64,000 nt of DNA from an uncultured Bacteroidia bacterium (GTDB lineage Bacteria > Bacteroidota > Bacteroidia > Bacteroidales > UBA932). Below, in pieces: positions 1 to 64,000 of the stretch. The translations under genes and the position numbers were made by a program. A model generated the notes under the pieces. It was not told the origin of the DNA and did no database searches. It was given only the letters and a program-made list of their open reading frames with translations. Numbering within the stretch: position 1 is the first letter of the stretch; every line of letters begins with the position of its first letter. Location: assembly GCA_902780935.1 (NCBI GenBank), contig CACZHP010000003.1, positions 44,131 through 108,130 of the forward strand, given 5' to 3'.

Positions 1-1
1 G

Positions 2-1081
2 GCCGAAGTCACAGGCCTGAAGTCCGGACTTGATCCCGAGGCCTTCCATGTGGAAAGGGATGGGAAATGGATCAACCTCTACACCCTGACCAACAAGTCC
101 GGCATGGAAGTCAGCATCACGAATTTCGGAGGCCGAATCGTCTCCGTGATGGTGCCGGACAAGAAGGGCGAGTACAAGGATGTCGTCCTTGGCTTCGACA
201 AGATCCAGGATTATTTCCCGGAGAACAACCAGACGGATTTCGGCGCCACGATCGGCCGTTACGCCAACCGTATCAATCAGGGGAAGATCACCGTGGAAGG
301 TGTTGAGTATCAGCTGCCTCAGAATAACTACGGCCATTGTCTCCACGGAGGCCCCAACGGCTGGCAGTACAAAGTCGCTGAGGTTGTCTCAGGCTCCGGC
401 AACACCCTGAAACTGAAATTCGACTCACCCGACGGAGAGGCCAACTTCCCTGGCCATGTCACGGCCTATGTGACCTTCACCCTGACTGAGGATAACGCCA
501 TCGACATCCGTTACGAGGCCACCACAGACAAGACCACGGTCATCAACATGACCAACCATTCTTATTTCAACCTCTCTGGAGACCCTGCTGGCCACAGCGT
601 CGAGGATGATGAGCTATACATCAACGCCTCCAATTTCACTCCTGTGGATGATACCTTCATGACTACCGGCGAGATCGCTCCTGTCGAGGGAACCCCGATG
701 GATTTCCGCAAGGCTAAGCTCGTGGGCAAGGATATCAATGCCGACTACGACCAGCTCCACAACGGAAAAGGATATGACCACAACTGGGTGCTCGACACCA
801 AGGGAGATGACACAGTCCTCGCCGCCGAGCTTTATTGCCCGGAGACAGGCATCGCCCTCAAGCAGTACACTGATGAGCCCGGAGTACAGGTCTATGCGGG
901 CAACTTCCTTGACGGAACCGTCACCGGAAAGAAGGGTGTGGTTTACAACTTCCGTCACGCCATCTGCCTGGAGACCCAGAAATATCCGGACACCCCCAAC
1001 AAGCCCGACTGGCCTTCAGCTACCCTGAAACCCGGCGAGAAGTACACCAGCCATTGCGTCTTCGCCTTCTCCGTGAGGTAA
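2..1081 (+). CDS. galM: Aldose 1-epimerase (mutarotase), 5' partial
   Basis: Interconverts alpha and beta anomers of aldoses; in Bacteroidota it is commonly encoded with arabinose genes. The frame is open to the left edge, so the true start lies outside the window; a GTG at 50 is internal. Visible family motifs are NFGGRI, GRYANRI, HGGPNGW, NMTNHSYFNLSG with the catalytic His, VYAGNFLDG and LETQKYPDTPN with the catalytic Glu, so the catalytic domain is complete. It is followed after 1 nt by the SSS transporter and heads a tight five-gene arabinose operon. The missing N-terminus probably holds a signal peptide, since Bacteroidota copies are often exported, but that cannot be seen here. Confidence 0.93.
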   Translation, partial: AEVTGLKSGLDPEAFHVERDGKWINLYTLTNKSGMEVSITNFGGRIVSVMVPDKKGEYKDVVLGFDKIQDYFPENNQTDFGATIGRYANRINQGKITVEGVEYQLPQNNYGHCLHGGPNGWQYKVAEVVSGSGNTLKLKFDSPDGEANFPGHVTAYVTFTLTEDNAIDIRYEATTDKTTVINMTNHSYFNLSGDPAGHSVEDDELYINASNFTPVDDTFMTTGEIAPVEGTPMDFRKAKLVGKDINADYDQLHNGKGYDHNWVLDTKGDDTVLAAELYCPETGIALKQYTDEPGVQVYAGNFLDGTVTGKKGVVYNFRHAICLETQKYPDTPNKPDWPSATLKPGEKYTSHCVFAFSVR

Positions 1082-1082
1082 T

Positions 1083-2777
1083 ATGGATCTCAACCGCATC
1101 ACCCTCCAGTCCTGGGACTGGATAGTCATCGCTCTTTTCTTCGCGGGGATGATCTGGATCGTCTGGGATGTCTTCCGGAAGAAGAAGCTCACTTCCGGAG
1201 ACTACTTCCTGGACGGCCGCTCTGCTACTTGGATCGCCATCGGAGCGTCCATTTTCGCATCCAACATAGGTTCCGAGCACCTTATCGGCCTGGCAGGCAC
1301 TGGTGCCTCGGCCGGCATGGCCCAGGCCCACTGGGAGATCCAGGGCTGGATGATCCTTATCCTCGGCTGGGTCTTCGTTCCGTTCTACCAGCGCTCGATG
1401 GTCTATACCATGCCTGAGTTTCTGGAGAAACGCTACAACAAGGAGAGCCGCGGCATCCTGACCTACCTTTCGCTAGCGAGCTATGTCCTGACCAAGGTCT
1501 CTGTGACCGTGATGGCCGGAGGCTTGGCACTTAACGCGCTGCTGGGCATCAACTTCTGGGTCGCGGCCCTGGCGCTTGTGATCATAACTGCCATCTACAC
1601 CGTCATCGGTGGCATGGAGTCCGTCCTCAAGACCTCTGTCCTGCAGACCCCGATTCTGCTTCTGGGCTCATTGGTGATCCTATGGATCGGCCTTAAGGAA
1701 CTTGGCGGCTGGAACACCATGATGGACATCTGCGCCTCGCAGCCTGTCAATGAATACGGCGACTCGATGACGACCTTGATGCGAAGTGGCAAGGACACAG
1801 AGTTCCCCTGGTACGGAGCCCTGTTCGGCTCCGCCATTATCGGATTCTGGTACTGGTGTACCGACCAGTTCATTGTCCAGAGGGTCCTCTCCGGAAAGGA
1901 TCAGAAGGAGTCCCGCAGGGGAGCGATATTCGGAGCCTATCTTAAGCTTCTCCCCGTATTCCTGTTCCTGATTCCGGGAATGATAGCCTTCGCTCTCACT
2001 AAGACGCCTGGCTCACAGACCGGGCAGATGCTCGCCACCGCCCTCGGAGTGCAGGCTGACGGCACCTTGGCCAATCCCGACCTCGCCTTCCCGATGCTGG
2101 TCAACACTCTTCTGCCGGTTGGTCTGAAGGGAGTCGTGATCTGCGGCATCCTGGCCGCGCTGATGAGTTCGCTCGCATCTCTGTACAACTCCTCGGCGAT
2201 GCTCTACACTATCGACATCTACAAACGCCGCAATCCGGACACCCCGGAAAAGAAGCTGGTGAGGATCGGCCGTTTGGCGACCGTGATAGTGGTCGTGTTC
2301 GGAGTCTTATGGATATTAGTTATCCAGAAGATGGGCAAGAGCCTCTACAACTACATCCAGAGCGTCCAGAGCCTGGTGGCTCCTTCGATCGCCGCGGTGT
2401 TCCTTCTGGGAATATGCTGGAAGAAGACCTCCCCGAAGGCCGGAATGTGGACCCTTGTCGCCGGACTGGCGCTTGGCCTGACCCGGCTCGTCACGATGAT
2501 TGTCAATCCGGAGTCGCATAACGCTTTTACTTTCATCTTCAACGAGATGAATGTCTACGCGTTCTGCGTATGGATGTTCCTGTTCTGCGTCGCGCTGGCT
2601 CTGGTTGTGACCATGTTTACTCCCAAACCTTCCGAAGAGCAGGTCCAGGGACTCTGTTTCGGCACTGCCACTCCTGAGCAAAAGGCCGCCACAAGAGCCT
2701 CCTGGAGCACCTGGGACATCATCCACTCATGCATTATCCTGGCCGTCACCGTCGCATTCTATATCTATTTCTGGTAG
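1083..2777 (+). CDS. SSS-family sodium:sugar symporter, probably for arabinose
   Basis: A 564-residue inner-membrane protein of the sodium:solute symporter (SLC5) family, with about 13-14 hydrophobic segments along its length. The [13 protein letters not shown] stretch near residue 60 is typical of SglT-like sodium/glucose cotransporters. It starts 1 nt after galM and is followed by araD, araA and araB. Context therefore suggests uptake of L-arabinose, as in the arabinose operon of Bacteroides thetaiotaomicron, which carries an SSS transporter. Substrate is inferred from neighbours, not from visible residues. Between its stop and araD lies a 26-nt dispersed repeat. Confidence 0.9.
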
Positions 2778-2786
2778 TACCTTTCT

Positions 2787-2812
2787 GTCATTCTGAGCGA
2801 AGCAAAGAATCT
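2787..2812 (+). repeat. 26-nt dispersed repeat directly before araD
   Basis: Reads GTCATTCTGAGCGAAGC then AAAGAATCT. The same sequence with one mismatch occurs inside dnaX at 14574-14599, and its first 12 bases recur on the minus strand at 18624-18635 across the ispH stop codon. It ends on the base before the araD ATG, so it occupies the place of the ribosome-binding region in this operon. Repeats of this type are, from memory, common between genes in many environmental bacteria; their function is unknown. Confidence 0.75.
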
Positions 2813-3523
2813 ATGTTAGAAGAGCTGAAACAAAAAGTCTGGCAGGCCAATCTCGATCTTGTTAAGAGCGGCCTTGTGATATTCACCTGGGGCAACGCCT
2901 CGGCGATCGACCGGGCGACCGGGCTCGTTGTCATCAAGCCCAGCGGGGTAGGTTACGACGTGATGAAGCCGGAGGACATGGTGGTCGTGGATTTGGAAGG
3001 GAATGTCGTTGAGGGCTCGCTCAGGCCATCCTCCGACACTCCGACTCATCTTGTTCTCTATAAGGCGTTTCCGAACATCGGGGGAGTTGTCCATACTCAT
3101 TCGACTTACGCTACCGCTTGGGCCCAGGTAGGGAGGAATATTCCCAACATCGGCACGACCCATTCCGACTATTTCCACGATGATATTCCTTGCACCCGCG
3201 ACATGAAAAAGTCGGAAGTGTTCGGGGAGTACGAGAAGGAGACGGGCAATGTGATTGTAGAGCGTTTCAGGAATATGAACCCTGATGACACTCCTGCGGT
3301 CCTTGTGCGTAACCACGGACCTTTCACTTGGGGGACTGACGCGGCTAACGCGGTCCATAACGCCGTGGTGCTGGAGGAGGTCGCCAAGATGGCGTTCATT
3401 TCCTCGACTCTTCAGCTGCCGACTCTCGATGTGATCGATCATGTTCCTTCGATGAACAAGCATCTCATCGAGAAGCATTACTCCCGCAAGCACGGCCCCA
3501 ACGCTTATTACGGTCAAAAATAA
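2813..3523 (+). CDS. araD: L-ribulose-5-phosphate 4-epimerase
   Basis: Class II aldolase/epimerase of 236 residues that converts L-ribulose 5-phosphate to D-xylulose 5-phosphate, the last step of arabinose catabolism. The start [16 protein letters not shown] matches the family; an upstream in-frame start at 2729 would overlap the transporter and translate the dispersed repeat, so it was rejected. Visible motifs are TWGNAS and KPSGV for phosphate binding, the zinc-binding HTHS at about residue 93, and GPFTWG near residue 189. The catalytic Asp and Tyr regions look normal. araA follows 13 nt later. Confidence 0.95.
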
Positions 3524-3536
3524 TAACATTAATAGT

Positions 3537-5078
3537 ATGATCAAGCAATACGAAAACTTTGAAGTCTGGTTCGTCACCGGAGCGCAGCTGCTCTACGGAG
3601 GCGATGCTGTCGTCCAGGTGGACGGCCATTCAAGTGAGATGGTGGCGGGCATGAACGCCTCCGGTCTCCTTCCGGTTAAGGTTGTCTATAAAGGCACGGC
3701 CAACTCCTCTGCCGAGGTTCTGGACGTGATGAGCCGGGCGGAAGCCGATCCCAAGTGTGTCGGAGTCATCACCTGGATGCACACCTTCTCTCCCGCCAAG
3801 ATGTGGATAAGGGGCCTCCAGGCTCTCCGCAAGCCGCTTTTGCACCTCCATACCCAATATAACGAGGAGATTCCTTGGGAAACCATGGACATGGACTTCA
3901 TGAACCTGAATCAAAGTGCTCATGGTGACAGGGAATATGCCCACATCCTCGCCCGGATGCGCAAGAACCACAAGACCGTGGTCGGCTACTGGAAAGATCC
4001 CAAGACCCTCGGTCATATCGCCGTCTGGGAGCGCGTCGCCGCCGCCTGGGCCGACTCTAAGGACATGAGGATTCTCCGTTTCGGCGACCAGATGAATAAT
4101 GTCGCCGTGACCGACGGAGACAAGGTCGAGGCTGAGATGAGACTTGGCTATCATGTTGATTATGTGCCTTTCAGCGAGCTGATGACATATTTCGACAAGG
4201 TCGCTGACGCCGATGTGGATGCCCTGGTCGGGGAATATTTCAGATTATATGACCATGAGGCCTCTCTGGAGGAGAAAGGCACTCTCCCTTATTGCAAGAT
4301 ATGGCGTTCCGCCAAGGCCGAGCTGACACTCAGGGCTATCCTTAAAGCTAAGGACGCTAAGGGTTTCACGACCAATTTCGATGACCTTGGGGACGTCAAT
4401 GTCGAGGAGACCGGCCGTGGCTTCGACCAGATTCCCGGCCTTGCTTCCCAGAGACTTATGGAGGAGGGATATGGTTTTGGAGCTGAGGGTGACTGGAAGT
4501 CCGCCGCCCTTTACAGGACTGTCTGGTTCATGACCAGGGGCCTCTCCGAAGGCTGCTCCTTCCTTGAGGATTACACCCTGAATTTCGCTGGGGAGCGCTC
4601 GTCCATCCTCCAGGCCCATATGCTGGAAGTCTGCCCTCTGATCGCGGCCCAAAAGCCCAAACTTGAGGTGCATGAGCTCGGTATCGGAATCCGCAAGACC
4701 CCGACCGCCCGTCTCGTGTTCACAAGCAAGACCGGTTACGGCGTGACAGCTACGGTGGTCGATATGGGCGGACGTTTCCGTCTGGTTGTCAACGAGGTGG
4801 ATTGCATTGAGCCTAAGCCGCTTCCGAAACTTCCTGTGGCTTCCGCCCTGTGGATCCCGAGGCCCAGCTTCGAGGTCGGGGCCGCCGCATGGATGATGGC
4901 CGGAGGCACGCACCACTCCTGCTTCTCCTACGACCTCACCCCCGAGTATTGGGAGGACTACGCCGAGATCGCCGACATAGAGATGGTGCGCATCGACGGC
5001 AATACTACTCTCGACGGGATCAAGAGAGATTTGAAAATCAATGAGATATATTACCTTCTCGGAAAGGCTTTGAAGTAA
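3537..5078 (+). CDS. araA: L-arabinose isomerase
   Basis: Cytoplasmic enzyme that isomerises L-arabinose to L-ribulose using Mn2+. The 513-residue length fits the family (about 500). The N-terminus carries the typical EVWFVTGAQLLYG, followed by MHTFSPAKMW and a central EDYTLNF that holds one of the metal-binding glutamates; the C-terminal GGTHHSC contributes metal-binding histidine. It lies between araD and araB, ending 1 nt before araB, which supports co-translation in one operon. No anomalies were seen. Confidence 0.97.
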   Translation: MIKQYENFEVWFVTGAQLLYGGDAVVQVDGHSSEMVAGMNASGLLPVKVVYKGTANSSAEVLDVMSRAEADPKCVGVITWMHTFSPAKMWIRGLQALRKPLLHLHTQYNEEIPWETMDMDFMNLNQSAHGDREYAHILARMRKNHKTVVGYWKDPKTLGHIAVWERVAAAWADSKDMRILRFGDQMNNVAVTDGDKVEAEMRLGYHVDYVPFSELMTYFDKVADADVDALVGEYFRLYDHEASLEEKGTLPYCKIWRSAKAELTLRAILKAKDAKGFTTNFDDLGDVNVEETGRGFDQIPGLASQRLMEEGYGFGAEGDWKSAALYRTVWFMTRGLSEGCSFLEDYTLNFAGERSSILQAHMLEVCPLIAAQKPKLEVHELGIGIRKTPTARLVFTSKTGYGVTATVVDMGGRFRLVVNEVDCIEPKPLPKLPVASALWIPRPSFEVGAAAWMMAGGTHHSCFSYDLTPEYWEDYAEIADIEMVRIDGNTTLDGIKRDLKINEIYYLLGKALK

Positions 5079-5079
5079 T

Positions 5080-6723
5080 ATGGCAAGATACGTCATCGGA
5101 CTGGACTACGGCACCGATTCCGCCAGGGCGGTCGTGGTCAACGCCGGGACGGGGGAGATCCTCGCATCCAGCGTCAAGAACTATCCCCGTTGGTCAAGGG
5201 GACTTTACTGCGATCCGCAAGCCAACCAGTGGCGCCAGCATCCCAAGGATTATCTTGAGGTCCTGGAATACACGGTCAAGGACGCGTTGTCAAAATGCGC
5301 TCCGGAAGTGGCTCCCAATGTTGTCGGAATAGCCTTTGACACAACGGGTTCCACTCCGGCCTTCGCTGACGAGACCGGTACCCCGCTCGCCATGAGCGAG
5401 GAATATGCCGCCGATCCGGACGCTATGTTCGTCCTCTGGAAAGATCACACCGCGATAAAGGAATCGGAGGAGATCAACGCCGCCTGCAAGGCTTCCGATG
5501 TGGATTATTCCATGTACGAGGGTGGTATCTACAGTTCCGAGTGGTTCTGGGCCAAGGCTTTGCATATTCTTAGAAACTCTCCGGAGATCGCCACGAAGGC
5601 CAGTACCATCGTGGAGTGTTGCGAGTGGCTTCCGGCCGTCCTGACCGGAGTCACCAACCACCGGGACATTGTCCGCAGCCGCTGCGCCCAGGGCCATAAG
5701 TCCATGTGGAGCGCCAAGTGGGGTGGACTTCCGCCCGAGGAGTTTCTCGCCGGGATCGATCCGCTTCTTTCCGGCTGGAGAGTGCGGCTGTTTGAAGACA
5801 CTCAGACCGCTGACAAGCCGGTCGGTTATCTCTGTCCCGAGTGGGCGGCGAGGCTGGGGCTCAGTGTCAGCGTAGTGGTCGCTGGCGGAGCCTTCGACTG
5901 CCACATGGGCGCTGTCGGAGCCGGTGTCAAGCCCGGATCCCTTGTCAGGGTAATCGGAACCTCGACCTGTGATGTGATGGTCGCTCCCTACGAGGAGATC
6001 GGGGACAAATGTATCCGGGGAATATGCGGCCAGGTGGATGGTTCGGTTATTCCCGGCATGATCGGCCTTGAGGCCGGACAGTCCAGTTTCGGGGATGTCT
6101 ATGCCATGTTCAGAAAGGTCCTGGAGTGGCCTCTTCGCGCTGTGTCCGGTCTTGAGGGTGACGCTTTGGTCGAGGCTTGCGAGAATATCATCCCTTCGTT
6201 AACCGCTGAGGCGGAGAAGGTTCCGGTCTCAGAAAGCGCTATGCTGGCCACAGACTGGGTCAACGGCCGGCGCACTCCGGACGCCAATCCCCTTGTCAAA
6301 GGAGCGATTACGGGCTTCACTCTCGGCACTACAGCTCCTATGATATTCCGAGCTCTTGTCGAGGCGACTGCTTTCGGAACGAAGGCCATCCACGATCGTT
6401 TTGTTGAGGAAGGCGTTCAGATAGAGGAGGTTATCGGCATAGGAGGAATCGCCCTCAAGTCTCCTTTCGTGATGCAGGTGATGGCCGACGTGCTTGGCAA
6501 GCCGATCAAGGTCTGCAAGACCATGCAGGCCTGCGCCCTTGGTGCCGCCATGTTTGCCGCCACCGCAGCTGGGGTCTATGAAAAGGTTGAGGACGCCTCC
6601 GCTGCCATGAGCTCCGGCTTCTCGAAGGAATATATTCCAGATCCCGCCCGAGGAGCCGTTTACGCGGAGCTTTACAAGAAGTACCTCGCCCTCGGATCCT
6701 TCACAGAATCAGAACTTTGCTGA
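5080..6723 (+). CDS. araB: Ribulokinase (FGGY family)
   Basis: Phosphorylates L-ribulose to L-ribulose 5-phosphate, linking araA and araD. The 547-residue protein shows FGGY hallmarks: N-terminal GLDYGTDSARAVVVN for phosphate binding, AFDTTGSTP, GGAFDCHMGAVG with the catalytic Asp region, GTSTCDVM, and the C-terminal GIGGIALKSPFVMQVMADV ATP-binding segment. It starts 1 nt after araA and is the last gene of the operon. Its stop lies 1 nt from the stop of the convergent GH109 gene, with no hairpin between them, so transcripts probably run into each other. Confidence 0.95.
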   Translation: MARYVIGLDYGTDSARAVVVNAGTGEILASSVKNYPRWSRGLYCDPQANQWRQHPKDYLEVLEYTVKDALSKCAPEVAPNVVGIAFDTTGSTPAFADETGTPLAMSEEYAADPDAMFVLWKDHTAIKESEEINAACKASDVDYSMYEGGIYSSEWFWAKALHILRNSPEIATKASTIVECCEWLPAVLTGVTNHRDIVRSRCAQGHKSMWSAKWGGLPPEEFLAGIDPLLSGWRVRLFEDTQTADKPVGYLCPEWAARLGLSVSVVVAGGAFDCHMGAVGAGVKPGSLVRVIGTSTCDVMVAPYEEIGDKCIRGICGQVDGSVIPGMIGLEAGQSSFGDVYAMFRKVLEWPLRAVSGLEGDALVEACENIIPSLTAEAEKVPVSESAMLATDWVNGRRTPDANPLVKGAITGFTLGTTAPMIFRALVEATAFGTKAIHDRFVEEGVQIEEVIGIGGIALKSPFVMQVMADVLGKPIKVCKTMQACALGAAMFAATAAGVYEKVEDASAAMSSGFSKEYIPDPARGAVYAELYKKYLALGSFTESELC

Positions 6724-6724
6724 G

Positions 6725-8107
6725 TTATTTCGCTAGTGCGTAGGAGAAGCCTTTGAGCTGGTTCCAGGCGCCGCGGGTGAAGTCGGGAACCTCGACGGGC
6801 ATGCTGCCATGCTCAATCGAGATGGCTCCCAGTTCAGCCAGGCAGCACCACTCGGCCATGTCATAGACATCCATGTCAAGAGGCAGTCCGTTGCGTAGGC
6901 AATAGATCAGACGGTAGTCCATGATGAAGTCCATTCCGCCATGGCCGCCGACCTTCTTGGCGAGCTCCTCGAGCTCCGGGGTCAGGATCGGGCTGCGATA
7001 TTTCTGCTGGAGCTGAGCCATTTCCTCCGCATTCAGGAGTTTCTCGCTGAGATCTTCAGAAGCGGGATTCTCCTGCAACTGGTCAGCCCTCAGTACGATT
7101 CTTTCCACGGGATATTTCTCCGCGAAGCCATGTGATCCGACAATCTGGTACATCCTGTCGTAGGGCCTCGGGGTCAGGACATCGTGCTCGATCAGGATGG
7201 TCTTGCCGTTCTCGGTGCGGATCATTGTGCTGGTCTCGTCGCCGTTCTGGAAGTCATCCCCATTCTGGCCTGTCATCCGTTTGACAGCCCTGGGACCGTT
7301 GGACGGCTTTGTATCCATTGCCACCAGGGTCTTGAACCGGTCGCCCCTGTGGATGCCAAGAACTTGGGCGATAGGACCAAGCCCATGGGTGGGATAAACA
7401 TCACCTTTGTGTTTCTGGTTGAAATCGAGTCTCCAGTTGTTCCAGTAGCCGCCCCAGTAGGGATCAAGGTAGTGGAGATAGGAACCCTCGACATGGAGAA
7501 TATCACCGAACACCCCGGCCTGGGCCATCGTCAGGCAAGACATCTCGAAGAAGTCGTAGCAGCAGTTCTCGAGCATCATGCAGTGCTTGCGGGTCTTCTC
7601 GGACATGTTGATAAGGGCCCAGATTTCCTCCAGGGAGGTGGCCATCGGAACCTCGCAGGCGACGTTCTTGCCATGCTCCATAGCATAGAGCGCTATAGGA
7701 GTATGGTGTACCCAGTCGGTGCAGATATAGACGAGGTCGATGTCGTCCCTCTCGCAAAGTTGTTTATAGACCTCGGTGTCTCCGGAATATCCGGCTGCTC
7801 TCGGGAAACCTCTGTTTTCCAGCGCCTTCTGGACTTTTTCCACGTTGTCAGGTACGACGTCGCAGAGGGCTACGATCTTGACTCCGGGAATATAAGTGTA
7901 TCGATCTACGGCGTAGGGCCCCCTGGCTCCTAGCCCGACGAAACCTATCCGGACAGTGTCCATGGCCGGGACTGTCAGTCCGATAACATTCTCCTGTCCG
8001 GCAGGTCTTGCCGGGACTTTGACCTTGATTGGGCCGGCGCTCTTGTCTGAAGCGCAAGAGGCCGCCAGCAAAAGCGTGGCGGCCACTATAAGATTCCTGA
8101 TTCTCAT
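6725..8107 (-). CDS. GH109-like Gfo/Idh/MocA lipoprotein (copy 1)
   Basis: A 460-residue NAD-dependent protein closely resembling Bacteroides GH109 alpha-N-acetylgalactosaminidases. The signal peptide ends in a lipobox (LLLAASC, Cys18), so it is probably a lipoprotein. A Rossmann fold begins with RIGFVGLGARG near residue 52; further family blocks are CERDDIDLVYICTDW, YAMEHGKNVACEVP, THGLGP and GGHGGMDFIMDYRLIYC. It lies 6 nt after a paralogue (8114-9502) that looks about three-quarters identical by eye. Together with the fucosidase upstream this suggests trimming of GalNAc- and fucose-bearing host or microbial glycans. Specificity is inferred; some members of the family act on other glycosides. 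Confidence 0.88.
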   Translation of the reverse strand: MRIRNLIVAATLLLAASCASDKSAGPIKVKVPARPAGQENVIGLTVPAMDTVRIGFVGLGARGPYAVDRYTYIPGVKIVALCDVVPDNVEKVQKALENRGFPRAAGYSGDTEVYKQLCERDDIDLVYICTDWVHHTPIALYAMEHGKNVACEVPMATSLEEIWALINMSEKTRKHCMMLENCCYDFFEMSCLTMAQAGVFGDILHVEGSYLHYLDPYWGGYWNNWRLDFNQKHKGDVYPTHGLGPIAQVLGIHRGDRFKTLVAMDTKPSNGPRAVKRMTGQNGDDFQNGDETSTMIRTENGKTILIEHDVLTPRPYDRMYQIVGSHGFAEKYPVERIVLRADQLQENPASEDLSEKLLNAEEMAQLQQKYRSPILTPELEELAKKVGGHGGMDFIMDYRLIYCLRNGLPLDMDVYDMAEWCCLAELGAISIEHGSMPVEVPDFTRGAWNQLKGFSYALAK

Positions 8108-8113
8108 GTCAGA

Positions 8114-9502
8114 TTATTTTGCGAAAGCGTAGGAGAAGCCTTTGACCTGGTTCCATGCGCCGCGGGTGAAGTCGGGCACCTCGACAGGCATGTTGCCGTT
8201 CCTGATCGAGATCTCGCCAAGTTCCGCAAGGCAGCACCACTCGGCCATGTCATAGACATCCATGTCGAGAGGAAGTCCGTTGTGGAGGCAGTAGATCAAC
8301 CTGTAGTCCATGATGAAGTCCATTCCGCCGTGGCCACCAACCTCCTTGGCAAGAGCCTCAAGCTCGGGGGTGAGGATCGGGTTGCGATATTTCTCCTGAT
8401 ATTCCTTTATCTCTTCAGCGGACAGGCGCTTCTCGGTGTTGAAGTCCTCGATGCTGGGAGTCTCCTTGCCCTGGTCGCCGCGGAGGACGATCTGCTGGAT
8501 CGGATATTTCCCGGCATAGCCCTCGGTTCCGACGAGCTGGTACATGCGGCTGTAGGGCCTGGGGGTCATCACGTCGTGCTCGATCAGGATGGTCTTGCCG
8601 TTCTCGGTGAGGATCATCGTGCTGGTCTCATCGCCGTTCTGGAAGTCCTCGCTCTTGCGGCCGTGGCGCTTCTCGACGTTGCGGGGGCCGTTGACAGCCT
8701 TGGTCTCCATCGCGACGAGAGTCTTGAAGCGGTCACCTCTGTGGATGTTGAGAACCTGGGCCACAGGGCCGAGGCCATGGGTGGCGTAGAGGTCGCCCTT
8801 GTGCTTCTCGTTGAAGTCGAGTCTCCAGTTGTTCCAGTACTCATCCCAGAAAGGATCGAGGTTGTGGAGGTAGGAGCCTTCGACGTGGAGGATATCACCG
8901 AAGACACCGGCCTGAGCCATGGAGAGGCAGGACAACTCGAAGAAGTCGTAGCAGCAGTTCTCGAGCATCATGCAGTGCTTGCGGGTTCTCTCGGCGGTGT
9001 TGATCACATCCCAGATGTCTTTGAGGGAAGCGGCCATAGGGACCTCGCAGGCGACATGTTTGCCGTGCTCCATCGCATAGAGGGCCACGGGGACATGGTG
9101 GGCCCAGTCAGTGCAGATATAGACCAGGTCGATGTCGTCCCTCTCGCAGAGCTGCTTGTACGCCTCGGTGCTTCCGGAATATTCGGCGGCTCTGGGCAAG
9201 CCTCTGGATTCCAATGTCTTCTGTGACCTCTCGACATTCTCGGGAAGGACATCGCAGAGGGCTACGATCTGTACTCCGGGAATATAGGTGAAGCGGGGAA
9301 CCGCTCCGGAGCCTCTCATTCCGAGACCGACGAAACCGACCCTGACGGTCTCGATCGGGGGAACGGTCAGGCCGATGACGTTCTCCTGCCCGGCGGGACG
9401 GGCGGGAACATCGACCTTGATGGAGCCGACAGTGGCCTTCTTGGATGTGCAGGCGGCCGCCAAGATGAGCAGCGAAGCCGCAAGGAATGTCTTTAATTTC
9501 AT
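8114..9502 (-). CDS. GH109-like Gfo/Idh/MocA lipoprotein (copy 2)
   Basis: A 462-residue paralogue of the following gene, with the same lipobox position (LILAAAC, Cys18), the same Rossmann start (VRVGFVGLGMRG) and the same THGLGP and GGHGGMDFIMDYRL blocks. This copy matches my memory of the Bacteroides GH109 consensus slightly better (for example GLGMRG, SRMYQLVGTEG). Retention of all family motifs in both copies argues that both are active. It starts 41 nt after the fucosidase stop. The reaction of characterised family members is hydrolysis of alpha-linked GalNAc by an NAD+-dependent elimination mechanism; that this copy does the same is inference. Confidence 0.88.
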   Translation of the reverse strand: MKLKTFLAASLLILAAACTSKKATVGSIKVDVPARPAGQENVIGLTVPPIETVRVGFVGLGMRGSGAVPRFTYIPGVQIVALCDVLPENVERSQKTLESRGLPRAAEYSGSTEAYKQLCERDDIDLVYICTDWAHHVPVALYAMEHGKHVACEVPMAASLKDIWDVINTAERTRKHCMMLENCCYDFFELSCLSMAQAGVFGDILHVEGSYLHNLDPFWDEYWNNWRLDFNEKHKGDLYATHGLGPVAQVLNIHRGDRFKTLVAMETKAVNGPRNVEKRHGRKSEDFQNGDETSTMILTENGKTILIEHDVMTPRPYSRMYQLVGTEGYAGKYPIQQIVLRGDQGKETPSIEDFNTEKRLSAEEIKEYQEKYRNPILTPELEALAKEVGGHGGMDFIMDYRLIYCLHNGLPLDMDVYDMAEWCCLAELGEISIRNGNMPVEVPDFTRGAWNQVKGFSYAFAK

Positions 9503-9543
9503 ATTGTTTTGTGTTTATAGATTCTACACTTCAAAATTAGCGA

Positions 9544-10986
9544 TTAATCTGAATAATCGGAAATATTGTCGAGATAAAGTCCGAATCCGTTGATCACGAC
9601 AGGGGCGAAGGCGACGAGGTTAACCCTCACTTTCGAGGTGGTGACCTTTTCCGTCGGGACAATCCTCTTGTAGCCTATGGTGGTCTCCCGGGCTATCTCT
9701 TTCCATTGACCATCAGGACCTTCCGCCTCGACAGTGAAGGACTTGACCCTTTGTCCCAGAGGAATATATTCCTGGATCAGAACCCTGTTGAAGGTCTTCT
9801 CTCCGGCGAGGTCGAAGGTCACTGATGCCTCGTTGACGCCGTCCTTTGTCGCCCAGTAGGAGTCAAAGTTTCCGTCAAGGATGTTTTCGGCACCAAATCC
9901 GCGGCCCCTTACGTTGGAGGCCTTGGCCTTTGCCCCGTCGGCGAGATTGTCTTTGAAGATCTCGTCGATGGCCCTGCGGAACTCCATGAGCCGGGCTGAG
10001 TCGGCGGAGTGGATGAGACCCCGGTCATCCGGCGGGACATTGAGCAGCAGCAGGGAGTTCCTTCCGACGCTGGTGTAATAGATGCTCAGCAACTTATTGA
10101 GGGACTTGACTTTGTCGTTCTCGCTCTCCCTCCAGAACCAGCCCGGGCGGATGGAGACGTCGGTCTCGGCGGGATGCCAGACGGCTCCGTGGACGTTGCC
10201 GGTGTTGAGGGTGTCCGTCGAAGGGGATCCTGCCCCGGGGGTGAATCCCTTAGTGTTCAGAGTACTCCAGTTTGTCCTTCCGGCAACTCCTCTCTCGTTT
10301 CCGACCCAGCGGCAGCCGGGACCCACATCGCTGAACATGATGGCGTTGGGAGAATATTTCAAGACAGTCTCATGGAAGCGGGGCCAGTCATAAACCTGCT
10401 TTTTCCCGTTGGGGCCCTCGCCGTTGGCTCCGTCGAACCACTGCTCGAAAACCTCCCCGTAGCGACCGTCATGGACAGTCTCCAGGGTCTTTACATACAC
10501 GTCGTTATACTCGGGAGTGCCGTAATGCGGGTCGTTGCGGTCCCAGGGGGATACATAGACTCCGAACTTGAGGCCTTCCTTCGCGCAAGCCTCTGAGAGT
10601 TCTTTCAGCACATCTCCCTTGCCGTCTTTCCATGGGCTCTGGGCCACAGTGTGGGTACTGACAGGGTTGGGCCACAGGCAGAAACCGTCGTGGTGCTTGC
10701 CGGTGATGATGATCCCCTTGAAGCCGGCGGCCTTGGCGATGGATGCCCACTGGCCGCAGTCAAGGGCTGAAGGATTGAATATATCCTCGGCTTCCGTGCC
10801 GAGACCCCATTCCAGGCCGGTGAAAGTGTTGGGACCGAAATGGGCGAACATGTTCATCTCCATCTTCTGCCACTCGACCTGCTGGGGGGTAGGAACGGCC
10901 CCGTAGGGCTCCGGGGGAGCTACTTTGCCGCAGGAAGCGACCAGGGCGAGCCCCGCTACGGAAACAATTGATAATAAACCTCTCAT
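9544..10986 (-). CDS. Alpha-L-fucosidase, GH29, lipoprotein
   Basis: Predicted to remove terminal alpha-L-fucose from glycans. The 480-residue protein begins with a lipoprotein signal (LALVASC, Cys19). The GH29 barrel shows MFAHFGPNTFTG, GIIITGKHHDGFCLWP and the nucleophile motif WFDGANG (Asp185). The last 120 residues, with NILDGNFDSYWAT, resemble an F5/8-type C-terminal module. It starts 4 nt after the stop of the M16 peptidase and is followed by two GH109 genes, so it may be transcribed from the lptB/dnaX cluster. No SusC/SusD pair accompanies it. Confidence 0.92.
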   Translation of the reverse strand: MRGLLSIVSVAGLALVASCGKVAPPEPYGAVPTPQQVEWQKMEMNMFAHFGPNTFTGLEWGLGTEAEDIFNPSALDCGQWASIAKAAGFKGIIITGKHHDGFCLWPNPVSTHTVAQSPWKDGKGDVLKELSEACAKEGLKFGVYVSPWDRNDPHYGTPEYNDVYVKTLETVHDGRYGEVFEQWFDGANGEGPNGKKQVYDWPRFHETVLKYSPNAIMFSDVGPGCRWVGNERGVAGRTNWSTLNTKGFTPGAGSPSTDTLNTGNVHGAVWHPAETDVSIRPGWFWRESENDKVKSLNKLLSIYYTSVGRNSLLLLNVPPDDRGLIHSADSARLMEFRRAIDEIFKDNLADGAKAKASNVRGRGFGAENILDGNFDSYWATKDGVNEASVTFDLAGEKTFNRVLIQEYIPLGQRVKSFTVEAEGPDGQWKEIARETTIGYKRIVPTEKVTTSKVRVNLVAFAPVVINGFGLYLDNISDYSD

Positions 10987-10990
10987 ATTA

Positions 10991-12220
10991 TTACAAATAA
11001 ATAAGCGTCGACATTGTCTCCGGATTGAAAATCTTCCTCGCCGACTCCCGGATCCGGTCGGCGGAGACAGCCTCTATCGCTTCCCTGTTCTGGCTGTCAG
11101 TGGAAACGTCCCCGAAAGCGACCAGGCTTTTGCCCATGGACAGGCATTGGGTCTCACCGTTGTCGGAACTGATGGCCAGCTGGCCGAGAAGCTGTTTCTT
11201 GGCCGCCCTCATGGCAGAGTCGGACAAAAGCTCGTCCTGCATCTTCCGGATCACTTTCTCAACCCCTTTCATGCACTTCTGGAGGTTGGACCTGTCGCAA
11301 CCCATTGAGACCGCCATGACTCCCGTGTCCGAGTATTGGGTATATGAGGCCTCCACCCCGTACACCCAGCCGTTCCTCTCCCTCAGTAGGTCGTTCAGCT
11401 TGGAGTTCGAGGCCGGCCCTCCGACAATATTCGCGAGCAGGATAGCGCTGAACCGTCCATCCTGGTCGTAAAGGGACGGAGCCAGGCCCCCGATCACGGC
11501 GTTGACCTCATGATTCCTTTTCTCAAGGGTCTTGTTGAATATCACGGGGGTGTCCACGGGTTGGAGAATCCGTTCCACGGACTCTGCCCAAGAGCCGTCG
11601 AACACTTTCTCCGCGAGCCTAAGCACACCTTGCTCCATCTTCTTCTCGTCGATGTCGGCGACAACCGCGAGGGCCATGTTCCCGGGGGTGAACCTCTCCT
11701 TGACGAATTTCCTCAGCTCCTGGGCGGAGATTTTCTTGACACTCGCCGCGGTCCCGAGGATAGGCCTCCCGAGGGGGTGTCCCGCAAGCAGGGCCTCCTC
11801 AAACTTGTCGTACACGTCGTCGGCGGGGGAGTCCTTGTACGAGCTGATCTCGTCGATGACCACGCCTTTCTCAATAGCGATCTCCTCCTCAGGAAATACG
11901 GGGCATGTCGCCAGTTCCAGCAGCAGGGAAGCTGCCTTCCCGAGATCTTCTTTCAGCACCGTCGAATGAAGCACTATCTCCTCCTTGGTAGTGAACGCGT
12001 TAAGGTCACCGCCCAGCTTGTCCAGATAGCTGTTGATGACCTTGGCGCTTTTCCGGGATGTGCCTTTGAATATCGTGTGCTCGGTGAAATGGGCGATCCC
12101 GCTGTGGTGGCCACCCTCATCCCTGGTGCCGCATTTGATGGTCAGGGAGCAGTAGCCTACAGCCCTTCCGCTCCTTCTGACAGCGTATCGCAACCCGCAG
12201 GGGGCTTTGCCAACCAGCAT
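10991..12220 (-). CDS. M16 family zinc metallopeptidase
   Basis: A 409-residue pitrilysin/processing-peptidase-like protein. The inverted zinc motif HxxEH is intact as HFTEH (His44, Glu47, His48), and the downstream third-ligand region EKGVVIDEISSYKD is present. Both halves of the fold (N-terminal catalytic and C-terminal substrate domain) are visible. No signal peptide is evident, so it may be cytoplasmic. The ATG overlaps the stop of the upstream secreted unknown by one base (TAATG), which indicates translational coupling. Substrate is unknown. Confidence 0.88.
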   Translation of the reverse strand: MLVGKAPCGLRYAVRRSGRAVGYCSLTIKCGTRDEGGHHSGIAHFTEHTIFKGTSRKSAKVINSYLDKLGGDLNAFTTKEEIVLHSTVLKEDLGKAASLLLELATCPVFPEEEIAIEKGVVIDEISSYKDSPADDVYDKFEEALLAGHPLGRPILGTAASVKKISAQELRKFVKERFTPGNMALAVVADIDEKKMEQGVLRLAEKVFDGSWAESVERILQPVDTPVIFNKTLEKRNHEVNAVIGGLAPSLYDQDGRFSAILLANIVGGPASNSKLNDLLRERNGWVYGVEASYTQYSDTGVMAVSMGCDRSNLQKCMKGVEKVIRKMQDELLSDSAMRAAKKQLLGQLAISSDNGETQCLSMGKSLVAFGDVSTDSQNREAIEAVSADRIRESARKIFNPETMSTLIYL

Positions 12221-13077
12221 TATTTCCTTAGGAGTTTAATGGCTTTCAAGTCGCTCTCCAGGAAACCGGCACCCTGGCGGGGTGAGATCCTGTGCTTCTT
12301 GTACCAGTACAGCTTATGGTCGTCAGCCCCGATGAGCATCTTGTAGCACACCGAGCCGTTGACCGGTTCGGAAGGGGCGACCACGTAGCTCACAACGGCA
12401 TTGAAAGTACCCTCGGAGAACACATCGTCCACATCCTCCTCGTCTTCTTTCACGAATATATCCTCATCAAGGGACTCAACAGTCTTCTCGCCAACTTGCG
12501 GGGCAAAGTCTTCCTCGAAGAAATATATCTGTTTCATCCTCAACTTCTTGGAGTCGTTGGCTCCGAGCGGGGAATATGCCTTGACCTCCGAGCTGGTCAG
12601 GCTCTGGGCATGCTCCTGCATGATGGTGAGGAATGCCGGAAGCAGGAGGAACTCCCTTCCGGAGGGATCCATCGCCGAGCGGAGGGGGAAGGTCACGACC
12701 TCGAGCATGTCTTCGATTGACTTGTCAGCGCCCTCGCCGCCTTTGACGAAGGTGAGCAGGTCGATGCCGGGCTCAGCCTCCTTCCTCTGCTGGCCCTTCA
12801 CGACGAGAAGGAAGTAGAACTTGCTGTCTGTCTTTATCTTCTGGAATTCCTCATTGGTGCAGAACTCGTATGGGGAAAGCGTCCAGGCCGTCGTTACGGA
12901 CTGCTTGAGGGCCTCGTCGAGCATCTCGTCACCGGTCATGACCACTTTCACGGTCTTGGCGGTCAAGTCCTTGAGTTTCTCTTTCCTGGTATAGATCTGG
13001 GCCTGCCCGAGAAGATCCGAGGGAATCATCATTGTGGCCAGAACGGCCAGCGCGAATGTTAATATGGTACGTCTCAT
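12220..13077 (-). CDS. Secreted protein of unknown function
   Basis: A 285-residue protein with a clear signal peptide (first 24 residues, ending near LLGQA). I do not recognise a named domain. The mature part is mixed alpha/beta with an acidic stretch around residues 200-220. It lies between lptB (14 nt upstream) and the M16 peptidase (coupled by TAATG). The position suggests an envelope role, possibly linked to the peptidase, but that is inference from proximity only. Confidence 0.7.
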   Translation of the reverse strand: MRRTILTFALAVLATMMIPSDLLGQAQIYTRKEKLKDLTAKTVKVVMTGDEMLDEALKQSVTTAWTLSPYEFCTNEEFQKIKTDSKFYFLLVVKGQQRKEAEPGIDLLTFVKGGEGADKSIEDMLEVVTFPLRSAMDPSGREFLLLPAFLTIMQEHAQSLTSSEVKAYSPLGANDSKKLRMKQIYFFEEDFAPQVGEKTVESLDEDIFVKEDEEDVDDVFSEGTFNAVVSYVVAPSEPVNGSVCYKMLIGADDHKLYWYKKHRISPRQGAGFLESDLKAIKLLRK

Positions 13078-13091
13078 GGTATATATTCAGT

Positions 13092-13913
13092 TTAAGGGTT
13101 GTCAGTTTCCTCATCGCTGGGTGCGGCGGCCTTTGCCTTGGCGGCCTCAAGAGCCAGGTGCTCGGCCTTCGCCCGCTCGACGGATACGGATTTCTTGAGT
13201 ATGAAGCCTGAGCCGAGGTATTTCGTGCGGACATCCTCGTCGGCGGCGAGCGACTCCGGAGTGCCTTGCTGAAGGATGGATCCCTCGTACAGGAGGTAAG
13301 CCCTGTCGGTGATGGCCAGTGTCTCGCCCACGTTATGGTCTGTGATGATCACTCCGATGTCCTTGTACTTGAGTTTGGCGATGATGAACTGGATGTCCTC
13401 TACGGCGATAGGGTCAACTCCGGCGAAAGGCTCGTCCAGAAGGATGAACTTCGGGTCGATGGCGAGGGCGCGCGCTATCTCGCAGCGGCGTCGCTCACCT
13501 CCTGAAAGCTGGATTCCAAGGCTCTTGCGCACTTTCGAGAGGTTGAACTCGCTGATAAGGCTCTCCAGCCTTTCTTTCCTCTCTTCTTTCTTCATGTCGG
13601 ACATCTCCATGACCGACATGATATTGTCCTCGACAGACATCTTACGGAACACGGAAGCCTCTTGGGGAAGGTATCCTATACCTTTCTGGGCCCTCTTGTA
13701 CATGGGGAGGTCGGTGATGTCCTCGTCATCCAGGAAAACCCTGCCCCCATTGGGCACGATCTGCCCGGTGATCATGTAGAAGCTGGTGGTCTTGCCGGCT
13801 CCGTTCGGACCGAGGAAGCCTACGATCTCTCCCTGGTTGATTTCCATGGAGACACCTTTCACAACGGTCCTGATGCCGTATTTCTTGACGAGATTCTCGC
13901 AATGAAGTTTCAT
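13092..13913 (-). CDS. lptB: LPS export ABC transporter ATP-binding protein
   Basis: ATPase of the LptB2FG complex that extracts lipopolysaccharide from the inner membrane. The sequence shows Walker A ([11 protein letters not shown]), the Q-loop region, signature LSGGERRR and Walker [14 protein letters not shown], then the switch His in ITDHNVGET. At 273 residues it is about 25-30 longer than typical; the extra C-terminal segment is rich in Ala, Lys and Glu. It starts 12 nt after dnaX. Unlike the neighbouring genes in this block, no repeat insertion is seen. Confidence 0.93.
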
Positions 13914-13925
13914 TTCGGATACGCT

Positions 13926-15704
13926 TTATCTTGTCTCCAACCCAAAGTCTTTCACCAGGTTCCTCAGCTCGCCGTTCTGCCCCATCAGGGCGGTGGCCTT
14001 CTCCTGGTCAGTGTAGGGCTGGACTTCTTTCTCTTCCATGGGGATCACGCCCACCTCAAGGCGGATCCTGGAGGACCCTGTTTTCTTCTGCAAATTCCCT
14101 TCCAAAGACAGAAGCCTGTTCTCCTGGATCCATTTCCGCTGGGCCTCGTTGCTGACCTGGAAGGTTACGACCTTGATCCCGTCGCCGGCCTGGATCTCGA
14201 CGGTGGCGTTCTCCAGGGTGTTGGCGAGGCGGATCTGGCTCATGGCCTTGAACTCCTCCGGGATGGTTTTCCATGCGGCCATGATCGCATCGTCATCCGG
14301 CAGCTCGTCCGACACGACCGGCGCTTTCTTGACCTCTTTCTTGCTCTCCTCTTCCTCGAGGATGGCGTTCAGCGACAGCGCCGAGCCTGTCTTCGCCGGT
14401 TTTTTGCGAGCTGGTCTCGGGCCGGCAGGGGACGGGTGTTCAGACGCGTCGCTTCGCTCCGCTCCTTCCGTCGCGGAGCCGTCTACCCCCCTGCGCCCCC
14501 CGGGGGGACTGAGGGGCGTTCCCCTCAGACTCCCTGCGTCGCTTCGCTCCGAACCGCCAGTGGCGGGTTTGGTGTCATTCTGAGCGGAGCAAAGAATCTC
14601 CCCTCCCGGGGCCTTCACGAGGAAGCTGAGCTTCATCAGCGCGAACTCGATGTGGAGCCTGGGGTTGACAGCCATCTTGTACCCCGACTCGCAGGCCGTG
14701 GTCACTCCGAGAGCATCGTAAAGGAACTTTAGGGAGCAGCGTCTCGCCTGCTCGACATATCTTTTTTTCAGGGATTCGGGCAACTCCAGCAATGCGTCGA
14801 GACCTCCGTTCTTAGTGACCATCAGGTCCCTGAGATGGGAGCTCAACGCCGAGCAGAAATGCAGGGCGTTGAATCCTTTTGAAAGTATCTCGTCAAAGGT
14901 CAGGAGGGCTTTCCCGTAATCTCCGGCGAGGAAGTCGTCCACCAGGGCGAAGGAATAGTCGTAATCCAGGACATTGAGGTTCCGGATGACATCCTCGTAT
15001 TTGATGTCGGATCCGCAGAACGCCACTGTCTGGTCGAAGATCGTGAGGGCGTCTCGCATGGCTCCATCCGCCTTCTGGGCGATCACATGGAGGGACTCGT
15101 CGTCGATCTTGACGTTTTCCTTCGTGGCTATATTCCTGAGGTTCAAGACCATGTCCGGAATGGAGATCCGGTTGAAGTCGTAAGTCTGGCATCGGGACAG
15201 GATCGTCGGGAGGATCTTGTGCTTCTCGGTGGTGGCGAGGATGAATATGGCGTGTGCCGGCGGCTCCTCAAGGGTCTTGAGGAAGGCGTTGAAGGCGGCC
15301 GTCGAGAGCATGTGGACCTCATCGATGATATAGACGCTGTACTTTCCGACCTGCGGCGGAATCTGCACCTGGTCCATCAGGTTCTTGATGTCCTCCACTC
15401 CGTTGTTGGACGCGGCGTCCAGCTCGTGGATGCAGTACGAGCGGCCTTCCTGGAATGAGACGCAGGACTCGCATTTCCCGCAGGGCTCCATGTCCTCGGA
15501 TGGGTTGGAGCAGTTGATGGCCTTGGCGAAGATCCTCGCCGTGGTGGTCTTACCGACCCCTCGGGGACCGCAGAAAAGGTATGCGTGAGCCAGTTTACCC
15601 CTGATTATGGAGTTCTTCAGGGTCTGCGCTATATTGTCCTGTCCGATGAGGGTCTCGAAGGAGTCAGGACGGTATTTTCTCGCTGATACGATATAGTCTG
15701 ACAT
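13926..15704 (-). CDS. dnaX: DNA polymerase III subunit gamma/tau
   Basis: Clamp-loader ATPase of the replisome. Visible are Walker A GPRGVGKTTTARIF near residue 45, the zinc Cys cluster (CGKCESC), Walker B IIDEVHMLS and the sensor region ATTEKHKILPTILSRC. The start at 15704 (MSDYIVSARKYRP) matches the family; an in-frame ATG at 15722 would add six residues. Residues roughly 368-427, between the clamp-loader domains and the C-terminal tau-like part, are translated from GC-rich repeats (14441-14599): an ERSDA motif occurs twice and the segment is rich in Gly, Pro and Ser. This is a natural linker, which may explain why the insertion is tolerated. Confidence 0.94.
   Translation of the reverse strand: MSDYIVSARKYRPDSFETLIGQDNIAQTLKNSIIRGKLAHAYLFCGPRGVGKTTTARIFAKAINCSNPSEDMEPCGKCESCVSFQEGRSYCIHELDAASNNGVEDIKNLMDQVQIPPQVGKYSVYIIDEVHMLSTAAFNAFLKTLEEPPAHAIFILATTEKHKILPTILSRCQTYDFNRISIPDMVLNLRNIATKENVKIDDESLHVIAQKADGAMRDALTIFDQTVAFCGSDIKYEDVIRNLNVLDYDYSFALVDDFLAGDYGKALLTFDEILSKGFNALHFCSALSSHLRDLMVTKNGGLDALLELPESLKKRYVEQARRCSLKFLYDALGVTTACESGYKMAVNPRLHIEFALMKLSFLVKAPGGEILCSAQNDTKPATGGSERSDAGSLRGTPLSPPGGRRGVDGSATEGAERSDASEHPSPAGPRPARKKPAKTGSALSLNAILEEEESKKEVKKAPVVSDELPDDDAIMAAWKTIPEEFKAMSQIRLANTLENATVEIQAGDGIKVVTFQVSNEAQRKWIQENRLLSLEGNLQKKTGSSRIRLEVGVIPMEEKEVQPYTDQEKATALMGQNGELRNLVKDFGLETR
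14441..14599 (-). repeat. Composite of GC-rich repeat modules inside dnaX
   Basis: On the plus strand the module GCGTCGCTTCGCTCC occurs at 14446-14460 and again at 14536-14550. A 20-nt match including it (GCGTCGCTTCGCTCCGCTCC) is also in the ispH repeat. Between them lie a C6G6 palindrome and a perfect 8-bp hairpin CTGAGGGG-CGTT-CCCCTCAG (14510-14529); CCGCCAGTGGCGG follows. The segment ends with the 26-nt dispersed repeat (14574-14599). The whole stretch remains open in the dnaX frame. It looks like several small repeats accumulated in a linker. Confidence 0.75.
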
Positions 15705-15710
15705 AACATA

Positions 15711-15718
15711 CAAATATA
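15711..15718 (-). promoter_or_regulatory. Possible -7 box upstream of dnaX
   Basis: On the minus strand TATATTTG matches the Bacteroidota -7 consensus TAnnTTTG. No good -33 TTTG was seen about 20 nt upstream, and the box is only 6 nt before the preferred dnaX ATG, so the transcript would be almost leaderless. It may be chance. Confidence 0.3.
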
Positions 15719-15721
15719 GCA

Positions 15722-17890
15722 TTATTTCCCGTCATTCCATCTCATCCTTTTGCCGAAGAGATAGTATTTCTGGTCGCCGAACCAGAGGATCCCGGAGCGT
15801 CCCTGAGATGTGTAACTGGTATAGAGCGAGTTCCCGGAATCCCGCCTGGAGAATAATCCCGCATCCTTGAACCAGATGGGCTGGTGGGCACCAGGGACGA
15901 ACTCCCCGTCCAGCTTATAAACAGGCCCCCGGTTCTGGTAAGCGGTCAGGCCGTTGAAGTCGAATGTGTTGTGGACCAGCAGGAAATATTTCCCGCTCCT
16001 GGCCTCGGGGCCGGCATAATCGTAGATTGGGCATGGTGAGCATGGCTGGAGGATGGCCTCTCCGTCGTCTTTGTAGCGGAGTATCTCCGGTCTGGACCAA
16101 GTCTTTCCATCATCGGAGCTGACAGACCAGATGGGGTGGCCGATGGTGGTGCGCATCACGGCGAAAAGCCGCCCGTCCGGAAGACCGGTGACGCAAGCCT
16201 CTTCAACTTTGCGCCCATCTCTGGAGGAATAATCATGGTCGTTCTCAACCTTTGACGCATCGAAAGAATCGTCGTCGGTGTTGAAGAAAGAGATGCGTAT
16301 GTCCCTGACCTTGGGATCGTCGTCGATGTTGTCATATTGCCAGAACTCCACGCGGCTGATGCCATCGGTCCCGTATCGGGAACACCCGGCGATGTATCGG
16401 CCGTCCTTACCCAGGCGCAGCGGCCGTTGCCATATACACCATGTCGGAGGGACCGAAAGGTCTTCCGGATCGGCTTTGAACCGTTTGGGGAACGGGACCA
16501 TCTCCGGCTCGCTCCATGTCTTGCCCCCGTCGTCGGAATATCTCCCGTACATGAGTCCGCAAAGGTGTTTTTTCACAGTTGTCTCCTGGTTCCAGAGACA
16601 GTACAGCCGTCCGCTTTTGCTGATCATGGGTTGCTGCCATGCTGCCACGGGAGCGGGTTTGTCCAATGACGGCGAACCGGCTATCATGACCGGTTCCGTC
16701 CAAGTCTTGCCTCCGTCAGCGCTGCTGGCGTGGACGACTTTCTCATTGTCTGCGGCCTCGTACGCCCCCTGGGTCCAGAAGGCGTGGAGCAGTCCGCGGC
16801 CCTTGTCCTCGAGGACATGGAAGTGGTCGTTGAATGAGTCCTCGCCTCCCCGGGCCGTTTTGGGAATATAGACGATGTGGTCATGAGGGATCACATCGAT
16901 GTTCGTCTCGGGATAGAGGTAGTGCCAGTAGAAGTGCCCCGGCCAGCGCTCCCGGAAGCCGATCGTCTCCCTGAAGTGCCTGTCCAGAGCCATCGTGGCG
17001 TTATTGTAGCGGTGGCAGGAGTCCGGGGACTTTGTGAATATCGTCCATTGGTTGTGGTTGGCCGCATCCTGCCCCGGGAGCCCTACCCAGATGACGGTGC
17101 CTTTTTCGGGTGGATATGCAGGGTTGAGGGTGAATATGGTTGTCAAGGCTGTCGCCTCGCTTTGGATAGGAGGCTCGGCAAGCATCTTGGACAGATCTCG
17201 GCGGTGGACTTTCTTCTCAGGCTTACTGGAGAAGGGTCTCTCCTCTTGGAGCGGATTCTCTGAATATGCCTTGGCAAAATTGAAGGCTCCATCCCGGCGG
17301 GGCTTGTACCAGCCCTTCCATCTGGCTCTTCGTACCAGCTTTTCGCTGCCCATGAAATTGTCCTTGTCATTGAGGTCTATTTCCCCGATGTTGAAGCGGT
17401 CGGTGATCGTCATGATTTCGTCATCCGGCACCCTTTGGGCTACCCAGATCCTCCCTTTGACAATGGAGAGCACCCATCCTTCTTTCGAATCGGCTATCAG
17501 ATAGGTCCTTCCGGACTCGGGACAACCATGCCTGCTGACTTCCATGCCTATGATCCGGACGGCTTCCCTTGCCGAACCTGCCTTTCGGAAAGCCTTGGTC
17601 TGGGCTTCGTAAAGAAGCGTCCCGAACTTGCCCTTTTCCTTGGAAGGAGTCTCGTTTGAGACAATACAGACCCCTTTCTCATTGACATAACTGTCTGAGA
17701 TCCGCCCCGGAAACTCGAACCATAATCCGGCGAGATTATTGTCTGAAGACGGGACATTGTAGATATTCAGCATCTTTTTAAGGCCGGGGATGTCCTCGTT
17801 GTGCCCGAGATAGACGTAGCCGTCAGTGGTCGCCTTTGATCCGGCGATGATTCCAAAACTCATAAGGGTGAAAAGGATCAAGTTGCTCAT
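15722..17890 (-). CDS. C69-like Ntn-hydrolase fused to a BNR/sialidase-like propeller
   Basis: A 722-residue protein. Residues about 10-300 resemble C69 family dipeptidases: IAGSKATTDGYVYLGHNED, NEKGVCIVSNE and SGRTYLIADSKEGWVL. The family nucleophile is an N-terminal Cys; here the aligned position appears to be Ser11. Residues about 330-722 carry Asp boxes (SSADGGKTWTEP, YSDDGGKTWSEP, SSDDGKTWSRP), typical of BNR/sialidase-type six-blade propellers. The first ten residues are hydrophobic and may be a short leader. It ends 17 nt before the dnaX ATG. Neither substrate can be given from sequence; other Ntn hydrolases use Ser, so it need not be inactive. Confidence 0.75.
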   Translation of the reverse strand: MSNLILFTLMSFGIIAGSKATTDGYVYLGHNEDIPGLKKMLNIYNVPSSDNNLAGLWFEFPGRISDSYVNEKGVCIVSNETPSKEKGKFGTLLYEAQTKAFRKAGSAREAVRIIGMEVSRHGCPESGRTYLIADSKEGWVLSIVKGRIWVAQRVPDDEIMTITDRFNIGEIDLNDKDNFMGSEKLVRRARWKGWYKPRRDGAFNFAKAYSENPLQEERPFSSKPEKKVHRRDLSKMLAEPPIQSEATALTTIFTLNPAYPPEKGTVIWVGLPGQDAANHNQWTIFTKSPDSCHRYNNATMALDRHFRETIGFRERWPGHFYWHYLYPETNIDVIPHDHIVYIPKTARGGEDSFNDHFHVLEDKGRGLLHAFWTQGAYEAADNEKVVHASSADGGKTWTEPVMIAGSPSLDKPAPVAAWQQPMISKSGRLYCLWNQETTVKKHLCGLMYGRYSDDGGKTWSEPEMVPFPKRFKADPEDLSVPPTWCIWQRPLRLGKDGRYIAGCSRYGTDGISRVEFWQYDNIDDDPKVRDIRISFFNTDDDSFDASKVENDHDYSSRDGRKVEEACVTGLPDGRLFAVMRTTIGHPIWSVSSDDGKTWSRPEILRYKDDGEAILQPCSPCPIYDYAGPEARSGKYFLLVHNTFDFNGLTAYQNRGPVYKLDGEFVPGAHQPIWFKDAGLFSRRDSGNSLYTSYTSQGRSGILWFGDQKYYLFGKRMRWNDGK

Positions 17891-17908
17891 ATTCCCAAAG
17901 ATAATAAC

Positions 17909-17943
17909 AAAAGACGGGTGGACAATTCATCCACCCGTCTTTT
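17909..17943 (-). terminator. Rho-independent terminator after efp
   Basis: A perfect 14-bp stem (17909-17922 with 17930-17943) and a 7-nt loop; the core is GACGGGTGGA / TCCACCCGTC, followed by T-rich sequence on the minus strand. It lies 18 nt after the efp stop and before the C69-BNR gene, separating the two units. Confidence 0.85.
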
Positions 17944-17961
17944 TGTCGTTGGTCGTGAAAG

Positions 17962-18528
17962 TTAGACCCTCTGACCGTAGGTGCGGTCGGAAGTGTTGAC
18001 GGTGATCTTCTCGCCCTGGTTGATGAAGAGCGGAACCATCACCTTGGCGCCGGTCTCGAGAGTGACCTCCTTCAGGGCGCTGGTGGAAGCGGTGTTGCCC
18101 TTGACGGCAGGCTCGGCGTAAGTAACCTCAAGGGTCACATAGGTCGGAAGCTCGCAGGTAAGGCACCTCTCCTCGGGCTCGAGGACGAACATCATCTCAA
18201 CATGCTGCCCCTCTTTCATGAGGTCGGCGTTCTCGACGACGTCGTGGGGCAGGTGGATCTGCTCGTAAGTCTCCTCGTGCATGAAGTTGAATCCGTCCTC
18301 ATCGGAATAGAGGAACTGGTAGGGACGTCTCTCGACTGTGATGACGTCGATCTTCATGCCGGCGGTGAAAGTGTTCTCGAGAATCCTTCCGTTCTCGAGG
18401 TTACGGAGCTTTGTCTTGACAAAAGCGGGGCCCTTACCGGGCTTGACATGCTGGAAATAGACTACCTGGCAAGGTTTGCCATTGTAGTTGATGAACAGTC
18501 CGTTCTTAAAATCTGCAGTTGTTGCCAT
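17962..18528 (-). CDS. efp: Elongation factor P
   Basis: A 188-residue translation factor that relieves ribosome stalling at proline stretches. The three beta-barrel domains are visible: an N-terminal KOW-like part (NGLFINYNGKPCQVVYFQHVKPGKGPAFV), a middle domain, and the C-terminal domain ending SDRTYGQRV. The loop that receives the modification in E. coli is present as PGKGPA, with Lys in the expected place. It has its own promoter (18567-18598) and terminator (17909-17943), so it is probably monocistronic. Confidence 0.97.
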   Translation of the reverse strand: MATTADFKNGLFINYNGKPCQVVYFQHVKPGKGPAFVKTKLRNLENGRILENTFTAGMKIDVITVERRPYQFLYSDEDGFNFMHEETYEQIHLPHDVVENADLMKEGQHVEMMFVLEPEERCLTCELPTYVTLEVTYAEPAVKGNTASTSALKEVTLETGAKVMVPLFINQGEKITVNTSDRTYGQRV

Positions 18529-18566
18529 ATACTGAATGAATTAAATATCAAATTGCGTCAATCATG

Positions 18567-18598
18567 CAAATTTAACTAATTGTGCCTTTTATTGCAAA
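18567..18598 (-). promoter_or_regulatory. Bacteroidota-type promoter for efp
   Basis: On the minus strand TTTG (18595-18598) is followed after exactly 20 nt by TAAATTTG (18567-18574), matching the Bacteroidota primary sigma consensus TTTG-N19-21-TAnnTTTG. The efp ATG lies about 38 nt downstream of the -7 box. Confidence 0.8.
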
Positions 18599-18623
18599 TT
18601 TGGGTTTTACTTTCTTGGTTTAA

Positions 18624-18635
18624 GCTCAGAATGAC
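18624..18635 (-). repeat. Partial copy of the GTCATTCTGAG repeat at the ispH stop
   Basis: The minus strand reads GTCATTCTGAGC, identical to the first 12 bases of the 26-nt repeat at 2787 and 14574. Its TGA is the stop codon of ispH. Twelve bases could be chance, but the same sequence occurs in the same 20-kb neighbourhood. Confidence 0.45.
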
Positions 18636-19693
18636 AATGGGATGGCCCTGATGGCTTCGGCTACTTCCTCAAGGAGCCAGCGGGGGGTGGAGGTGGCGCC
18701 GCAGATTCCGACCCGGTCGTCCGGGCGGAACCATGAGGGGTCGATTTCCTCCGGGCTTGAAATATGATAGGTCCTTGTGTTCCTTGACCGGCAAAGGTCG
18801 CAGAGAACCTTACCGTTTGAGCTGGAAGCTCCTGACACAAAAATGATTATGTCGTGAGACTGGGCGAATGAAGAGAGTTCCTCATGCCTTGACGCCACTT
18901 GCGAGCAGATGGTATTGTGGACTGTCAGTCCGGCCTGAGCCTTTTCGGATAGCACGGCGCATATCTGGGAATATTCAGTCGGGCTCTTGGTCGTCTGGGA
19001 GAATATTTCCAACGGGACGTCGGTCCTGATTGTCCCGTTCTCCAGGGCAGTGAGAAGCATCTCCATATTCTCGATCACCACCGCGTCTCCTCCGACCTGT
19101 CCCAGCAGCCCCAGCACCTCGGCGTGGCCCACCTTCCCGAACACCAGCACCTGACCTTTGGACGCTGGCGCTGCCAGCTCCGGCGGCTCGACCGCCTCGC
19201 TCCGCTCGGCCCCACCGCTCGCGTCGCTTCGCTCCGCTCCGGTCCCCCCTCTTACAGTGCCGAGGGTGGCATGGGTCTCGCCATCCGGACTGGCAGCGCC
19301 AGCTCCTTCCGGCGGCTCGGCCAAACCGATGTTCAGCCGTGAATGCGCCTCCCGGATGCTCTGTTGGAGTTTAAGGACTACGGGACAGGTGCAGTCGATG
19401 ACATTGATCCCGACCTCCCGGGCCAGCTCGTAAGTGGAAGGCGGCTCACCGTGCGCCCTAATCAGAACTGTCTCATTCTCAGGGGTTTGAATATTACGGA
19501 TGTCATCTTTGCCGATCGTGACAAGCCCCTTGCGGCCGAGCCTTTCCAGCTCAGCCTCATTGTGGACTATAGACCCGAGGGAATACAGCTTCTTTCCTGG
19601 ATTCGCATCCAGGAATTCCTCCGCCTTGCTGATGGCCCTGATGACTCCGCCACAGAAGCCGGAGCGCTTGTCGATCTCGACGGAAAGAGCCAT
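18626..19693 (-). CDS. ispH: 4-hydroxy-3-methylbut-2-enyl diphosphate reductase with a repeat-encoded insertion
   Basis: Iron-sulfur enzyme for the last step of the MEP isoprenoid pathway, giving IPP and DMAPP. The start at 19693 (MALSVEIDKRSGFCGGV) overlaps the cmk stop by one base (TAATG). Cluster cysteines are seen in FCGGV (Cys14), DCTCPVV and TICSQVASRHEEL; HGEPP and FGKVGHAEVLGL are family motifs. Residues about 125-177, between SRL and KGQVLVFG, are an extra, low-complexity segment with ERSDA and ERSEA motifs, encoded by the repeat at 19164-19303. In other IspH proteins this joint is only a few residues. All catalytic motifs lie outside the insertion, so function may be kept. Confidence 0.93.
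   Translation of the reverse strand: MALSVEIDKRSGFCGGVIRAISKAEEFLDANPGKKLYSLGSIVHNEAELERLGRKGLVTIGKDDIRNIQTPENETVLIRAHGEPPSTYELAREVGINVIDCTCPVVLKLQQSIREAHSRLNIGLAEPPEGAGAASPDGETHATLGTVRGGTGAERSDASGGAERSEAVEPPELAAPASKGQVLVFGKVGHAEVLGLLGQVGGDAVVIENMEMLLTALENGTIRTDVPLEIFSQTTKSPTEYSQICAVLSEKAQAGLTVHNTICSQVASRHEELSSFAQSHDIIIFVSGASSSNGKVLCDLCRSRNTRTYHISSPEEIDPSWFRPDDRVGICGATSTPRWLLEEVAEAIRAIPLSF
19164..19303. repeat. 140-nt in-gene palindromic repeat element, copy in ispH
   Basis: An 84-nt core (19192-19275) matches the core in the rsmF-like gene (45492-45575): 31 nt identical, 14 nt variable, 39 nt identical. The flanking 28-nt arms are complementary to each other at their outer ends: GCTGGCGCTGCCAG (19164-19177) is the exact reverse complement of 19290-19303. 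A further direct repeat AGCTCC...CGGCGGCTCG (19176-19190 and 19301-19319) brackets the core, as a target duplication might. The element is read antisense to the core relative to the other copy and is open in both directions. Confidence 0.85.
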
Positions 19694-20379
19694 TATTCGA
19701 GAATCCCGAACTTGCCCTGGCAGAGCCCCTGGAACCATACGGTCTCCTCGTGGAGGGTCATGTCGGAATTGTCCAGGACGTAGGCGTCGGCAGCCCTTGA
19801 GAGAGGGGAGACCTCCCTGTGGGAATCGATATAATCCCTCTCGAGAAGATTCTTCATGACCTCTTCCATGACAGGCTCTTGCCCCTTGGCCTTCATCTCG
19901 TCAAAGCGCCTCTGGGCCCTGACCTCAGGAGTGGCCGTCATGAAGATCTTCACCTCGGCTTCGGGAAAGACAGTTGTGCCGATGTCTCGGCCGTCCATGA
20001 CGACTCTCTTCCTTTTGCCGAAGGCGTGCAGCCTCTCGTCCACGAAAGACCTGACGAAAGGAATCGCCGAGACCGGACTGACATGGCTGGAGACTTCCAG
20101 AGTGCGGATCTCCTGCTCGACACGGCGGTCCCCGATATAGGTCCCGTCAATCCTGAAGTCGAGGTCCAGGGTCTCGAGAGCGTTCTTCAGGCGAGCTTCG
20201 TCTATGGTTCCGGAGGCGTCGATAATCCCAGTCTCAAGAGCGTGGAGAGTGACTCCGCGGTACATCGCTCCGGAGTCCAGGTAAAGGAATGAATATTGCT
20301 CGGCTATAAGTTTAGCGAGCGTGCTTTTGCCAGTGGATGAGTAGCCGTCAATGGCTATGATGATATCAGGAATGTTCAT
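19693..20379 (-). CDS. cmk: Cytidylate kinase
   Basis: Phosphorylates CMP and dCMP to the diphosphates. The start at 20379 (MNIPDIIIAIDGYSSTGKST) gives 228 residues with the P-loop at residues 11-18; a longer open frame upstream would run into the divergent regulator gene and was rejected. Other family motifs are YLDSGAMYRGVTLHAL, the VMDGRDIGTTVFP segment and RAQRRFDEMKAKG. It is coupled to ispH by TAATG. The cmk-ispH pairing is a familiar arrangement in bacteria. Confidence 0.94.
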   Translation of the reverse strand: MNIPDIIIAIDGYSSTGKSTLAKLIAEQYSFLYLDSGAMYRGVTLHALETGIIDASGTIDEARLKNALETLDLDFRIDGTYIGDRRVEQEIRTLEVSSHVSPVSAIPFVRSFVDERLHAFGKRKRVVMDGRDIGTTVFPEAEVKIFMTATPEVRAQRRFDEMKAKGQEPVMEEVMKNLLERDYIDSHREVSPLSRAADAYVLDNSDMTLHEETVWFQGLCQGKFGILE

Positions 20380-20442
20380 AATGACAAAAATATCAAAATT
20401 CCCGGAAAAAGTCCGATATTCGCGTAAAGAAGTGATACTGAT

Positions 20443-21600
20443 ATGAAGATTCTTATAGTTGATGATGAGAGAGCCATAAGGAACTCTTTGGGCGAGATAC
20501 TCACGGATGAGGGTTATGAGGTTGACACCGCCGAGGATGGCGCTACCGCCCTTGCCAAGGTTGACAAGGAGCGTTTCGACGTGATTTTCTGCGACATCAA
20601 GATGCCCGGGATGGATGGGACTGAGGTCCTTGAGAAACTCGTAGCCGATGGCATAGATGCGGCCATAGTGATGATCTCCGGCCACGGGGACATCGACACA
20701 GCTGTCGAGTGCATCAAGAAAGGGGCCTTTGATTTTATCCAGAAGCCTTTGGATCTCAATAGGATACTTATCACCATAAAGAATGCCACCGAGCGTGCGG
20801 TCATAGTCAAGGAGAACCAGAGGCTTAAGAAGAAGGTCTATGGCCAGAAGATGATAGGGGAGTCGGAGCCTATCCGCCAGATAAGGGATATGATAGCGAA
20901 GGTCGCCCCGACGGACTCCAGGGTACTGATCATGGGTCCCAACGGATCCGGAAAGGAGCTTGTGGCCAGGAGTTTATATGAGCAGAGCGAGCGGAGCTCG
21001 ATGCCGTACATCGAGGTCAACTGTGCGGCTATCCCTTCGGAACTAATTGAGAGCGAATTGTTTGGCCATGAAAAAGGGTCATTCACGTCGGCTATCAAGC
21101 AGCATAAGGGAAAGTTCGAGCAGGCTGACGGGGGAACTCTCTTCCTCGATGAGATCGGCGACATGAGTCTCGCGGCCCAGGCCAAAGTCCTTAGGGTTCT
21201 TCAAGAGAAGAAACTCTCCCGGGTGGGCAGCGACAAGGATATCATGGTGGATGTCAGGGTCGTGGCAGCCACCAATAAGGATCTTCGCAAGGAGATTGAG
21301 AAGGGCAATTTCAGGGAAGACTTATATTACCGTCTCAGCGTCGTCGTCATAAAGGTTCCTTCCTTGGACGAGAGGAAGGACGATATTCCCCTGTTGGTGG
21401 ACCACTTCGTCCAGCAGCTCAGCTCCGAGAAGGGTATGCTCGCAAGACCGTTCTCCCCTGAAGCGATACAGCTCCTTCAGGAGAAGAGTTGGCCAGGGAA
21501 TATCCGAGAGCTTGGCAATGTGGTTGAGCGTCTGATGATATTCGGAGGCAATCCCGTCAGCGCGGAGGACGTCAGACTTTACGTCACTCCGATTCAATAG
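20443..21600 (+). CDS. NtrC-type response regulator lacking the DNA-binding domain
   Basis: Receiver domain (residues 1-120) with phospho-acceptor Asp51 in FCDIKMPG and an AAA+ domain (about 140-370). Walker A reads GPNGSGKE instead of the common GETGTGKE, and the sigma54-contact loop reads GSFTSA in place of GAFTGA; Walker B is GGTLFLDEIGDMS and WPGNIREL is present. The 385-residue protein stops at the point where a Fis-type HTH would begin. Similar HTH-less versions exist in Bacteroidota, which use few sigma54 systems, so its output may not be classical activation. No histidine kinase is adjacent. Its 3' end overlaps the convergent S41 gene by 17 nt. Confidence 0.88.
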   Translation: MKILIVDDERAIRNSLGEILTDEGYEVDTAEDGATALAKVDKERFDVIFCDIKMPGMDGTEVLEKLVADGIDAAIVMISGHGDIDTAVECIKKGAFDFIQKPLDLNRILITIKNATERAVIVKENQRLKKKVYGQKMIGESEPIRQIRDMIAKVAPTDSRVLIMGPNGSGKELVARSLYEQSERSSMPYIEVNCAAIPSELIESELFGHEKGSFTSAIKQHKGKFEQADGGTLFLDEIGDMSLAAQAKVLRVLQEKKLSRVGSDKDIMVDVRVVAATNKDLRKEIEKGNFREDLYYRLSVVVIKVPSLDERKDDIPLLVDHFVQQLSSEKGMLARPFSPEAIQLLQEKSWPGNIRELGNVVERLMIFGGNPVSAEDVRLYVTPIQ

Positions 21601-23158
21601 CTTTCTTGATGGTGGTGTCCACCCCGAGATACATCTTGTAGAAAGCGTTGTCCCCGAGCTTTGAATAGCGGCCTATCAGCGCCCGAAGCTGCGGGAGCAT
21701 GTATTCCTCACTCTCCTTCCACTCCTGGGCGGAGCAAGTGATGCCGTCCATTCTCAAGGCATATTCACGGAATTTGGAAGGAATATCCAGCTTGTCCAGG
21801 GCGCGGTTGAGCTCATCGAAATCCTCGATGCCGGCGATCGTGCCTTTGTACTTGTCGAACATGGCGGAGGAAAACCTCATCTGGGTGGCTTTCCTGTTGC
21901 AGGCGATGTAGAAATTGGTAGCCCTGGTGGTGTCCACCGGGACGAATATGTCCGGAATAATGCCGCCTCCGCCATAGACCGAGCGGCCGCCGACCGTCTT
22001 GAACACCGCCGAGGTGTCCACTTTAATGCTGTCAGCGTCGTACATCTCCCCGCCGGAGTACCGTTTGTAGATGTCGTAACGGTAGTCGTCCGAATATGGC
22101 TTCTGGATACACCTTCCAGAAGGGGTGTAGAACCTAGCCACCGTCAGCCTGACTCCTGAGCCGTCGCTGAAATACAGCGGCTCTTGGACAAGACCCTTGC
22201 CGAAAGAGCGCCTTCCGATGATCGTACCACGGTCGTTGTCCTGCATGGCCCCGGCGAAAATCTCGCTGGAAGATGCTGTGGACTCGTTGATCAGCACCAT
22301 GAGCGACACATTCTTCAGGATGCCCTTCCCGTCGGCCTTGTACTCGTCTTTCTTGCGGTGCAAGCCCTGCATGTAAACTATCTCGTCCCCTTTCTCGAGG
22401 AACATGTCGCTCAGGAGGAGGGCCTGATCGAAGTACCCTCCTGAATTGTCCCTCAGGTCGAGGATAAGTTTCTTCATTCCTTGCGACAGGAGTTTAGTCG
22501 CGGCTACGCTTACCTCGCTGAAAGTGGTCTTGGAGAACTTCGAGAGCTTGATGTAGCCGGTCGTGTCGTTTGCCATGAAGGCCGCATCGACGCAGTGGAC
22601 CGGGATCTTGCCCCTGGTGATGTCGAAGACGATATTCTCCTTCCCCCTGCCTACTGTTATCTTGACCTTTGATCCGGCCGGGCCCTTCATCCTCCGGACC
22701 ATGCTGTCCTGCGGGAAGTGTACCCCGGCGATGACCTTGTCGTCGACTTTGAGGATCCTGTCACCTTGCTGGAGCCCTACTTTCTCGGAAGGCCCGCCGG
22801 GAATCACCTCGATTACGGTCGCGGTGTCGTTCGGCACGTTGAACTGGATCCCGATGCCGTCGAATTTGCCGGCAAGGTCGGTCTCCGCCTCATTGAGCTC
22901 CACAGGAGGCATGTACACGGAGTGGGGATCCAGGGCGGCAAGTGCGGCGACGATGGCCGCCTCGCTGACTTCCTCGTTGTTGACTGTGTCGACATAATTC
23001 TTGTCGATCTGGTCAAGGATCAGGTTGAGCTTGCGCCACTGACCGTACTGCACGTCTATCATGTGCTTCTTGGTGCGGTAGGTGTTGTATGTCGCGACGG
23101 CCAGGGCACCGACGATGATGCCCAGGACAGCGATTAGGATGGGGGAAACCTTTCTCAT
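21584..23158 (-). CDS. S41 family C-terminal processing peptidase
   Basis: A periplasmic serine protease of the CtpA/Prc type, 524 residues, anchored by an N-terminal membrane helix (residues 5-24). A PDZ domain lies at about 80-165 and the catalytic core carries the Ser in STASSSEIFAG and the Lys in SFGKGLVQ. The ATG at 23158 is preferred; an in-frame TTG lies at 23164. The start region overlaps the stop of the dCMP deaminase. Typical roles are trimming of C-terminal tails of envelope proteins; the substrate is not known. Confidence 0.93.
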   Translation of the reverse strand: MRKVSPILIAVLGIIVGALAVATYNTYRTKKHMIDVQYGQWRKLNLILDQIDKNYVDTVNNEEVSEAAIVAALAALDPHSVYMPPVELNEAETDLAGKFDGIGIQFNVPNDTATVIEVIPGGPSEKVGLQQGDRILKVDDKVIAGVHFPQDSMVRRMKGPAGSKVKITVGRGKENIVFDITRGKIPVHCVDAAFMANDTTGYIKLSKFSKTTFSEVSVAATKLLSQGMKKLILDLRDNSGGYFDQALLLSDMFLEKGDEIVYMQGLHRKKDEYKADGKGILKNVSLMVLINESTASSSEIFAGAMQDNDRGTIIGRRSFGKGLVQEPLYFSDGSGVRLTVARFYTPSGRCIQKPYSDDYRYDIYKRYSGGEMYDADSIKVDTSAVFKTVGGRSVYGGGGIIPDIFVPVDTTRATNFYIACNRKATQMRFSSAMFDKYKGTIAGIEDFDELNRALDKLDIPSKFREYALRMDGITCSAQEWKESEEYMLPQLRALIGRYSKLGDNAFYKMYLGVDTTIKKAIESE

Positions 23159-23160
23159 GT

Positions 23161-23565
23161 TCAATCTACCTTCTCAACCTCGATTCCGGCGCGGCGGAGG
23201 AGATCCACTCCGTCGGTCAGGCGGTACTCGTCCTTGTACACCACTCTCTTGATGCCCGCCTGGATGATCAGTTTCGAGCACTCAAGGCACGGGGAGGCTG
23301 TCACGTAAAGGGTGGCTCCCTGGCTGCTGTTGCCGGATTTGGCAACCTTGGTGATAGCGTTGGCCTCCGCATGGAGGACATACGGCTTTGTCACCCCGTT
23401 CTCGTCCTCGCAGATGTTCTCGAAACCGGAAGGAGTGCCGTTGTAGCCGTCCGAGATGATCATTTTGTCTTTGACTATCAAGGCTCCGACCTGACGGCGT
23501 TTGCAATATGAGTTCTTGGCCCAAATCCCGGCCATTTCAAGGTATCTGTGGTCGAATTTCTCCAT
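23161..23565 (-). CDS. dCMP deaminase family protein
   Basis: A 134-residue zinc deaminase converting dCMP to dUMP for thymidylate synthesis, judging by its similarity to the ComEB/dCMP deaminase group. Zinc motifs are HAEANAI (His and catalytic Glu) and SPCLECSK. The ATG at 23565 overlaps the stop of the acyl-CoA ligase (TGATG), so the two are translationally coupled; an upstream GTG at 23568 is less likely. The S41 peptidase follows with an overlap or near-overlap. Confidence 0.93.
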   Translation of the reverse strand: MEKFDHRYLEMAGIWAKNSYCKRRQVGALIVKDKMIISDGYNGTPSGFENICEDENGVTKPYVLHAEANAITKVAKSGNSSQGATLYVTASPCLECSKLIIQAGIKRVVYKDEYRLTDGVDLLRRAGIEVEKVD

Positions 23566-25238
23566 CACTTTCCGCTTCTTTGGTAAAGATATCTCTTGAT
23601 CGAGCGCTTCGGGGTCCTCTCGAAGTCCTCGGGCATGAATTCTATCTTGCGGATCTGGGCATATCCCGGAATCTCCTTGTTGATATCGGGAAGCAGTCCG
23701 TTGAGGTTCTTCTCAAGCTGGTCCCTGGTCAGCCCGTCAAGCTCGGCCTGGTGGTAATCCGGATAGATGAGAGCGGTAAGGCCTCCGTTATCCTCTATGA
23801 CAAGAGAGTCAACGACATACGAGACGGCGTTGATCACGGACTCAAGCTCCTCGGGATAGATGTTCTGGCCGTTGGGGCCGAGGATCATGCACTTGCTGCG
23901 GCCCCTGATGAAGAGGTAGCCGTCCTTGTCGATGATGCCCATGTCGCCGGTCCTCATCCACCCGTCCTCGGTGAACAGGCTGGCCGTGGCCTCCTCGTTC
24001 TTGTAGTAACCAAGGCAGTTGTTGGGTCCCTTGCACTGGATCTCTCCTTCGATCCTTTCTGGATCCTCGGAGTCGATCCTGATCTTCATGTTGTAGGCGG
24101 CCTTTCCGCAGGAATAGAGTTTCTTGTCGTTGAAGTGGTCGTAGGCGATGATCGGGGCGCACTCCGTCATTCCGTAGCCGACCGTATAAGGGAAGTCGAT
24201 GTCCCAGAAGAACTTCTCCACTTCCTTGTTGAACGCTGCTCCGCCCATGATGACCTCCACGAAGCTGCCTCCGAAGGCGTTTACGAGCTCTGTGCGGATC
24301 TTTTTGCGGACCATGTCGTTGAGCACGGGAATCTTGAGCATCGTTTTGATGCTTCCCTTCTCGACCATCTTCTGAATCTTGGACTTATAGACTTTCTCGA
24401 TGATGAGGGGGACGGCGATGATGATGTTCGGCTTGACCTCCTGAAGGGCTTGGGTGATGATCTTCGGGCTCGGGATCCTGGTCAGGAAGTGGACATGCAT
24501 GCCGATCGTCATCTCGAAGAGGAACTCGAACATCATCCCGTACATGTGGGCTGTCGGGAGCATCGAGACCACATTTGACCTGTTGCTGAGTTCGGGCAGC
24601 ACATGCTTCGCGAACTGGATGTTGGAGCAGAGGGCGCGGTAGGGGATCATCACACCCTTTGAGAACCCGGAGGTCCCGGAGGTGTAGTTGATCATCGCCA
24701 GCTCGTTCGGGGCATCCTTGTAATAGTTAAGGTCCTCCGGAAGGAAGGCGTTCGGGTGGCGTTTCCCGAAATATTCATTCATGTGCTCGCGGGCCTCGAC
24801 GATGCGGTCGTTCTTGGCATAGAGAAGCTGGAAGGTGTTGATTCTCACCACCGCGTAGACCCCGGGCATCTCCTCGGGGCTGAGCCCTTCCCAGATCACG
24901 TCGTCCACGAACAGGACCTTGGCCTCGGAGTGGTTGACGAGGTAGTGGATATTCCCGGGCTTGAACTCGTGGAGGATCGGCACCACGACGGCACCGTAGG
25001 TCATGGTCGCGAGATAACTCACCGCCCAGTTGACCTGGTTGCGGGCGCAGATCGCCACCTTGTCCCCCTTGTGGAGGAAGCACTTCTCGAAGGCTATGTG
25101 CAGCTTCTCGATCCTTCTGGCCACATCGCGGTAGCAGAGGCTGACTCCCTGGTAGTTGGAGAGGGCGAGCCTGTCCCAGTTCTCCTTGAAGCTCTGCTCG
25201 ATGAGCTTGTTGACTGATTGGAACTTGAATTCTTCCAT
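23565..25238 (-). CDS. Long-chain acyl-CoA ligase-like AMP-binding protein
   Basis: Member of the ANL superfamily, 557 residues from the start MEEFKFQSVNKLIEQSF at 25238; a longer frame to 25319 overlaps the upstream gene and was rejected. The AMP-binding P-loop is YTSGTSGFSKG; further motifs are GYGMTECAP and RTGDMGIID. It presumably activates fatty acids with ATP and CoA at the membrane. It starts 4 nt after a large unknown protein and is coupled to the dCMP deaminase, with no obvious functional link among the three. Confidence 0.9.
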   Translation of the reverse strand: MEEFKFQSVNKLIEQSFKENWDRLALSNYQGVSLCYRDVARRIEKLHIAFEKCFLHKGDKVAICARNQVNWAVSYLATMTYGAVVVPILHEFKPGNIHYLVNHSEAKVLFVDDVIWEGLSPEEMPGVYAVVRINTFQLLYAKNDRIVEAREHMNEYFGKRHPNAFLPEDLNYYKDAPNELAMINYTSGTSGFSKGVMIPYRALCSNIQFAKHVLPELSNRSNVVSMLPTAHMYGMMFEFLFEMTIGMHVHFLTRIPSPKIITQALQEVKPNIIIAVPLIIEKVYKSKIQKMVEKGSIKTMLKIPVLNDMVRKKIRTELVNAFGGSFVEVIMGGAAFNKEVEKFFWDIDFPYTVGYGMTECAPIIAYDHFNDKKLYSCGKAAYNMKIRIDSEDPERIEGEIQCKGPNNCLGYYKNEEATASLFTEDGWMRTGDMGIIDKDGYLFIRGRSKCMILGPNGQNIYPEELESVINAVSYVVDSLVIEDNGGLTALIYPDYHQAELDGLTRDQLEKNLNGLLPDINKEIPGYAQIRKIEFMPEDFERTPKRSIKRYLYQRSGK

Positions 25239-25242
25239 GGTA

Positions 25243-27426
25243 TTATCGTTTTTCTTTTTCCAGTTTGAAAGTCCTTTCCTTGCCGTCATGGCACTTGGCC
25301 GTGAAGGCTCCTTTCTCATTGATGGTGATCTCGCTGTCGGGGCGGATCATCTTCTTGCCCTCCCCGAAGATGACGGGATCCCCGCCTTCGAAGGGGCAGA
25401 CGAAGGCCTGTCTGGAGGTGCGGACGATCCAATACCTCCTGTCCCCGCCTTCCAGGAGCTCCGGAAGGCTCTTGATGGTCTCCTCGGAGGTTATCCCCTT
25501 CCAGGACGGCACGGGAACGCCTTTGAGGTCATACATGCCCACGGTATTGTCCTTGAACAGGACCATGGCCGTATATTCTTTATTGCCGGAGAAATCATAC
25601 GCCTCCGGACCGAGGGATATCTTCTTGCCCAGATCGACCGGAGTGCCTCCAGTGAAACGACCGAGCCGGTCTATCATGTATAGTTTGCTATCGGCGGCAA
25701 ACAGGTACTGGAGTTTGCCGTTCTTGTAGAAATCGACTTCCTTGACATAGCCCCGGAAGGGGAACTTGAACGGAATGCCCCACATGTCTTTCCCGTTTTC
25801 GTCCTTCAGGCATATCGACAGGTGCTTGTTCTGATACAAGGTGTTTATCTTGCCCGTCGCACTGTTCGTGACTTTGAACTCGCCGTTGGTCACGGTGACA
25901 GTCGTGTCCCTCACGGACGGGACGGGAGCTTTACCTCCCGGAAGCTCAGTCCTGGTCACGTTCAGCGCCAGTCCCATCTTATCCCCACCGGACATGGCGG
26001 CGAGGATGGCGGGAGCATAGGTGACTCCGGCGATCACATCCCTGAATCCCTTGGCCATGACCGGGCTGAAGGTGGTTCCGATGAGGTTCGGATCCTCTGT
26101 CAGGGAGTGATACATCCAGAATCCGCAACCCTTCTGCGGGATCTTGTCAGAAAGGCCGCAGGCTGAGAGTCTCTCCCTCAGGCTCCCGAAAGACATCATG
26201 GAGAACTCGTCGAGACAGTCCCTCTCGCCGATGACCATCCAGCCGTTCACGACGGTATAGGCGGACTCCTCCTCACCAGTGAATAAATCCCCGAACACGG
26301 TCTTCGGAAAACCGGCGAGCCGGGTGAAGTCGCTGACTCCCTCGTTCTGGCGCTTCCCGCCGGGCCTGAGGAACAGCAGCTGGCGTAGTTTGCCGTCAAA
26401 ATGGAGGTTGACGAGGGCCACTTCCTTGATGTCCAATGATTTGACCCAATCTTCTGCGGATTGCCCGGCCTCTTTTTTCTGCCTTGAAAGCTGGGCTTCG
26501 TATTTGTCCAGCCTGGATTTCGCATCGAGGTAGTTCCGATAGGCCTTAAGGTAGGAACCGATGTTGCCGATCGGCAGGTCAATGATAAGATCCGTATTTG
26601 AAGGGACAGCGTCAGCGATCCCGACCGATCCGGTGCCGGCATGGCGCAGGACATTCATGTAGAAGGCCGGGTCGCTTCCGTAAAGCAGGGTGCCGTCCAT
26701 GGACACGCCTTCCTCGGAATGCTTTGTCAGGCTGAAGGCGCTCCATCCGGCCAGTTCCTTGAAGAAACCGCTGAATTTGCGGTACTTGCGGGCGAAATAG
26801 GCTTCGATTATATTGTCCGAATATGCGTTGGACACGAAGATTATGTCACTTCCCGGAACCTTGGAGGCCAGCTCGGCGAATCCGTTGGACTCCAGCACTG
26901 AGTGACCTTCGGAAAGATGCCTCACTGAAGAGTTGGCTATAGTCTCTGAGGAGGAAATTATGATCAGATCTCCGCTGACCTTTGTGTACAGTCCGGAAGA
27001 GTCCGCGACAGCTTTAAGTTTGGCTGAATCATTCCAAGTGGAGTCCGAGACCTCCTTGCTGGATTTGACGACCAGAAGCGGAGGCATGTCCTTGCTGTAG
27101 TGGATGGAGATGATGGCGGGATCCCTCTTCAGCCCGTCGAAAGACTCACTTGCGATCCTGTCAAACTTCCCTGAAGTCAGTTGCCTGAACACCGCTGTGG
27201 TGTCGCCCAACAGTTCCAATGCCCTGCCGAAGTTCTTGACACAGAAGACTATGGCGGCATCCGAGGGGACAGCCTCAATAAGAGCGTGGCGCTCGATGAA
27301 CTGGCCGGCATCCACGACGGGCGCTTTTCCCTTGGAGTCAGAGTACAATGAGGCGACCGCTACCGCGATCCCGGCGATCAGGATGACGGCGACGGCACAG
27401 AGGATATAAAGGGTCTTCTTGCTCAT
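25243..27426 (-). CDS. Membrane-anchored protein of unknown function, 727 residues
   Basis: I do not recognise the family. Residues 5-27 form one transmembrane helix with short cytoplasmic N-terminus, so the bulk is periplasmic. The N-terminal half begins with AVPSDAAIVFCVKN; this kind of opening occurs in conserved Bacteroidota envelope proteins. The last third has repeated short beta-type segments ending in acidic turns, which could be a propeller. Its ATG overlaps the stop of the TonB-C-like gene (ATGA), which ties both to one envelope process. Confidence 0.75.
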   Translation of the reverse strand: MSKKTLYILCAVAVILIAGIAVAVASLYSDSKGKAPVVDAGQFIERHALIEAVPSDAAIVFCVKNFGRALELLGDTTAVFRQLTSGKFDRIASESFDGLKRDPAIISIHYSKDMPPLLVVKSSKEVSDSTWNDSAKLKAVADSSGLYTKVSGDLIIISSSETIANSSVRHLSEGHSVLESNGFAELASKVPGSDIIFVSNAYSDNIIEAYFARKYRKFSGFFKELAGWSAFSLTKHSEEGVSMDGTLLYGSDPAFYMNVLRHAGTGSVGIADAVPSNTDLIIDLPIGNIGSYLKAYRNYLDAKSRLDKYEAQLSRQKKEAGQSAEDWVKSLDIKEVALVNLHFDGKLRQLLFLRPGGKRQNEGVSDFTRLAGFPKTVFGDLFTGEEESAYTVVNGWMVIGERDCLDEFSMMSFGSLRERLSACGLSDKIPQKGCGFWMYHSLTEDPNLIGTTFSPVMAKGFRDVIAGVTYAPAILAAMSGGDKMGLALNVTRTELPGGKAPVPSVRDTTVTVTNGEFKVTNSATGKINTLYQNKHLSICLKDENGKDMWGIPFKFPFRGYVKEVDFYKNGKLQYLFAADSKLYMIDRLGRFTGGTPVDLGKKISLGPEAYDFSGNKEYTAMVLFKDNTVGMYDLKGVPVPSWKGITSEETIKSLPELLEGGDRRYWIVRTSRQAFVCPFEGGDPVIFGEGKKMIRPDSEITINEKGAFTAKCHDGKERTFKLEKEKR

Positions 27427-28130
27427 TGTGCGATGAACATGTAAACTATATTCCCGATCTGCCTTGGCGGGGCGGAAGTCGAGGCTGAGAACTTGGAGAG
27501 CCTGGCCGCCCGGATGGCGAATTCCTTAAGGCACCTGTCTGAGGACGACGCATCTTCCTGCACCTTGGCGTTGAGGACGTTGCCGGAGGGGTCAACCGTG
27601 ATGATCACTGTGACATGTCCAGCTCCCAGGCACCTGTACGCAGGGATGGAGAGCCGACTCGCTTTCCTGCCCTCAAGGGAGTAGGACGCTACCGACGGAC
27701 CACTGTAGGATTGCTTCTTTGGATCCTCTTTCTTAACCGCGGGCTTGTTGATCGGGACGTAGTCCTCGTCCGGCTCGTCGGCCTTGAATCCGTCCTTGAG
27801 CTCCTGGGCGAGCCTCTCGGCGTCTTTGTAAAGCTGCTCGGCGTTGGTGTTACGGTCGTCCTTCAGGGTGGAGCTCATGTCCACGGCGATATTCCTTATC
27901 GGGACACCGGCGGCGGAAGCGAGGAGCTGGTCCAGCCTGTCGGACACCTCTTCCTTGAAATTCTCCTCAGCCTTTTGTTTCTCGACCTCTTCCTGCTTGG
28001 TGAAATCCAGGACAAAAGTGTTCTCCCTTTTCAGTGCGGCGCTTATCTGGCAGGCCAGCAGCACGATGATGACCACAAGGTGGAATATCACCGTGATGTA
28101 GAGACCCGCTCTGTCCTCGCCGCTCATCAT
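27423..28130 (-). CDS. TonB C-terminal-like energy transducer protein
   Basis: A 235-residue protein with one N-terminal membrane helix (about residues 9-31), a charged coiled-coil-like middle (residues 40-110) and a C-terminal domain beginning near GHVTVIITVDPSGNV that resembles the TonB C-terminal fold. It is shorter in the linker than classical TonB and lacks a long proline-rich spacer. It overlaps the following unknown gene by 4 nt and follows udk after 5 nt. A role in energising an outer-membrane process is inferred from the fold only. Confidence 0.68.
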   Translation of the reverse strand: MMSGEDRAGLYITVIFHLVVIIVLLACQISAALKRENTFVLDFTKQEEVEKQKAEENFKEEVSDRLDQLLASAAGVPIRNIAVDMSSTLKDDRNTNAEQLYKDAERLAQELKDGFKADEPDEDYVPINKPAVKKEDPKKQSYSGPSVASYSLEGRKASRLSIPAYRCLGAGHVTVIITVDPSGNVLNAKVQEDASSSDRCLKEFAIRAARLSKFSASTSAPPRQIGNIVYMFIAQ

Positions 28131-28135
28131 ATCGC

Positions 28136-28777
28136 CTACCTCTCCTCTTTCTTCTCTTCCTTTTTCTTGTCCCTCAGCGCCTTCTCTACTGTCGCCGAGA
28201 TCATGTTGATGGCGACCTTGTTGTGGCCTCCCTGGGGGATGATTATGTCAGCGTACCGCTTGCTGGGCTCGATGAACTGGAGGTACATCGGCTTGACGGT
28301 CTTGGTGTAGCGCTCGATGACGGTCTCCACGGTCTTGCCTCTTTCGAGGATGTCCCTGGCCATGACCCTCATCAGACGGTCGTCGTCGTCAGCGTCGACG
28401 AACACCTTGATGTCCATCTGATCTCGGAGCTCTTTGCAGGAGAATATGAGGATGCCCTCGATGATAATCACTTCGGCAGGGGCCACCGTCACAGTCTCCG
28501 TCTTCGAGCGGGAGCATGTGATGTAGGAATATACCGGCTGCTCGATGGTTTTCCCTTCCTTGAGCTCGGCGAGCTGCTGGCAGAGAAGCTTGAAATCAAT
28601 GGCGTCCGGATGGTCGAAGTTGATCTGCTGCCTCTCCTCCATGGGAAGATGGCTGGAATCCTTGTAGTAGGAGTCCTGGGGGATGATCACTACCTTCTCC
28701 TTGAGCCTGCTTGTGATCGAGTTGACGACTGTGGTTTTTCCAGAGCCGGAACCACCGGCTATTCCTATGACTAACAT
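28136..28777 (-). CDS. udk: Uridine kinase
   Basis: Pyrimidine salvage enzyme that phosphorylates uridine and cytidine. The 213-residue protein starts MLVIGIAGGSGSGKTT with the P-loop at residues 8-15, followed by IIPQDSYYKD, NFDHPDA and the lid segment RDILERGKT. The C-terminal tail is rich in Lys and Glu. It begins 11 nt after asnS, suggesting co-transcription from the asnS promoter region. Confidence 0.95.
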   Translation of the reverse strand: MLVIGIAGGSGSGKTTVVNSITSRLKEKVVIIPQDSYYKDSSHLPMEERQQINFDHPDAIDFKLLCQQLAELKEGKTIEQPVYSYITCSRSKTETVTVAPAEVIIIEGILIFSCKELRDQMDIKVFVDADDDDRLMRVMARDILERGKTVETVIERYTKTVKPMYLQFIEPSKRYADIIIPQGGHNKVAINMISATVEKALRDKKKEEKKEER

Positions 28778-28788
28778 ATCGTTGATTA

Positions 28789-30213
<1,425 letters not shown>

Positions 30214-30230
30214 TACTTTACATAATCCCA

Positions 30231-30265
30231 CAAATATACTAAGAAATTATCTTTCATCCCACAAA
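30231..30265 (-). promoter_or_regulatory. Probable promoter for asnS
   Basis: TATATTTG on the minus strand (30231-30238) matches the Bacteroidota -7 box, with TTTG at 30262-30265. The 23-nt spacer is a little longer than the usual 19-21. ATTTGTGGGAT occurs twice here and again at the porin promoter, so the sequence just after the box is shared. asnS starts about 18 nt downstream. Confidence 0.6.
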
Positions 30266-30301
30266 TAAAACCGCCATCGCATGTCTAATCACGCGATGGC
30301 G
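30266..30301 (-). terminator. Rho-independent terminator of the 30.4-33.4 kb gene group
   Basis: A perfect 9-bp stem CGCCATCGC / GCGATGGCG (30272-30280 and 30293-30301) with a 12-nt loop, followed on the minus strand by GTTTTATTT. It lies about 60 nt after the stop of the small protein fragment and immediately before the asnS promoter. Confidence 0.8.
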
Positions 30302-30362
30302 ATAGTAAGATATCCCGCTTGTCCGGATTATGGTCAAGCGCCAACTCTTTTTGTTATTGGAT

Positions 30363-30962
30363 TTAATAATAATTATCGTAAGGAGTCTTGCCCGCAAACA
30401 GAATAGCAAGAGTTGTCCCGTCGTTCAGGAGTATCCGGATATCGATCTTCGCATCATCATTTACTGTGTACCCATCCGCTTGGTAAGTCGAGAAATTGTA
30501 CGAGTTTATCTTCACATCCTTGACCAATTCGTTTCCTCCTTCATATTCTCCTTGGTTCATGGGTATTCGCATATTCTCTCCATAACCCATAGAAGGATCC
30601 AACCATATATTGATAAGATCAATATACTGACCTGGAGCGGTGTATTCGGTTCCTTTGTGACGGAATCCGCTAATATAGATCATCTCTTTGACCTCATCCC
30701 ACCTGGGGCCTTCCGTGAAGGCTTCCTTATAGAAATGGCAGCGATGTGATGATCCTTTCATAGGATCAGCTATAGCACCTCCGACAAAAACGGAACCGAT
30801 CGGAAATGCCTTCTCGGATCCTATCGACAATTTGTTTTTTGTCTTGACCTCGGTTCCATCAGTATTATGGATAACAAGTACCTGATTCAGGATACCGTTA
30901 TCATCGTCAGGCCACTCGTAATCAATAGATTCTTTACAAGAAAGCTTGAAATCAAATAATTC
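30363..30962 (-). pseudogene. Start-less remnant of a small secreted protein, paralogue of the gene at 32886
   Basis: The frame is open from a TAG at 30963-30965 to the stop at 30363 and has no ATG or GTG; the only near-start is a TTG at 30830 in mid-protein. The encoded sequence begins LFDFKLSCKES and goes on to GTEYTAPGQYID, QGEYEGGNELVKDVK and a hydrophobic end, which aligns with the protein at 32886-33449 (GIEYKDF, QGEYKGENPLVKDVK). The similarity begins at the lipobox cysteine, so exactly the signal peptide is missing. It lies 12 nt after the lipoprotein gene. It may be dead, or expressed from a rare start. Confidence 0.6.
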
Positions 30963-30974
30963 CTAATAAATCTA

Positions 30975-31754
30975 CTACTGCAGTCCTTTTTGAATGTTGA
31001 ACGTGCCTGTCAGGACTTTTTCCTCTACAGGTATCTCCGCATTAGGATTATTCAATCTGTCGCCCAACCATTTCAGATACATTACTGCTTTAACAGGAAC
31101 TTTTATTGTAAATGTAACATCCTCATCAACTATCTTGTGACCTCCACAAGGATAGGTGAAAAAAGGCCCCAATGGACTAGCTGAGACCATGTAGTCAGCC
31201 TTGAATTTATCCAGCAAAGGGATGTAGCAGTTTTCGCTGGGCACCAAAACGCTGTTATAATCGATGATGCTTCCGAAGGGGATAAGATTTTCTCCCGCTT
31301 TGTGACCGCCGAAATCCTTGTCCGCAGTAAGAATAATCCCCTCATCATAATAAATGGTAGTTACGCATTCAGCCTTTTTATGATCCCAAAAGTCATCGAA
31401 CAGCCGGTCGTACTCTTTACTTATAGCCGTTGCTTGGGATCCGAACGCGCTAAAGGCCCATTGTGGTGGTGTAACTTTGACATCTTTAGCTCCCTGTATC
31501 GTTGGGATCAATCCCTTAATCCTCAAACCTTCCTCCCTGTAATCCATTATCGGCTTAAAGTAGAAATTGAAACTCTCGCCAGTAATTGTAAGTTTCGTTG
31601 AAAGAGACTCACTTTCCAAACACTCGGCCGTCAGAAAGGTATAATACTTTGGATCAGGTAAAGAACACCCCGAAAAGAACAGAATGGCCATTACAAAAGC
31701 GGGGATGCTTTCCAAAAACCGTCCATTTATTTTATTCAGATATTGAAAACCCAT
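30975..31754 (-). CDS. Lipoprotein of unknown function
   Basis: A 259-residue protein with a lipoprotein signal ending FFSGC (Cys30). No family is recognised. The mature part is beta-rich, with paired cysteines in SENCYIP and TYPCGGH. Its ATG lies 23 nt inside the 3' end of the broken C10 peptidase gene, so it was probably translated by coupling to that gene. The position between a cysteine peptidase and two small related proteins suggests a role in the same system, but nothing in the sequence shows it. Confidence 0.7.
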   Translation of the reverse strand: MGFQYLNKINGRFLESIPAFVMAILFFSGCSLPDPKYYTFLTAECLESESLSTKLTITGESFNFYFKPIMDYREEGLRIKGLIPTIQGAKDVKVTPPQWAFSAFGSQATAISKEYDRLFDDFWDHKKAECVTTIYYDEGIILTADKDFGGHKAGENLIPFGSIIDYNSVLVPSENCYIPLLDKFKADYMVSASPLGPFFTYPCGGHKIVDEDVTFTIKVPVKAVMYLKWLGDRLNNPNAEIPVEEKVLTGTFNIQKGLQ

Positions 31755-32811
31755 AAATTATCTTACGGTTATGATTGTAATTATACACTCCTCCATTAGT
31801 AACTTGCCATCCGTCGGTTAGAGTATACCATCCGTCGTTCAAAGGATTGTCACCCCATTGAGAAGACCATCCCCAGTTTATCTTTATGGCTGTAATATCT
31901 GTTGACGAATACGTGTAGGTTACATAATCCCCATGGGGCCAAATACCTCCGTCCTCAAATTGGCCGGTAGTGTCCAAGAATAACTATTATTATAATGCAT
32001 CCCTGTAAGCGCGCCGATGTGTCCAATCATGAGCGCTACTGCATTTCCGGAGTCAAAAGTTGGAGGATAACTTGAACTCATAGAAGTCCATATCGAAGTA
32101 TTCGCTGAATAGAATGATCTGGTAAAGCTGTTGATATTACCATAACAATAACCCTCACTGACCATGGTTGCAGGAACGCCCAAATGATTATGTAGATAAT
32201 ACAGCATCTCTGCTCCCGCCACAGCCACACATCCAGCTGGAGCTCTTTCTGTAGAGCTATTGCTCTTCAGAGGGCAATATAGGTTATAAGGCTGATGCTG
32301 ATACCATGGAGGAGTTAAATGATCAACTTCTTCCCCAGAAAGCCATGTTGGCTGCGATTTGATCTCTAGAGAATATAAGTGCTTCATTTTCTGAATGTCG
32401 TATAACGGATAAATCTTGGGCGATGCAATCCATCCATAATCTCACCGACTGGTTCTCTGAAGCCAATGTAAATGTCCCAGCTTCACTCTCTGCAATAATT
32501 GCCGGTGTGCGACAATCCGCAGAAATGATTTTCCACCCATCTCCTTCTCCAAAATTAATGATGTACATTAGAGTGTCAGCATTATCCCCTATTATAGGGT
32601 TGATAGAAAAATCATGTTCGCCATTGCCGCGTGTTTGAGGAAAAACTTGTGACGCAAAGTCTTCTATTTGACGCAGATTGACGAAAGAATCGTTGAGTAC
32701 GTGAGGTTCAATTTGATTGTTATCCTCAGGATTATCAAGTGGTTCTTCATGACTACATGAAATAAAACCGCAAGCGATGAGGGCTGTGAATAATAATCGT
32801 ATTGTTTTCAT
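31732..32811 (-). pseudogene. C10 (streptopain-like) cysteine peptidase, broken by frameshifts
   Basis: Three overlapping open frames on the minus strand together resemble one C10 peptidase. Frame 1 (32323-32811) has a lipoprotein signal (LIACGFISC) and the propeptide-like inhibitor domain. Frame 2 (31920-32387) has VDHLTPPWYQHQPYN and the catalytic Cys in APAGCVAVAGAEML. Frame 3 (31732-31977) has NWGWSSQWGDNPLNDGWYTL and the terminal YNYNHNRKIIYGF. Joining needs two frame changes, in 32323-32387 and 31920-31977. The usual GGHAWVxDG segment with the catalytic His is absent at the second joint, so a deletion of roughly 60 codons is likely. Sequencing error could explain the shifts but not the missing segment. 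Confidence 0.78.
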
Positions 32812-32885
32812 TTTTTATCGTGTAAATCCAATAATTACAGAATCTTGCATATCTTTTGTCAATATCTTTGCGTGACAACGCAAAA

Positions 32886-33449
32886 TCAAAGATAACCATC
32901 TACCTTTGTTGACCCGATATAGTGAATATGCATTAGCCGTCCATCCGTCAAAGTAATTTTTATTTCAATTCTGAATAATTCATTTTTATCCTCATCGCCA
33001 AATTTGACAAGTTTCACATCTTTTACTAAAGGGTTCTCTCCCTTATACTCGCCTTGAGTTATTTTGACTCGTAATTCTTTTCCTATCCCAGAAATTTCGT
33101 CGGGAAAATGGATAACGATTTGATCAACCGACTGCCAGAAGTCTTTGTATTCTATTCCATAATACCTGGTGCCGAAAATTTGGACAGTTGCGGAGGGATC
33201 GTTAGTATCGTAAGGATAGTTAGGTATTTCTTCCCAGGCTTGCTCATACAGCGTGAAATGGAATCTAGATTTGGTTTTGGGCTGTCCACCTCCGACTCCT
33301 CCCCAAAAAGAGGATCTAAGAGAAACAATGTTTTTCCCTTCCAAGTACACGGCATTCGGACTTGTATCTTTTGGAGTCCAATTCCCTTTTTCACAAGAGT
33401 TTATGGCTACTAAAGAGACAATTAAAAACAAGGTGACAACTCGTTTCAT
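32886..33449 (-). CDS. Small lipoprotein, possible protease inhibitor partner
   Basis: A 187-residue protein with lipoprotein signal (VAINSC, Cys19). The mature part is predicted beta-rich and shares QGEYKGENPLVKDVK and flanking segments with the start-less frame at 30363-30962. Both bracket the C10 peptidase. C10 peptidases of streptococci and Bacteroides fragilis are known to be encoded next to small beta-barrel inhibitors; whether this family is one is inference. I do not recognise it by sequence. It lies 74 nt upstream of the peptidase remnant. Confidence 0.65.
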   Translation of the reverse strand: MKRVVTLFLIVSLVAINSCEKGNWTPKDTSPNAVYLEGKNIVSLRSSFWGGVGGGQPKTKSRFHFTLYEQAWEEIPNYPYDTNDPSATVQIFGTRYYGIEYKDFWQSVDQIVIHFPDEISGIGKELRVKITQGEYKGENPLVKDVKLVKFGDEDKNELFRIEIKITLTDGRLMHIHYIGSTKVDGYL

Positions 33450-33541
33450 AGATGGCTTATGTGTTTAGTTATTCAAGAGCCTCAAAATTGTAAAGCAATT
33501 TAAGCAAAAACTGGTAGGCATAGGTTCCTTCTGGATTCCAA

Positions 33542-33620
33542 CTGGAGAGCGCTTTTTATTTTTGTGAAAGGAAAAATCGTGACAAGACGGCCTAAAACAG
33601 CCTTAAATAATCCTCTTTGT
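33542..33620. repeat. 79-nt direct repeat, copy 1 (downstream of serpin)
   Basis: Identical over 79 nt to 35147-35225, with weaker similarity for about 20 nt more. On the minus strand the copy contains codons ending KEDYLRLF-stop, which is the C-terminus of the TPR regulator at 35197-36861; here they are a remnant without a gene. With the second copy it brackets the serpin gene. The remaining 33450-33541 and 33621-33654 hold nothing else I can identify. Confidence 0.9.
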
Positions 33621-33654
33621 GTCGGGATTCTAAATCGACTTTGTTATGATCAAA

Positions 33655-34905
33655 TTATAATGGAGAACCAGTGAATGCCCCGATGAAAACGACGAGTCCG
33701 GATCCGGTTTCTGATATAGTGTAAAGGAAAGGACTGTTTGCGGTGAAGTGTTCAATTTGGTCATCAGACCTCCCAGGTGAAGTGTAAATCCCGGTTTGTG
33801 TTACGGCCGCTGCGGAAGCCCCGTCTTCGTTCATCAGGAAGGTCACTTTCTGAGCGAGCACGTCAAATGGATTAATGCCATCCTTATACTCATACCCTAG
33901 AAGCATTTGTCGGGTATATGACGAAGAGAAGACCGGGATAGACAAAGCGATTGTTTTCTTTACAAGACTTGACCGCATAGTGTCCCAGACCTTTGAGTCA
34001 AGTTTTTCAAGAAGGCCTTTCACATCAAATGCTGTATTGGGAAGGATAATAGAGAAACTGTAAGTGCCATCTCCGAAAGGAAGGCTTACAGAGGAGAAAT
34101 CCTGATTTTTGAAGTAATTGAATTTTCCCGTCTTATTCATCATTGAAACTTGAGTCGATTCTTTCGTGTTGACAAAAAAACGATTCTGGGTTGTCAGACT
34201 CTTGTCAAACTTGTCCTGCCACTCTCCATTGAAACAAATTGCGTTCAGCAATGATGACTGCGTTTCTTGTATTGAAAAAGGTGCCGACTTGATCATGCCT
34301 CCGGTCTTCTCCTGGCACCATAAATCCTCTGGACGGCTTCCTACCGGCTGATCTGAAATAGAGGCGGCAACTATTTCCAGGTAATCGGCGTAATAGCTGG
34401 TTTTAAGGATATCCATAAACTCTTCAGGATACTTTTTCGCTTTTACATCCGACATGAGGGCATTCGCCATTTTAAGTTCCTTGCCGCATTTTTCTCCGGA
34501 GAAATCCTCTATTAGATGCTTGAAATAACCGTTGACTTCTCCGATGGTCTTCCCTTTGAAACCGAGCATCTCGCATAAGGGCATATCATCTTTCACAAGG
34601 TTTCCTATCATGGCCAGTGTCATTTGGATTCCCAGTGGGCTGAGAAGCATATTGGATCCGACTTCATAAACGTTTCGGAAATAACGGAGAGAGAACTCAT
34701 TCGAGGGAGCGATCATATTTTTCTCAGAATCCGGGAGAGTTAGCCTTGTCTGGGGAAGAACGACTCTGTCATTTTGAATCTCATTTTGTGGTTCTTCCTG
34801 TATTAAGGGCTTTCCCGTAGAAATGGAATCATCGAGAGCGTCGCACGATCCGAAGAACGCCGATATAACTAATAATATTTCAGTAAAGCGAACAGTCTTT
34901 TTCAT
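33655..34905 (-). CDS. Serpin (serine/cysteine protease inhibitor), lipoprotein
   Basis: A 416-residue serpin with a lipoprotein signal (FFGSC, Cys21) and a 40-residue linker before the serpin fold. Family motifs are SNMLLSPLGIQMTLAMIGN, NAICFNGEWQDKF and the C-terminal HFTANSPFLYTI with FIGAF. The hinge of the reactive loop reads NEDGASAAAVT, with small residues as in inhibitory serpins; the scissile region is about TGIYTSPGR. Surface display on the outer membrane is inferred. It could protect the cell from host or own proteases. It is the only gene between the two 79-nt repeats. Confidence 0.92.
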   Translation of the reverse strand: MKKTVRFTEILLVISAFFGSCDALDDSISTGKPLIQEEPQNEIQNDRVVLPQTRLTLPDSEKNMIAPSNEFSLRYFRNVYEVGSNMLLSPLGIQMTLAMIGNLVKDDMPLCEMLGFKGKTIGEVNGYFKHLIEDFSGEKCGKELKMANALMSDVKAKKYPEEFMDILKTSYYADYLEIVAASISDQPVGSRPEDLWCQEKTGGMIKSAPFSIQETQSSLLNAICFNGEWQDKFDKSLTTQNRFFVNTKESTQVSMMNKTGKFNYFKNQDFSSVSLPFGDGTYSFSIILPNTAFDVKGLLEKLDSKVWDTMRSSLVKKTIALSIPVFSSSYTRQMLLGYEYKDGINPFDVLAQKVTFLMNEDGASAAAVTQTGIYTSPGRSDDQIEHFTANSPFLYTISETGSGLVVFIGAFTGSPL

Positions 34906-35196
34906 CGCACTAAAATGATTATTGATCTATCTATCTAAACCCCGATATTTCAAAACCTTGCATCAATCTATCTTAATTATTGCCCAGTTGTCCAGCAGAA
35001 AGGTTGTAGAAAATCATTATATTATTGTTTAGACCTTCTTCCCAACCGTTTCCATCACAAAGTTCGACATAAAAACAATCGTCTGCCACATTTTACGCCA
35101 TTTAAATCGTGACAAATCACCCTAAAAAAAACGCCCTTCCAGGGGCCTGGAGAGCGCTTTTTATTTTTGTGAAAGGAAAAATCGTGACAAGACGGC
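34906..35196. other. Non-coding stretch between serpin and TPR regulator
   Basis: About 290 nt, AT-rich, with no supported gene. It contains the terminator at 35124-35166, most of the second 79-nt repeat, and two copies of the 12-mer AAATCGTGACAA (35104-35115, 35179-35190). I saw no good -33/-7 pair for the serpin. Confidence 0.6.
35124..35166 (-). terminator. Rho-independent terminator after the TPR regulator
   Basis: On the minus strand a GC-rich hairpin centred on TCCAGGCCCCTGGA is flanked by A-rich sequence and followed by GGGCG and eight T residues. It lies about 40 nt after the regulator's stop. The half that overlaps the 79-nt repeat is duplicated downstream of the serpin, but there without the opposite arm. 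Confidence 0.75.
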
Positions 35197-35225
35197 CTAA
35201 AACAGCCTTAAATAATCCTCTTTGT
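35147..35225. repeat. 79-nt direct repeat, copy 2 (3' end of TPR regulator)
   Basis: Contains the last ten codons and stop of the TPR regulator plus about 50 nt downstream. Identical to 33542-33620, 1605 nt away. The arrangement suggests duplication of the regulator's 3' end at the time the serpin segment arrived, or loss of a second regulator copy. Confidence 0.9.
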
Positions 35226-36861
35226 ACCGAGACTCTGAATCAACAATCTTCGCCTTAAGCCTGCTTTTCATCTTGCGGAAGTTGTCTCCAGAGGACACGT
35301 TCATGATTACAGTCGCGACGGTGTTATCGAATCCGGCGAATACCAGGCATGCCATATTATACTCTTTCTCTGAGAGGTTGGGAAAATCCTGGCGAAACTT
35401 AGTCATTATGCCTCCCATCTCCTTGTCAACCAAGCCTTCTAGGCTCTTGCGGGCAGCTTGCCTTGTTCTTAGATCCCCAATCCTTGAGCGGATTATCTTG
35501 TTTAGTCTACTGTCATTATCTAGTGTCCCGCCGTAAGGCAGATAGAACTCTTCATAAATATCAGCAAGGAAGGAGAATTTCGCCCTTGTTTTGTCTAGAA
35601 ACACATTATCCAGGCGATTCTCCATTTGGGACATCTCAGACCTCAGGAGTTTGACGGCGGTATCCTGCCGCTCCTTCTCAACTTCAAGTGACCGGATTCT
35701 CTTTTTATACAATACAATTATATTGCTGGCTGCCAACACGACTGTCAAGAGCAAAAGAAACACTATGACAATTATGTTGTTCCTGTTCCTTAGAGTCAAC
35801 GCTCTCTCCCGGCTGAAACTCTCTAAAAATGCCCGTTGTGAATTAGCCGCCGAACGTGCGTAAGCCTCCCTTGTTATTGTGTCTCTGACCTGTGTCGCTG
35901 ACCACAAAGCATGATATGCTTTCTTGTAGTCTTTGTTTGAAATAGCATCCCTGTGCCTCCAATAATGATATGCGTACTCATCCTGCTCCGTAAGGCAATT
36001 TATCTTGGACCAGATGTCCTCGGCTTCCTTGTGTTTGCCCATTTTAGAGAGCAAGTACGCATAGGCGAAATAGTATGTTCTTCCCGGAAGAGGAACTCCT
36101 TCAGACAGCGATTCTGACATCAATGAATACGCGAGAGTGTCATCCTGAAAAGGGGAAGACAGCAGGAAAAGGGAGTAGTCCGCATCAATCTTTCTTCTGA
36201 AAGCGGGGCTTATGGTTGTGTCTGAGACCAGATCACGGAAAGTTGTTCTCGCATCGTCCCATCTCCGTAATTGTATTAAGTTCAGGGCTTTACGTACCCG
36301 TTCTTTATCTTCTTGATCCTTTCTGCCACAGGCCCTGAAGCATCTCAGCGAACGTTCTATATAATCTGATGCGACGGCATGTTCCTGTGTCTTGGTGAAG
36401 GTGTCGGCCATAATTGAATAAAGGACCCCCAAGACATTTTTGTCTTTGATCTCGTCGGCATTTACACTGGCGCGGTAGAAAGAAACAATGGCCTCATTGT
36501 ACCTTCCCCCGTTGAATTGCTCAATACCGAAGTACATCCATGCCTTGAGTCTCTCCTCCGGGTCACCATGGCGGTCGTACCAGTCCACCGCTGGCTGGGC
36601 GATCCGAGTGTCGGCGGTGTCGATATAGTTCTTGTCCAGGGCGGCGGCGTGGAGCAGGGAGAACTTGGCTCTAGCCGCCTTTCCCCTGAGAGATGCGGTG
36701 TCTATCTGCCGGATCAGAGCCAGGGCGCTGTCCGGACGGCTGTCGAGGATGGACTCGATGTCGGCGAGATACTGACGATTAAAGTTCCTTCCGCAGGATA
36801 TGAGGAAGACGAGTCCGATGCACAATAATAGTATCCGCACTAAAAGCTTAAAGAACCGCAT
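35197..36861 (-). CDS. Membrane-anchored TPR transcriptional regulator-like protein
   Basis: A 554-residue protein of a type common in Bacteroidota: a signal with lipobox-like LISCGRN (Cys23), TPR-type helices over residues 30-340, one membrane helix at about 365-388 (NNIIVIVFLLLLTVVLAA), a coiled coil (390-425), and a C-terminal helix-turn-helix-like part (about 485-540; FPNLSEKEYNMACLVFAGF ... NFRKMKSRLKAKI). The topology puts TPRs outside and HTH inside. It may sense a signal and control the protease-inhibitor genes downstream. Promoter at 36891, terminator at 35124. Confidence 0.8.
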   Translation of the reverse strand: MRFFKLLVRILLLCIGLVFLISCGRNFNRQYLADIESILDSRPDSALALIRQIDTASLRGKAARAKFSLLHAAALDKNYIDTADTRIAQPAVDWYDRHGDPEERLKAWMYFGIEQFNGGRYNEAIVSFYRASVNADEIKDKNVLGVLYSIMADTFTKTQEHAVASDYIERSLRCFRACGRKDQEDKERVRKALNLIQLRRWDDARTTFRDLVSDTTISPAFRRKIDADYSLFLLSSPFQDDTLAYSLMSESLSEGVPLPGRTYYFAYAYLLSKMGKHKEAEDIWSKINCLTEQDEYAYHYWRHRDAISNKDYKKAYHALWSATQVRDTITREAYARSAANSQRAFLESFSRERALTLRNRNNIIVIVFLLLLTVVLAASNIIVLYKKRIRSLEVEKERQDTAVKLLRSEMSQMENRLDNVFLDKTRAKFSFLADIYEEFYLPYGGTLDNDSRLNKIIRSRIGDLRTRQAARKSLEGLVDKEMGGIMTKFRQDFPNLSEKEYNMACLVFAGFDNTVATVIMNVSSGDNFRKMKSRLKAKIVDSESRYKEDYLRLF

Positions 36862-36890
36862 ATGTATCTTGTTCTATTTGGTAGCTAATT

Positions 36891-36921
36891 CAAATATAAT
36901 AAAAAAGAGGCTGAACCTCAA
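36891..36921 (-). promoter_or_regulatory. Promoter for the TPR regulator
   Basis: TATATTTG on the minus strand (36891-36898) with CTTG/TTG at 36919-36921, spacer 20 nt. The -33 element falls in the loop of the exbD terminator hairpin. The ATG lies 29 nt downstream of the -7 box. Confidence 0.7.
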
Positions 36922-36939
36922 GAAGTTCAGCCTCTTTTT
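36901..36939 (-). terminator. Rho-independent terminator of the exb operon
   Basis: Perfect 12-bp stem AAGAGGCTGAAC / GTTCAGCCTCTT (36905-36916 and 36925-36936), 8-nt loop, flanked by A and T runs on either side so that it can act in both directions. It lies 22 nt after the exbD stop at 36962. Confidence 0.9.
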
Positions 36940-36961
36940 CTTATTGTAATGTCCTGACGGG

Positions 36962-37423
36962 TTACTGTCCTTTCTTACGGGCAGCGTACATAATCTTAAG
37001 GGCGGAGCAGCGCCTGAGCTCCTGCTTCACGTCCGTTACGATACCCATCCTGACATCCTCGTCAGCTTTAATGTCGACCTGCATCAACTGTCTGTCGGCC
37101 TCGCTCATGGCTTCACGCTCGGCGGCGATAAAGTCACGGATGTCGTTGGTGGTCTTGAAGGAGTCATTGAGCTGGATCCTGGCCTCGGTTCCGTACTGGC
37201 CCTGATACTGGGCGGTAGGGGAGCCGATGTAGATGTAGGAAGCCAGGTCTTTCCTTTCAAGTTTCGCGACCTCGGTAGCCTCAGGAAGATGCACCTTGAC
37301 CTTGACTTCACTCGAACGCATCTGCGTTGTCACCATGAAGAAGAACAGGAACATGAACACGATGTCGGAGCTTGTCCCAAGCTCGGGCATGTCTTTTTTA
37401 CCGCTTCTTTTGAAAATAGGCAT
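36962..37423 (-). CDS. ExbD/TolR family protein (second copy)
   Basis: A 153-residue inner-membrane protein: short cytoplasmic N-terminus, one helix (SSDIVFMFLFFFMVTT, with the conserved Asp that carries protons), and a periplasmic domain. It works with ExbB to energise TonB-dependent transport. It lies 17 nt after another exbD, and the terminator follows. Two exbD genes with one exbB is a usual Bacteroidota layout. Confidence 0.9.
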   Translation of the reverse strand: MPIFKRSGKKDMPELGTSSDIVFMFLFFFMVTTQMRSSEVKVKVHLPEATEVAKLERKDLASYIYIGSPTAQYQGQYGTEARIQLNDSFKTTNDIRDFIAAEREAMSEADRQLMQVDIKADEDVRMGIVTDVKQELRRCSALKIMYAARKKGQ

Positions 37424-37440
37424 GTGTTGGTCCTCCTGAA

Positions 37441-38019
37441 TTACTTTTTGGTCACGTCCTTAGGCTCGGCCTCCGAGATGTTCTGTGGAATAGCCTCCCT
37501 GGCGATCTTCTGCTGGTCCTCAGTGACAAGGCTATAAACCCTGCCGAAGTTCTGGCGGCAGAAATCGTCGCGGATCTCATTGATGGCCTTGACAAGCTCG
37601 TTCTGGACGGCTATGTAGGCCTGGTAGCTGGTTCCACGGTCGTTCTGGAGGGAGATGACACCCTTGGTGACCGGATAATCACCGAATCCCTCGATGTTCT
37701 TGACCTCCCTTTCGGGCAGGTTGGGATCGTCGTTGGGATTCGTCATGAATTCCTTGATCTTATCCTTGAGCTGGCTAACATCCATGAGCTGGTCACCTGC
37801 GAACAGCCTGTCGGAAGAGTTGATCTTCACGATGATGATATTGCGCTTGTTGACCTTCGTGTCCTCAGTCTTCTGGTTCTTGTCAGGCATCTGGGGCAGA
37901 CGGCGCACGAGGCCGGACTGCTGGTCCATGGTGGAAACCATCAGGAAGTAGCACAACAGAAGGAACGCGATGTCGGCTGTCGATTGGGTGTTCAGACCCG
38001 GAGTTTTTCTTTTAGCCAT
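37441..38019 (-). CDS. ExbD/TolR family protein (first copy)
   Basis: A 192-residue ExbD-like protein with the membrane helix near residues 13-32 (STADIAFLLLCYFLMVST, including the proton-carrying Asp). The periplasmic part is longer than in the second copy and includes an acidic Asn/Asp/Pro segment. It starts 9 nt after the four-helix unknown protein. The two ExbD proteins probably form mixed assemblies with the ExbB of this operon. Confidence 0.9.
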   Translation of the reverse strand: MAKRKTPGLNTQSTADIAFLLLCYFLMVSTMDQQSGLVRRLPQMPDKNQKTEDTKVNKRNIIIVKINSSDRLFAGDQLMDVSQLKDKIKEFMTNPNDDPNLPEREVKNIEGFGDYPVTKGVISLQNDRGTSYQAYIAVQNELVKAINEIRDDFCRQNFGRVYSLVTEDQQKIAREAIPQNISEAEPKDVTKK

Positions 38020-38028
38020 AGCCGGAAA

Positions 38029-38448
38029 TTATTTGTTGATAGCGTTTCTGATCACACCGAAGATGATGGAGACGATAGCCGCGCCACCGAGGATGTAGGT
38101 CAGTTTCATGACAGTGTCTGTCAACTTCAGAGTGCCGGCGCTTGGCTGGCTCTTGAGGCTGACGATAGGATCGCTGGAAGCGAGCGCGTAGGCGATGGCC
38201 ACGAGCGCCGCTACTCCGACAATCACGCAAAGAGCCTTGATGAGGCCTTTGGGATTGTTCCTGGCGGTCTGGATGATGGCGAGCAGGAGCAGGATAACCA
38301 CCGCCGCGATGAGCAGGAAGTAGCTATACCTGAGGAGAATGTTCACAGGTCCCTCATTGGTCGCGCCACCGTTGGCGAGACAAAGGATCCCGAGAACAAT
38401 GCCCACGATACCCAGCACCCAGCCGATTATCTTGGATATATTCTTCAT
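38029..38448 (-). CDS. Small four-helix membrane protein of unknown function
   Basis: A 139-residue protein with four hydrophobic segments (about residues 4-25, 43-66, 74-97, 109-134). I do not recognise a family. It sits between exbB and the first exbD, a place where Bacteroidota often encode a small membrane protein; it may be an accessory part of the motor complex. No catalytic residues are apparent. Confidence 0.75.
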   Translation of the reverse strand: MKNISKIIGWVLGIVGIVLGILCLANGGATNEGPVNILLRYSYFLLIAAVVILLLLAIIQTARNNPKGLIKALCVIVGVAALVAIAYALASSDPIVSLKSQPSAGTLKLTDTVMKLTYILGGAAIVSIIFGVIRNAINK

Positions 38449-38486
38449 TGTTAAAAGACTCTAAAGGTTGTTACAACTAAAGATTA

Positions 38487-39263
38487 TTATTTCTTCTCGT
38501 ACTTCGCGAGGGCGTCGACGAGGTTGATCGAAGCCTCCTCCATGTCGATGGAGAGAGCGTCAATCCTGGAAAGGATATAGTTGTAGAAAACCTGGAGAAT
38601 CATAGCGACGATAAGACCACCGACGGTGGTGATAAGGGCAACCTTCATACCTCCAGCGACGATGTTCGGGGAGATATCTCCGGCGGCCTCGATGGCGTCG
38701 AAAGCCTTGACCATACCGATAACAGTTCCCAAGAATCCGAGTGAAGGGGCAATAGCGATGAAGAGGGAGATCCAGGAGAGGTTGTTCTCCATGAGGCTCA
38801 TCTGGACGCCACCGGAGGAGGCGATCCTCTTCTCGACCACGTCGAGACCCTCATCATAGTGGAGGAGACCATCGTAGAAAATGCTGGCGACGGGGCCCTT
38901 GGTGTCACGGCAGACATCCTTGGCTTTCTCGACACCACCCTCGGCGAGAGCGTTCTCAACCTTGGCGATGAGCTTCTTGGTGTTGGTTTTCGCGAACGAC
39001 AGATAGAGGATCCTCTCGATAGCGAGGGCAAGACCGAGGATCAAGCAGAGGATGATCGCGGACATGAAGCCAGGACCTCCCTGGATGAAGTAGGACTTGA
39101 TCTGCTGGTGGAAAGGAACATCCTCGCCTGTGCCCTTGAGGAGGTCCTCAGCGGAGAGCTGGGTGGCCTGCTCGGTGGGGGCGGGCTGATCCTGAGCGGA
39201 CGCGACGCTGGCGGTGAAGGTGAGAGCACCTGCTACAGCCAAAAACATGAAAAACTTTTTCAT
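38487..39263 (-). CDS. exbB: MotA/TolQ/ExbB proton channel family protein
   Basis: A 258-residue proton-channel subunit that powers TonB. An N-terminal signal peptide (ending ASVASAQ) and a short Pro/Gln-rich periplasmic stretch precede three membrane helices; the ExbB hallmark LGFLGTVIGMVKAF and the following GGMKVALITTVGGLIVAM are clear. It is the first gene of the exbB-unknown-exbD-exbD operon. I saw no good promoter box in the AT-rich 124-nt gap upstream. Confidence 0.93.
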   Translation of the reverse strand: MKKFFMFLAVAGALTFTASVASAQDQPAPTEQATQLSAEDLLKGTGEDVPFHQQIKSYFIQGGPGFMSAIILCLILGLALAIERILYLSFAKTNTKKLIAKVENALAEGGVEKAKDVCRDTKGPVASIFYDGLLHYDEGLDVVEKRIASSGGVQMSLMENNLSWISLFIAIAPSLGFLGTVIGMVKAFDAIEAAGDISPNIVAGGMKVALITTVGGLIVAMILQVFYNYILSRIDALSIDMEEASINLVDALAKYEKK

Positions 39264-39387
39264 AACCGTTTTCGTGTGTTTTAATTAATAAAGTATTAAA
39301 TAGTTATATTTTTCTTCTCGATTTCTTGATCCCAAAACCTTACAAAAAACCGTTGCAATTTACTAAATAATTTTCAAAAGGCAAGAA

Positions 39388-40434
39388 TTACTTGGAAATT
39401 TCTCCTTTAAGATTTTCTCCCAGCCTTTTCTTGACCCACTCGTTGTCTTCGCTCACACCCATGAGGTGGAACAGCTTCGCGAGGGCACTCTCCGTCGTGA
39501 TGTCCGTTCCGGAGACGACCCCGGCTTTCTGGAGCGCCTTCCCGGTCGCGTACAAGTCCATGTTCACGGTCCCGGAGAGGCACTGCGTGACGTTGACAAG
39601 GATTTTCCCCTTCGAAGAAGCCTCGCTTACTATGTCCAGGAACCATTCTTTGGAGAGGGCGTTCCCGGATCCGTAAGTCTCAATGATCACAGCTCGGGTT
39701 TCAGAGCCGCAGAGGATGTTCCGGACAACTTGCGGGGTGATCCCCGGATGTATTTTCAGTATCGAGACCCTTGTGTCGAGGGCGGTGGACACTTTAAGGG
39801 GGGAGTCCCAGGAAAGCGGCCTGAGGATGGCCTGCCGGTTGTACTTGATGTTGATTCCGGCCTCCGCCAGGGACGGATAACCCGGGGATCGGAACGCCCG
39901 GAACTCGTCGGAGCTGACCTTGGTGCTCCGGTTTCCACGCAGCAGTTTCGAGTCAAAGAATATGCAGACCTCGGGGACCATGGGGTGGCCATCCTCGTCC
40001 CTTGCGGCCGCTATCTCCACTGACGAGACCAGATTCTCCTTGCCGTCAGTCCTTGGGATGCCGATGGGAAGCTGGCTCCCCGTGAATATCACTGGTTTCG
40101 TGAGATTCTCTAACATGAAGCTCAAAGCGGAGGCGGAGTAGGCCATGGTGTCTGTACCGTGAAGCACCACGAAGCCGTCGTAGCGATCATAGCGGTCTTT
40201 GATGAGGGTGACAAGAGACTGCCAGAAGGACGGCTCGACGTCGGAGGAGTCTATCAGGGGGTCGAACGTGTGGACGTCGATCTTGACGGCGAATTTGCCA
40301 AGTTCCGGGACTTCAGCGAGTATCTGGCTGAAATCGAACGGCTTGAGAGTCCCGTCGACGGGGTCCTGGCGCATCCCGATCGTGCCGCCGGTGTAAATCA
40401 AAAGCACTGAAGAGGCTTCTTTCATATTCTTCAT
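39388..40434 (-). CDS. ansA: Type I L-asparaginase
   Basis: Hydrolyses L-asparagine to aspartate and ammonia in the cytoplasm. The 348-residue protein shows the first catalytic Thr in IYTGGTIGM and the second in VVLHGTDTMAYSASAL. No signal peptide, which fits type I. The ATG at 40434 overlaps the tatD stop (ATGA); a second ATG lies three codons on at 40425. It is the last gene of the queA-dprA-tatD-ansA run. Confidence 0.94.
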   Translation of the reverse strand: MKNMKEASSVLLIYTGGTIGMRQDPVDGTLKPFDFSQILAEVPELGKFAVKIDVHTFDPLIDSSDVEPSFWQSLVTLIKDRYDRYDGFVVLHGTDTMAYSASALSFMLENLTKPVIFTGSQLPIGIPRTDGKENLVSSVEIAAARDEDGHPMVPEVCIFFDSKLLRGNRSTKVSSDEFRAFRSPGYPSLAEAGINIKYNRQAILRPLSWDSPLKVSTALDTRVSILKIHPGITPQVVRNILCGSETRAVIIETYGSGNALSKEWFLDIVSEASSKGKILVNVTQCLSGTVNMDLYATGKALQKAGVVSGTDITTESALAKLFHLMGVSEDNEWVKKRLGENLKGEISK

Positions 40435-41192
40435 ATTTCGAAAAGGTTCCTTGCGTTTGACGTTGTGACTTCGGCCACTTCATCGATGGTGACGCCTTTA
40501 AGCTCGGCGACTTTTGCCGCGATGAAAGGGATATATGAGCTCTCGTTCCTCCTGCCGCGGAAGGGTACTGGGGTGAGGTAGGGGGCGTCAGTCTCCAGGA
40601 CGATTCTTTCCAAAGGGACTCTCCTGACGACTTCGGCGAGGGACGCTTTCTTGAAAGTCACCACGCCTCCGACTCCTATGTACCAGTCCCCAAGCCTCTG
40701 GAGCTCCAGGAAACTCTCGTAGCTGCCGCTGTAGGCGTGCATATTGCCTTTGAGCCCCTTGTGGCGCCTTAGGATGTCCAGGAAGTCCCCCATCGCGTCC
40801 CTCAGGTGAATATTGACCGGCAGACTCCTTTGGGCGGCATAATCCAGCTGCCAGTCAAGGGCTTCCTTCTGCTCCTTGGCGAACTCCTTCCCGTAGTAGT
40901 AGTCAAGGCCGATCTCCCCGAGCGCCACGACGCTCCTGCCGGAATATTCCAGCATCCTTTCAATCTCCTCTCTCCAGCTCTGGTCCACGGAGCCGGGATA
41001 GAGCCCGAGCATCGGGTACAAGACCCCGGGATGGCGGTCCACAAGTTCGAACATTGCCTTCCTCTCCTTGCTGTCCACGTCCGGCTGGAGCATAATCTCC
41101 ACTCCGACTTCCTGGGCTCTTGAGATGTAACCTTCCTCATCCCCGGCGAAGGCCTCGTCGGAGATGTGGCAGTGAGTGTCGATGAGAAACAT
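40431..41192 (-). CDS. tatD: TatD family metal-dependent hydrolase
   Basis: A 253-residue TIM-barrel nuclease-type hydrolase. Metal-ligand motifs are DTHCHI, GEIGLDYYYG, NIHLRDA, HAYSGS and ETDAPYLTP. Family members have 3'-5' exonuclease activity on DNA; the in vivo role is unclear. It overlaps ansA by 4 nt and follows dprA after 29 nt. Confidence 0.93.
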   Translation of the reverse strand: MFLIDTHCHISDEAFAGDEEGYISRAQEVGVEIMLQPDVDSKERKAMFELVDRHPGVLYPMLGLYPGSVDQSWREEIERMLEYSGRSVVALGEIGLDYYYGKEFAKEQKEALDWQLDYAAQRSLPVNIHLRDAMGDFLDILRRHKGLKGNMHAYSGSYESFLELQRLGDWYIGVGGVVTFKKASLAEVVRRVPLERIVLETDAPYLTPVPFRGRRNESSYIPFIAAKVAELKGVTIDEVAEVTTSNARNLFEI

Positions 41193-41221
41193 ATCCCAAA
41201 GATACTCATTTTTCTTTCATT

Positions 41222-42394
41222 TCACGCTTTCGCTACTCTCGGAGAGCAATGCTGGAGCAGGTCTACGGAGATCAGGCCGTCGCACTCCAGGGTGTTGACT
41301 ATCCTGCTGACCTTGCTGAAAGTCCATCCGAGCAGGGAGCACAGATCGTCGATACCGATTCCCCTGCGGGCTTTCACCGCCATCGCCACTTTAAGGATAT
41401 CCCTTCTGGAGTTCTCGTCCAAGTCGGAGTAGCTTCGCTCGACCTCGGCCTTGAAATCCGCTTTCAGCGACATCTCGGCTTTCCCCAGCCCCAGTCTCTC
41501 CACCAAGTCGGCCAGGTCACCTATCGGAGCGGCTATGTTTTCCCTTATCAGCATATTGCAACCCTGCGACAGGGGATCGTCGATCCTTCCGGGAAGGGCG
41601 TAAACATCCCGGTCGTACGAGTATGCCAGACTGGCTGTCATCATCCCGCCGCCCCTGATCTTGGACTCGACGAGAATCGTGGCCGAGCTCATCCCGGCGA
41701 TGATTCTATTCCTTCGCAGGAAATTGATTCTCACGGCCTCTGTGCCGGGAGGGTAGTCGGTGATTAGCGCGCATCCGGGAGTGTCGGCCATCTGTTTTCC
41801 TACCTTGACATTTTGAGGGGGATAGATGTCGTCAATCCCCGTCGCCATCACTCCTGCTGTGGGCAGTCCGAAGTCCAGGGCAGCCTTGTGGGCGGTGACA
41901 TCCACTCCGAGGGCCAACCCGCTGATTATCATTGGCTTGATTCGAGCTTTTGAGAGGGCTTCGACGATATTCCGGCACCAGTCCCTGCCGTAGTAAGAGA
42001 GGTTCCTGGTTCCGATCACCGCCACTTGTGGCCTTTTGTCGAACACTTCTTCCGGTGGAAGGGAGCCTTTGTAATATATTCCCAGGGGAGGGTCATCGCA
42101 CTCGAGGAGCGCCTTCGGGTAGCCAGGTTCCCCGAATCCGATGAAACGGCAGCCCTTCCTGGAGAGGTCCTCCAACTCCATAGCCGCTGATTCGAAGGCG
42201 CTTCCGCTCACGAGCGGAGCGAATCTCGCTCTTGAGCAGGACCATAGGAAGTCGTTGATCTCGTTTTGGTTGGCTTTGAATACGGCGGCAGCTCCGCCAA
42301 GGGCTTCGATAAGCCCGAAACCGATCTTCGGCTCGAACCCGAAGATGCGGTTGAGCGCGCAAAGGCACGCCCTTTCCTCGTTGAAATTTTCCAT
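41222..42394 (-). CDS. dprA: DNA-processing protein DprA
   Basis: A 390-residue protein that loads RecA on incoming single-stranded DNA during natural transformation. The Rossmann-like core shows YPKALLECDDPPLGIYYKG, VAVIGTRNLSYYG, SGLALGVDVTAHKAAL and FLRRNRIIAGMS. A C-terminal winged-helix-type region (residues about 330-385) is present. Many non-competent bacteria keep the gene, so competence cannot be inferred from it. Confidence 0.93.
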   Translation of the reverse strand: MENFNEERACLCALNRIFGFEPKIGFGLIEALGGAAAVFKANQNEINDFLWSCSRARFAPLVSGSAFESAAMELEDLSRKGCRFIGFGEPGYPKALLECDDPPLGIYYKGSLPPEEVFDKRPQVAVIGTRNLSYYGRDWCRNIVEALSKARIKPMIISGLALGVDVTAHKAALDFGLPTAGVMATGIDDIYPPQNVKVGKQMADTPGCALITDYPPGTEAVRINFLRRNRIIAGMSSATILVESKIRGGGMMTASLAYSYDRDVYALPGRIDDPLSQGCNMLIRENIAAPIGDLADLVERLGLGKAEMSLKADFKAEVERSYSDLDENSRRDILKVAMAVKARRGIGIDDLCSLLGWTFSKVSRIVNTLECDGLISVDLLQHCSPRVAKA

Positions 42395-42416
42395 AGTTTT
42401 ATAATAAATAGTGGTA

Positions 42417-43466
42417 TCAGACGACTAGCATGGCGTCGCCGTAAGGGCCGAACCGATAGTCCTGCTCCAGGGCGACCTTATACGCGTTCATCACCTTGTC
42501 GAAGCCTCCGAACGCTGCGACCGCCATCAGCATGGTCGACTCCGGAAGATGGAAACCGGAGACGATGGCGTCAGGGATCGAGAACTCATAAGGGGGGAAT
42601 ATGAACTTGTTGGTCCATCCGTCGTATGGCTTGACCTCATGGGTAGTGGTGACATAAGTCTCAAGGCCCCTCATCACGGTCGTGCCGATGGCTACGACCT
42701 TGTGGCCGCCGTTCTTGGCCTTGTTGATGATCCGGCAGGCCTCCTCGCTGATAATCAGGCGCTCGGAGTCCATGCGGTGCTTTGAGAGGTCCTCCACATC
42801 GACCCTGCGGAACTGCCCGATGCCCATGTGTACGGTGATGAATGCTTTGTCTATATCCTTGAGGATCATTCTGTTGAAGAGCTCACGGCTGAAGTGGGTG
42901 CCTGCGGCCGGCACTGCCACGGCGCCCTCGTGGGCGGCGAAAATCGTCTGGTAATTCTCCTTGTCCTCAGCGGTCACCTTGCTCTTTACCCACTTCGGGA
43001 CGGGCAGCTCTCCAAGGCTGAAAAGCGACTGCTTGAAATCCTCGTATGACCCGTCGTAGAGGAAACGCAAGGTGCGTCCCCTGGAGGTCGTGTTGTCGAT
43101 CACCTCGGCCACAAGGCTCTGGTCCTCACCGAAATAAAGCTTGTTGCCAATCCTTATCTTCCTTGCGGGATCCACTATCACGTCCCAGAGATGCTGCTCC
43201 CTGTTGAGTTCCCTCAAGAGGAAGACCATGATGTCAGCTCCGGTCTTCTCTTTCTTCCCGTAGAGCCTCGCGGGAAAAACCTTCGTGTCGTTGAGGACGA
43301 AGGTGTCGCCCTTCCCGAAATAATCTATGATGTCCTTGAAAAGCCTGTGCTCGATCTCGCCTGTGTCCTTGTGGACAACCATAAGCTTGCATTCGTCGCG
43401 CCATCTTGTGGGCTCCTGAGCCACGCGCTCCTTGGGGAGGAGGAACTGGAATTGGGAGAGTTTCAT
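42417..43466 (-). CDS. queA: S-adenosylmethionine:tRNA ribosyltransferase-isomerase
   Basis: Makes epoxyqueuosine in tRNA by transferring the ribosyl part of SAM to preQ1 at the wobble position. The 349-residue length fits. Family blocks are DTFVLNDTKVFPARLYG, AAHEGAVAVPAAGTHFS, VHMGIGQFRRV and the C-terminal GFHLPESTMLMAVAAF. The first gene of the queA-dprA-tatD-ansA run, 24 nt after the NUDIX gene. Confidence 0.95.
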   Translation of the reverse strand: MKLSQFQFLLPKERVAQEPTRWRDECKLMVVHKDTGEIEHRLFKDIIDYFGKGDTFVLNDTKVFPARLYGKKEKTGADIMVFLLRELNREQHLWDVIVDPARKIRIGNKLYFGEDQSLVAEVIDNTTSRGRTLRFLYDGSYEDFKQSLFSLGELPVPKWVKSKVTAEDKENYQTIFAAHEGAVAVPAAGTHFSRELFNRMILKDIDKAFITVHMGIGQFRRVDVEDLSKHRMDSERLIISEEACRIINKAKNGGHKVVAIGTTVMRGLETYVTTTHEVKPYDGWTNKFIFPPYEFSIPDAIVSGFHLPESTMLMAVAAFGGFDKVMNAYKVALEQDYRFGPYGDAMLVV

Positions 43467-43490
43467 AAAAATCTATTATTCCGATACTTT

Positions 43491-44123
43491 TTATATACGG
43501 ACATTGTCTGGGAAATGTTTCAATTCCCTGAATACTTCCACGATGGATGGATAGGTGTTCTTGAGATATGGGGCCAGACCAGAGCGGGCGACCCAGGCGG
43601 CCTTGGTGATGTCTTCCTCCCGCTGGGGAGTGAGATCTACCGGATCGGTATAGAGCATGTCGTACCACCAGGTGTGCTTGAGATGCCAGATGTCGTTCCT
43701 GCGGTAGCAGTGGTCGGTGACGCATATCAGCTGTCCGAGCTCGAGGTTCGGGATCCCGGTTTCCTCCTCCACCTCCCGAAGGGCGGTGACCGCGATGTCC
43801 TCTCCAGGTTCCTGGTGCCCTTTCGGAAGGTCCCACAGCCCATTCCTGCGGATCAGCAGGGCATCCCCGCGCCGGTTGGAGACCAGGCCTCCAGCCGCGT
43901 TGACCTCCTTGAAACAGGAACGGAAGGCCCCGTAAACACCCTCTATGTCCGTGGTCGGAATATATATCCTCGACAGCGACTCGGACGACTCGAACATGTC
44001 CACAAGAGGCGGGATGCCGTCAGCGCCTCCGAAATGGAACTCAACCGAGTTGGGATCGGAAAGGGCCGGCTCATCGGGCAGGCAGATCACAATGCATCTC
44101 TTTTCCAGGTAGATCTTGCGCAT
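43491..44123 (-). CDS. NUDIX hydrolase
   Basis: A 210-residue protein with a NUDIX box of the form G-x5-E-x7-REVEEETG at about residues 105-127, preceded by LWDLPKG. The N-terminal 85 residues are an extra domain without recognised motifs. Substrate unknown. It is divergent from pyrE, with a 60-nt gap. It is not fused to an HTH domain, so it is unlikely to be the arabinose repressor AraR of Bacteroides. Confidence 0.85.
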   Translation of the reverse strand: MRKIYLEKRCIVICLPDEPALSDPNSVEFHFGGADGIPPLVDMFESSESLSRIYIPTTDIEGVYGAFRSCFKEVNAAGGLVSNRRGDALLIRRNGLWDLPKGHQEPGEDIAVTALREVEEETGIPNLELGQLICVTDHCYRRNDIWHLKHTWWYDMLYTDPVDLTPQREEDITKAAWVARSGLAPYLKNTYPSIVEVFRELKHFPDNVRI

Positions 44124-44141
44124 CTTGATGATTAAAATAGC

Positions 44142-44149
44142 TATATTTG
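44142..44149 (+). promoter_or_regulatory. Probable -7 box for pyrE
   Basis: TATATTTG matches the Bacteroidota TAnnTTTG consensus, 34 nt before the pyrE ATG. A CTTG at 44115-44118 is the best -33 candidate but leaves a 23-nt spacer. Confidence 0.5.
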
Positions 44150-44183
44150 TAAGCTACGGCGCGAATTTAAGAAATCATTTGGA

Positions 44184-44822
44184 ATGAATATGGAACATAT
44201 AGACAGAAAACTGGCGGCGGGGCTGCTTCGGATAGGTGCGGTCCTGCTCCGGCCTGATGAGCCTTTCACCTGGGCTTCCGGCTGGCATTCCCCGATTTAT
44301 TGCGACAACCGCCGGATCCTTTCAGACCCGGATCTGCGCTCGATGGTGGCCGAGGCCTTCGCGGGGAAAGTCGCCGAGCTGTACCCTGAAGCTGAGATTG
44401 TCGCCGGAGTGGCTACAGGGGCTATCGCCCATGGTGCCCTTGCGGCTGACCGTCTGGGCAAGCCTTTTGTCTATGTGCGTCCAAAGCCGAAGGATCACGG
44501 GACCGGCTCCCAGATTGAGGGAAGCCTTCCCGAAGGGGCGAAAGTGGTTGTCATTGAAGACCTTGTCTCGACCGGGATGAGCAGTCTCGCCGCCGTGGAG
44601 GCGTTGCGTAAGGCCGGGGCCGAGGTGCTCGGGATGGTGGCTATATTCACCTACGGGTTCGACATCGCGGCCCAGAGGTTCGAGGAGGCTGGGGTGCGGC
44701 TGGATACCCTCTCCAACTACGGCGCGCTTATTGAAGAGGCGACCGCCGAGGGGATTGTGGGGCAGGCCGAGTCGGGTTTGCTCAGGGAATGGCGGGAGGA
44801 TCCCGCCGGCTGGGGCAGATAA
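44184..44822 (+). CDS. pyrE: Orotate phosphoribosyltransferase
   Basis: De novo pyrimidine enzyme making OMP from orotate and PRPP. The 212-residue protein shows FTWASGWHSPIYCDNR for substrate binding, the flexible catalytic loop with RPKPKDHGTG, and the PRPP motif VVVIEDLVSTGMSS. Starts are possible at 44184 or two codons later at 44190. The SRPBCC gene follows after 14 nt. Confidence 0.96.
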   Translation: MNMEHIDRKLAAGLLRIGAVLLRPDEPFTWASGWHSPIYCDNRRILSDPDLRSMVAEAFAGKVAELYPEAEIVAGVATGAIAHGALAADRLGKPFVYVRPKPKDHGTGSQIEGSLPEGAKVVVIEDLVSTGMSSLAAVEALRKAGAEVLGMVAIFTYGFDIAAQRFEEAGVRLDTLSNYGALIEEATAEGIVGQAESGLLREWREDPAGWGR

Positions 44823-44836
44823 TTAATTAAGGTAAT

Positions 44837-45322
44837 ATGAATACGGAGATAAAAAGTAAGCATGGGATAGTCTCGAAGTCACCTTTCGAGCTTTATATGG
44901 CGTTCGTGGACATGAGGAATTTCCTCCAGATGCTTCCTGAGGACAAGAGGCAGGGAGTGGAGGCTGACTATGACACGATCACCGCCACCGTCCAGGGTTT
45001 CAAGATCGGGATAATGGTCAGGGACAGGGTCCCTTATTCGCTGATCCAGTTCGTGGACAACGGGGCTCCGTTCAGTTTCGGAGGCTCGCTCCATTTCGAT
45101 GCCGTTCCGGACGGCTCCCAGCGGACGGACTTCCACGTGGAGCTCCACGCTGACCTCAATCTGATGATGAAGATGATGCTCAGCGGCAAGATCAAGGAGG
45201 CGCTTGACAAGGTCGTGGACGGGCTCGTGTCGGTCTCGGAGGGGAGGATGCCCGAAGGGATCGATGAGGAGACCATGCGCAAGATGCAGGAGGAACTTGC
45301 CAAGAGGCAGGGACAGGCTTAG
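44837..45322 (+). CDS. SRPBCC superfamily protein
   Basis: A 161-residue protein with the START/polyketide-cyclase type fold in outline: KSPFELYMAFVDMRNFLQMLP, then beta strands and a long C-terminal helix. The superfamily binds hydrophobic ligands; function here is unknown. It lies between pyrE and the rRNA methyltransferase gene, 6 nt before the latter, so it is likely in the same transcript. Confidence 0.75.
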   Translation: MNTEIKSKHGIVSKSPFELYMAFVDMRNFLQMLPEDKRQGVEADYDTITATVQGFKIGIMVRDRVPYSLIQFVDNGAPFSFGGSLHFDAVPDGSQRTDFHVELHADLNLMMKMMLSGKIKEALDKVVDGLVSVSEGRMPEGIDEETMRKMQEELAKRQGQA

Positions 45323-45328
45323 CGGCTG

Positions 45329-46687
45329 ATGGAGGGAATCGCGGACAATGTCCTGATGGACATCCTTTCAAGGGCGGTCGGGCCCGAACGCGCCCGCATC
45401 GCCTTCGACGCCCTTTCCCTTCCCCCATCTGTCTCCATCAGGTACAATCCATTGAAGTTCAGGTCAGACCAGAAGGGCCTTAGGGGCGCAACCGCCTCGC
45501 TCCGCTCGGCCCCACCGCTCGCTTCGCAAAGCGAAGCTCCGGTCCCCCCTCTTACAGTGCCGAGGGTGGCATGGGTTGCGCTCCCTAAGCCCTTCTGGTC
45601 TGACGAGCCCAGCAATCGGGTTCCGTGGTGCGAGTACGGGATGATGCTCCAGGAGCGGCCGAGGTTCGTCATGGATCCGCTGTTCCACGCCGGCTGCTAC
45701 TATGTCCAAGACTCGTCCGCGATGGTCGTCGGCCATATCCTCCGGGAACACCTCGACCATTTCGATGACCTCGGGCGTCCGATCAGGGTTCTCGACCTGT
45801 GCGCCGCTCCCGGCGGGAAGACAACCGACATCTCCACCTCGCTCCGCGATCGATTCGGAGACTCTTTCCAACTTGTCGCCAACGAGGTGATGAGAAACCG
45901 TGCGGCCGTACTGGCCGACAACGTCGCCATCTGGGGCGACCCGAATGTTGTTGTGACTTCTTGTGATCCTAAGGCTTTTTCCCGGCTTGAGGGCTATTTC
46001 GACATAATCGTGACGGATGTTCCTTGCTCTGGCGAGGGCATGTTCCGTAAGGATCCGAAGGCGGTCGAGGACTGGTCTCCCGAGGCGGTTGACCTCTGCA
46101 GCGCCAGGCAGAAAAGGATTCTCGCCGACGTGTGGCCAGCTCTTCGGCAAGGAGGCCTGCTCGTGTACTCCACATGTACTTTCGAGGAAGCTGAGAACGA
46201 TGCCAATGTCGAGTGGACTGCTTCGGAGCTTGGGGCGGAAGTAATTGATTATGAATATTCAAAGCTCCCTGGGGTGATTGAGACCAGGACGGGGGGACTG
46301 CTTGTGCCCGGATTCGTCAAAGGAGAGGGGCAGTTCGTGTCAGTATTGAAGAAGACCTCTTCCCAGGGCTCTTCGAGGCAGGGAGTGGAGACGCTCCGTC
46401 CCTTGAGGAACGGACTTGTGAAAGGTGTCACCAAAGGCCGGGACTTCATCCCGTCCTCAGACTGGGCGCTCAGCATCGATCCTCCCATAAACGAATATCC
46501 TTCAGTGGAGCTGGATAAGGACATCGCCCTTAAGTATCTCCATCGGGACGGCATATTCATTGAAGGACAACCGGAAGGCTACCTGTTGGTTTGCTTCGAA
46601 GGGCACCCCCTCGGGTTTGTCAAGAATATCGGCAGACGGTGGAACAATCTCCACCCGATTGAAAGAAGAATAAGAATAGATTTATGA
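45329..46687 (+). CDS. RsmF-type rRNA cytosine-C5 methyltransferase with a repeat-encoded insertion
   Basis: A 452-residue SAM-dependent methyltransferase of the RsmB/RsmF/NOP2 family. Motif I is VLDLCAAPGGKTTD (about residue 155); the two catalytic cysteines lie in DVPCSGEGMF (about 230) and YSTCTFEE (about 280). The C-terminal part resembles the RsmF-specific domain. Residues about 46-92, between the N-terminal SIRYNPLKF and VPWCEYG, are encoded by the 140-nt repeat at 45464-45603; other family members go directly from one to the other within few residues. Catalytic motifs are outside the insertion. It overlaps the next gene by 4 nt (ATGA). Confidence 0.9.
   Translation: MEGIADNVLMDILSRAVGPERARIAFDALSLPPSVSIRYNPLKFRSDQKGLRGATASLRSAPPLASQSEAPVPPLTVPRVAWVALPKPFWSDEPSNRVPWCEYGMMLQERPRFVMDPLFHAGCYYVQDSSAMVVGHILREHLDHFDDLGRPIRVLDLCAAPGGKTTDISTSLRDRFGDSFQLVANEVMRNRAAVLADNVAIWGDPNVVVTSCDPKAFSRLEGYFDIIVTDVPCSGEGMFRKDPKAVEDWSPEAVDLCSARQKRILADVWPALRQGGLLVYSTCTFEEAENDANVEWTASELGAEVIDYEYSKLPGVIETRTGGLLVPGFVKGEGQFVSVLKKTSSQGSSRQGVETLRPLRNGLVKGVTKGRDFIPSSDWALSIDPPINEYPSVELDKDIALKYLHRDGIFIEGQPEGYLLVCFEGHPLGFVKNIGRRWNNLHPIERRIRIDL
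45464..45603. repeat. 140-nt in-gene palindromic repeat element, copy in the rsmF-like gene
   Basis: The two 28-nt arms (45464-45491 and 45576-45603) are near-perfect reverse complements, starting TCAGACCAGAAGGGC and ending in TCTGGTCTGA. Between them is the 84-nt core (45492-45575) shared with ispH. The variable centre here forms its own hairpin, GCTTCGC-AAA-GCGAAGC. The arms bear no resemblance to the arms at ispH. The segment is open in the gene frame (SLRSAPPLASQSEAP then VPPLTVPRVAW), although 140 is not a multiple of three, so the exact insertion ends must differ. Confidence 0.87.
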
Positions 46688-47610
46688 ATATGAGAAAAAT
46701 GATCTTGGCCATAACGGCGGCCATCCTGGCACTCCCTTTGGCAGCGCAGGTGAAACCTTCCCAGAAGGATTATCTCGACCGTTACAACCTGTTGGTATCC
46801 AGACTTGGAGCCGCTGGCGTGGGCATTGAGACCCATCTCCAGAAGTGGGAGAAGGATTACCCGGACGACATTGACATGCTTATGGGGAAGTTCTCCTATT
46901 ATTACAGCAAGGGCCGCTCGGAGAAGATAGAAAGCATGGATGCCAGCAGGTACCTTGGCAACCCGCCGTCTTTCACCTTAAAAGATTCCCTCGGGAATAA
47001 TGTGAATTATTTTCTCATTCCCGAATTCGATGACGAGCTCTTCGGAAAGGCCACCCAGGCAATAGACCGTGCCATCGAGTTGAGCCAGGACAGGCTGGAT
47101 TTCAGGGTGATCAAGATCTCGGCCTTGCTCGACTACGAGAAAGACAGCCCGGACATGGCTCTGGCCAGCCTGAAGTCGCTGATCGATTACGATGGCCACA
47201 CCCATCCGACATGGGAGTATCCCGGACTCGTGTCCGACAAGGACTTGTTCCCCGGAGTGATGCAGGACTGCTGCTTCGCTTTCTACCAGATCGGCACCCC
47301 GGCCTCCTACGAGGCCTTCAAGGAGCTGTCCGAGAGGATGTTGGAATACTATCCCGACGCCTATCAGTACATGACCAATATCGGGTCTTACTACCTTGTT
47401 TACAAAAAGGACAGCAAGAGCGCCCTGAAGATGTACAACAAGGTCCTGAAGAAACACCCTGACGACTATGCCACGATAAAGAATTGCGTGCTTCTGGCCC
47501 GGAATGACAAGAACGTCAAACTGGAGAAGAAATATCTTCCGATGCTGATACGGGTCACTCAGGACGAGACGGAAAAAGCCTCGGCACAAGCGAGGCTTTC
47601 AGCGTTGTAA
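46684..47610 (+). CDS. Secreted TPR-like protein of unknown function
   Basis: A 308-residue protein with a signal peptide (about 20 residues, ending LPLAAQ). The rest is helical with TPR-like units, clearest near the C-terminus (YMTNIGSYYLVYKKDSKSALKMYNKVLKKHPDDYATIKNCVLLA). It is translationally coupled to the methyltransferase gene. Partner unknown. Confidence 0.78.
   Translation: MNMRKMILAITAAILALPLAAQVKPSQKDYLDRYNLLVSRLGAAGVGIETHLQKWEKDYPDDIDMLMGKFSYYYSKGRSEKIESMDASRYLGNPPSFTLKDSLGNNVNYFLIPEFDDELFGKATQAIDRAIELSQDRLDFRVIKISALLDYEKDSPDMALASLKSLIDYDGHTHPTWEYPGLVSDKDLFPGVMQDCCFAFYQIGTPASYEAFKELSERMLEYYPDAYQYMTNIGSYYLVYKKDSKSALKMYNKVLKKHPDDYATIKNCVLLARNDKNVKLEKKYLPMLIRVTQDETEKASAQARLSAL
47575..47599 (+). 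terminator. Possible terminator hairpin inside the 3' end of the TPR gene
   Basis: A 9-bp perfect stem AAAGCCTCG / CGAGGCTTT with a 7-nt loop, located before the stop codon between convergent genes. The T run is short, so this is tentative. Confidence 0.3.
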
Positions 47611-47624
47611 GCGTTGTTTTTCAG

Positions 47625-48260
47625 TTAACGCTTGTCGATGATCTTGGCGCCTGGGTATTTGGCGGGGTTGAAGGTGACCTGCTCCTCGCTCACACCGTAA
47701 ATAAGATCCCTCATCGTCACAGTGACACCTCTCATCTTGGTACTCAGGCTCTTAGGATTGAAAGTCCCCTTCTCGACGACGAGATTCATAGTTTTGGGGT
47801 CGTCCTTGTCGGTGTTGGACTTTGATTTCTTGCACTTGAGATACCAGTATTTCTCGGTCTCTTTGACCAGGGAGACCTTGTAGCCTTCGGTGATGCCTTT
47901 GAACATCTCCACGTCGCCCTCCTTCTTCTTGTCCTCGTCCTTCTTCTTGTCGACGTTCTTTATCTCGATCTCGTTTTTGGTGACGTCATAGTCCCATTCC
48001 GTGACCTCGTCGCTCCAGGAAATGTTGTGGTTGTCGCCTTTATGCATTTCCATACGGGTCTTGTCCCCCCTGGACAGGACTTGGGCAGCAAATGATCCCA
48101 GGATCGGCATCTTCATCTCCATCACCATGCCGAAACCATCTTTTTCAGGATCGAAGGAAGACATCCTCTCGTCCATTTTCGAGACTATTTCTTCCGGGCT
48201 CTGGGCGAATGCGGAAAGCGCAAGGGCCAGGGTCATAAGAGTTAACGCAAGCTTTTTCAT
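47625..48260 (-). CDS. LolA-like outer-membrane lipoprotein carrier-type protein
   Basis: A 211-residue periplasmic protein, start at 48260 (MKKLALTLMTLALALSAFAQ, a signal peptide). SPEEIVSKMDERMSSF at the mature N-terminus and DLIYGVSEEQVTFNPAKYPGAKIIDKR at the C-terminus recall LolA-like proteins. A Lys/Asp/Glu-rich stretch at about residues 105-120 is unusual. It could carry lipoproteins or another hydrophobic ligand; a second LolA outside the window cannot be excluded. Confidence 0.7.
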   Translation of the reverse strand: MKKLALTLMTLALALSAFAQSPEEIVSKMDERMSSFDPEKDGFGMVMEMKMPILGSFAAQVLSRGDKTRMEMHKGDNHNISWSDEVTEWDYDVTKNEIEIKNVDKKKDEDKKKEGDVEMFKGITEGYKVSLVKETEKYWYLKCKKSKSNTDKDDPKTMNLVVEKGTFNPKSLSTKMRGVTVTMRDLIYGVSEEQVTFNPAKYPGAKIIDKR

Positions 48261-48313
48261 TTCTGTATCAATAAAAATACCGATTATAAAGATAACAACG
48301 AATTCAGGTATAA

Positions 48314-50185
48314 TCAATTCTCGAGCCAAAATAAATTGAAACGGTAGTGGAGACGGCTTGAGATGAGGTGGATGACCCCGTCCGGAGTCTGCGCGCAGGC
48401 GAAATATCCCTTCGGCTCAGCGTGTGAGGAGTCCATTGTGAAATCTCCTGTCCAGGCCCCTCCGGCTATGGTTCTTCCGGAACCATCAGTCAAAAGTTTA
48501 CCGGAAGTCCAGCTCTTGCCCTCGTCGTAAGAGAGGAATATAGTCATCCCGCCTTCCGTGAAGGTGGCCAGCATAATCGGGCCTTCCTGGAGTCTCTTCA
48601 GCACGAGCCGCTGGCCGCTCCCTATCGGTGGGAATCCGCTCGCTTCGCTTGTCCATGAATATCCTTTGTCGGAAGAGAAACTGACCGGCATCTTGCCGTC
48701 TATCGAGTTGCCGCGTCCGAAAGCCATGAGGCGGCCGTCTTTCAGCTCGACTATTCCGGCGTGTATGCCAGGGATGGTGGCTCCGGTGTCTTCCCAAGTC
48801 CGGCCATTGTCCTGGCTCAAATGGATTGATGTGCCGTCGTCTCCTCCCGGACCGGCGTCGCAGCACTGGATAAGTGTCCCGTCGGAGCAGATTATAGGCC
48901 CTGCGATAACCTGATGTCTTACAGCATGTTCTCCCTCTACGATGACGGGCTCTGACCAGGTCCTGCCGTTGTCCCGGCTCGACCGGACTACCAAGGCGAG
49001 CCTTTTCCAGTCTCCTGAATCGGCGACTCCGTTGAGGTGGACGATAGTCCCGTCTCCAAGCGTGAGCAGCGAGCTGCCGGTCATATTCCTGTCCGGAACC
49101 TTGAAGAACAGGGAAGCTAGTTCCCACTCTTTGGCGCCCTTCCGGAGCCTGGACCCGAGAACCACCATCTCTCTGCCGCTCTCGGCGTCGGTGGAGAACC
49201 AGATGGCCAACAGGTCTCCATTTCGGCACCAAGTGATGGCCGGCTGATGGTTGTGACTGTAGAAAGGCGAGTCGTCAGCAGGGGGGATGACAAAGGGAAT
49301 CGGATCGAGCCAGAGCGGGTCAGAAGTGGGTTTTCCCCAGCTGTTTCTCCTTTGGCTGACTTTCATCTCAACCAGCGGCTTTTTCTCCGCGGCCTTATAA
49401 GTGTCAGAAACGATGTCCGTCTCCACGACCCTGAAACCAATCTGGTTTGACATGTCGGACGGGATCGCCGCGGAGCGGGAGGCGCTCCTGAGATATTCAG
49501 CGGGGGTGTTGTGGCTTCCGCCCCTTGTCACCCTGAACAATCCTTTCTCGGGCCCACCGGGATCCTTGGCCGGTTTGTCAGGGTATTTCCCGTACCAGTC
49601 CAGGCACCACTCCTCCACGTTGCCGTGCATGCCGTGGAGTCCGAAGGCGTTCGGGGTGTCCAGACCGACCTCCAGGGAGACAGGAACCAGTTCTCTCTCT
49701 GTCTTTTGGTTCTTGATCATATCCCCTGCTAAAGTCTCTCCGGTGTAGAAAGGTGTCTCTGTCCCTGCCCTGCAGGCATATTCCCACTCCGCTTCGGTCG
49801 GGAGACGGAAGTGCCGTCCTGTCTTGGAAGAGATCCATTCGCAGTAGGCGAGGGCGTCTTGGTACGATACGAATACTACCGCCTCGTTGTCTCCGGACGA
49901 GAATCCGTCCTTGCCTCTCAAGGCTTTGTGTTCCGGCCGGAACTCCTCGTATTGTATATTGGTGATTTCGGTCTGGCTCATCCTGAATACCTTGGAAACC
50001 GTGACCTCATGGGCGGGAGTCTCATCCTTGTCGGCGATGAGGCCGGTCTTGGTTCCGGATTCTTTTCCTGAGCTTCCCATCACGAAAGTACCGGGAGGGA
50101 TTGTCACCATCCTGGGCAACTGTTGTGCGTCCAGACTTGCCGAGGCGAGTAGAAGAGCAATAAGCCAGAAATGGAACTTATTCAT
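48314..50185 (-). CDS. SUMF1-like domain fused to a BNR/sialidase-like propeller
   Basis: A 623-residue secreted protein (signal peptide ending LLLASASLDA). Residues about 25-265 are an FGE-sulfatase/SUMF1 fold: FVMGSSGKE, RLPTEAEWEYACRAG, GMHGNVEEWCLDWYG and RVTRGGSHNTPAEY. The active-site cysteines of true formylglycine-generating enzymes are not seen near RGGSH, so it is probably a binding or structural module. Residues about 300-623 carry four Asp boxes (SSRDNGRTWSEP, LSQDNGRTWED, FSSDKGYSWTSE, LSYDEGKSWTSG). It overlaps the BASS gene by 8 nt. Substrate is unknown; with the C69-BNR gene it is the second BNR fusion in the window. Confidence 0.83.
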   Translation of the reverse strand: MNKFHFWLIALLLASASLDAQQLPRMVTIPPGTFVMGSSGKESGTKTGLIADKDETPAHEVTVSKVFRMSQTEITNIQYEEFRPEHKALRGKDGFSSGDNEAVVFVSYQDALAYCEWISSKTGRHFRLPTEAEWEYACRAGTETPFYTGETLAGDMIKNQKTERELVPVSLEVGLDTPNAFGLHGMHGNVEEWCLDWYGKYPDKPAKDPGGPEKGLFRVTRGGSHNTPAEYLRSASRSAAIPSDMSNQIGFRVVETDIVSDTYKAAEKKPLVEMKVSQRRNSWGKPTSDPLWLDPIPFVIPPADDSPFYSHNHQPAITWCRNGDLLAIWFSTDAESGREMVVLGSRLRKGAKEWELASLFFKVPDRNMTGSSLLTLGDGTIVHLNGVADSGDWKRLALVVRSSRDNGRTWSEPVIVEGEHAVRHQVIAGPIICSDGTLIQCCDAGPGGDDGTSIHLSQDNGRTWEDTGATIPGIHAGIVELKDGRLMAFGRGNSIDGKMPVSFSSDKGYSWTSEASGFPPIGSGQRLVLKRLQEGPIMLATFTEGGMTIFLSYDEGKSWTSGKLLTDGSGRTIAGGAWTGDFTMDSSHAEPKGYFACAQTPDGVIHLISSRLHYRFNLFWLEN

Positions 50186-51164
50186 TGTGATGCCGTTGCT
50201 CGTAGAGTTCCCATGAGTTGACAAGATTCTGCCAGATGCTGTATAGTCCTCCGGCGACGGAGCTGACAGGAGTCATCCAAGTATAGCCGAGCCAAATGAG
50301 GAAACCGTTGTTCTTCTGACCGAAAGACTGCCCGGCTGTGATGGCGTCGGATAGTTTATGGGCATCGTCTGAGTATTGGCTTACCCCGCGTCCGATCCGC
50401 CTTCCCGCGACGAATTGTATAATGGTACACAGGAGAGAGACAATGCCTATTAAGATCGCCGCCCAGATGGATATCCCGCTGTTGATAAGCGCCTTTGTGG
50501 CCAGATAGATCGACAGGCAGAGTGTGAAACCCCAGATGTAGAAGGCCCAGCCGGCGATCCCGACGAGCTTCTCGTGGAGCTTTTTCATGGTGTATCGGAC
50601 AAGCCAGGCCAGGAGAAGGGGAAACACAAGCAGGGGGAATACCCTCGAACATATCGACATGAACCTGGTCATGAAGGATACCCCTTCGACTGGGTGGACC
50701 ATCGGGATGACAAGCGGGATCGCCAGGGCTGCCATGAAGTTGATAATGACCACATAAGTCACTGTGTCGGTGAGACTTCCGCCAAGTTTATCGGTGATGA
50801 CTCCTGCCGCGGCCGCGGTCGGGCAGATAAAGCAGAGCATGGCGCATTCGACGAGGATCCTGACTTCTCCCTTGGGCAGGGCCACGGCGAGCAGAGCCAG
50901 GGCGACAAATGCGGCCATCTGGAAAACCAGTACAAGGAGATGCCATTTCCTGAACCTCAGATCCCTCGGGGACACTTTGTTGAACTGCAGGAAGAGCATG
51001 AGCGCCACCCCGATAGGCTGGATGTCTTTGGCGAACTTCGAGAAAGCCGGTTCAGCGCTGACGCTCAACGGGGATATGAGATGCAATATCAGGCAGATGA
51101 CAATCCCGGCGACAATCGCGATCGGGAGCATCCAGTCCTTGATGAATTCCAATATTCTCGACAT
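50178..51164 (-). CDS. BASS-family (bile acid:sodium symporter-like) membrane transporter
   Basis: A 328-residue inner-membrane protein with nine to ten hydrophobic segments, of the BASS superfamily by overall pattern (LMLFLQFNKVSPRDL, CAMLCFICPTAAAAGVITDKLGG). The substrate of bacterial members is varied: bile acids, organic anions, pantothenate-like acids. Coupling to the SUMF1-BNR gene suggests uptake of something that enzyme releases, perhaps an acidic sugar; this is inference. Confidence 0.78.
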   Translation of the reverse strand: MSRILEFIKDWMLPIAIVAGIVICLILHLISPLSVSAEPAFSKFAKDIQPIGVALMLFLQFNKVSPRDLRFRKWHLLVLVFQMAAFVALALLAVALPKGEVRILVECAMLCFICPTAAAAGVITDKLGGSLTDTVTYVVIINFMAALAIPLVIPMVHPVEGVSFMTRFMSICSRVFPLLVFPLLLAWLVRYTMKKLHEKLVGIAGWAFYIWGFTLCLSIYLATKALINSGISIWAAILIGIVSLLCTIIQFVAGRRIGRGVSQYSDDAHKLSDAITAGQSFGQKNNGFLIWLGYTWMTPVSSVAGGLYSIWQNLVNSWELYEQRHHNE

Positions 51165-51203
51165 CTAATATAATTTGAGGTGCAAATATCGCGAAATAAA
51201 TGA

Positions 51204-51211
51204 TAACTTTG
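51204..51211 (+). promoter_or_regulatory. Possible -7 box for the M13 peptidase gene
   Basis: TAACTTTG fits TAnnTTTG, 33 nt before the ATG. A TTTG at 51174-51177 is 26 nt upstream, longer than the consensus spacing. Confidence 0.4.
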
Positions 51212-51244
51212 CGGATTGATGTTGATTAATAATTGTTCATCAAG

Positions 51245-53278
51245 ATGAAAAAACTTGTTCTTATGATCATCTCAGCGGTGACTTTAGCCGCTTGCGCCTC
51301 CCGGGAGGAGGCCAAGGTTCCGGCGATTGACCTGACGAATCTTGACACTTCCGTCTCCCCCGCGACGGATTTCTACCAGTACGCCACTGGTGGCTGGCAG
51401 AAGAAGAATCCCCTCAAACCCGAGTACGCTCGTTTCGGATCTTTCGACCAGCTCTCCGAGACCAACGTCGAGCGTCTTAACGAGCTCTTCAAGAGCATGA
51501 CCACGATGAAGGCTGAAAGGGGCAGCATCGAGCAGAAGATTTCCGACCTGTATAAGCAGGGTCTCGACTCTGTCAAGCTCAACAGCGACGGCGCCGCTCC
51601 CATCAAAGGCATCCTTGACCAAATATATTCAGTGAAGGACAAGGCCGGCCTCGTGGAGCTTGTCGCGGATATGCATAACTGCGGCCAGGGTGGTTTCTTC
51701 GGCGCCTATGTCGAGTCCGACATGGTCGACAGCGATAGCCAGATCATCTATTTCGGCCAGGGTGGCCTCGGAATCGGAAACAGGGATTATTATGTAAAGC
51801 CCGAGAACGCCGCTTTGAAGGAAGGCTACCGCGCTTTCCTTGAGAAGGTGTTTGCCCTTGCCGGCAACCCTGAACCTAAAAAGGCCTCTATGAACGCCCT
51901 CGCTGTCGAGGATGTGCTTGCCGAGAATTCCTGGGACAGCGTCAAGGAGAGGGATGTCGAGGCCCAGTACAATGTCTATAGTTCCGAGAGCCTCCAGAAG
52001 GGCTTCCCCGGATTTGACTGGAACGCCTATATGACCCGCAGGGGCATCCCCGCCCAGAAGAAGCTTGTCGTCGGCGAGCCTGACTTTTTCGAGAAGTTCG
52101 GCCAGTACTTCGCCAACGAGGATCTCGCTATCCTGAAGGATTATCTTGCCGCCAGGGTCATCAACGGTGCCGCCGGATCCCTGAGCGACGACTTCTACGC
52201 TGCCTCGTTCGATTTCTTCAGCACCCAGATGTCTGGGATCAAGGTGCAGAGGCCCCGTTGGAAGAGGGCAATGCAGGTTCCTAACGGCATTCTTGGTCAG
52301 GCCGTTGGCAAGATGTACGTGGAGAAGTATTTCCCCGCCTCCTCCAAGGAGAAGATGATAACCCTTGTGGACAATCTTAAGAAAGCTTTTGCCCAGCACA
52401 TCGACGAGCTGGACTGGATGGGTGATGAGACCAAGGCCAAGGCCCACGAGAAACTTGACAATTTCATCGTAAAGATCGGCTACCCGGATGTGTGGAAGGA
52501 TTATTCCACCCTCGACATCGATCCTGACAAGAGTTACTACGAGAATATCCTGGCCGCCAGGAAATGGAGCGTGGCCGACAACCTGTCCAAGCTTGGGAAG
52601 CCCACCGACAGGACTGAGTGGGGCATGTCTCCCCAGACAGTCAATGCCTATTACAATCCCAGCACCAATGAGATATGCTTCCCCGCCGCCATCCTGCAGC
52701 CTCCGTTCTTCAATCCGGACGCTGACGACCCGGTCAATTATGGAGGTATCGGTGTGGTGATCGGCCACGAGATGTCCCACGGTTTCGACGACCAGGGCCG
52801 TCTGTTCGACAGCAAGGGCAATATGTCCGGCTGGTGGACAGAAGAGGATGACGCCAAGTTCAAGGCTAAGGCAAGCGTTCTCGCCGACCAGTTTGACGCT
52901 GTTGAGATCCTTCCCGCGAAGGATGGGCAGCCCGCCCTGATGGCTAACGGCAAGATGTGCCTTGGCGAGAATATCGGCGACCATGGCGGCCTGAGCATTG
53001 CCTATACCGCGATGCGTAACGCCATCGCCGGCAAGGATCCCGGTCTGATCGACGGTTTTACTCCCGACCAGAGGTTTTATATCAGTTACGCGACCGTGTG
53101 GGCACAGAACATCACAGACCAGGAGAAGGCTCGCCGCACAAGGCAGGATGTCCACTCCCTGGCTGTCAATAGGGTGAATGTGTCCGTGAAGAATTTCCAG
53201 TCGTTCTTTGACGCTTTCGGAATCAAGGAGGGCGATCCTATGTGGCGTCCCGAGAGCGAAAGGGTCCATATCTGGTAA
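51245..53278 (+). CDS. pepO: M13 family metallopeptidase (PepO/neprilysin-like)
   Basis: A 677-residue zinc endopeptidase, lipoprotein signal (TLAACAS, Cys17). The start ATG at 51245 follows a TTG at 51233 that was rejected because the signal peptide begins at MKKLVLM. Zinc motif HExxH is in VIGHEMSHGFDDQGR near residue 505, the third ligand Glu in GENIGDHGG near 574; NAYYNP before it binds substrate. It ends VHIW, a typical C-terminal Trp. Likely role: degradation of peptides at the cell surface or in the periplasm. Confidence 0.95.
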   Translation: MKKLVLMIISAVTLAACASREEAKVPAIDLTNLDTSVSPATDFYQYATGGWQKKNPLKPEYARFGSFDQLSETNVERLNELFKSMTTMKAERGSIEQKISDLYKQGLDSVKLNSDGAAPIKGILDQIYSVKDKAGLVELVADMHNCGQGGFFGAYVESDMVDSDSQIIYFGQGGLGIGNRDYYVKPENAALKEGYRAFLEKVFALAGNPEPKKASMNALAVEDVLAENSWDSVKERDVEAQYNVYSSESLQKGFPGFDWNAYMTRRGIPAQKKLVVGEPDFFEKFGQYFANEDLAILKDYLAARVINGAAGSLSDDFYAASFDFFSTQMSGIKVQRPRWKRAMQVPNGILGQAVGKMYVEKYFPASSKEKMITLVDNLKKAFAQHIDELDWMGDETKAKAHEKLDNFIVKIGYPDVWKDYSTLDIDPDKSYYENILAARKWSVADNLSKLGKPTDRTEWGMSPQTVNAYYNPSTNEICFPAAILQPPFFNPDADDPVNYGGIGVVIGHEMSHGFDDQGRLFDSKGNMSGWWTEEDDAKFKAKASVLADQFDAVEILPAKDGQPALMANGKMCLGENIGDHGGLSIAYTAMRNAIAGKDPGLIDGFTPDQRFYISYATVWAQNITDQEKARRTRQDVHSLAVNRVNVSVKNFQSFFDAFGIKEGDPMWRPESERVHIW

Positions 53279-53282
53279 TTTA

Positions 53283-54452
53283 TTGGAAGCGACCGGCTTC
53301 ATAGCCCGACGCCTTCGTTTCGGAGGGAAGATCGCGATGGTTTCCATCGCGGTCTCCTTCCTTATCATGATCATTTCCGTCGCCGTCTCCTCCGGTTTCA
53401 GGGAGGAACTCCGGGACGGGATCTCCGATCTGACAGGTGACGTTCAGCTCGTCCCGGCGGACATGAATTACATCAACGACACCTCCCCGATGTCGTCCTC
53501 TCCGGATTTTCTGGACGAGATCGAGGCCATGCCCGAGGTCAGGAAGATTGTCCCGGCTGTTTACAGGGCCGGGATCATCAAGAATGGTGAGAACATTCAC
53601 GGAGTGTTGTTCAAAGGCATCCCTGTTGAGAAAGGGGAGGCCGACACCATAAAGCTCGCTGTGAGGATCCCTTCGCGCCTTAGGGACCTGATCGGAGTCG
53701 AGGTGGGAGGCAAGATGCTCTCCTACTTCGTCGGGGAGATTGTCAAGGTCCGTTCTTTCAATGTGGTGGGAGAGTATGAGGGTATAATGGACGGGACCGA
53801 CAATATGGTCGTGCTCTGCGACATCGCTGACCTTCAGAGACTTAACGGGTGGTCTTCGGATGAGGTCTCGACCCTTGAGATAGGCCTTGTGCCCGCCTGC
53901 AGGAATGCCAGGGCAATGAGGGACGCATCGGACAAGATCGGCATGGCAGCCCTTGAGAACGACTCGGGGGAAAGGCTGGTGGCCACTTCAGTGATGAGCA
54001 GGTATCCCCAGATATTCGATTGGCTCGACCTGATCGATTTCAATGTGCTGTTCATCTTGATACTGATGACAATCGTGGCCGGGTTCAACATGATCTCCGG
54101 GCTGCTGATCATGCTTTTCAGGAACATATCCACAATCGGCACCCTGAAATCCCTCGGCATGACCGACCGTTCGATCGCCAAGGTCTTCCTGAAAGTCGCT
54201 TCGGTGATAGTGCTGAAGGGGATGGTAATAGGGAACGCTGCCGCCCTTCTACTGTGCGGTGTCCAGAAGTGGACCCATATCCTCAAACTAAACCCTGAGA
54301 ATTACTTCGTCTCCTTCGTTCCCATCCACATCGACATCCCCATGGTCCTGGTCGCTGATGTCCTCTCTTTCCTGGTCATCATGCTCCTCCTTCTGATCCC
54401 CTGCGTCTTCATCTCCAGGGTCGATCCCGCTCAGACCGTCAGGGCCCAATAG
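53283..54452 (+). CDS. FtsX/LolE-like ABC transporter permease
   Basis: A membrane permease with four helices: one near the N-terminus (AMVSIAVSFLIMIISVAVSSGF), a large periplasmic domain, and three near the C-terminus. This is the MacB/FtsX/LolCE topology. The best start is TTG at 53283 (LEATGFIARRLRFG), 4 nt after the pepO stop; the open frame runs further back inside pepO from another TTG at 53208. No ATPase is adjacent. Its last 165 nt overlap the convergent transglycosylase gene. Confidence 0.82.
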   Translation: MEATGFIARRLRFGGKIAMVSIAVSFLIMIISVAVSSGFREELRDGISDLTGDVQLVPADMNYINDTSPMSSSPDFLDEIEAMPEVRKIVPAVYRAGIIKNGENIHGVLFKGIPVEKGEADTIKLAVRIPSRLRDLIGVEVGGKMLSYFVGEIVKVRSFNVVGEYEGIMDGTDNMVVLCDIADLQRLNGWSSDEVSTLEIGLVPACRNARAMRDASDKIGMAALENDSGERLVATSVMSRYPQIFDWLDLIDFNVLFILILMTIVAGFNMISGLLIMLFRNISTIGTLKSLGMTDRSIAKVFLKVASVIVLKGMVIGNAAALLLCGVQKWTHILKLNPENYFVSFVPIHIDIPMVLVADVLSFLVIMLLLLIPCVFISRVDPAQTVRAQ

Positions 54453-55367
54453 CCCGGTTTCACTGGACTTTCCGGAGAATATATTATATTGACGCATAAC
54501 AGTTTCCACGTAAGCCCGCGTGGCTGAGCTGCGTTCCCTGCCCTCAAGGTCCTGGAGAGCCCTGCCTCCTCCACTGTTGTAGGCGGCTATGGTCAGCCAA
54601 GCGAGAATCTCGGGATCCTCGGCGTATCTGGATAGGGTTTTCTGGAGAAACGCGAGATACCGAGTGCCGGCGGCGATGTTCTCTTCCGGGTCCAACGCGT
54701 CGGTGACGCCAAACCTGTCAGCCGTGACTGGCATCATCTGCATGATTCCCATGGCTCCTTTGGGAGACTTGGCCTGAATCATGAACTTTGACTCGCTCCA
54801 GGCGAGTGCCGCGAGAAGTTTCCAGTCCCATCCGAGAATCCTTGCGCAGGATATGAAACAGTCGTCATAAGGGCTTATCACTCCGGAAGAAAGCTGCCAT
54901 CCGCGGGCTGTCCCGTAACTTCCTGAGAATCTTCTGACCAGTTCGGCATACTCTCTCGAGCCCCGGAATATGGCGTTCCATCTGGTGATCTCCCTGGCGG
55001 CGCCTTTCTCATGCCTTATGACCCATATCGCCGAGGAGTCCTCCATAGCGATCCCGGTCAGCCCTGGAGTCTCCTTGAACTCGTCCTTGGAAATGACAAG
55101 GATGTCAAGGCTGTCCTTGGCCACCGCTTCCAAAAGGCTGTCGAGGTCATCCCCGAGAAGGATGGTGGTGGAATCGAGGTGGCTTTTCCCGAACGCCTTG
55201 AGTATCTCGTAGTTGAAGCCGACCATGTAGCCGTCCAGCCGGACCGCGCAGCGCAACTCGCTGTCCCGGAAAACGTCTTTGTCTTTTTGGTGATAAAGCT
55301 TGTTCCCGGCGACGGGGAACAAGACCAAAAGCAGGAGACTGGTCAACAGATGCCTTGTGCGGTTCAT
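54288..55367 (-). CDS. Lytic transglycosylase, MltF-like, with an overprinted tail
   Basis: A 359-residue periplasmic murein-cleaving enzyme: signal peptide, a solute-binding-protein-like domain (about 30-145), and an SLT domain (165-300) with the catalytic Glu in AWSESKFMIQAKSPKGAMGIMQMMP. The SLT fold ends near VMRQYNIFSG. The remaining about 55 residues are highly acidic (many Asp, Glu and Gln) and are read antisense to the conserved last helix of the permease gene, so the tail is probably a product of stop loss. The start overlaps the porin stop by 4 nt (ATGA). Confidence 0.88.
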   Translation of the reverse strand: MNRTRHLLTSLLLLVLFPVAGNKLYHQKDKDVFRDSELRCAVRLDGYMVGFNYEILKAFGKSHLDSTTILLGDDLDSLLEAVAKDSLDILVISKDEFKETPGLTGIAMEDSSAIWVIRHEKGAAREITRWNAIFRGSREYAELVRRFSGSYGTARGWQLSSGVISPYDDCFISCARILGWDWKLLAALAWSESKFMIQAKSPKGAMGIMQMMPVTADRFGVTDALDPEENIAAGTRYLAFLQKTLSRYAEDPEILAWLTIAAYNSGGGRALQDLEGRERSSATRAYVETVMRQYNIFSGKSSETGLLGPDGLSGIDPGDEDAGDQKEEHDDQEREDISDQDHGDVDVDGNEGDEVILRV

Positions 55368-58072
55368 CGGCGTCCGCGCGAACCACCCCTGCCAGATCCC
55401 CTGGAACCGCCGCCGCCAGAAAGACCGGAGCTTGCGTTAACCCTCTGGTTCTGCGTAGGTTGGCGATAGAAAGGCCAATACACTCCAAACTTGAGGGCTC
55501 TTTGGGTCCTAATGTAGGTGTGGGTGCTGAAGTAGTCAAACTTGTCCATCGGCCATCCCTGCCCCACATTCTCAATCTTCACAAAGGCGCAGGCGCGTTT
55601 CCACTGCACATTCACGAAAGCGTCGATGACGGGGCCGTTGTTGTACTGCTCCTTCTTCTGATTGTAGAACACTCCCACGGCGGGATTCCAGCCGGGTGAG
55701 AAATACTTGGTGTTGTACCAGGCGTCGCCTCCTAGCTGCATCACCATCGTCCCGCCGGAGATGTCAAACTGCAGGTACAGCCTGGAGTTGGCGGCGAGTG
55801 TGGGAACAGGCACCACATCCTGGTTCGAGGAGACCTGGAACAGGATCCTGTTGTCCAGGTGGAGAGGGCCGAAAGCGAAATCCTTGGACAGGGAGGCGCT
55901 CAGCACGCTCATCGGTTTGGTGTTCTGCCTGACCACAGCCAGGGAGTCGAAATAGACGTTCCCGTCAAGAAGGGCATATCCGACTTCGGCGGAAATCTTC
56001 CATCTCGGGATGTCCAGTCTGGCCTGAAGAGTAGTCGAGGAAGTCTTCCCGAAATCATTGTCCCAGCGGAAGTGATTTGAGAAGAAGTGGTTATGATAAT
56101 GCTCGGGCTCCTTCACGGAGGTCTCGAACCGCAGGTTCAGATTGACAGGACTCGTCCTGGCCCTGCGGAAAGGATGCAGGGTGAACAGCAAGTTACCTTT
56201 CAAGGACATGTCGTTCATCTCGCTTCCGAGGAACACATAGTCTCCAGTCGCGTCCCAGTGGATATAATCCCTCAGCTGCCCCTCCACGCCAGCGTACACG
56301 AAGGTTGAGTTCCAGACTGTGTTGGTGTTGCCCTTGAGGAAGGTGGGGTCAAAGTCATACCAATTCGTGATCCTGTTTCCTATTCCTCCGTTCAGTTTCG
56401 ACACGATGGCGTCCTCCGACCATGGCTGCAGGCGCAGGAAAACCCTGTTCTCCAGTTTGGATACCCTGACCGAGTCGTAGGAGTTGGTGGGGTTGTAAAG
56501 GAAGGCGTTGTTGTAGAACATCCTTCCGATCTTGTCGCTGGCGGAGATCTGGTCGTAGTATTTTTTCCGGAATACCGAATACTCGGAACTGTGGCCGATG
56601 AAGGCTGTCGTAATGTTGTCCGAGTCGATGGTGTCCGCCGCTGCGCGTTCGGCGGCGGCGAGTTCCACCAGGCTGTCCACGGAGGCGATCAGGATGGAGT
56701 CCCCGGACGCGAGTATCTTTTCCCTGTAGGCCTTGTTCCTCTTGTTCTCCTGGATCCTGTTAATGAATGTGAACGGGATCCTGTACTGCTGGTCGAGGAA
56801 GAAAGTCTTCCTGGTGATGTTGCTGGAAGCGTTGGTCAGGTGGACCGAATATTCCCTGGCGTCCAGGGTCGTGTCCCTCACCATGGAGTTGTCCGTGATA
56901 CCTCCGTTCTCGCTCCTGACTATCTTGTTGTTGATGTAGCCGGCATGCATCAGGTACTTCTTCCCGGTGTAGTTCAGGGACAGCGAGAGAGTCTTGTTGG
57001 CCGTGGCCTCGTTCTGGGCTATACCCTTTCCTCCGAACCTGTTGTACTCAATGGTGTAGTTGAACGAGGGGAACAGGTTCTGGCTGGTCAGGATGTGGAG
57101 GTTGTCCGATTCCTTCTGAGAGTTGGCGAACAAGGTTCCGGTGTATGACAACTCCGTATAGGCGGTCTTTGTGTTGTAGGACGGCAGGGTCTTGGCCGAG
57201 TAGGTCCAGGACTCATAAGGGGTGTAGAAAGAAATCCCGTTCTCGCTCGAGCGGTTGAAGTAGTTGTAATACTGGAGGGCGGATCCGGCAACTCCCAGCC
57301 ACGACGCGTTCACATCCTTCCTGTAGAAAGGATAATCATGGAACCGGAAGTTGGCGGTGGTGTCGGGGATCTTGACCTTCATCTTGTGGAACTCCCTCTC
57401 ATGGGTCCATTGGACTATCCTCTTGTAAATCATTGAGTCCGGAATCGCGAAGGTCTCCAGGATCCTGGGGGTGTTCTCCCGGATGCTGTCCCTTATCTCC
57501 AGAAGGCTGTCCTTCACTGCCTGGATACTGTCGGCCTGACGCCGTTTGATCCTCTCTTTCTGGGCGATGTCGTATTTCTTCTTGTCCGCCTTTGAAAGAC
57601 CGGCGTACCACGCCTCGAACTCGGCCTTTTTCCTGGCGTCGTACTCCAGTTTGTACAGGGAGTCGAGGATGGGCCAGTCAATGGAATCCCCGGCCTGCTT
57701 GAGGGAGTCGCTCACGATGCTGTGGACAAGGGAATCTATGATGGCCACATAGTATTTGTACCTGAAAGGATCGATTTCCTTAAGCGAGTCAGGCGGGAAT
57801 ATCGAATCCCTGGCGGTGACAAGGGGTACGGTGTCTATCGGCTCCAGGAACATGGAAGTGTCGTATTCAATCTTGGAGGTGGAGTGCCCTTTCATGAATA
57901 TGTTCCGGTAGCGTATGGTGTCGGGTTTCTGCGGCTTCTGCCCTTTCTCCGCGGTCACGAGGCCGAACCCTGGATCCCCGGCGTAGGGACGGACACCCAT
58001 GCTGACAGCGTGTGTCGAGATGACGCACACAACCAGCAGCGGGAACCATATTCTTTTTAATACCTCTCTCAT
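55364..58072 (-). CDS. Putative outer-membrane porin (Porin_10-like), 902 residues
   Basis: Signal peptide in the first 25 residues, then a 200-residue charged, coiled-coil-like region (many Lys, Glu, Asp, Arg), then a beta-rich barrel with alternating aromatic and polar residues, as in the putative porin family of Bacteroidota. The C-terminus is a Gly/Ser/Arg tail (SGGGGSRGSGRGGSRG), unlike the aromatic end of most barrels. It is followed by the transglycosylase with a 4-nt overlap. It has a strong promoter at 58095-58126. Confidence 0.8.
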   Translation of the reverse strand: MREVLKRIWFPLLVVCVISTHAVSMGVRPYAGDPGFGLVTAEKGQKPQKPDTIRYRNIFMKGHSTSKIEYDTSMFLEPIDTVPLVTARDSIFPPDSLKEIDPFRYKYYVAIIDSLVHSIVSDSLKQAGDSIDWPILDSLYKLEYDARKKAEFEAWYAGLSKADKKKYDIAQKERIKRRQADSIQAVKDSLLEIRDSIRENTPRILETFAIPDSMIYKRIVQWTHEREFHKMKVKIPDTTANFRFHDYPFYRKDVNASWLGVAGSALQYYNYFNRSSENGISFYTPYESWTYSAKTLPSYNTKTAYTELSYTGTLFANSQKESDNLHILTSQNLFPSFNYTIEYNRFGGKGIAQNEATANKTLSLSLNYTGKKYLMHAGYINNKIVRSENGGITDNSMVRDTTLDAREYSVHLTNASSNITRKTFFLDQQYRIPFTFINRIQENKRNKAYREKILASGDSILIASVDSLVELAAAERAAADTIDSDNITTAFIGHSSEYSVFRKKYYDQISASDKIGRMFYNNAFLYNPTNSYDSVRVSKLENRVFLRLQPWSEDAIVSKLNGGIGNRITNWYDFDPTFLKGNTNTVWNSTFVYAGVEGQLRDYIHWDATGDYVFLGSEMNDMSLKGNLLFTLHPFRRARTSPVNLNLRFETSVKEPEHYHNHFFSNHFRWDNDFGKTSSTTLQARLDIPRWKISAEVGYALLDGNVYFDSLAVVRQNTKPMSVLSASLSKDFAFGPLHLDNRILFQVSSNQDVVPVPTLAANSRLYLQFDISGGTMVMQLGGDAWYNTKYFSPGWNPAVGVFYNQKKEQYNNGPVIDAFVNVQWKRACAFVKIENVGQGWPMDKFDYFSTHTYIRTQRALKFGVYWPFYRQPTQNQRVNASSGLSGGGGSRGSGRGGSRGRR

Positions 58073-58094
58073 GCGGGAAAGACCGATAATCCCA

Positions 58095-58126
58095 CAAATT
58101 TACGCTTTTTCCCTTTTTCCAACAAA
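58095..58126 (-). promoter_or_regulatory. Bacteroidota-type promoter for the porin
   Basis: On the minus strand TTTG (58123-58126) is followed after exactly 20 nt by TAAATTTG (58095-58102). The ATG at 58072 is 22 nt downstream. The sequence after the -7 box, TGGGATTAT, is also found at the asnS promoter. Confidence 0.8.
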
Positions 58127-58176
58127 TCCCGAGCCGTGATAAACCAAATCAAAGATTTTTCGTATATTGTAAAGCT

Positions 58177-60159
58177 ATGAGAAAAATGAAACGAATATAT
58201 GTGACCGACCCGTGGCTTGAGCCTTACAAGGATGCCATAGAGTCCCGTCATGAAAGGATCCTGCAGGCCCGCTCGAAGATTGTGCCGGAAGGCTCCTCAA
58301 GCTTGTCTGAAGGGGTCAACAACCATCTTTATTACGGTTTGCACAAGGAACCGGACGGCTCCTGGGTCATCCGGGAATGGGCGCCGAACGCTACCCGTAT
58401 ATACCTTATAGGGGAGTTCAACAATTGGAAACGCACCTCGGCCTATGAATTCAAGGTGGCCGGGGCGGGCAACTGGGAACTGCGGCTCGACGGCATGTTC
58501 CTCAGTCACGGGGAGTTGTACAAGTTGTTCATTGAATGGCCCGGAGGCGGGGGGGAGCGTATCCCCGCATATTGCCGCAGACTGGTACAGGATCCAGTCA
58601 CGAAAGTCTTCTGCGCTCAGGTCTGGGATCCGGCGGAGCCTTATCAGTGGAAGCACGACAAGGTTCTCAGAAGGCCTCACCCTCTGATCTACGAGTGTCA
58701 TATAGGGATGAGTTCCGAGGAGCCTAAGGTGTCCACTTTCAGCGAGTTCCGTCGGGATGTCCTACCCAGGGTGAAGAGTCTCGGATATGACACGATCCAG
58801 ATAATGGCCCTCCAGGAGCACCCGTATTACGGCTCGTTCGGTTACCAGGTCTCCAACTTCTTCGCATTGAGCTCGAGGTTCGGCACTCCGGAGGAGTTCA
58901 AGGAACTGGTCGATGCCGCACACGGGATGGGTATCGCTGTCGTGATGGACATAGTCCATTCCCACAGCGTTGACAATGAGGCCGAGGGGCTCGGCCTTTT
59001 CGACGGACGGGACGACCTCTATTTCTATCCTGGTCCCCAGGGACACCATCCGGCATGGGGATCCCGTTGCTTTGACTACGGAAAGGACGAGGTCGTGAGG
59101 TTCCTCCTGTCGAACTGCAAGTTCTGGATGGAGGAGTATCACCTGGACGGTTTCCGTTTCGACGGGGTGACGAGCATGATCTACTGGGACCACGGCCTCG
59201 GGAAAGACTTCGGGGATTACAAGCTGTATTTCGACTCCGGAGTGGATGAGAACGCAGTGACCTATCTCGCCTTGGCCAATATGCTCGTTAGGGAAATCAA
59301 TCCCAGGGCAATCACCATAGCTGAGGATGTCAGCGGGATGGCCGGACTGGCAGCCCCGTTCGAGGCGGGTGGAGTCGGCTTCGGCTTCAGGATGGCGATG
59401 GGAATCGCCGACCATTGGATCAAGTGGATCAAGGAAAGGTCTGACGAGCAGTGGAGTCCGGGGGGGATCTGGTACGAACTGACCAACAAGCGCTCTGACG
59501 AGAAGACCATAAGTTACGCCGAGTGCCACGACCAGGCCCTTGTCGGGGACAAGACGATAATCTTCCGGCTGATAGACAAGGAAATGTATTTCTCGATGGA
59601 GAAAGGCTCTAAGAACCTGCTGGTTGACAGGGGAATAGCCCTTCACAAGCTGATCCGGCTGGCGACCCTGGGCACCGCCGGGGACGGGTACCTCAATTTC
59701 ATGGGCAATGAGTTCGGCCACCCGGAGTGGATTGACTTCCCGAGGGAGGGCAACGGCTGGAGTTTCGACCATGCCAGGAGGCTCTGGTCGCTGGCGGACG
59801 ATCCTTCGCTCCGTTACGGCTGCCTCAGGGAGTTCGACAAGGAGATGATAGGCCTCGCGAAGCGGGAGGGCATATTGTCTGACAGACCTGAGCTCCTCAG
59901 GGCGGACGAGGAAAAGAAAATCTTGATATTCAGGCGTAAAAACCTTATCTTCGCGATAAATTTCAACCCGGTGGATTCTTTCGCCGATTATGGCTTCCAG
60001 ACGTCCCCGGGCAAGTATGTTAAAGTGCTGGATTCCGACGATGAGAGGTTCGACGGGTTCTCGCGGCTTGCCGCTGACTCAGAACATTTCACCATCGACG
60101 GTGTCTTAAGCGTTTATTTGCCGAGCCGTTGCGCGCTCGTGCTGAGATATGAAGAATAG
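58177..60159 (+). CDS. glgB: 1,4-alpha-glucan branching enzyme
   Basis: Forms alpha-1,6 branches in glycogen. The 660-residue protein resembles the eukaryote-type branching enzymes (GH13_8) more than E. coli GlgB: N-terminal helices, CBM48 (about 55-150), and the GH13 barrel with MDIVHSHS, GFRFDGVTSM (nucleophile Asp), TIAEDVSGM (Glu) and AECHDQALVG (Asp). Starts at 58177 or three codons later. First gene of the glycogen operon; debranching enzyme follows after 11 nt. Confidence 0.95.
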   Translation: MRKMKRIYVTDPWLEPYKDAIESRHERILQARSKIVPEGSSSLSEGVNNHLYYGLHKEPDGSWVIREWAPNATRIYLIGEFNNWKRTSAYEFKVAGAGNWELRLDGMFLSHGELYKLFIEWPGGGGERIPAYCRRLVQDPVTKVFCAQVWDPAEPYQWKHDKVLRRPHPLIYECHIGMSSEEPKVSTFSEFRRDVLPRVKSLGYDTIQIMALQEHPYYGSFGYQVSNFFALSSRFGTPEEFKELVDAAHGMGIAVVMDIVHSHSVDNEAEGLGLFDGRDDLYFYPGPQGHHPAWGSRCFDYGKDEVVRFLLSNCKFWMEEYHLDGFRFDGVTSMIYWDHGLGKDFGDYKLYFDSGVDENAVTYLALANMLVREINPRAITIAEDVSGMAGLAAPFEAGGVGFGFRMAMGIADHWIKWIKERSDEQWSPGGIWYELTNKRSDEKTISYAECHDQALVGDKTIIFRLIDKEMYFSMEKGSKNLLVDRGIALHKLIRLATLGTAGDGYLNFMGNEFGHPEWIDFPREGNGWSFDHARRLWSLADDPSLRYGCLREFDKEMIGLAKREGILSDRPELLRADEEKKILIFRRKNLIFAINFNPVDSFADYGFQTSPGKYVKVLDSDDERFDGFSRLAADSEHFTIDGVLSVYLPSRCALVLRYEE

Positions 60160-60170
60160 ATAAAACAATT

Positions 60171-62108
60171 ATGGCTTTTTTGAAATTCAACAAGTCCGAG
60201 CTGGTCAATCTCTCGTATTCCTTGAAGAGGGAGATCATCAGCGCCAACAAGACCGGAGCCTATTGCAACACGTCGATCGTGACCTGCAACACCAGGCGTT
60301 ACCACGGTCTGCTGGCTGTCCCGGTGGACAAGTTCGGAGGCAGGAAGCACCTGCTGCTCTCCTCGATGGACGAGAGCCTTGTGCTGAACGGCAAGCAGTT
60401 CAATCTGGGCATCCACTGCTATGGCGACATCTATGAGCCCAGAGGACACAAGTACATCATCGATTTTGAGGCTGACCCGGTGCCGAAGATCACCTACAAG
60501 GTCGGAGGCATGGTCCTTACGAAGACCATCCTTCTCGTCCCTGACGCGGACCAGGTGATGGTCCGTTACGACCTTCTCAACGCCCCGGCCAAAGTCAAGC
60601 TCCTTCTGACTCCATTCCTTGCCTTCAGGGACATCCACGCCCTGACCCAGGAGAATCCCTCCGCCCGGCAGCAGGGTTGGGAGGTCCCCAACGGAATGGC
60701 ATGGAATCTCTATGAGGGCTTCCCGGACCTGAATATCCAGTTCAACACCAAGGACGCGTCTTTCGTCTCGACTCCGTGCTGGTATAAGGGAGTGACCTAT
60801 TCCGATGAGTACAGGCGCGGTTTTGACTGCAGGGAGGATCTTTACGTCCCCGGTCATTTCGAGGTCATGATGAAGGAAGGGGACGCTGTCGTGTTCTCCG
60901 CTTCCGTCTCCGAGGTCGTTCCATCCGGTATGAAGAGGCATTTCGACTCCCTGGTGGCGAAGACTCCGAGCATCACCTCTTATCACGACCAGCTCGTCCA
61001 TTGCGCCGACCTGCTGATCCAGGACAGGAACGGCAAGAAGAAAGTCACGGCAGGTTTTTCCTGGATGTACACCGGCCTTCTTAGGGAGACCTTGATGGCC
61101 GCACCCGGATTAACGCTTTTCGCCACGGGCGACAAGGCGTCCTTCGAGGAGATCCTGGACAACCTTATCGCCGCCGAGCAGGAAAGGCTGTTCCACAGGA
61201 CCACCCAGGTTGAGGCTCCCTTGAGACTCGCCGGGGCACTCAGGCAGTATATCGACTTTGGAGCCGACCCCAGAAAAGTCTGGGGCAAATACGGCCCGGT
61301 CGTCAAGGGAATATTGGAAAGCTACCTGCCAGGTCGCAGGGCGGAGGTCGCGATGCAGCCCAACGGACTGCTTTGGGCTCAGCTCGAGGGATGGGCCCTG
61401 TCTTGGATGAACGCTTACATCGACGGGAGACCTGTCACGGAAAGAGCTGGTTATCAGGTGGAAACTAACGCTTTGTGGTATCACTCGATCGCTTTTGCCG
61501 TGGATATGGAGCGCAAATACGGCGATCCCGAGGGACCCTTCGTCAAGGAGTGGTCCCGGATCAAGGATCTTGTCAAGGCGAATTTCCAGCCTACTTTCTG
61601 GAATGCCAGGGCGGGTTACCTCGCCGACTATGTGGACAATGCCGGACAGCATCTGGAGGTGCGCCCCAATATGATATACGCCCTTATCGAAGATGACATG
61701 CCTGTTGAGCCTGAGGTCGCCAGTTCCGTTCTTCATGTAATTGAGAATGAGCTGGTCACAAGACGCGGGATCCGTACCCTCTCTCCCAGGAGCGTGGATT
61801 ACAAGGGAGTCTATGAAGGTTCCCAGCATGATCGTGACCTCGCTTACCACGGCGGAAGCACGAGGGTCTTCCTTCTCGCTCCGTACATCTGGGTTGGATT
61901 CAAGATGAAGGGCCCGTCTTTCGTCAAGAAAGCAGAGTGGCTTGTGGAAGGGTTCTATCAGGACCTGAACAAGCACGGCGTCGGGGCCTTCTCCGAGCTT
62001 TACGACGGAGATCCGCCTCACGAGCCCCACGGGGCCATTTCCTCGGCTCTGAGCACCTCAGCCCTTTTGTTTGTTGACTATTTTATCTCAAAACACAAGG
62101 AGGATTAG
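60171..62108 (+). CDS. Glycogen debranching enzyme (amylo-alpha-1,6-glucosidase type)
   Basis: A 645-residue protein with an N-terminal GDE-like beta domain (NTRRYHGLLAVPVD near residue 42) and a C-terminal six-hairpin glucosidase domain (AGFSWMYTGLLRETLMAAPG, QPNGLLWAQLEGWALSWM, YHGGSTRVFLLAPYIW). It removes branch stubs of glycogen. Located between glgB and the glycosyltransferase, 3 nt before the latter. The family's transferase half found in eukaryotes is absent. Confidence 0.9.
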   Translation: MAFLKFNKSELVNLSYSLKREIISANKTGAYCNTSIVTCNTRRYHGLLAVPVDKFGGRKHLLLSSMDESLVLNGKQFNLGIHCYGDIYEPRGHKYIIDFEADPVPKITYKVGGMVLTKTILLVPDADQVMVRYDLLNAPAKVKLLLTPFLAFRDIHALTQENPSARQQGWEVPNGMAWNLYEGFPDLNIQFNTKDASFVSTPCWYKGVTYSDEYRRGFDCREDLYVPGHFEVMMKEGDAVVFSASVSEVVPSGMKRHFDSLVAKTPSITSYHDQLVHCADLLIQDRNGKKKVTAGFSWMYTGLLRETLMAAPGLTLFATGDKASFEEILDNLIAAEQERLFHRTTQVEAPLRLAGALRQYIDFGADPRKVWGKYGPVVKGILESYLPGRRAEVAMQPNGLLWAQLEGWALSWMNAYIDGRPVTERAGYQVETNALWYHSIAFAVDMERKYGDPEGPFVKEWSRIKDLVKANFQPTFWNARAGYLADYVDNAGQHLEVRPNMIYALIEDDMPVEPEVASSVLHVIENELVTRRGIRTLSPRSVDYKGVYEGSQHDRDLAYHGGSTRVFLLAPYIWVGFKMKGPSFVKKAEWLVEGFYQDLNKHGVGAFSELYDGDPPHEPHGAISSALSTSALLFVDYFISKHKED

Positions 62109-62111
62109 TCC

Positions 62112-63401
62112 ATGAGAGTTCTGATGTTCGGTTGGGAGTTTCCTCCCCATATCGCCGGAGGTCTGGGCACCGCTTGTTACGGGATTGTCAAGGGACTTGC
62201 CGAGAACGGTGTCGAGACGTTGTTCGTCATGCCTTCCGCTTCGGGGGACGAGGACGGGAGTGTCGCCACCATCATCAACGCCAGCGACGTGCCGGTGATG
62301 AGCGTGGCCTCTTCCGTGGACGAGTTCCTCGGCAAGGTCAGGTTCGTGAGGGTTGGTTCCAACATGATCCCTTATACCAATCCCGATGAGTTCTACCAGC
62401 TTGTCGAAGCTGAGAAAAAACATCGGGAGGTATCTACAGACAATATTTACGGATCCAAGTACCGTTTCTCCGGGAAGTACGGATCCAACCTTCTCGAGGA
62501 GGTCGCTCGTTATGCCATGGTCGGAGGCACGATAGCCGTTGAGCACCAGGATGAGTTCGATGTCATCCATGCCCATGACTGGCTGACCTATCTTGCGGGA
62601 ATAGCCGCCAAGGAGCTCACAGGCAAGCCGCTGGTGGTGCATGTCCACGCCACGTCTTTTGACCGCGGAACGGAGGACATGATCGACTCCAGGGTCTTCA
62701 ATATTGAGAAGAGAGGCATGGAGGCAGCCGACAAGGTGATTGCTGTCAGCGACTTGACCAGGAATATCGTGATCAACAAGTACGGGATATCCCCGGACAA
62801 GGTGGTCACTGTCCACAACGCCGTGGATTTCAGCGGCAGGGAGAATCTCCAAGTCGAGAGGGGAGTGAAGGACAAGGTTGTGACCTTCCTCGGCAGGATC
62901 ACCTTCCAGAAAGGTCCTGAGTATTTCATCGAGGCGGCGGCCAAGGTTTTGAAAAGGACGACCGGGGTGCGCTTCGTGATGGCGGGCAGCGGAGACATGA
63001 TGAACCGTTGCATCCGCCACGCTGCCCGTCTGGGAATATCCGACCGCTTCCATTTCACGGGCTTCCTGAGAGGAACCGACGTGCAGAAGATGTTCGCCCT
63101 GTCGGATGTCTATGTCATGCCTTCGGTCTCTGAGCCTTTCGGAATCTCTCCGCTTGAGGCCATGAGAAGTAACGTTCCCTCAATTATTTCCAACCAGAGT
63201 GGAGCGGCGGAGGTTCTCAAGTATGCCTTCAAGGTGGATTTCTGGGACGTCGACGCGATGGCGGACGACATATATGCCCTCCTTAACTATCCGGCCCTCG
63301 CCGATTTCGCCGCGAAGCAGGGCTATGAGGAGGTCAACCGCCTGAAGTGGAACCATGCGGCGGCGAAGATGAAAAAAGTTTACGAATCTGTCATTAAATA
63401 A
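62112..63401 (+). CDS. Glycosyltransferase, glycogen synthase-like
   Basis: A 429-residue GT-B enzyme. N-terminal GWEFPPHIAGGLGTA is the loop with the KxGG-like donor site; HAHDWLTYLAGIAAK and the C-terminal PSVSEPFGISPLEAM (the E-x7-E type donor motif) complete the fold. In Bacteroides this gene type lies between debranching enzyme and GH57 amylase, and it is thought to act in glycogen synthesis. Donor (ADP- or UDP-glucose) cannot be told from the sequence. Confidence 0.88.
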   Translation: MRVLMFGWEFPPHIAGGLGTACYGIVKGLAENGVETLFVMPSASGDEDGSVATIINASDVPVMSVASSVDEFLGKVRFVRVGSNMIPYTNPDEFYQLVEAEKKHREVSTDNIYGSKYRFSGKYGSNLLEEVARYAMVGGTIAVEHQDEFDVIHAHDWLTYLAGIAAKELTGKPLVVHVHATSFDRGTEDMIDSRVFNIEKRGMEAADKVIAVSDLTRNIVINKYGISPDKVVTVHNAVDFSGRENLQVERGVKDKVVTFLGRITFQKGPEYFIEAAAKVLKRTTGVRFVMAGSGDMMNRCIRHAARLGISDRFHFTGFLRGTDVQKMFALSDVYVMPSVSEPFGISPLEAMRSNVPSIISNQSGAAEVLKYAFKVDFWDVDAMADDIYALLNYPALADFAAKQGYEEVNRLKWNHAAAKMKKVYESVIK

Positions 63402-63407
63402 CCAACC

Positions 63408-64000
63408 ATGAAAAAGAGTGTTTGTCTATATTTCCAAGTCCATCAGCCCACGAGGCTGAGACTATACCGATTCTTCGATATCGGCAAGGACTCTCATTAT
63501 TATGATGATTTTACGGACAGGACCATCCTCCACAGGATAGCCCAGAGGTGTTATCTTCCTATGAACCAGCTGCTTCTGGATTTGATAAAGAAGCACGGCA
63601 AGGATTTCAAGGTGACCTTCTCGATCACCGGATCCGCCCTTGAGCAGTTCGACCGCTACGAGCCGGATGTGGTGAGGAGCTTCAAGGAACTGGCCGACAC
63701 CGGATGCGTGGAATTCCTGGCCGAGACATATTACCACTCCCTGGCTTCCCTGGCGAATGAGGGAGAGTTCCGTCATCAGGTCGAGAAGCACGTCAAGGCC
63801 ATCGAGGACCATTTCGGAGTGACCCCCAAGGCTTTCAGGAATACCGAGCTGATATATTCGGACACCATCGGCCGCCAGGTCTATGACCTTGGCTTCAAGA
63901 CGATGCTGACTGAAGGCGCCAGGCATATCCTCGGTTGGAAGAGTCCGGACTTTGTCTATTCCAACCCCTTGCAGCCCGGTCTCAAGCTCCTTTTGAGGAA
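63408..64000 (+). CDS. GH57 alpha-amylase-like enzyme, 3' partial
   Basis: Begins MKKSVCLYFQVHQPTRLR with the GH57 HQP motif and continues open to the right edge (197 codons). SITGSALEQFDRY and EFLAETYYHSLASL are also family segments. It starts 6 nt after the glycosyltransferase. The catalytic Glu and Asp lie beyond the edge. Role: probably turnover or remodelling of glycogen. Confidence 0.9.
   Translation, partial: MKKSVCLYFQVHQPTRLRLYRFFDIGKDSHYYDDFTDRTILHRIAQRCYLPMNQLLLDLIKKHGKDFKVTFSITGSALEQFDRYEPDVVRSFKELADTGCVEFLAETYYHSLASLANEGEFRHQVEKHVKAIEDHFGVTPKAFRNTELIYSDTIGRQVYDLGFKTMLTEGARHILGWKSPDFVYSNPLQPGLKLLLR

What the first reader, a model, noticed from the sequence alone, without database searches (positions are those of the whole stretch)
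19164..45603. A 140-nt palindromic element shared by two essential-type genes, with identical core but locus-specific complementary arms
Copies at 19164-19303 (ispH) and 45464-45603 (rsmF-like) have the same layout: 28-nt arm, 84-nt core, 28-nt arm. Of the core, 31 and 39 nt are strictly identical and only a 14-nt centre varies. The arms differ completely between loci yet are complementary within each (14 bp perfect in ispH, nearly all 28 nt in the rsmF-like gene). A core that is fixed in sequence and arms fixed only in pairing suggest either compensatory selection for a long hairpin or a mobility mechanism that copies target sequence in inverted form. The core is read in opposite directions in the two hosts and is open in both. 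Rickettsia palindromic elements are the nearest known concept; I know of no named equivalent in Bacteroidota.
Basis: partly seen in the sequence, partly recalled or inferred. Interest (0 to 1): 0.9.

Follow-up and report, generated by a model that had tools for sequence, protein, structure and literature searches.

The report
Self-rewriting hairpin inserts in bacterial genes
A short hairpin-forming DNA insert sits, in frame, inside essential enzyme genes (and between genes) of gut Bacteroidales; its central part is fixed but flips orientation between species, while its two flanking arms differ from site to site yet stay matched to each other, probably because DNA copying uses one arm as template for the other.

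Summary
In the window's genome 26 matches cover half or more of the 140-nt query; a strict 3' core pattern occurs in 113 of 200 genus genomes (reversed-pattern control 0). Of 199 distinct copies in held DNA, 195 have complementary arms (1.3% of mismatched partners reach that score), median 31 nt, around a core mostly 60-82 nt. In genes the core is read in one frame per orientation (32 of 34 sense, 33 of 39 antisense); hosts include IspH, RsmF, PurH, TrmO, MetH, FtsK. At shared sites the core has the same orientation in 45 pairs and is inverted in 42. Arms of such pairs are 49% alike while host flanks are about 80% alike, yet arms within a copy are 88% complementary. At FtsK three species carry three arm pairs; in two, one arm is ordinary host flank of the sisters. 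Arm homogenisation plus spacer inversion is the published signature of polymerase template switching; mixed orientation argues against an mRNA function. Best reading: a mobile in-frame coding palindrome, like Rickettsia palindromic elements, but invertible, with arms rewritten. How it reaches new sites is unknown; Y1 (RAYT-type) transposases co-occur weakly but look non-cognate.

The parts
19164..19193 (+). left arm of the copy in ispH; inner part (gccagctccggcggctcg) is shared with other copies of the genome, outer part is locus-specific
19194..19273 (+). core (80 nt) of the copy in ispH; antisense to the gene
19274..19303 (+). right arm of the copy in ispH
18626..19738 (-). host gene ispH (Pfam LYTB in two stretches; conserved product begins at about 19693). 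Sister genome G058 lacks the core here; G049, G016, G076, G019, G013 and G044 have no insert
45463..45493 (+). left arm of the copy in the RsmF gene
45494..45573 (+). core (80 nt) of the copy in the RsmF gene; sense to the gene
45574..45604 (+). right arm of the copy in the RsmF gene
45329..46687 (+). host gene rsmF-like; same site filled in G058, G017, G065 and RGIG2653 (same orientation) and in G088 and G049 (inverted, other arms), empty in G020
14416..14600 (-). third site, in dnaX: the window has a different hairpin insert here (extent by eye), beside 26 nt identical to the left arm of the element that occupies this place in G058

Best explanation
A family of small mobile DNA palindromes, about 120-150 nt with arms, found so far in one genus-level group of Bacteroidales. 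SHOWN: a core (mostly 60-82 nt) made of hairpin I, CCC, hairpin II, CCCCTCCCTCTTA (or CCCCCCTCTTA) and hairpin III with loop GAGGG, which could pair with the upstream CCCTC; arms of about 30 nt that differ between loci and are complementary within each; insertion in genes in one reading frame per orientation; presence, absence, inversion or replacement of the insert between related species. INFERRED: because the stable core lies between inverted repeats, the replicating polymerase often switches template inside it. A switch within the arms corrects one arm from the other, so they change together; an intermolecular switch flips the core; a switch that runs past the arm copies adjacent host sequence in inverted form and makes new, locus-specific arms. 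The insert is tolerated in genes because both orientations encode short peptides in phase with the host. Copies at unlinked sites that share core and inner arms indicate that it spreads, by a route not identified.
For: Copy number and spread. Arms locus-specific: 195 of 199 copies score 24 or more against 51 of 3980 mismatched partners, mean 42.6 against 14.1; in an earlier test the own right flank was the best partner for 24 of 26 G000 copies and 53 of 78 genome contigs copies. Concerted change: within-copy matched fraction of arm length 0.882 (n=197) against 0.488 for same-side arms of copies at the same site (174 comparisons), with median weaker-flank identity 80%; compensated double changes 21 (0.8 expected) in the 21 alignable of 45 same-orientation pairs and 10 (0.4 expected) in the 14 alignable of 42 inverted pairs. 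Inversion: 45 same-orientation and 42 inverted pairs (one of the 45, L006/L007, is a paralog pair of one genome); 22 of 34 site clusters contain at least one inverted pair. Inverted copying of host flank: FtsK site. Fixed frame. DNA rather than RNA: both orientations occur in genes; 6 G-U cells among 693 in the core pairs counted, against 75 cells changed on both sides. Published mechanism with these two outcomes: PMC8604942 (passages); hairpin creation and maintenance: PMC8794818 (abstract and opening).
Against: No read-level or experimental evidence of switching; the named genomes are all MAGs. Direct evidence that an arm is copied host flank comes from essentially one site: of 110 tests with unrelated arms 5 reach score 14 (controls: 0 and 1), three of them at FtsK; and in G000 the left FtsK arm also partly resembles host left flank (score 12), so a weak inverted repeat may have been there before. 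At sites A and B the arms do not occur in the empty relatives at all. In the yeast paper spacer inversions involved 2-5 bp; here the spacer is 60-80 nt. Pairs share branches and sites, so counts are not independent. One-sided arm changes (26 and 14) are more numerous than compensated ones (21 and 10). In one search the number of further pair types did not exceed shuffles clearly (17 against 15.2; 79 of 500 reach it), and the structure was drawn from these same sequences. Arm mismatches are 63 G-T against 110 A-C with respect to the core strand, unexplained. No fresh insertion with a target duplication was found.
Confidence: 0.66

Rival explanations
1. Compensatory selection: the element is a functional structured element whose long stem is needed, so a mutation in one arm is selected to be matched in the other.
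For: Covariation in core and arms: 8 of 17 core pairs changed on both sides (shuffle mean 5.4), 75 cells changed on both sides (shuffle mean 21.2); double changes in arms; invariant unpaired core segments such as CCCTCT and the GAGGG loop look like recognition sequence.
Against: Both orientations occur in genes (34 and 39) and the core flips between species, so a function on one transcript strand cannot be common to the copies; few G-U pairs in the core (6 of 693); the whole insert is absent from many orthologs, so it is dispensable; at FtsK arms are replaced by neighbouring host sequence. A DNA-level (cruciform or ssDNA hairpin) function remains possible.
Confidence: 0.2
2. Inverton: a site-specific recombinase inverts the core between inverted repeats, as in phase-variable promoters and intragenic invertons.
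For: Inverted repeats flank the core and orientation differs in 42 pairs at shared sites; in both orientations a frame is open.
Against: Arms differ between sites, so an invertase recognising them would have nothing constant to bind; it would have to act at the core ends. Concerted arm change is not explained. Invertase genes were not searched.
Confidence: 0.08
3. REPIN/RAYT system: the elements are moved by a Y1 (TnpA_REP-like) transposase.
For: Y1_Tnp matches occur in 9 of 12 genomes tested (8 over the cut-off). The 3 genomes without one (G083, G013, G018) have no copy by the strict pattern, and 8 of the 9 with one do.
Against: G020 has a Y1 gene but no strict-pattern copy. The four Y1 genes read closely have, by eye, their own different hairpins beside them; the element about 1 kb away in G000 and G049 lies in the neighbouring rsmA gene (RrnaAD match for G000). 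Element-like anchors lie in 4 of 20 fetched Y1 regions, one of them weak.
Confidence: 0.1
4. The element inserts into pre-existing hairpins, so the arms are older than the insertion.
For: In G058 the trmO and ispH sites hold short palindromes without a core; the left FtsK arm of G000 resembles host left flank weakly.
Against: Other relatives at trmO, ispH, site A and site B show no such palindrome; the short palindromes contain arm-like sequence and look like deletion remnants.
Confidence: 0.08

Closest known systems
Rickettsia and Wolbachia palindromic elements (RPE, WPE)
   Same: Palindromic repeats of 100-150 bp, several families, found in genes without destroying the frame, with a conserved encoded peptide (PMC10969869 and PMC3767692, passages)
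   Different: Different phylum; core used in both orientations and inverting at shared sites; arms kept matched while changing, whereas RPEs are reported to lose repeat identity over time (PMC6649704, a Discussion passage)
Coding palindromes of nematomorph mitochondria
   Same: Long, nearly always perfect inverted repeats inside coding genes, lost and gained between species, arms changing together; the authors also name template switching (PMC6649704, abstract and passages)
   Different: No shared core is mentioned in what I read; animal mitochondria
Template switching between short inverted repeats (quasi-palindrome correction)
   Same: Arm homogenisation and spacer inversion, in coding genes (PMC8604942, passages)
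   Different: There spacer changes of 2-5 bp in scattered repeats; here a conserved dispersed core of 60-82 nt
Invertons, including intragenic DNA inversions
   Same: Segment between inverted repeats, present in both orientations inside genes
   Different: No repeat sequence common to the sites; no invertase sought. The key paper (Chanin et al. 2024) was seen only as a citation in PMC11868660
REP/REPIN with RAYT
   Same: Dispersed GC-rich hairpins without a gene of their own
   Different: Many copies inside genes; no cognate Y1 transposase shown

Membership tests
Rickettsia palindromic element type | dispersed palindromic repeat of about 100-150 nt | tested here: met
Rickettsia palindromic element type | inserted in coding genes in frame, with a conserved encoded peptide | tested here: met
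   of 184 copies 73 clearly inside a long frame (32 of 34 sense and 33 of 39 antisense in one frame), 21 ambiguous, 90 not inside a frame of 220 codons or more
Rickettsia palindromic element type | orthologs carry the insert at the same locus | tested here: inconclusive
   34 site clusters are shared, but many orthologs are empty, inverted or hold another insert
Rickettsia palindromic element type | arms lose identity with time after insertion | tested here: not met
   0.882 within-copy complementarity although same-side arms at shared sites match over only 0.488
Rickettsia palindromic element type | sequence homology with an RPE or WPE family | not tested
   no RPE or WPE sequence was compared
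Template-switch inverted repeat | arms homogenised, compensated changes | tested here: met
Template-switch inverted repeat | spacer inversion between the arms | tested here: met
   42 inverted pairs; asymmetric arm ends flip with the core at L011 and L023 (by eye)
Template-switch inverted repeat | new arm made as inverted copy of adjacent sequence | tested here: inconclusive
   seen at the FtsK site; not at sites A and B
REP/RAYT | linked cognate Y1 transposase with the same repeats beside it | tested here: not met
   weak genome-level co-occurrence noted
Inverton | both orientations coexist in one population | not testable with these tools
   no reads available
Inverton | site-specific invertase | not tested
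   not searched
MITE | target site duplication | tested here: inconclusive
   none evident by eye at two empty/filled comparisons
Known structured RNA (Rfam) | match to a described family | tested here: not met
   8 loci searched at E up to 5: 4 matches, none reaching gathering score

The most novel reading that the evidence does not exclude
The conserved core is a cis-acting driver of template switching: a compact, possibly pseudoknotted DNA fold that makes the polymerase switch strands, flips itself, overwrites neighbouring host sequence with its inverted copy and so keeps generating new protein loops in essential enzymes; its spread to new sites may use the same strand-switching chemistry without a transposase.
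Probability: 0.25. Interest if true: 0.93.

Novelty: new variant of a known kind. Interest (0 to 1): 0.8.

Why it matters
In what I could search, in-frame coding palindromes of this kind are described from Rickettsiales, with a hairworm mitochondrial analogue. A large family in ruminant-gut Bacteroidales, with many copies and dense species sampling, makes two open questions testable: how inserts in essential genes arise and are tolerated, and whether long matched stems are kept by selection or by mutation. It also warns that covariation, often taken as proof of RNA structure, can arise at the DNA level, and it offers a natural source of in-frame loop variation by inversion.

Tried and rejected
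RNA family: Rfam at relaxed threshold on 8 loci gave 4 matches, none reaching gathering scores. Phage carriage: 0 exact pattern matches in viral contigs. RAYT; disfavoured as cognate, but co-occurrence across 12 genomes (3 of 3 without Y1 have no copy, 8 of 9 with Y1 have copies) keeps it open; on checking I raised its odds from 0.08 to 0.10 and lowered the best explanation from 0.68 to 0.66 for that. Arms borrowed from elsewhere: one 18-nt arm of a G088 copy, searched in 6 genomes with 2 mismatches, was found at its own two arms and once in G058 (reversed-pattern control: 2 matches); in 2.27 Mb of held DNA 14 of 179 arms have a strong hit away from an element anchor, including the same sites in relatives and other hairpins. 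Wobble as a strand test: inconclusive. The rank test left 2 of 26 and 25 of 78 copies not top; its search window cuts off the inner left arm of short-core copies, and related copies compete. A first tabulation script printed its table but failed when writing its file. A structure prediction of IspH was considered and not run; the insert was placed by alignment with relatives and with a solved structure that has a gap there. One search failed on wrong coordinates of mine and was repeated with right ones. Ogata 2002 is not held, so RPE features come from later papers.
Full report
OBSERVATION. Both copies are at the stated places with the stated layout. In ispH the core is antisense to the gene; in rsmF it is sense. 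The own genome (G000, 3.05 Mb, 82 contigs) gives 51 BLAST matches to the ispH copy at E up to 10, 26 of them covering 70 or more of the 140 bases. Their flanks differ between loci but pair within each locus.

DISTRIBUTION. With the rsmF copy as query, 19 of 25 genomes of the genus (own included) have a match at E up to 1; outside the genus 2 of 16 have one, of 16-19 nt. A strict pattern for the 3' core, which also catches a second related hairpin family, occurs in 113 of 200 genomes of the genus, the reversed pattern in none; G000 has 31, G058 27, G017 25. No call names the genus; that it may be Cryptobacteroides is a recalled guess.

ANATOMY. In the DNA held there are 199 distinct anchors with enough flank (6 of them of the second-family type); 195 have complementary arms at score 24 or more, against 51 of 3980 mismatched partners. 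Cores are mostly 60-82 nt (a few to 138), arms 17-45 nt, median 31. In 42 diverse cores (45 were picked, 3 not used) CCCTCT, the GAGGGT loop and the GCC/GGC stem are invariant, while hairpin I and the base of hairpin III vary with compensation: 94.7% of 693 cells pair, 75 cells have both sides changed (21.2 in shuffles, at most 13 when slid), 6 cells are G-U. The possible pseudoknot CCCTC::GAGGG never varies in those 42, so it is not supported by covariation there; one compensated variant (CCCGC::GCGGG) occurs in L028.

GENES. Of 184 copies with enough flank, 73 lie clearly in a long frame (34 sense, 39 antisense), 21 are ambiguous and 90 are not in a frame of 220 codons. The frame is the same in 32 of 34 sense and 33 of 39 antisense cases, giving peptides like STASLRSAPPLASLRSAPVPPLTVPRVAWV and ETHATLGTVRGGTGAERSEASGGAERSEAVE; shared sites make these counts non-independent. 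In 166 distinct cores each sense frame alone is free of stops in 127-137, all three in 75, so stops do not explain the sense choice; in antisense the used frame is the one most often open (149 of 166, the others 100 and 42), so stops may contribute there. Pfam confirms hosts for the proteins scanned: IspH, RsmF, TrmO, PurH, MetH, a GH3 glycosidase, a periplasmic binding protein, two Fe-S proteins and a GHMP kinase (ten proteins), FtsK and, for a second-family copy, RsmA. In IspH the insert falls between conserved blocks, where relatives and PDB 3dnf have a gap.

DYNAMICS. G058 is the closest relative found (94% RsmF identity). At 23 G000 loci compared with it, classified by eye: 9 keep the element in the same orientation and 1 fragment is kept; 4 are inverted (L010, L011, L018, L023); in 2 (L002, L004) a block with this element and a second hairpin family is reversed; 2 keep only a small palindrome (L001 ispH, L005 trmO); 5 hold another hairpin or sequence (L006, L007, L013, L021, L022). 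Seven G000 loci had no ortholog in the stretches fetched. At rsmF, G000, G058, G017, G065 and RGIG2653 carry it one way, G088 and G049 the other way, G020 not at all. At purH, G000, G065 and G088 carry it in two orientations with three arm sets, G058 has another family, and G017, G049 and G020 lack it. At trmO, G017, G065, G049, G088 and G020 are empty. Linking copies by both host flanks gives 45 same-orientation pairs (one of them a paralog pair in G000) and 42 inverted pairs in 34 site clusters; 12 clusters have only same, 11 only inverted, 11 both.

ARMS CHANGE TOGETHER. In rsmF the outer arm reads GTCAGACC (G000), GTCTTCCC (G017), GCCATCCC (G065) and TCCTCCCC (RGIG2653), each matched by its own opposite arm. 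Over alignable pairs there are 21 compensated double changes (0.8 expected under independence) in 21 of 45 same-orientation pairs and 10 (0.4 expected) in 14 of 42 inverted pairs; one-sided changes number 26 and 14, uncompensated double changes 1 and 2. Over all pairs, same-side arms match over 0.488 of arm length while the weaker flank has median identity 80%; arms within a copy match over 0.882. These counts are descriptive, since pairs share branches.

WHERE ARMS COME FROM. In ftsK three species carry three arm pairs around one core. In G000 the right arm (28 of 28 nt) is ordinary host sequence starting 21 nt outside the arms of G058; in RGIG2644 one arm (37 of 38 nt) is ordinary host sequence in both G000 and G058; in each the other arm is the inverted copy, though in G000 the left arm also resembles host left flank weakly. 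At sites A and B the arms do not occur in empty relatives. A systematic test gave 5 of 110 cases at score 14 or more, controls 0 and 1. So inverted copying is shown at one site and inferred elsewhere.

MECHANISM. Arm homogenisation and spacer inversion are described together for polymerase template switching between short inverted repeats in yeast genes (PMC8604942, passages); template switching is proposed to create and maintain hairpins (PMC8794818, abstract and opening). The data fit that, with a conserved core instead of a random spacer. Selection for a DNA hairpin could add to it. An RNA role is unlikely because orientation within genes is free.

COMPARISON. Rickettsia and Wolbachia palindromic elements share size, in-frame insertion and conserved peptides (PMC10969869, PMC3767692, passages), but are said to lose arm identity with time (PMC6649704, passage). 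Nematomorph mitochondrial coding palindromes share concerted arms (PMC6649704, abstract and passages). Searches for earlier reports in Bacteroidota showed none in their listings; the library is open-access only and listings are capped. So it works like an RPE and like a template-switch repeat; I file it as a new variant, not as a member of RPE.

Noticed in passing
L151-L170 and L002, L004, L006, L007, L013, L021, L030, L352: At least two further hairpin families share insertion places with this one: one with CTCTTACGAGCCGAGGGTGGCT, one with CCTCGCTTCGCTGCGGCTGAGTACGGCC. In L002 and L004 two different elements are reversed as a block between G000 and G058 (by eye). Neither string is in the window within 3 mismatches.
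   Followed up: partly
window 14416-14600 (dnaX, 13926-15722 minus): DnaX carries a composite hairpin insert where G058 has the present element; the left arm sequence is retained.
   Followed up: partly
window 30239-36962: A block of about 6.7 kb not found at this place in G058, with a serpin gene, a partial C10 peptidase, a Spi-type inhibitor, and a 98-nt repeat at 33542 and 35147 (94% alike).
   Followed up: partly
window 2786-2812 and 14573-14599: A 27-nt repeat TGTCATTCTGAGCG(A/G)AGCAAAGAATCT; similar strings occur beside elements in other loci.
   Followed up: no
window about 17962-17979: G058 has about 2.8 kb more than the window at this junction.
   Followed up: no
L159, L165, L313, L152:15252: These intergenic copies begin a few bases after a stop codon and have long, nearly perfect arms; a role at transcript 3' ends was not tested.
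   Followed up: no
L352, L355, L360, L366: RAYT-type Y1 transposase genes flanked, by eye, by their own AT-rich hairpins (for example TGCATGGTAGATTCTACCATGCA).
   Followed up: partly
all copies, arms: Arm mismatches are 63 G-T against 110 A-C relative to the core strand; unexplained.
   Followed up: no
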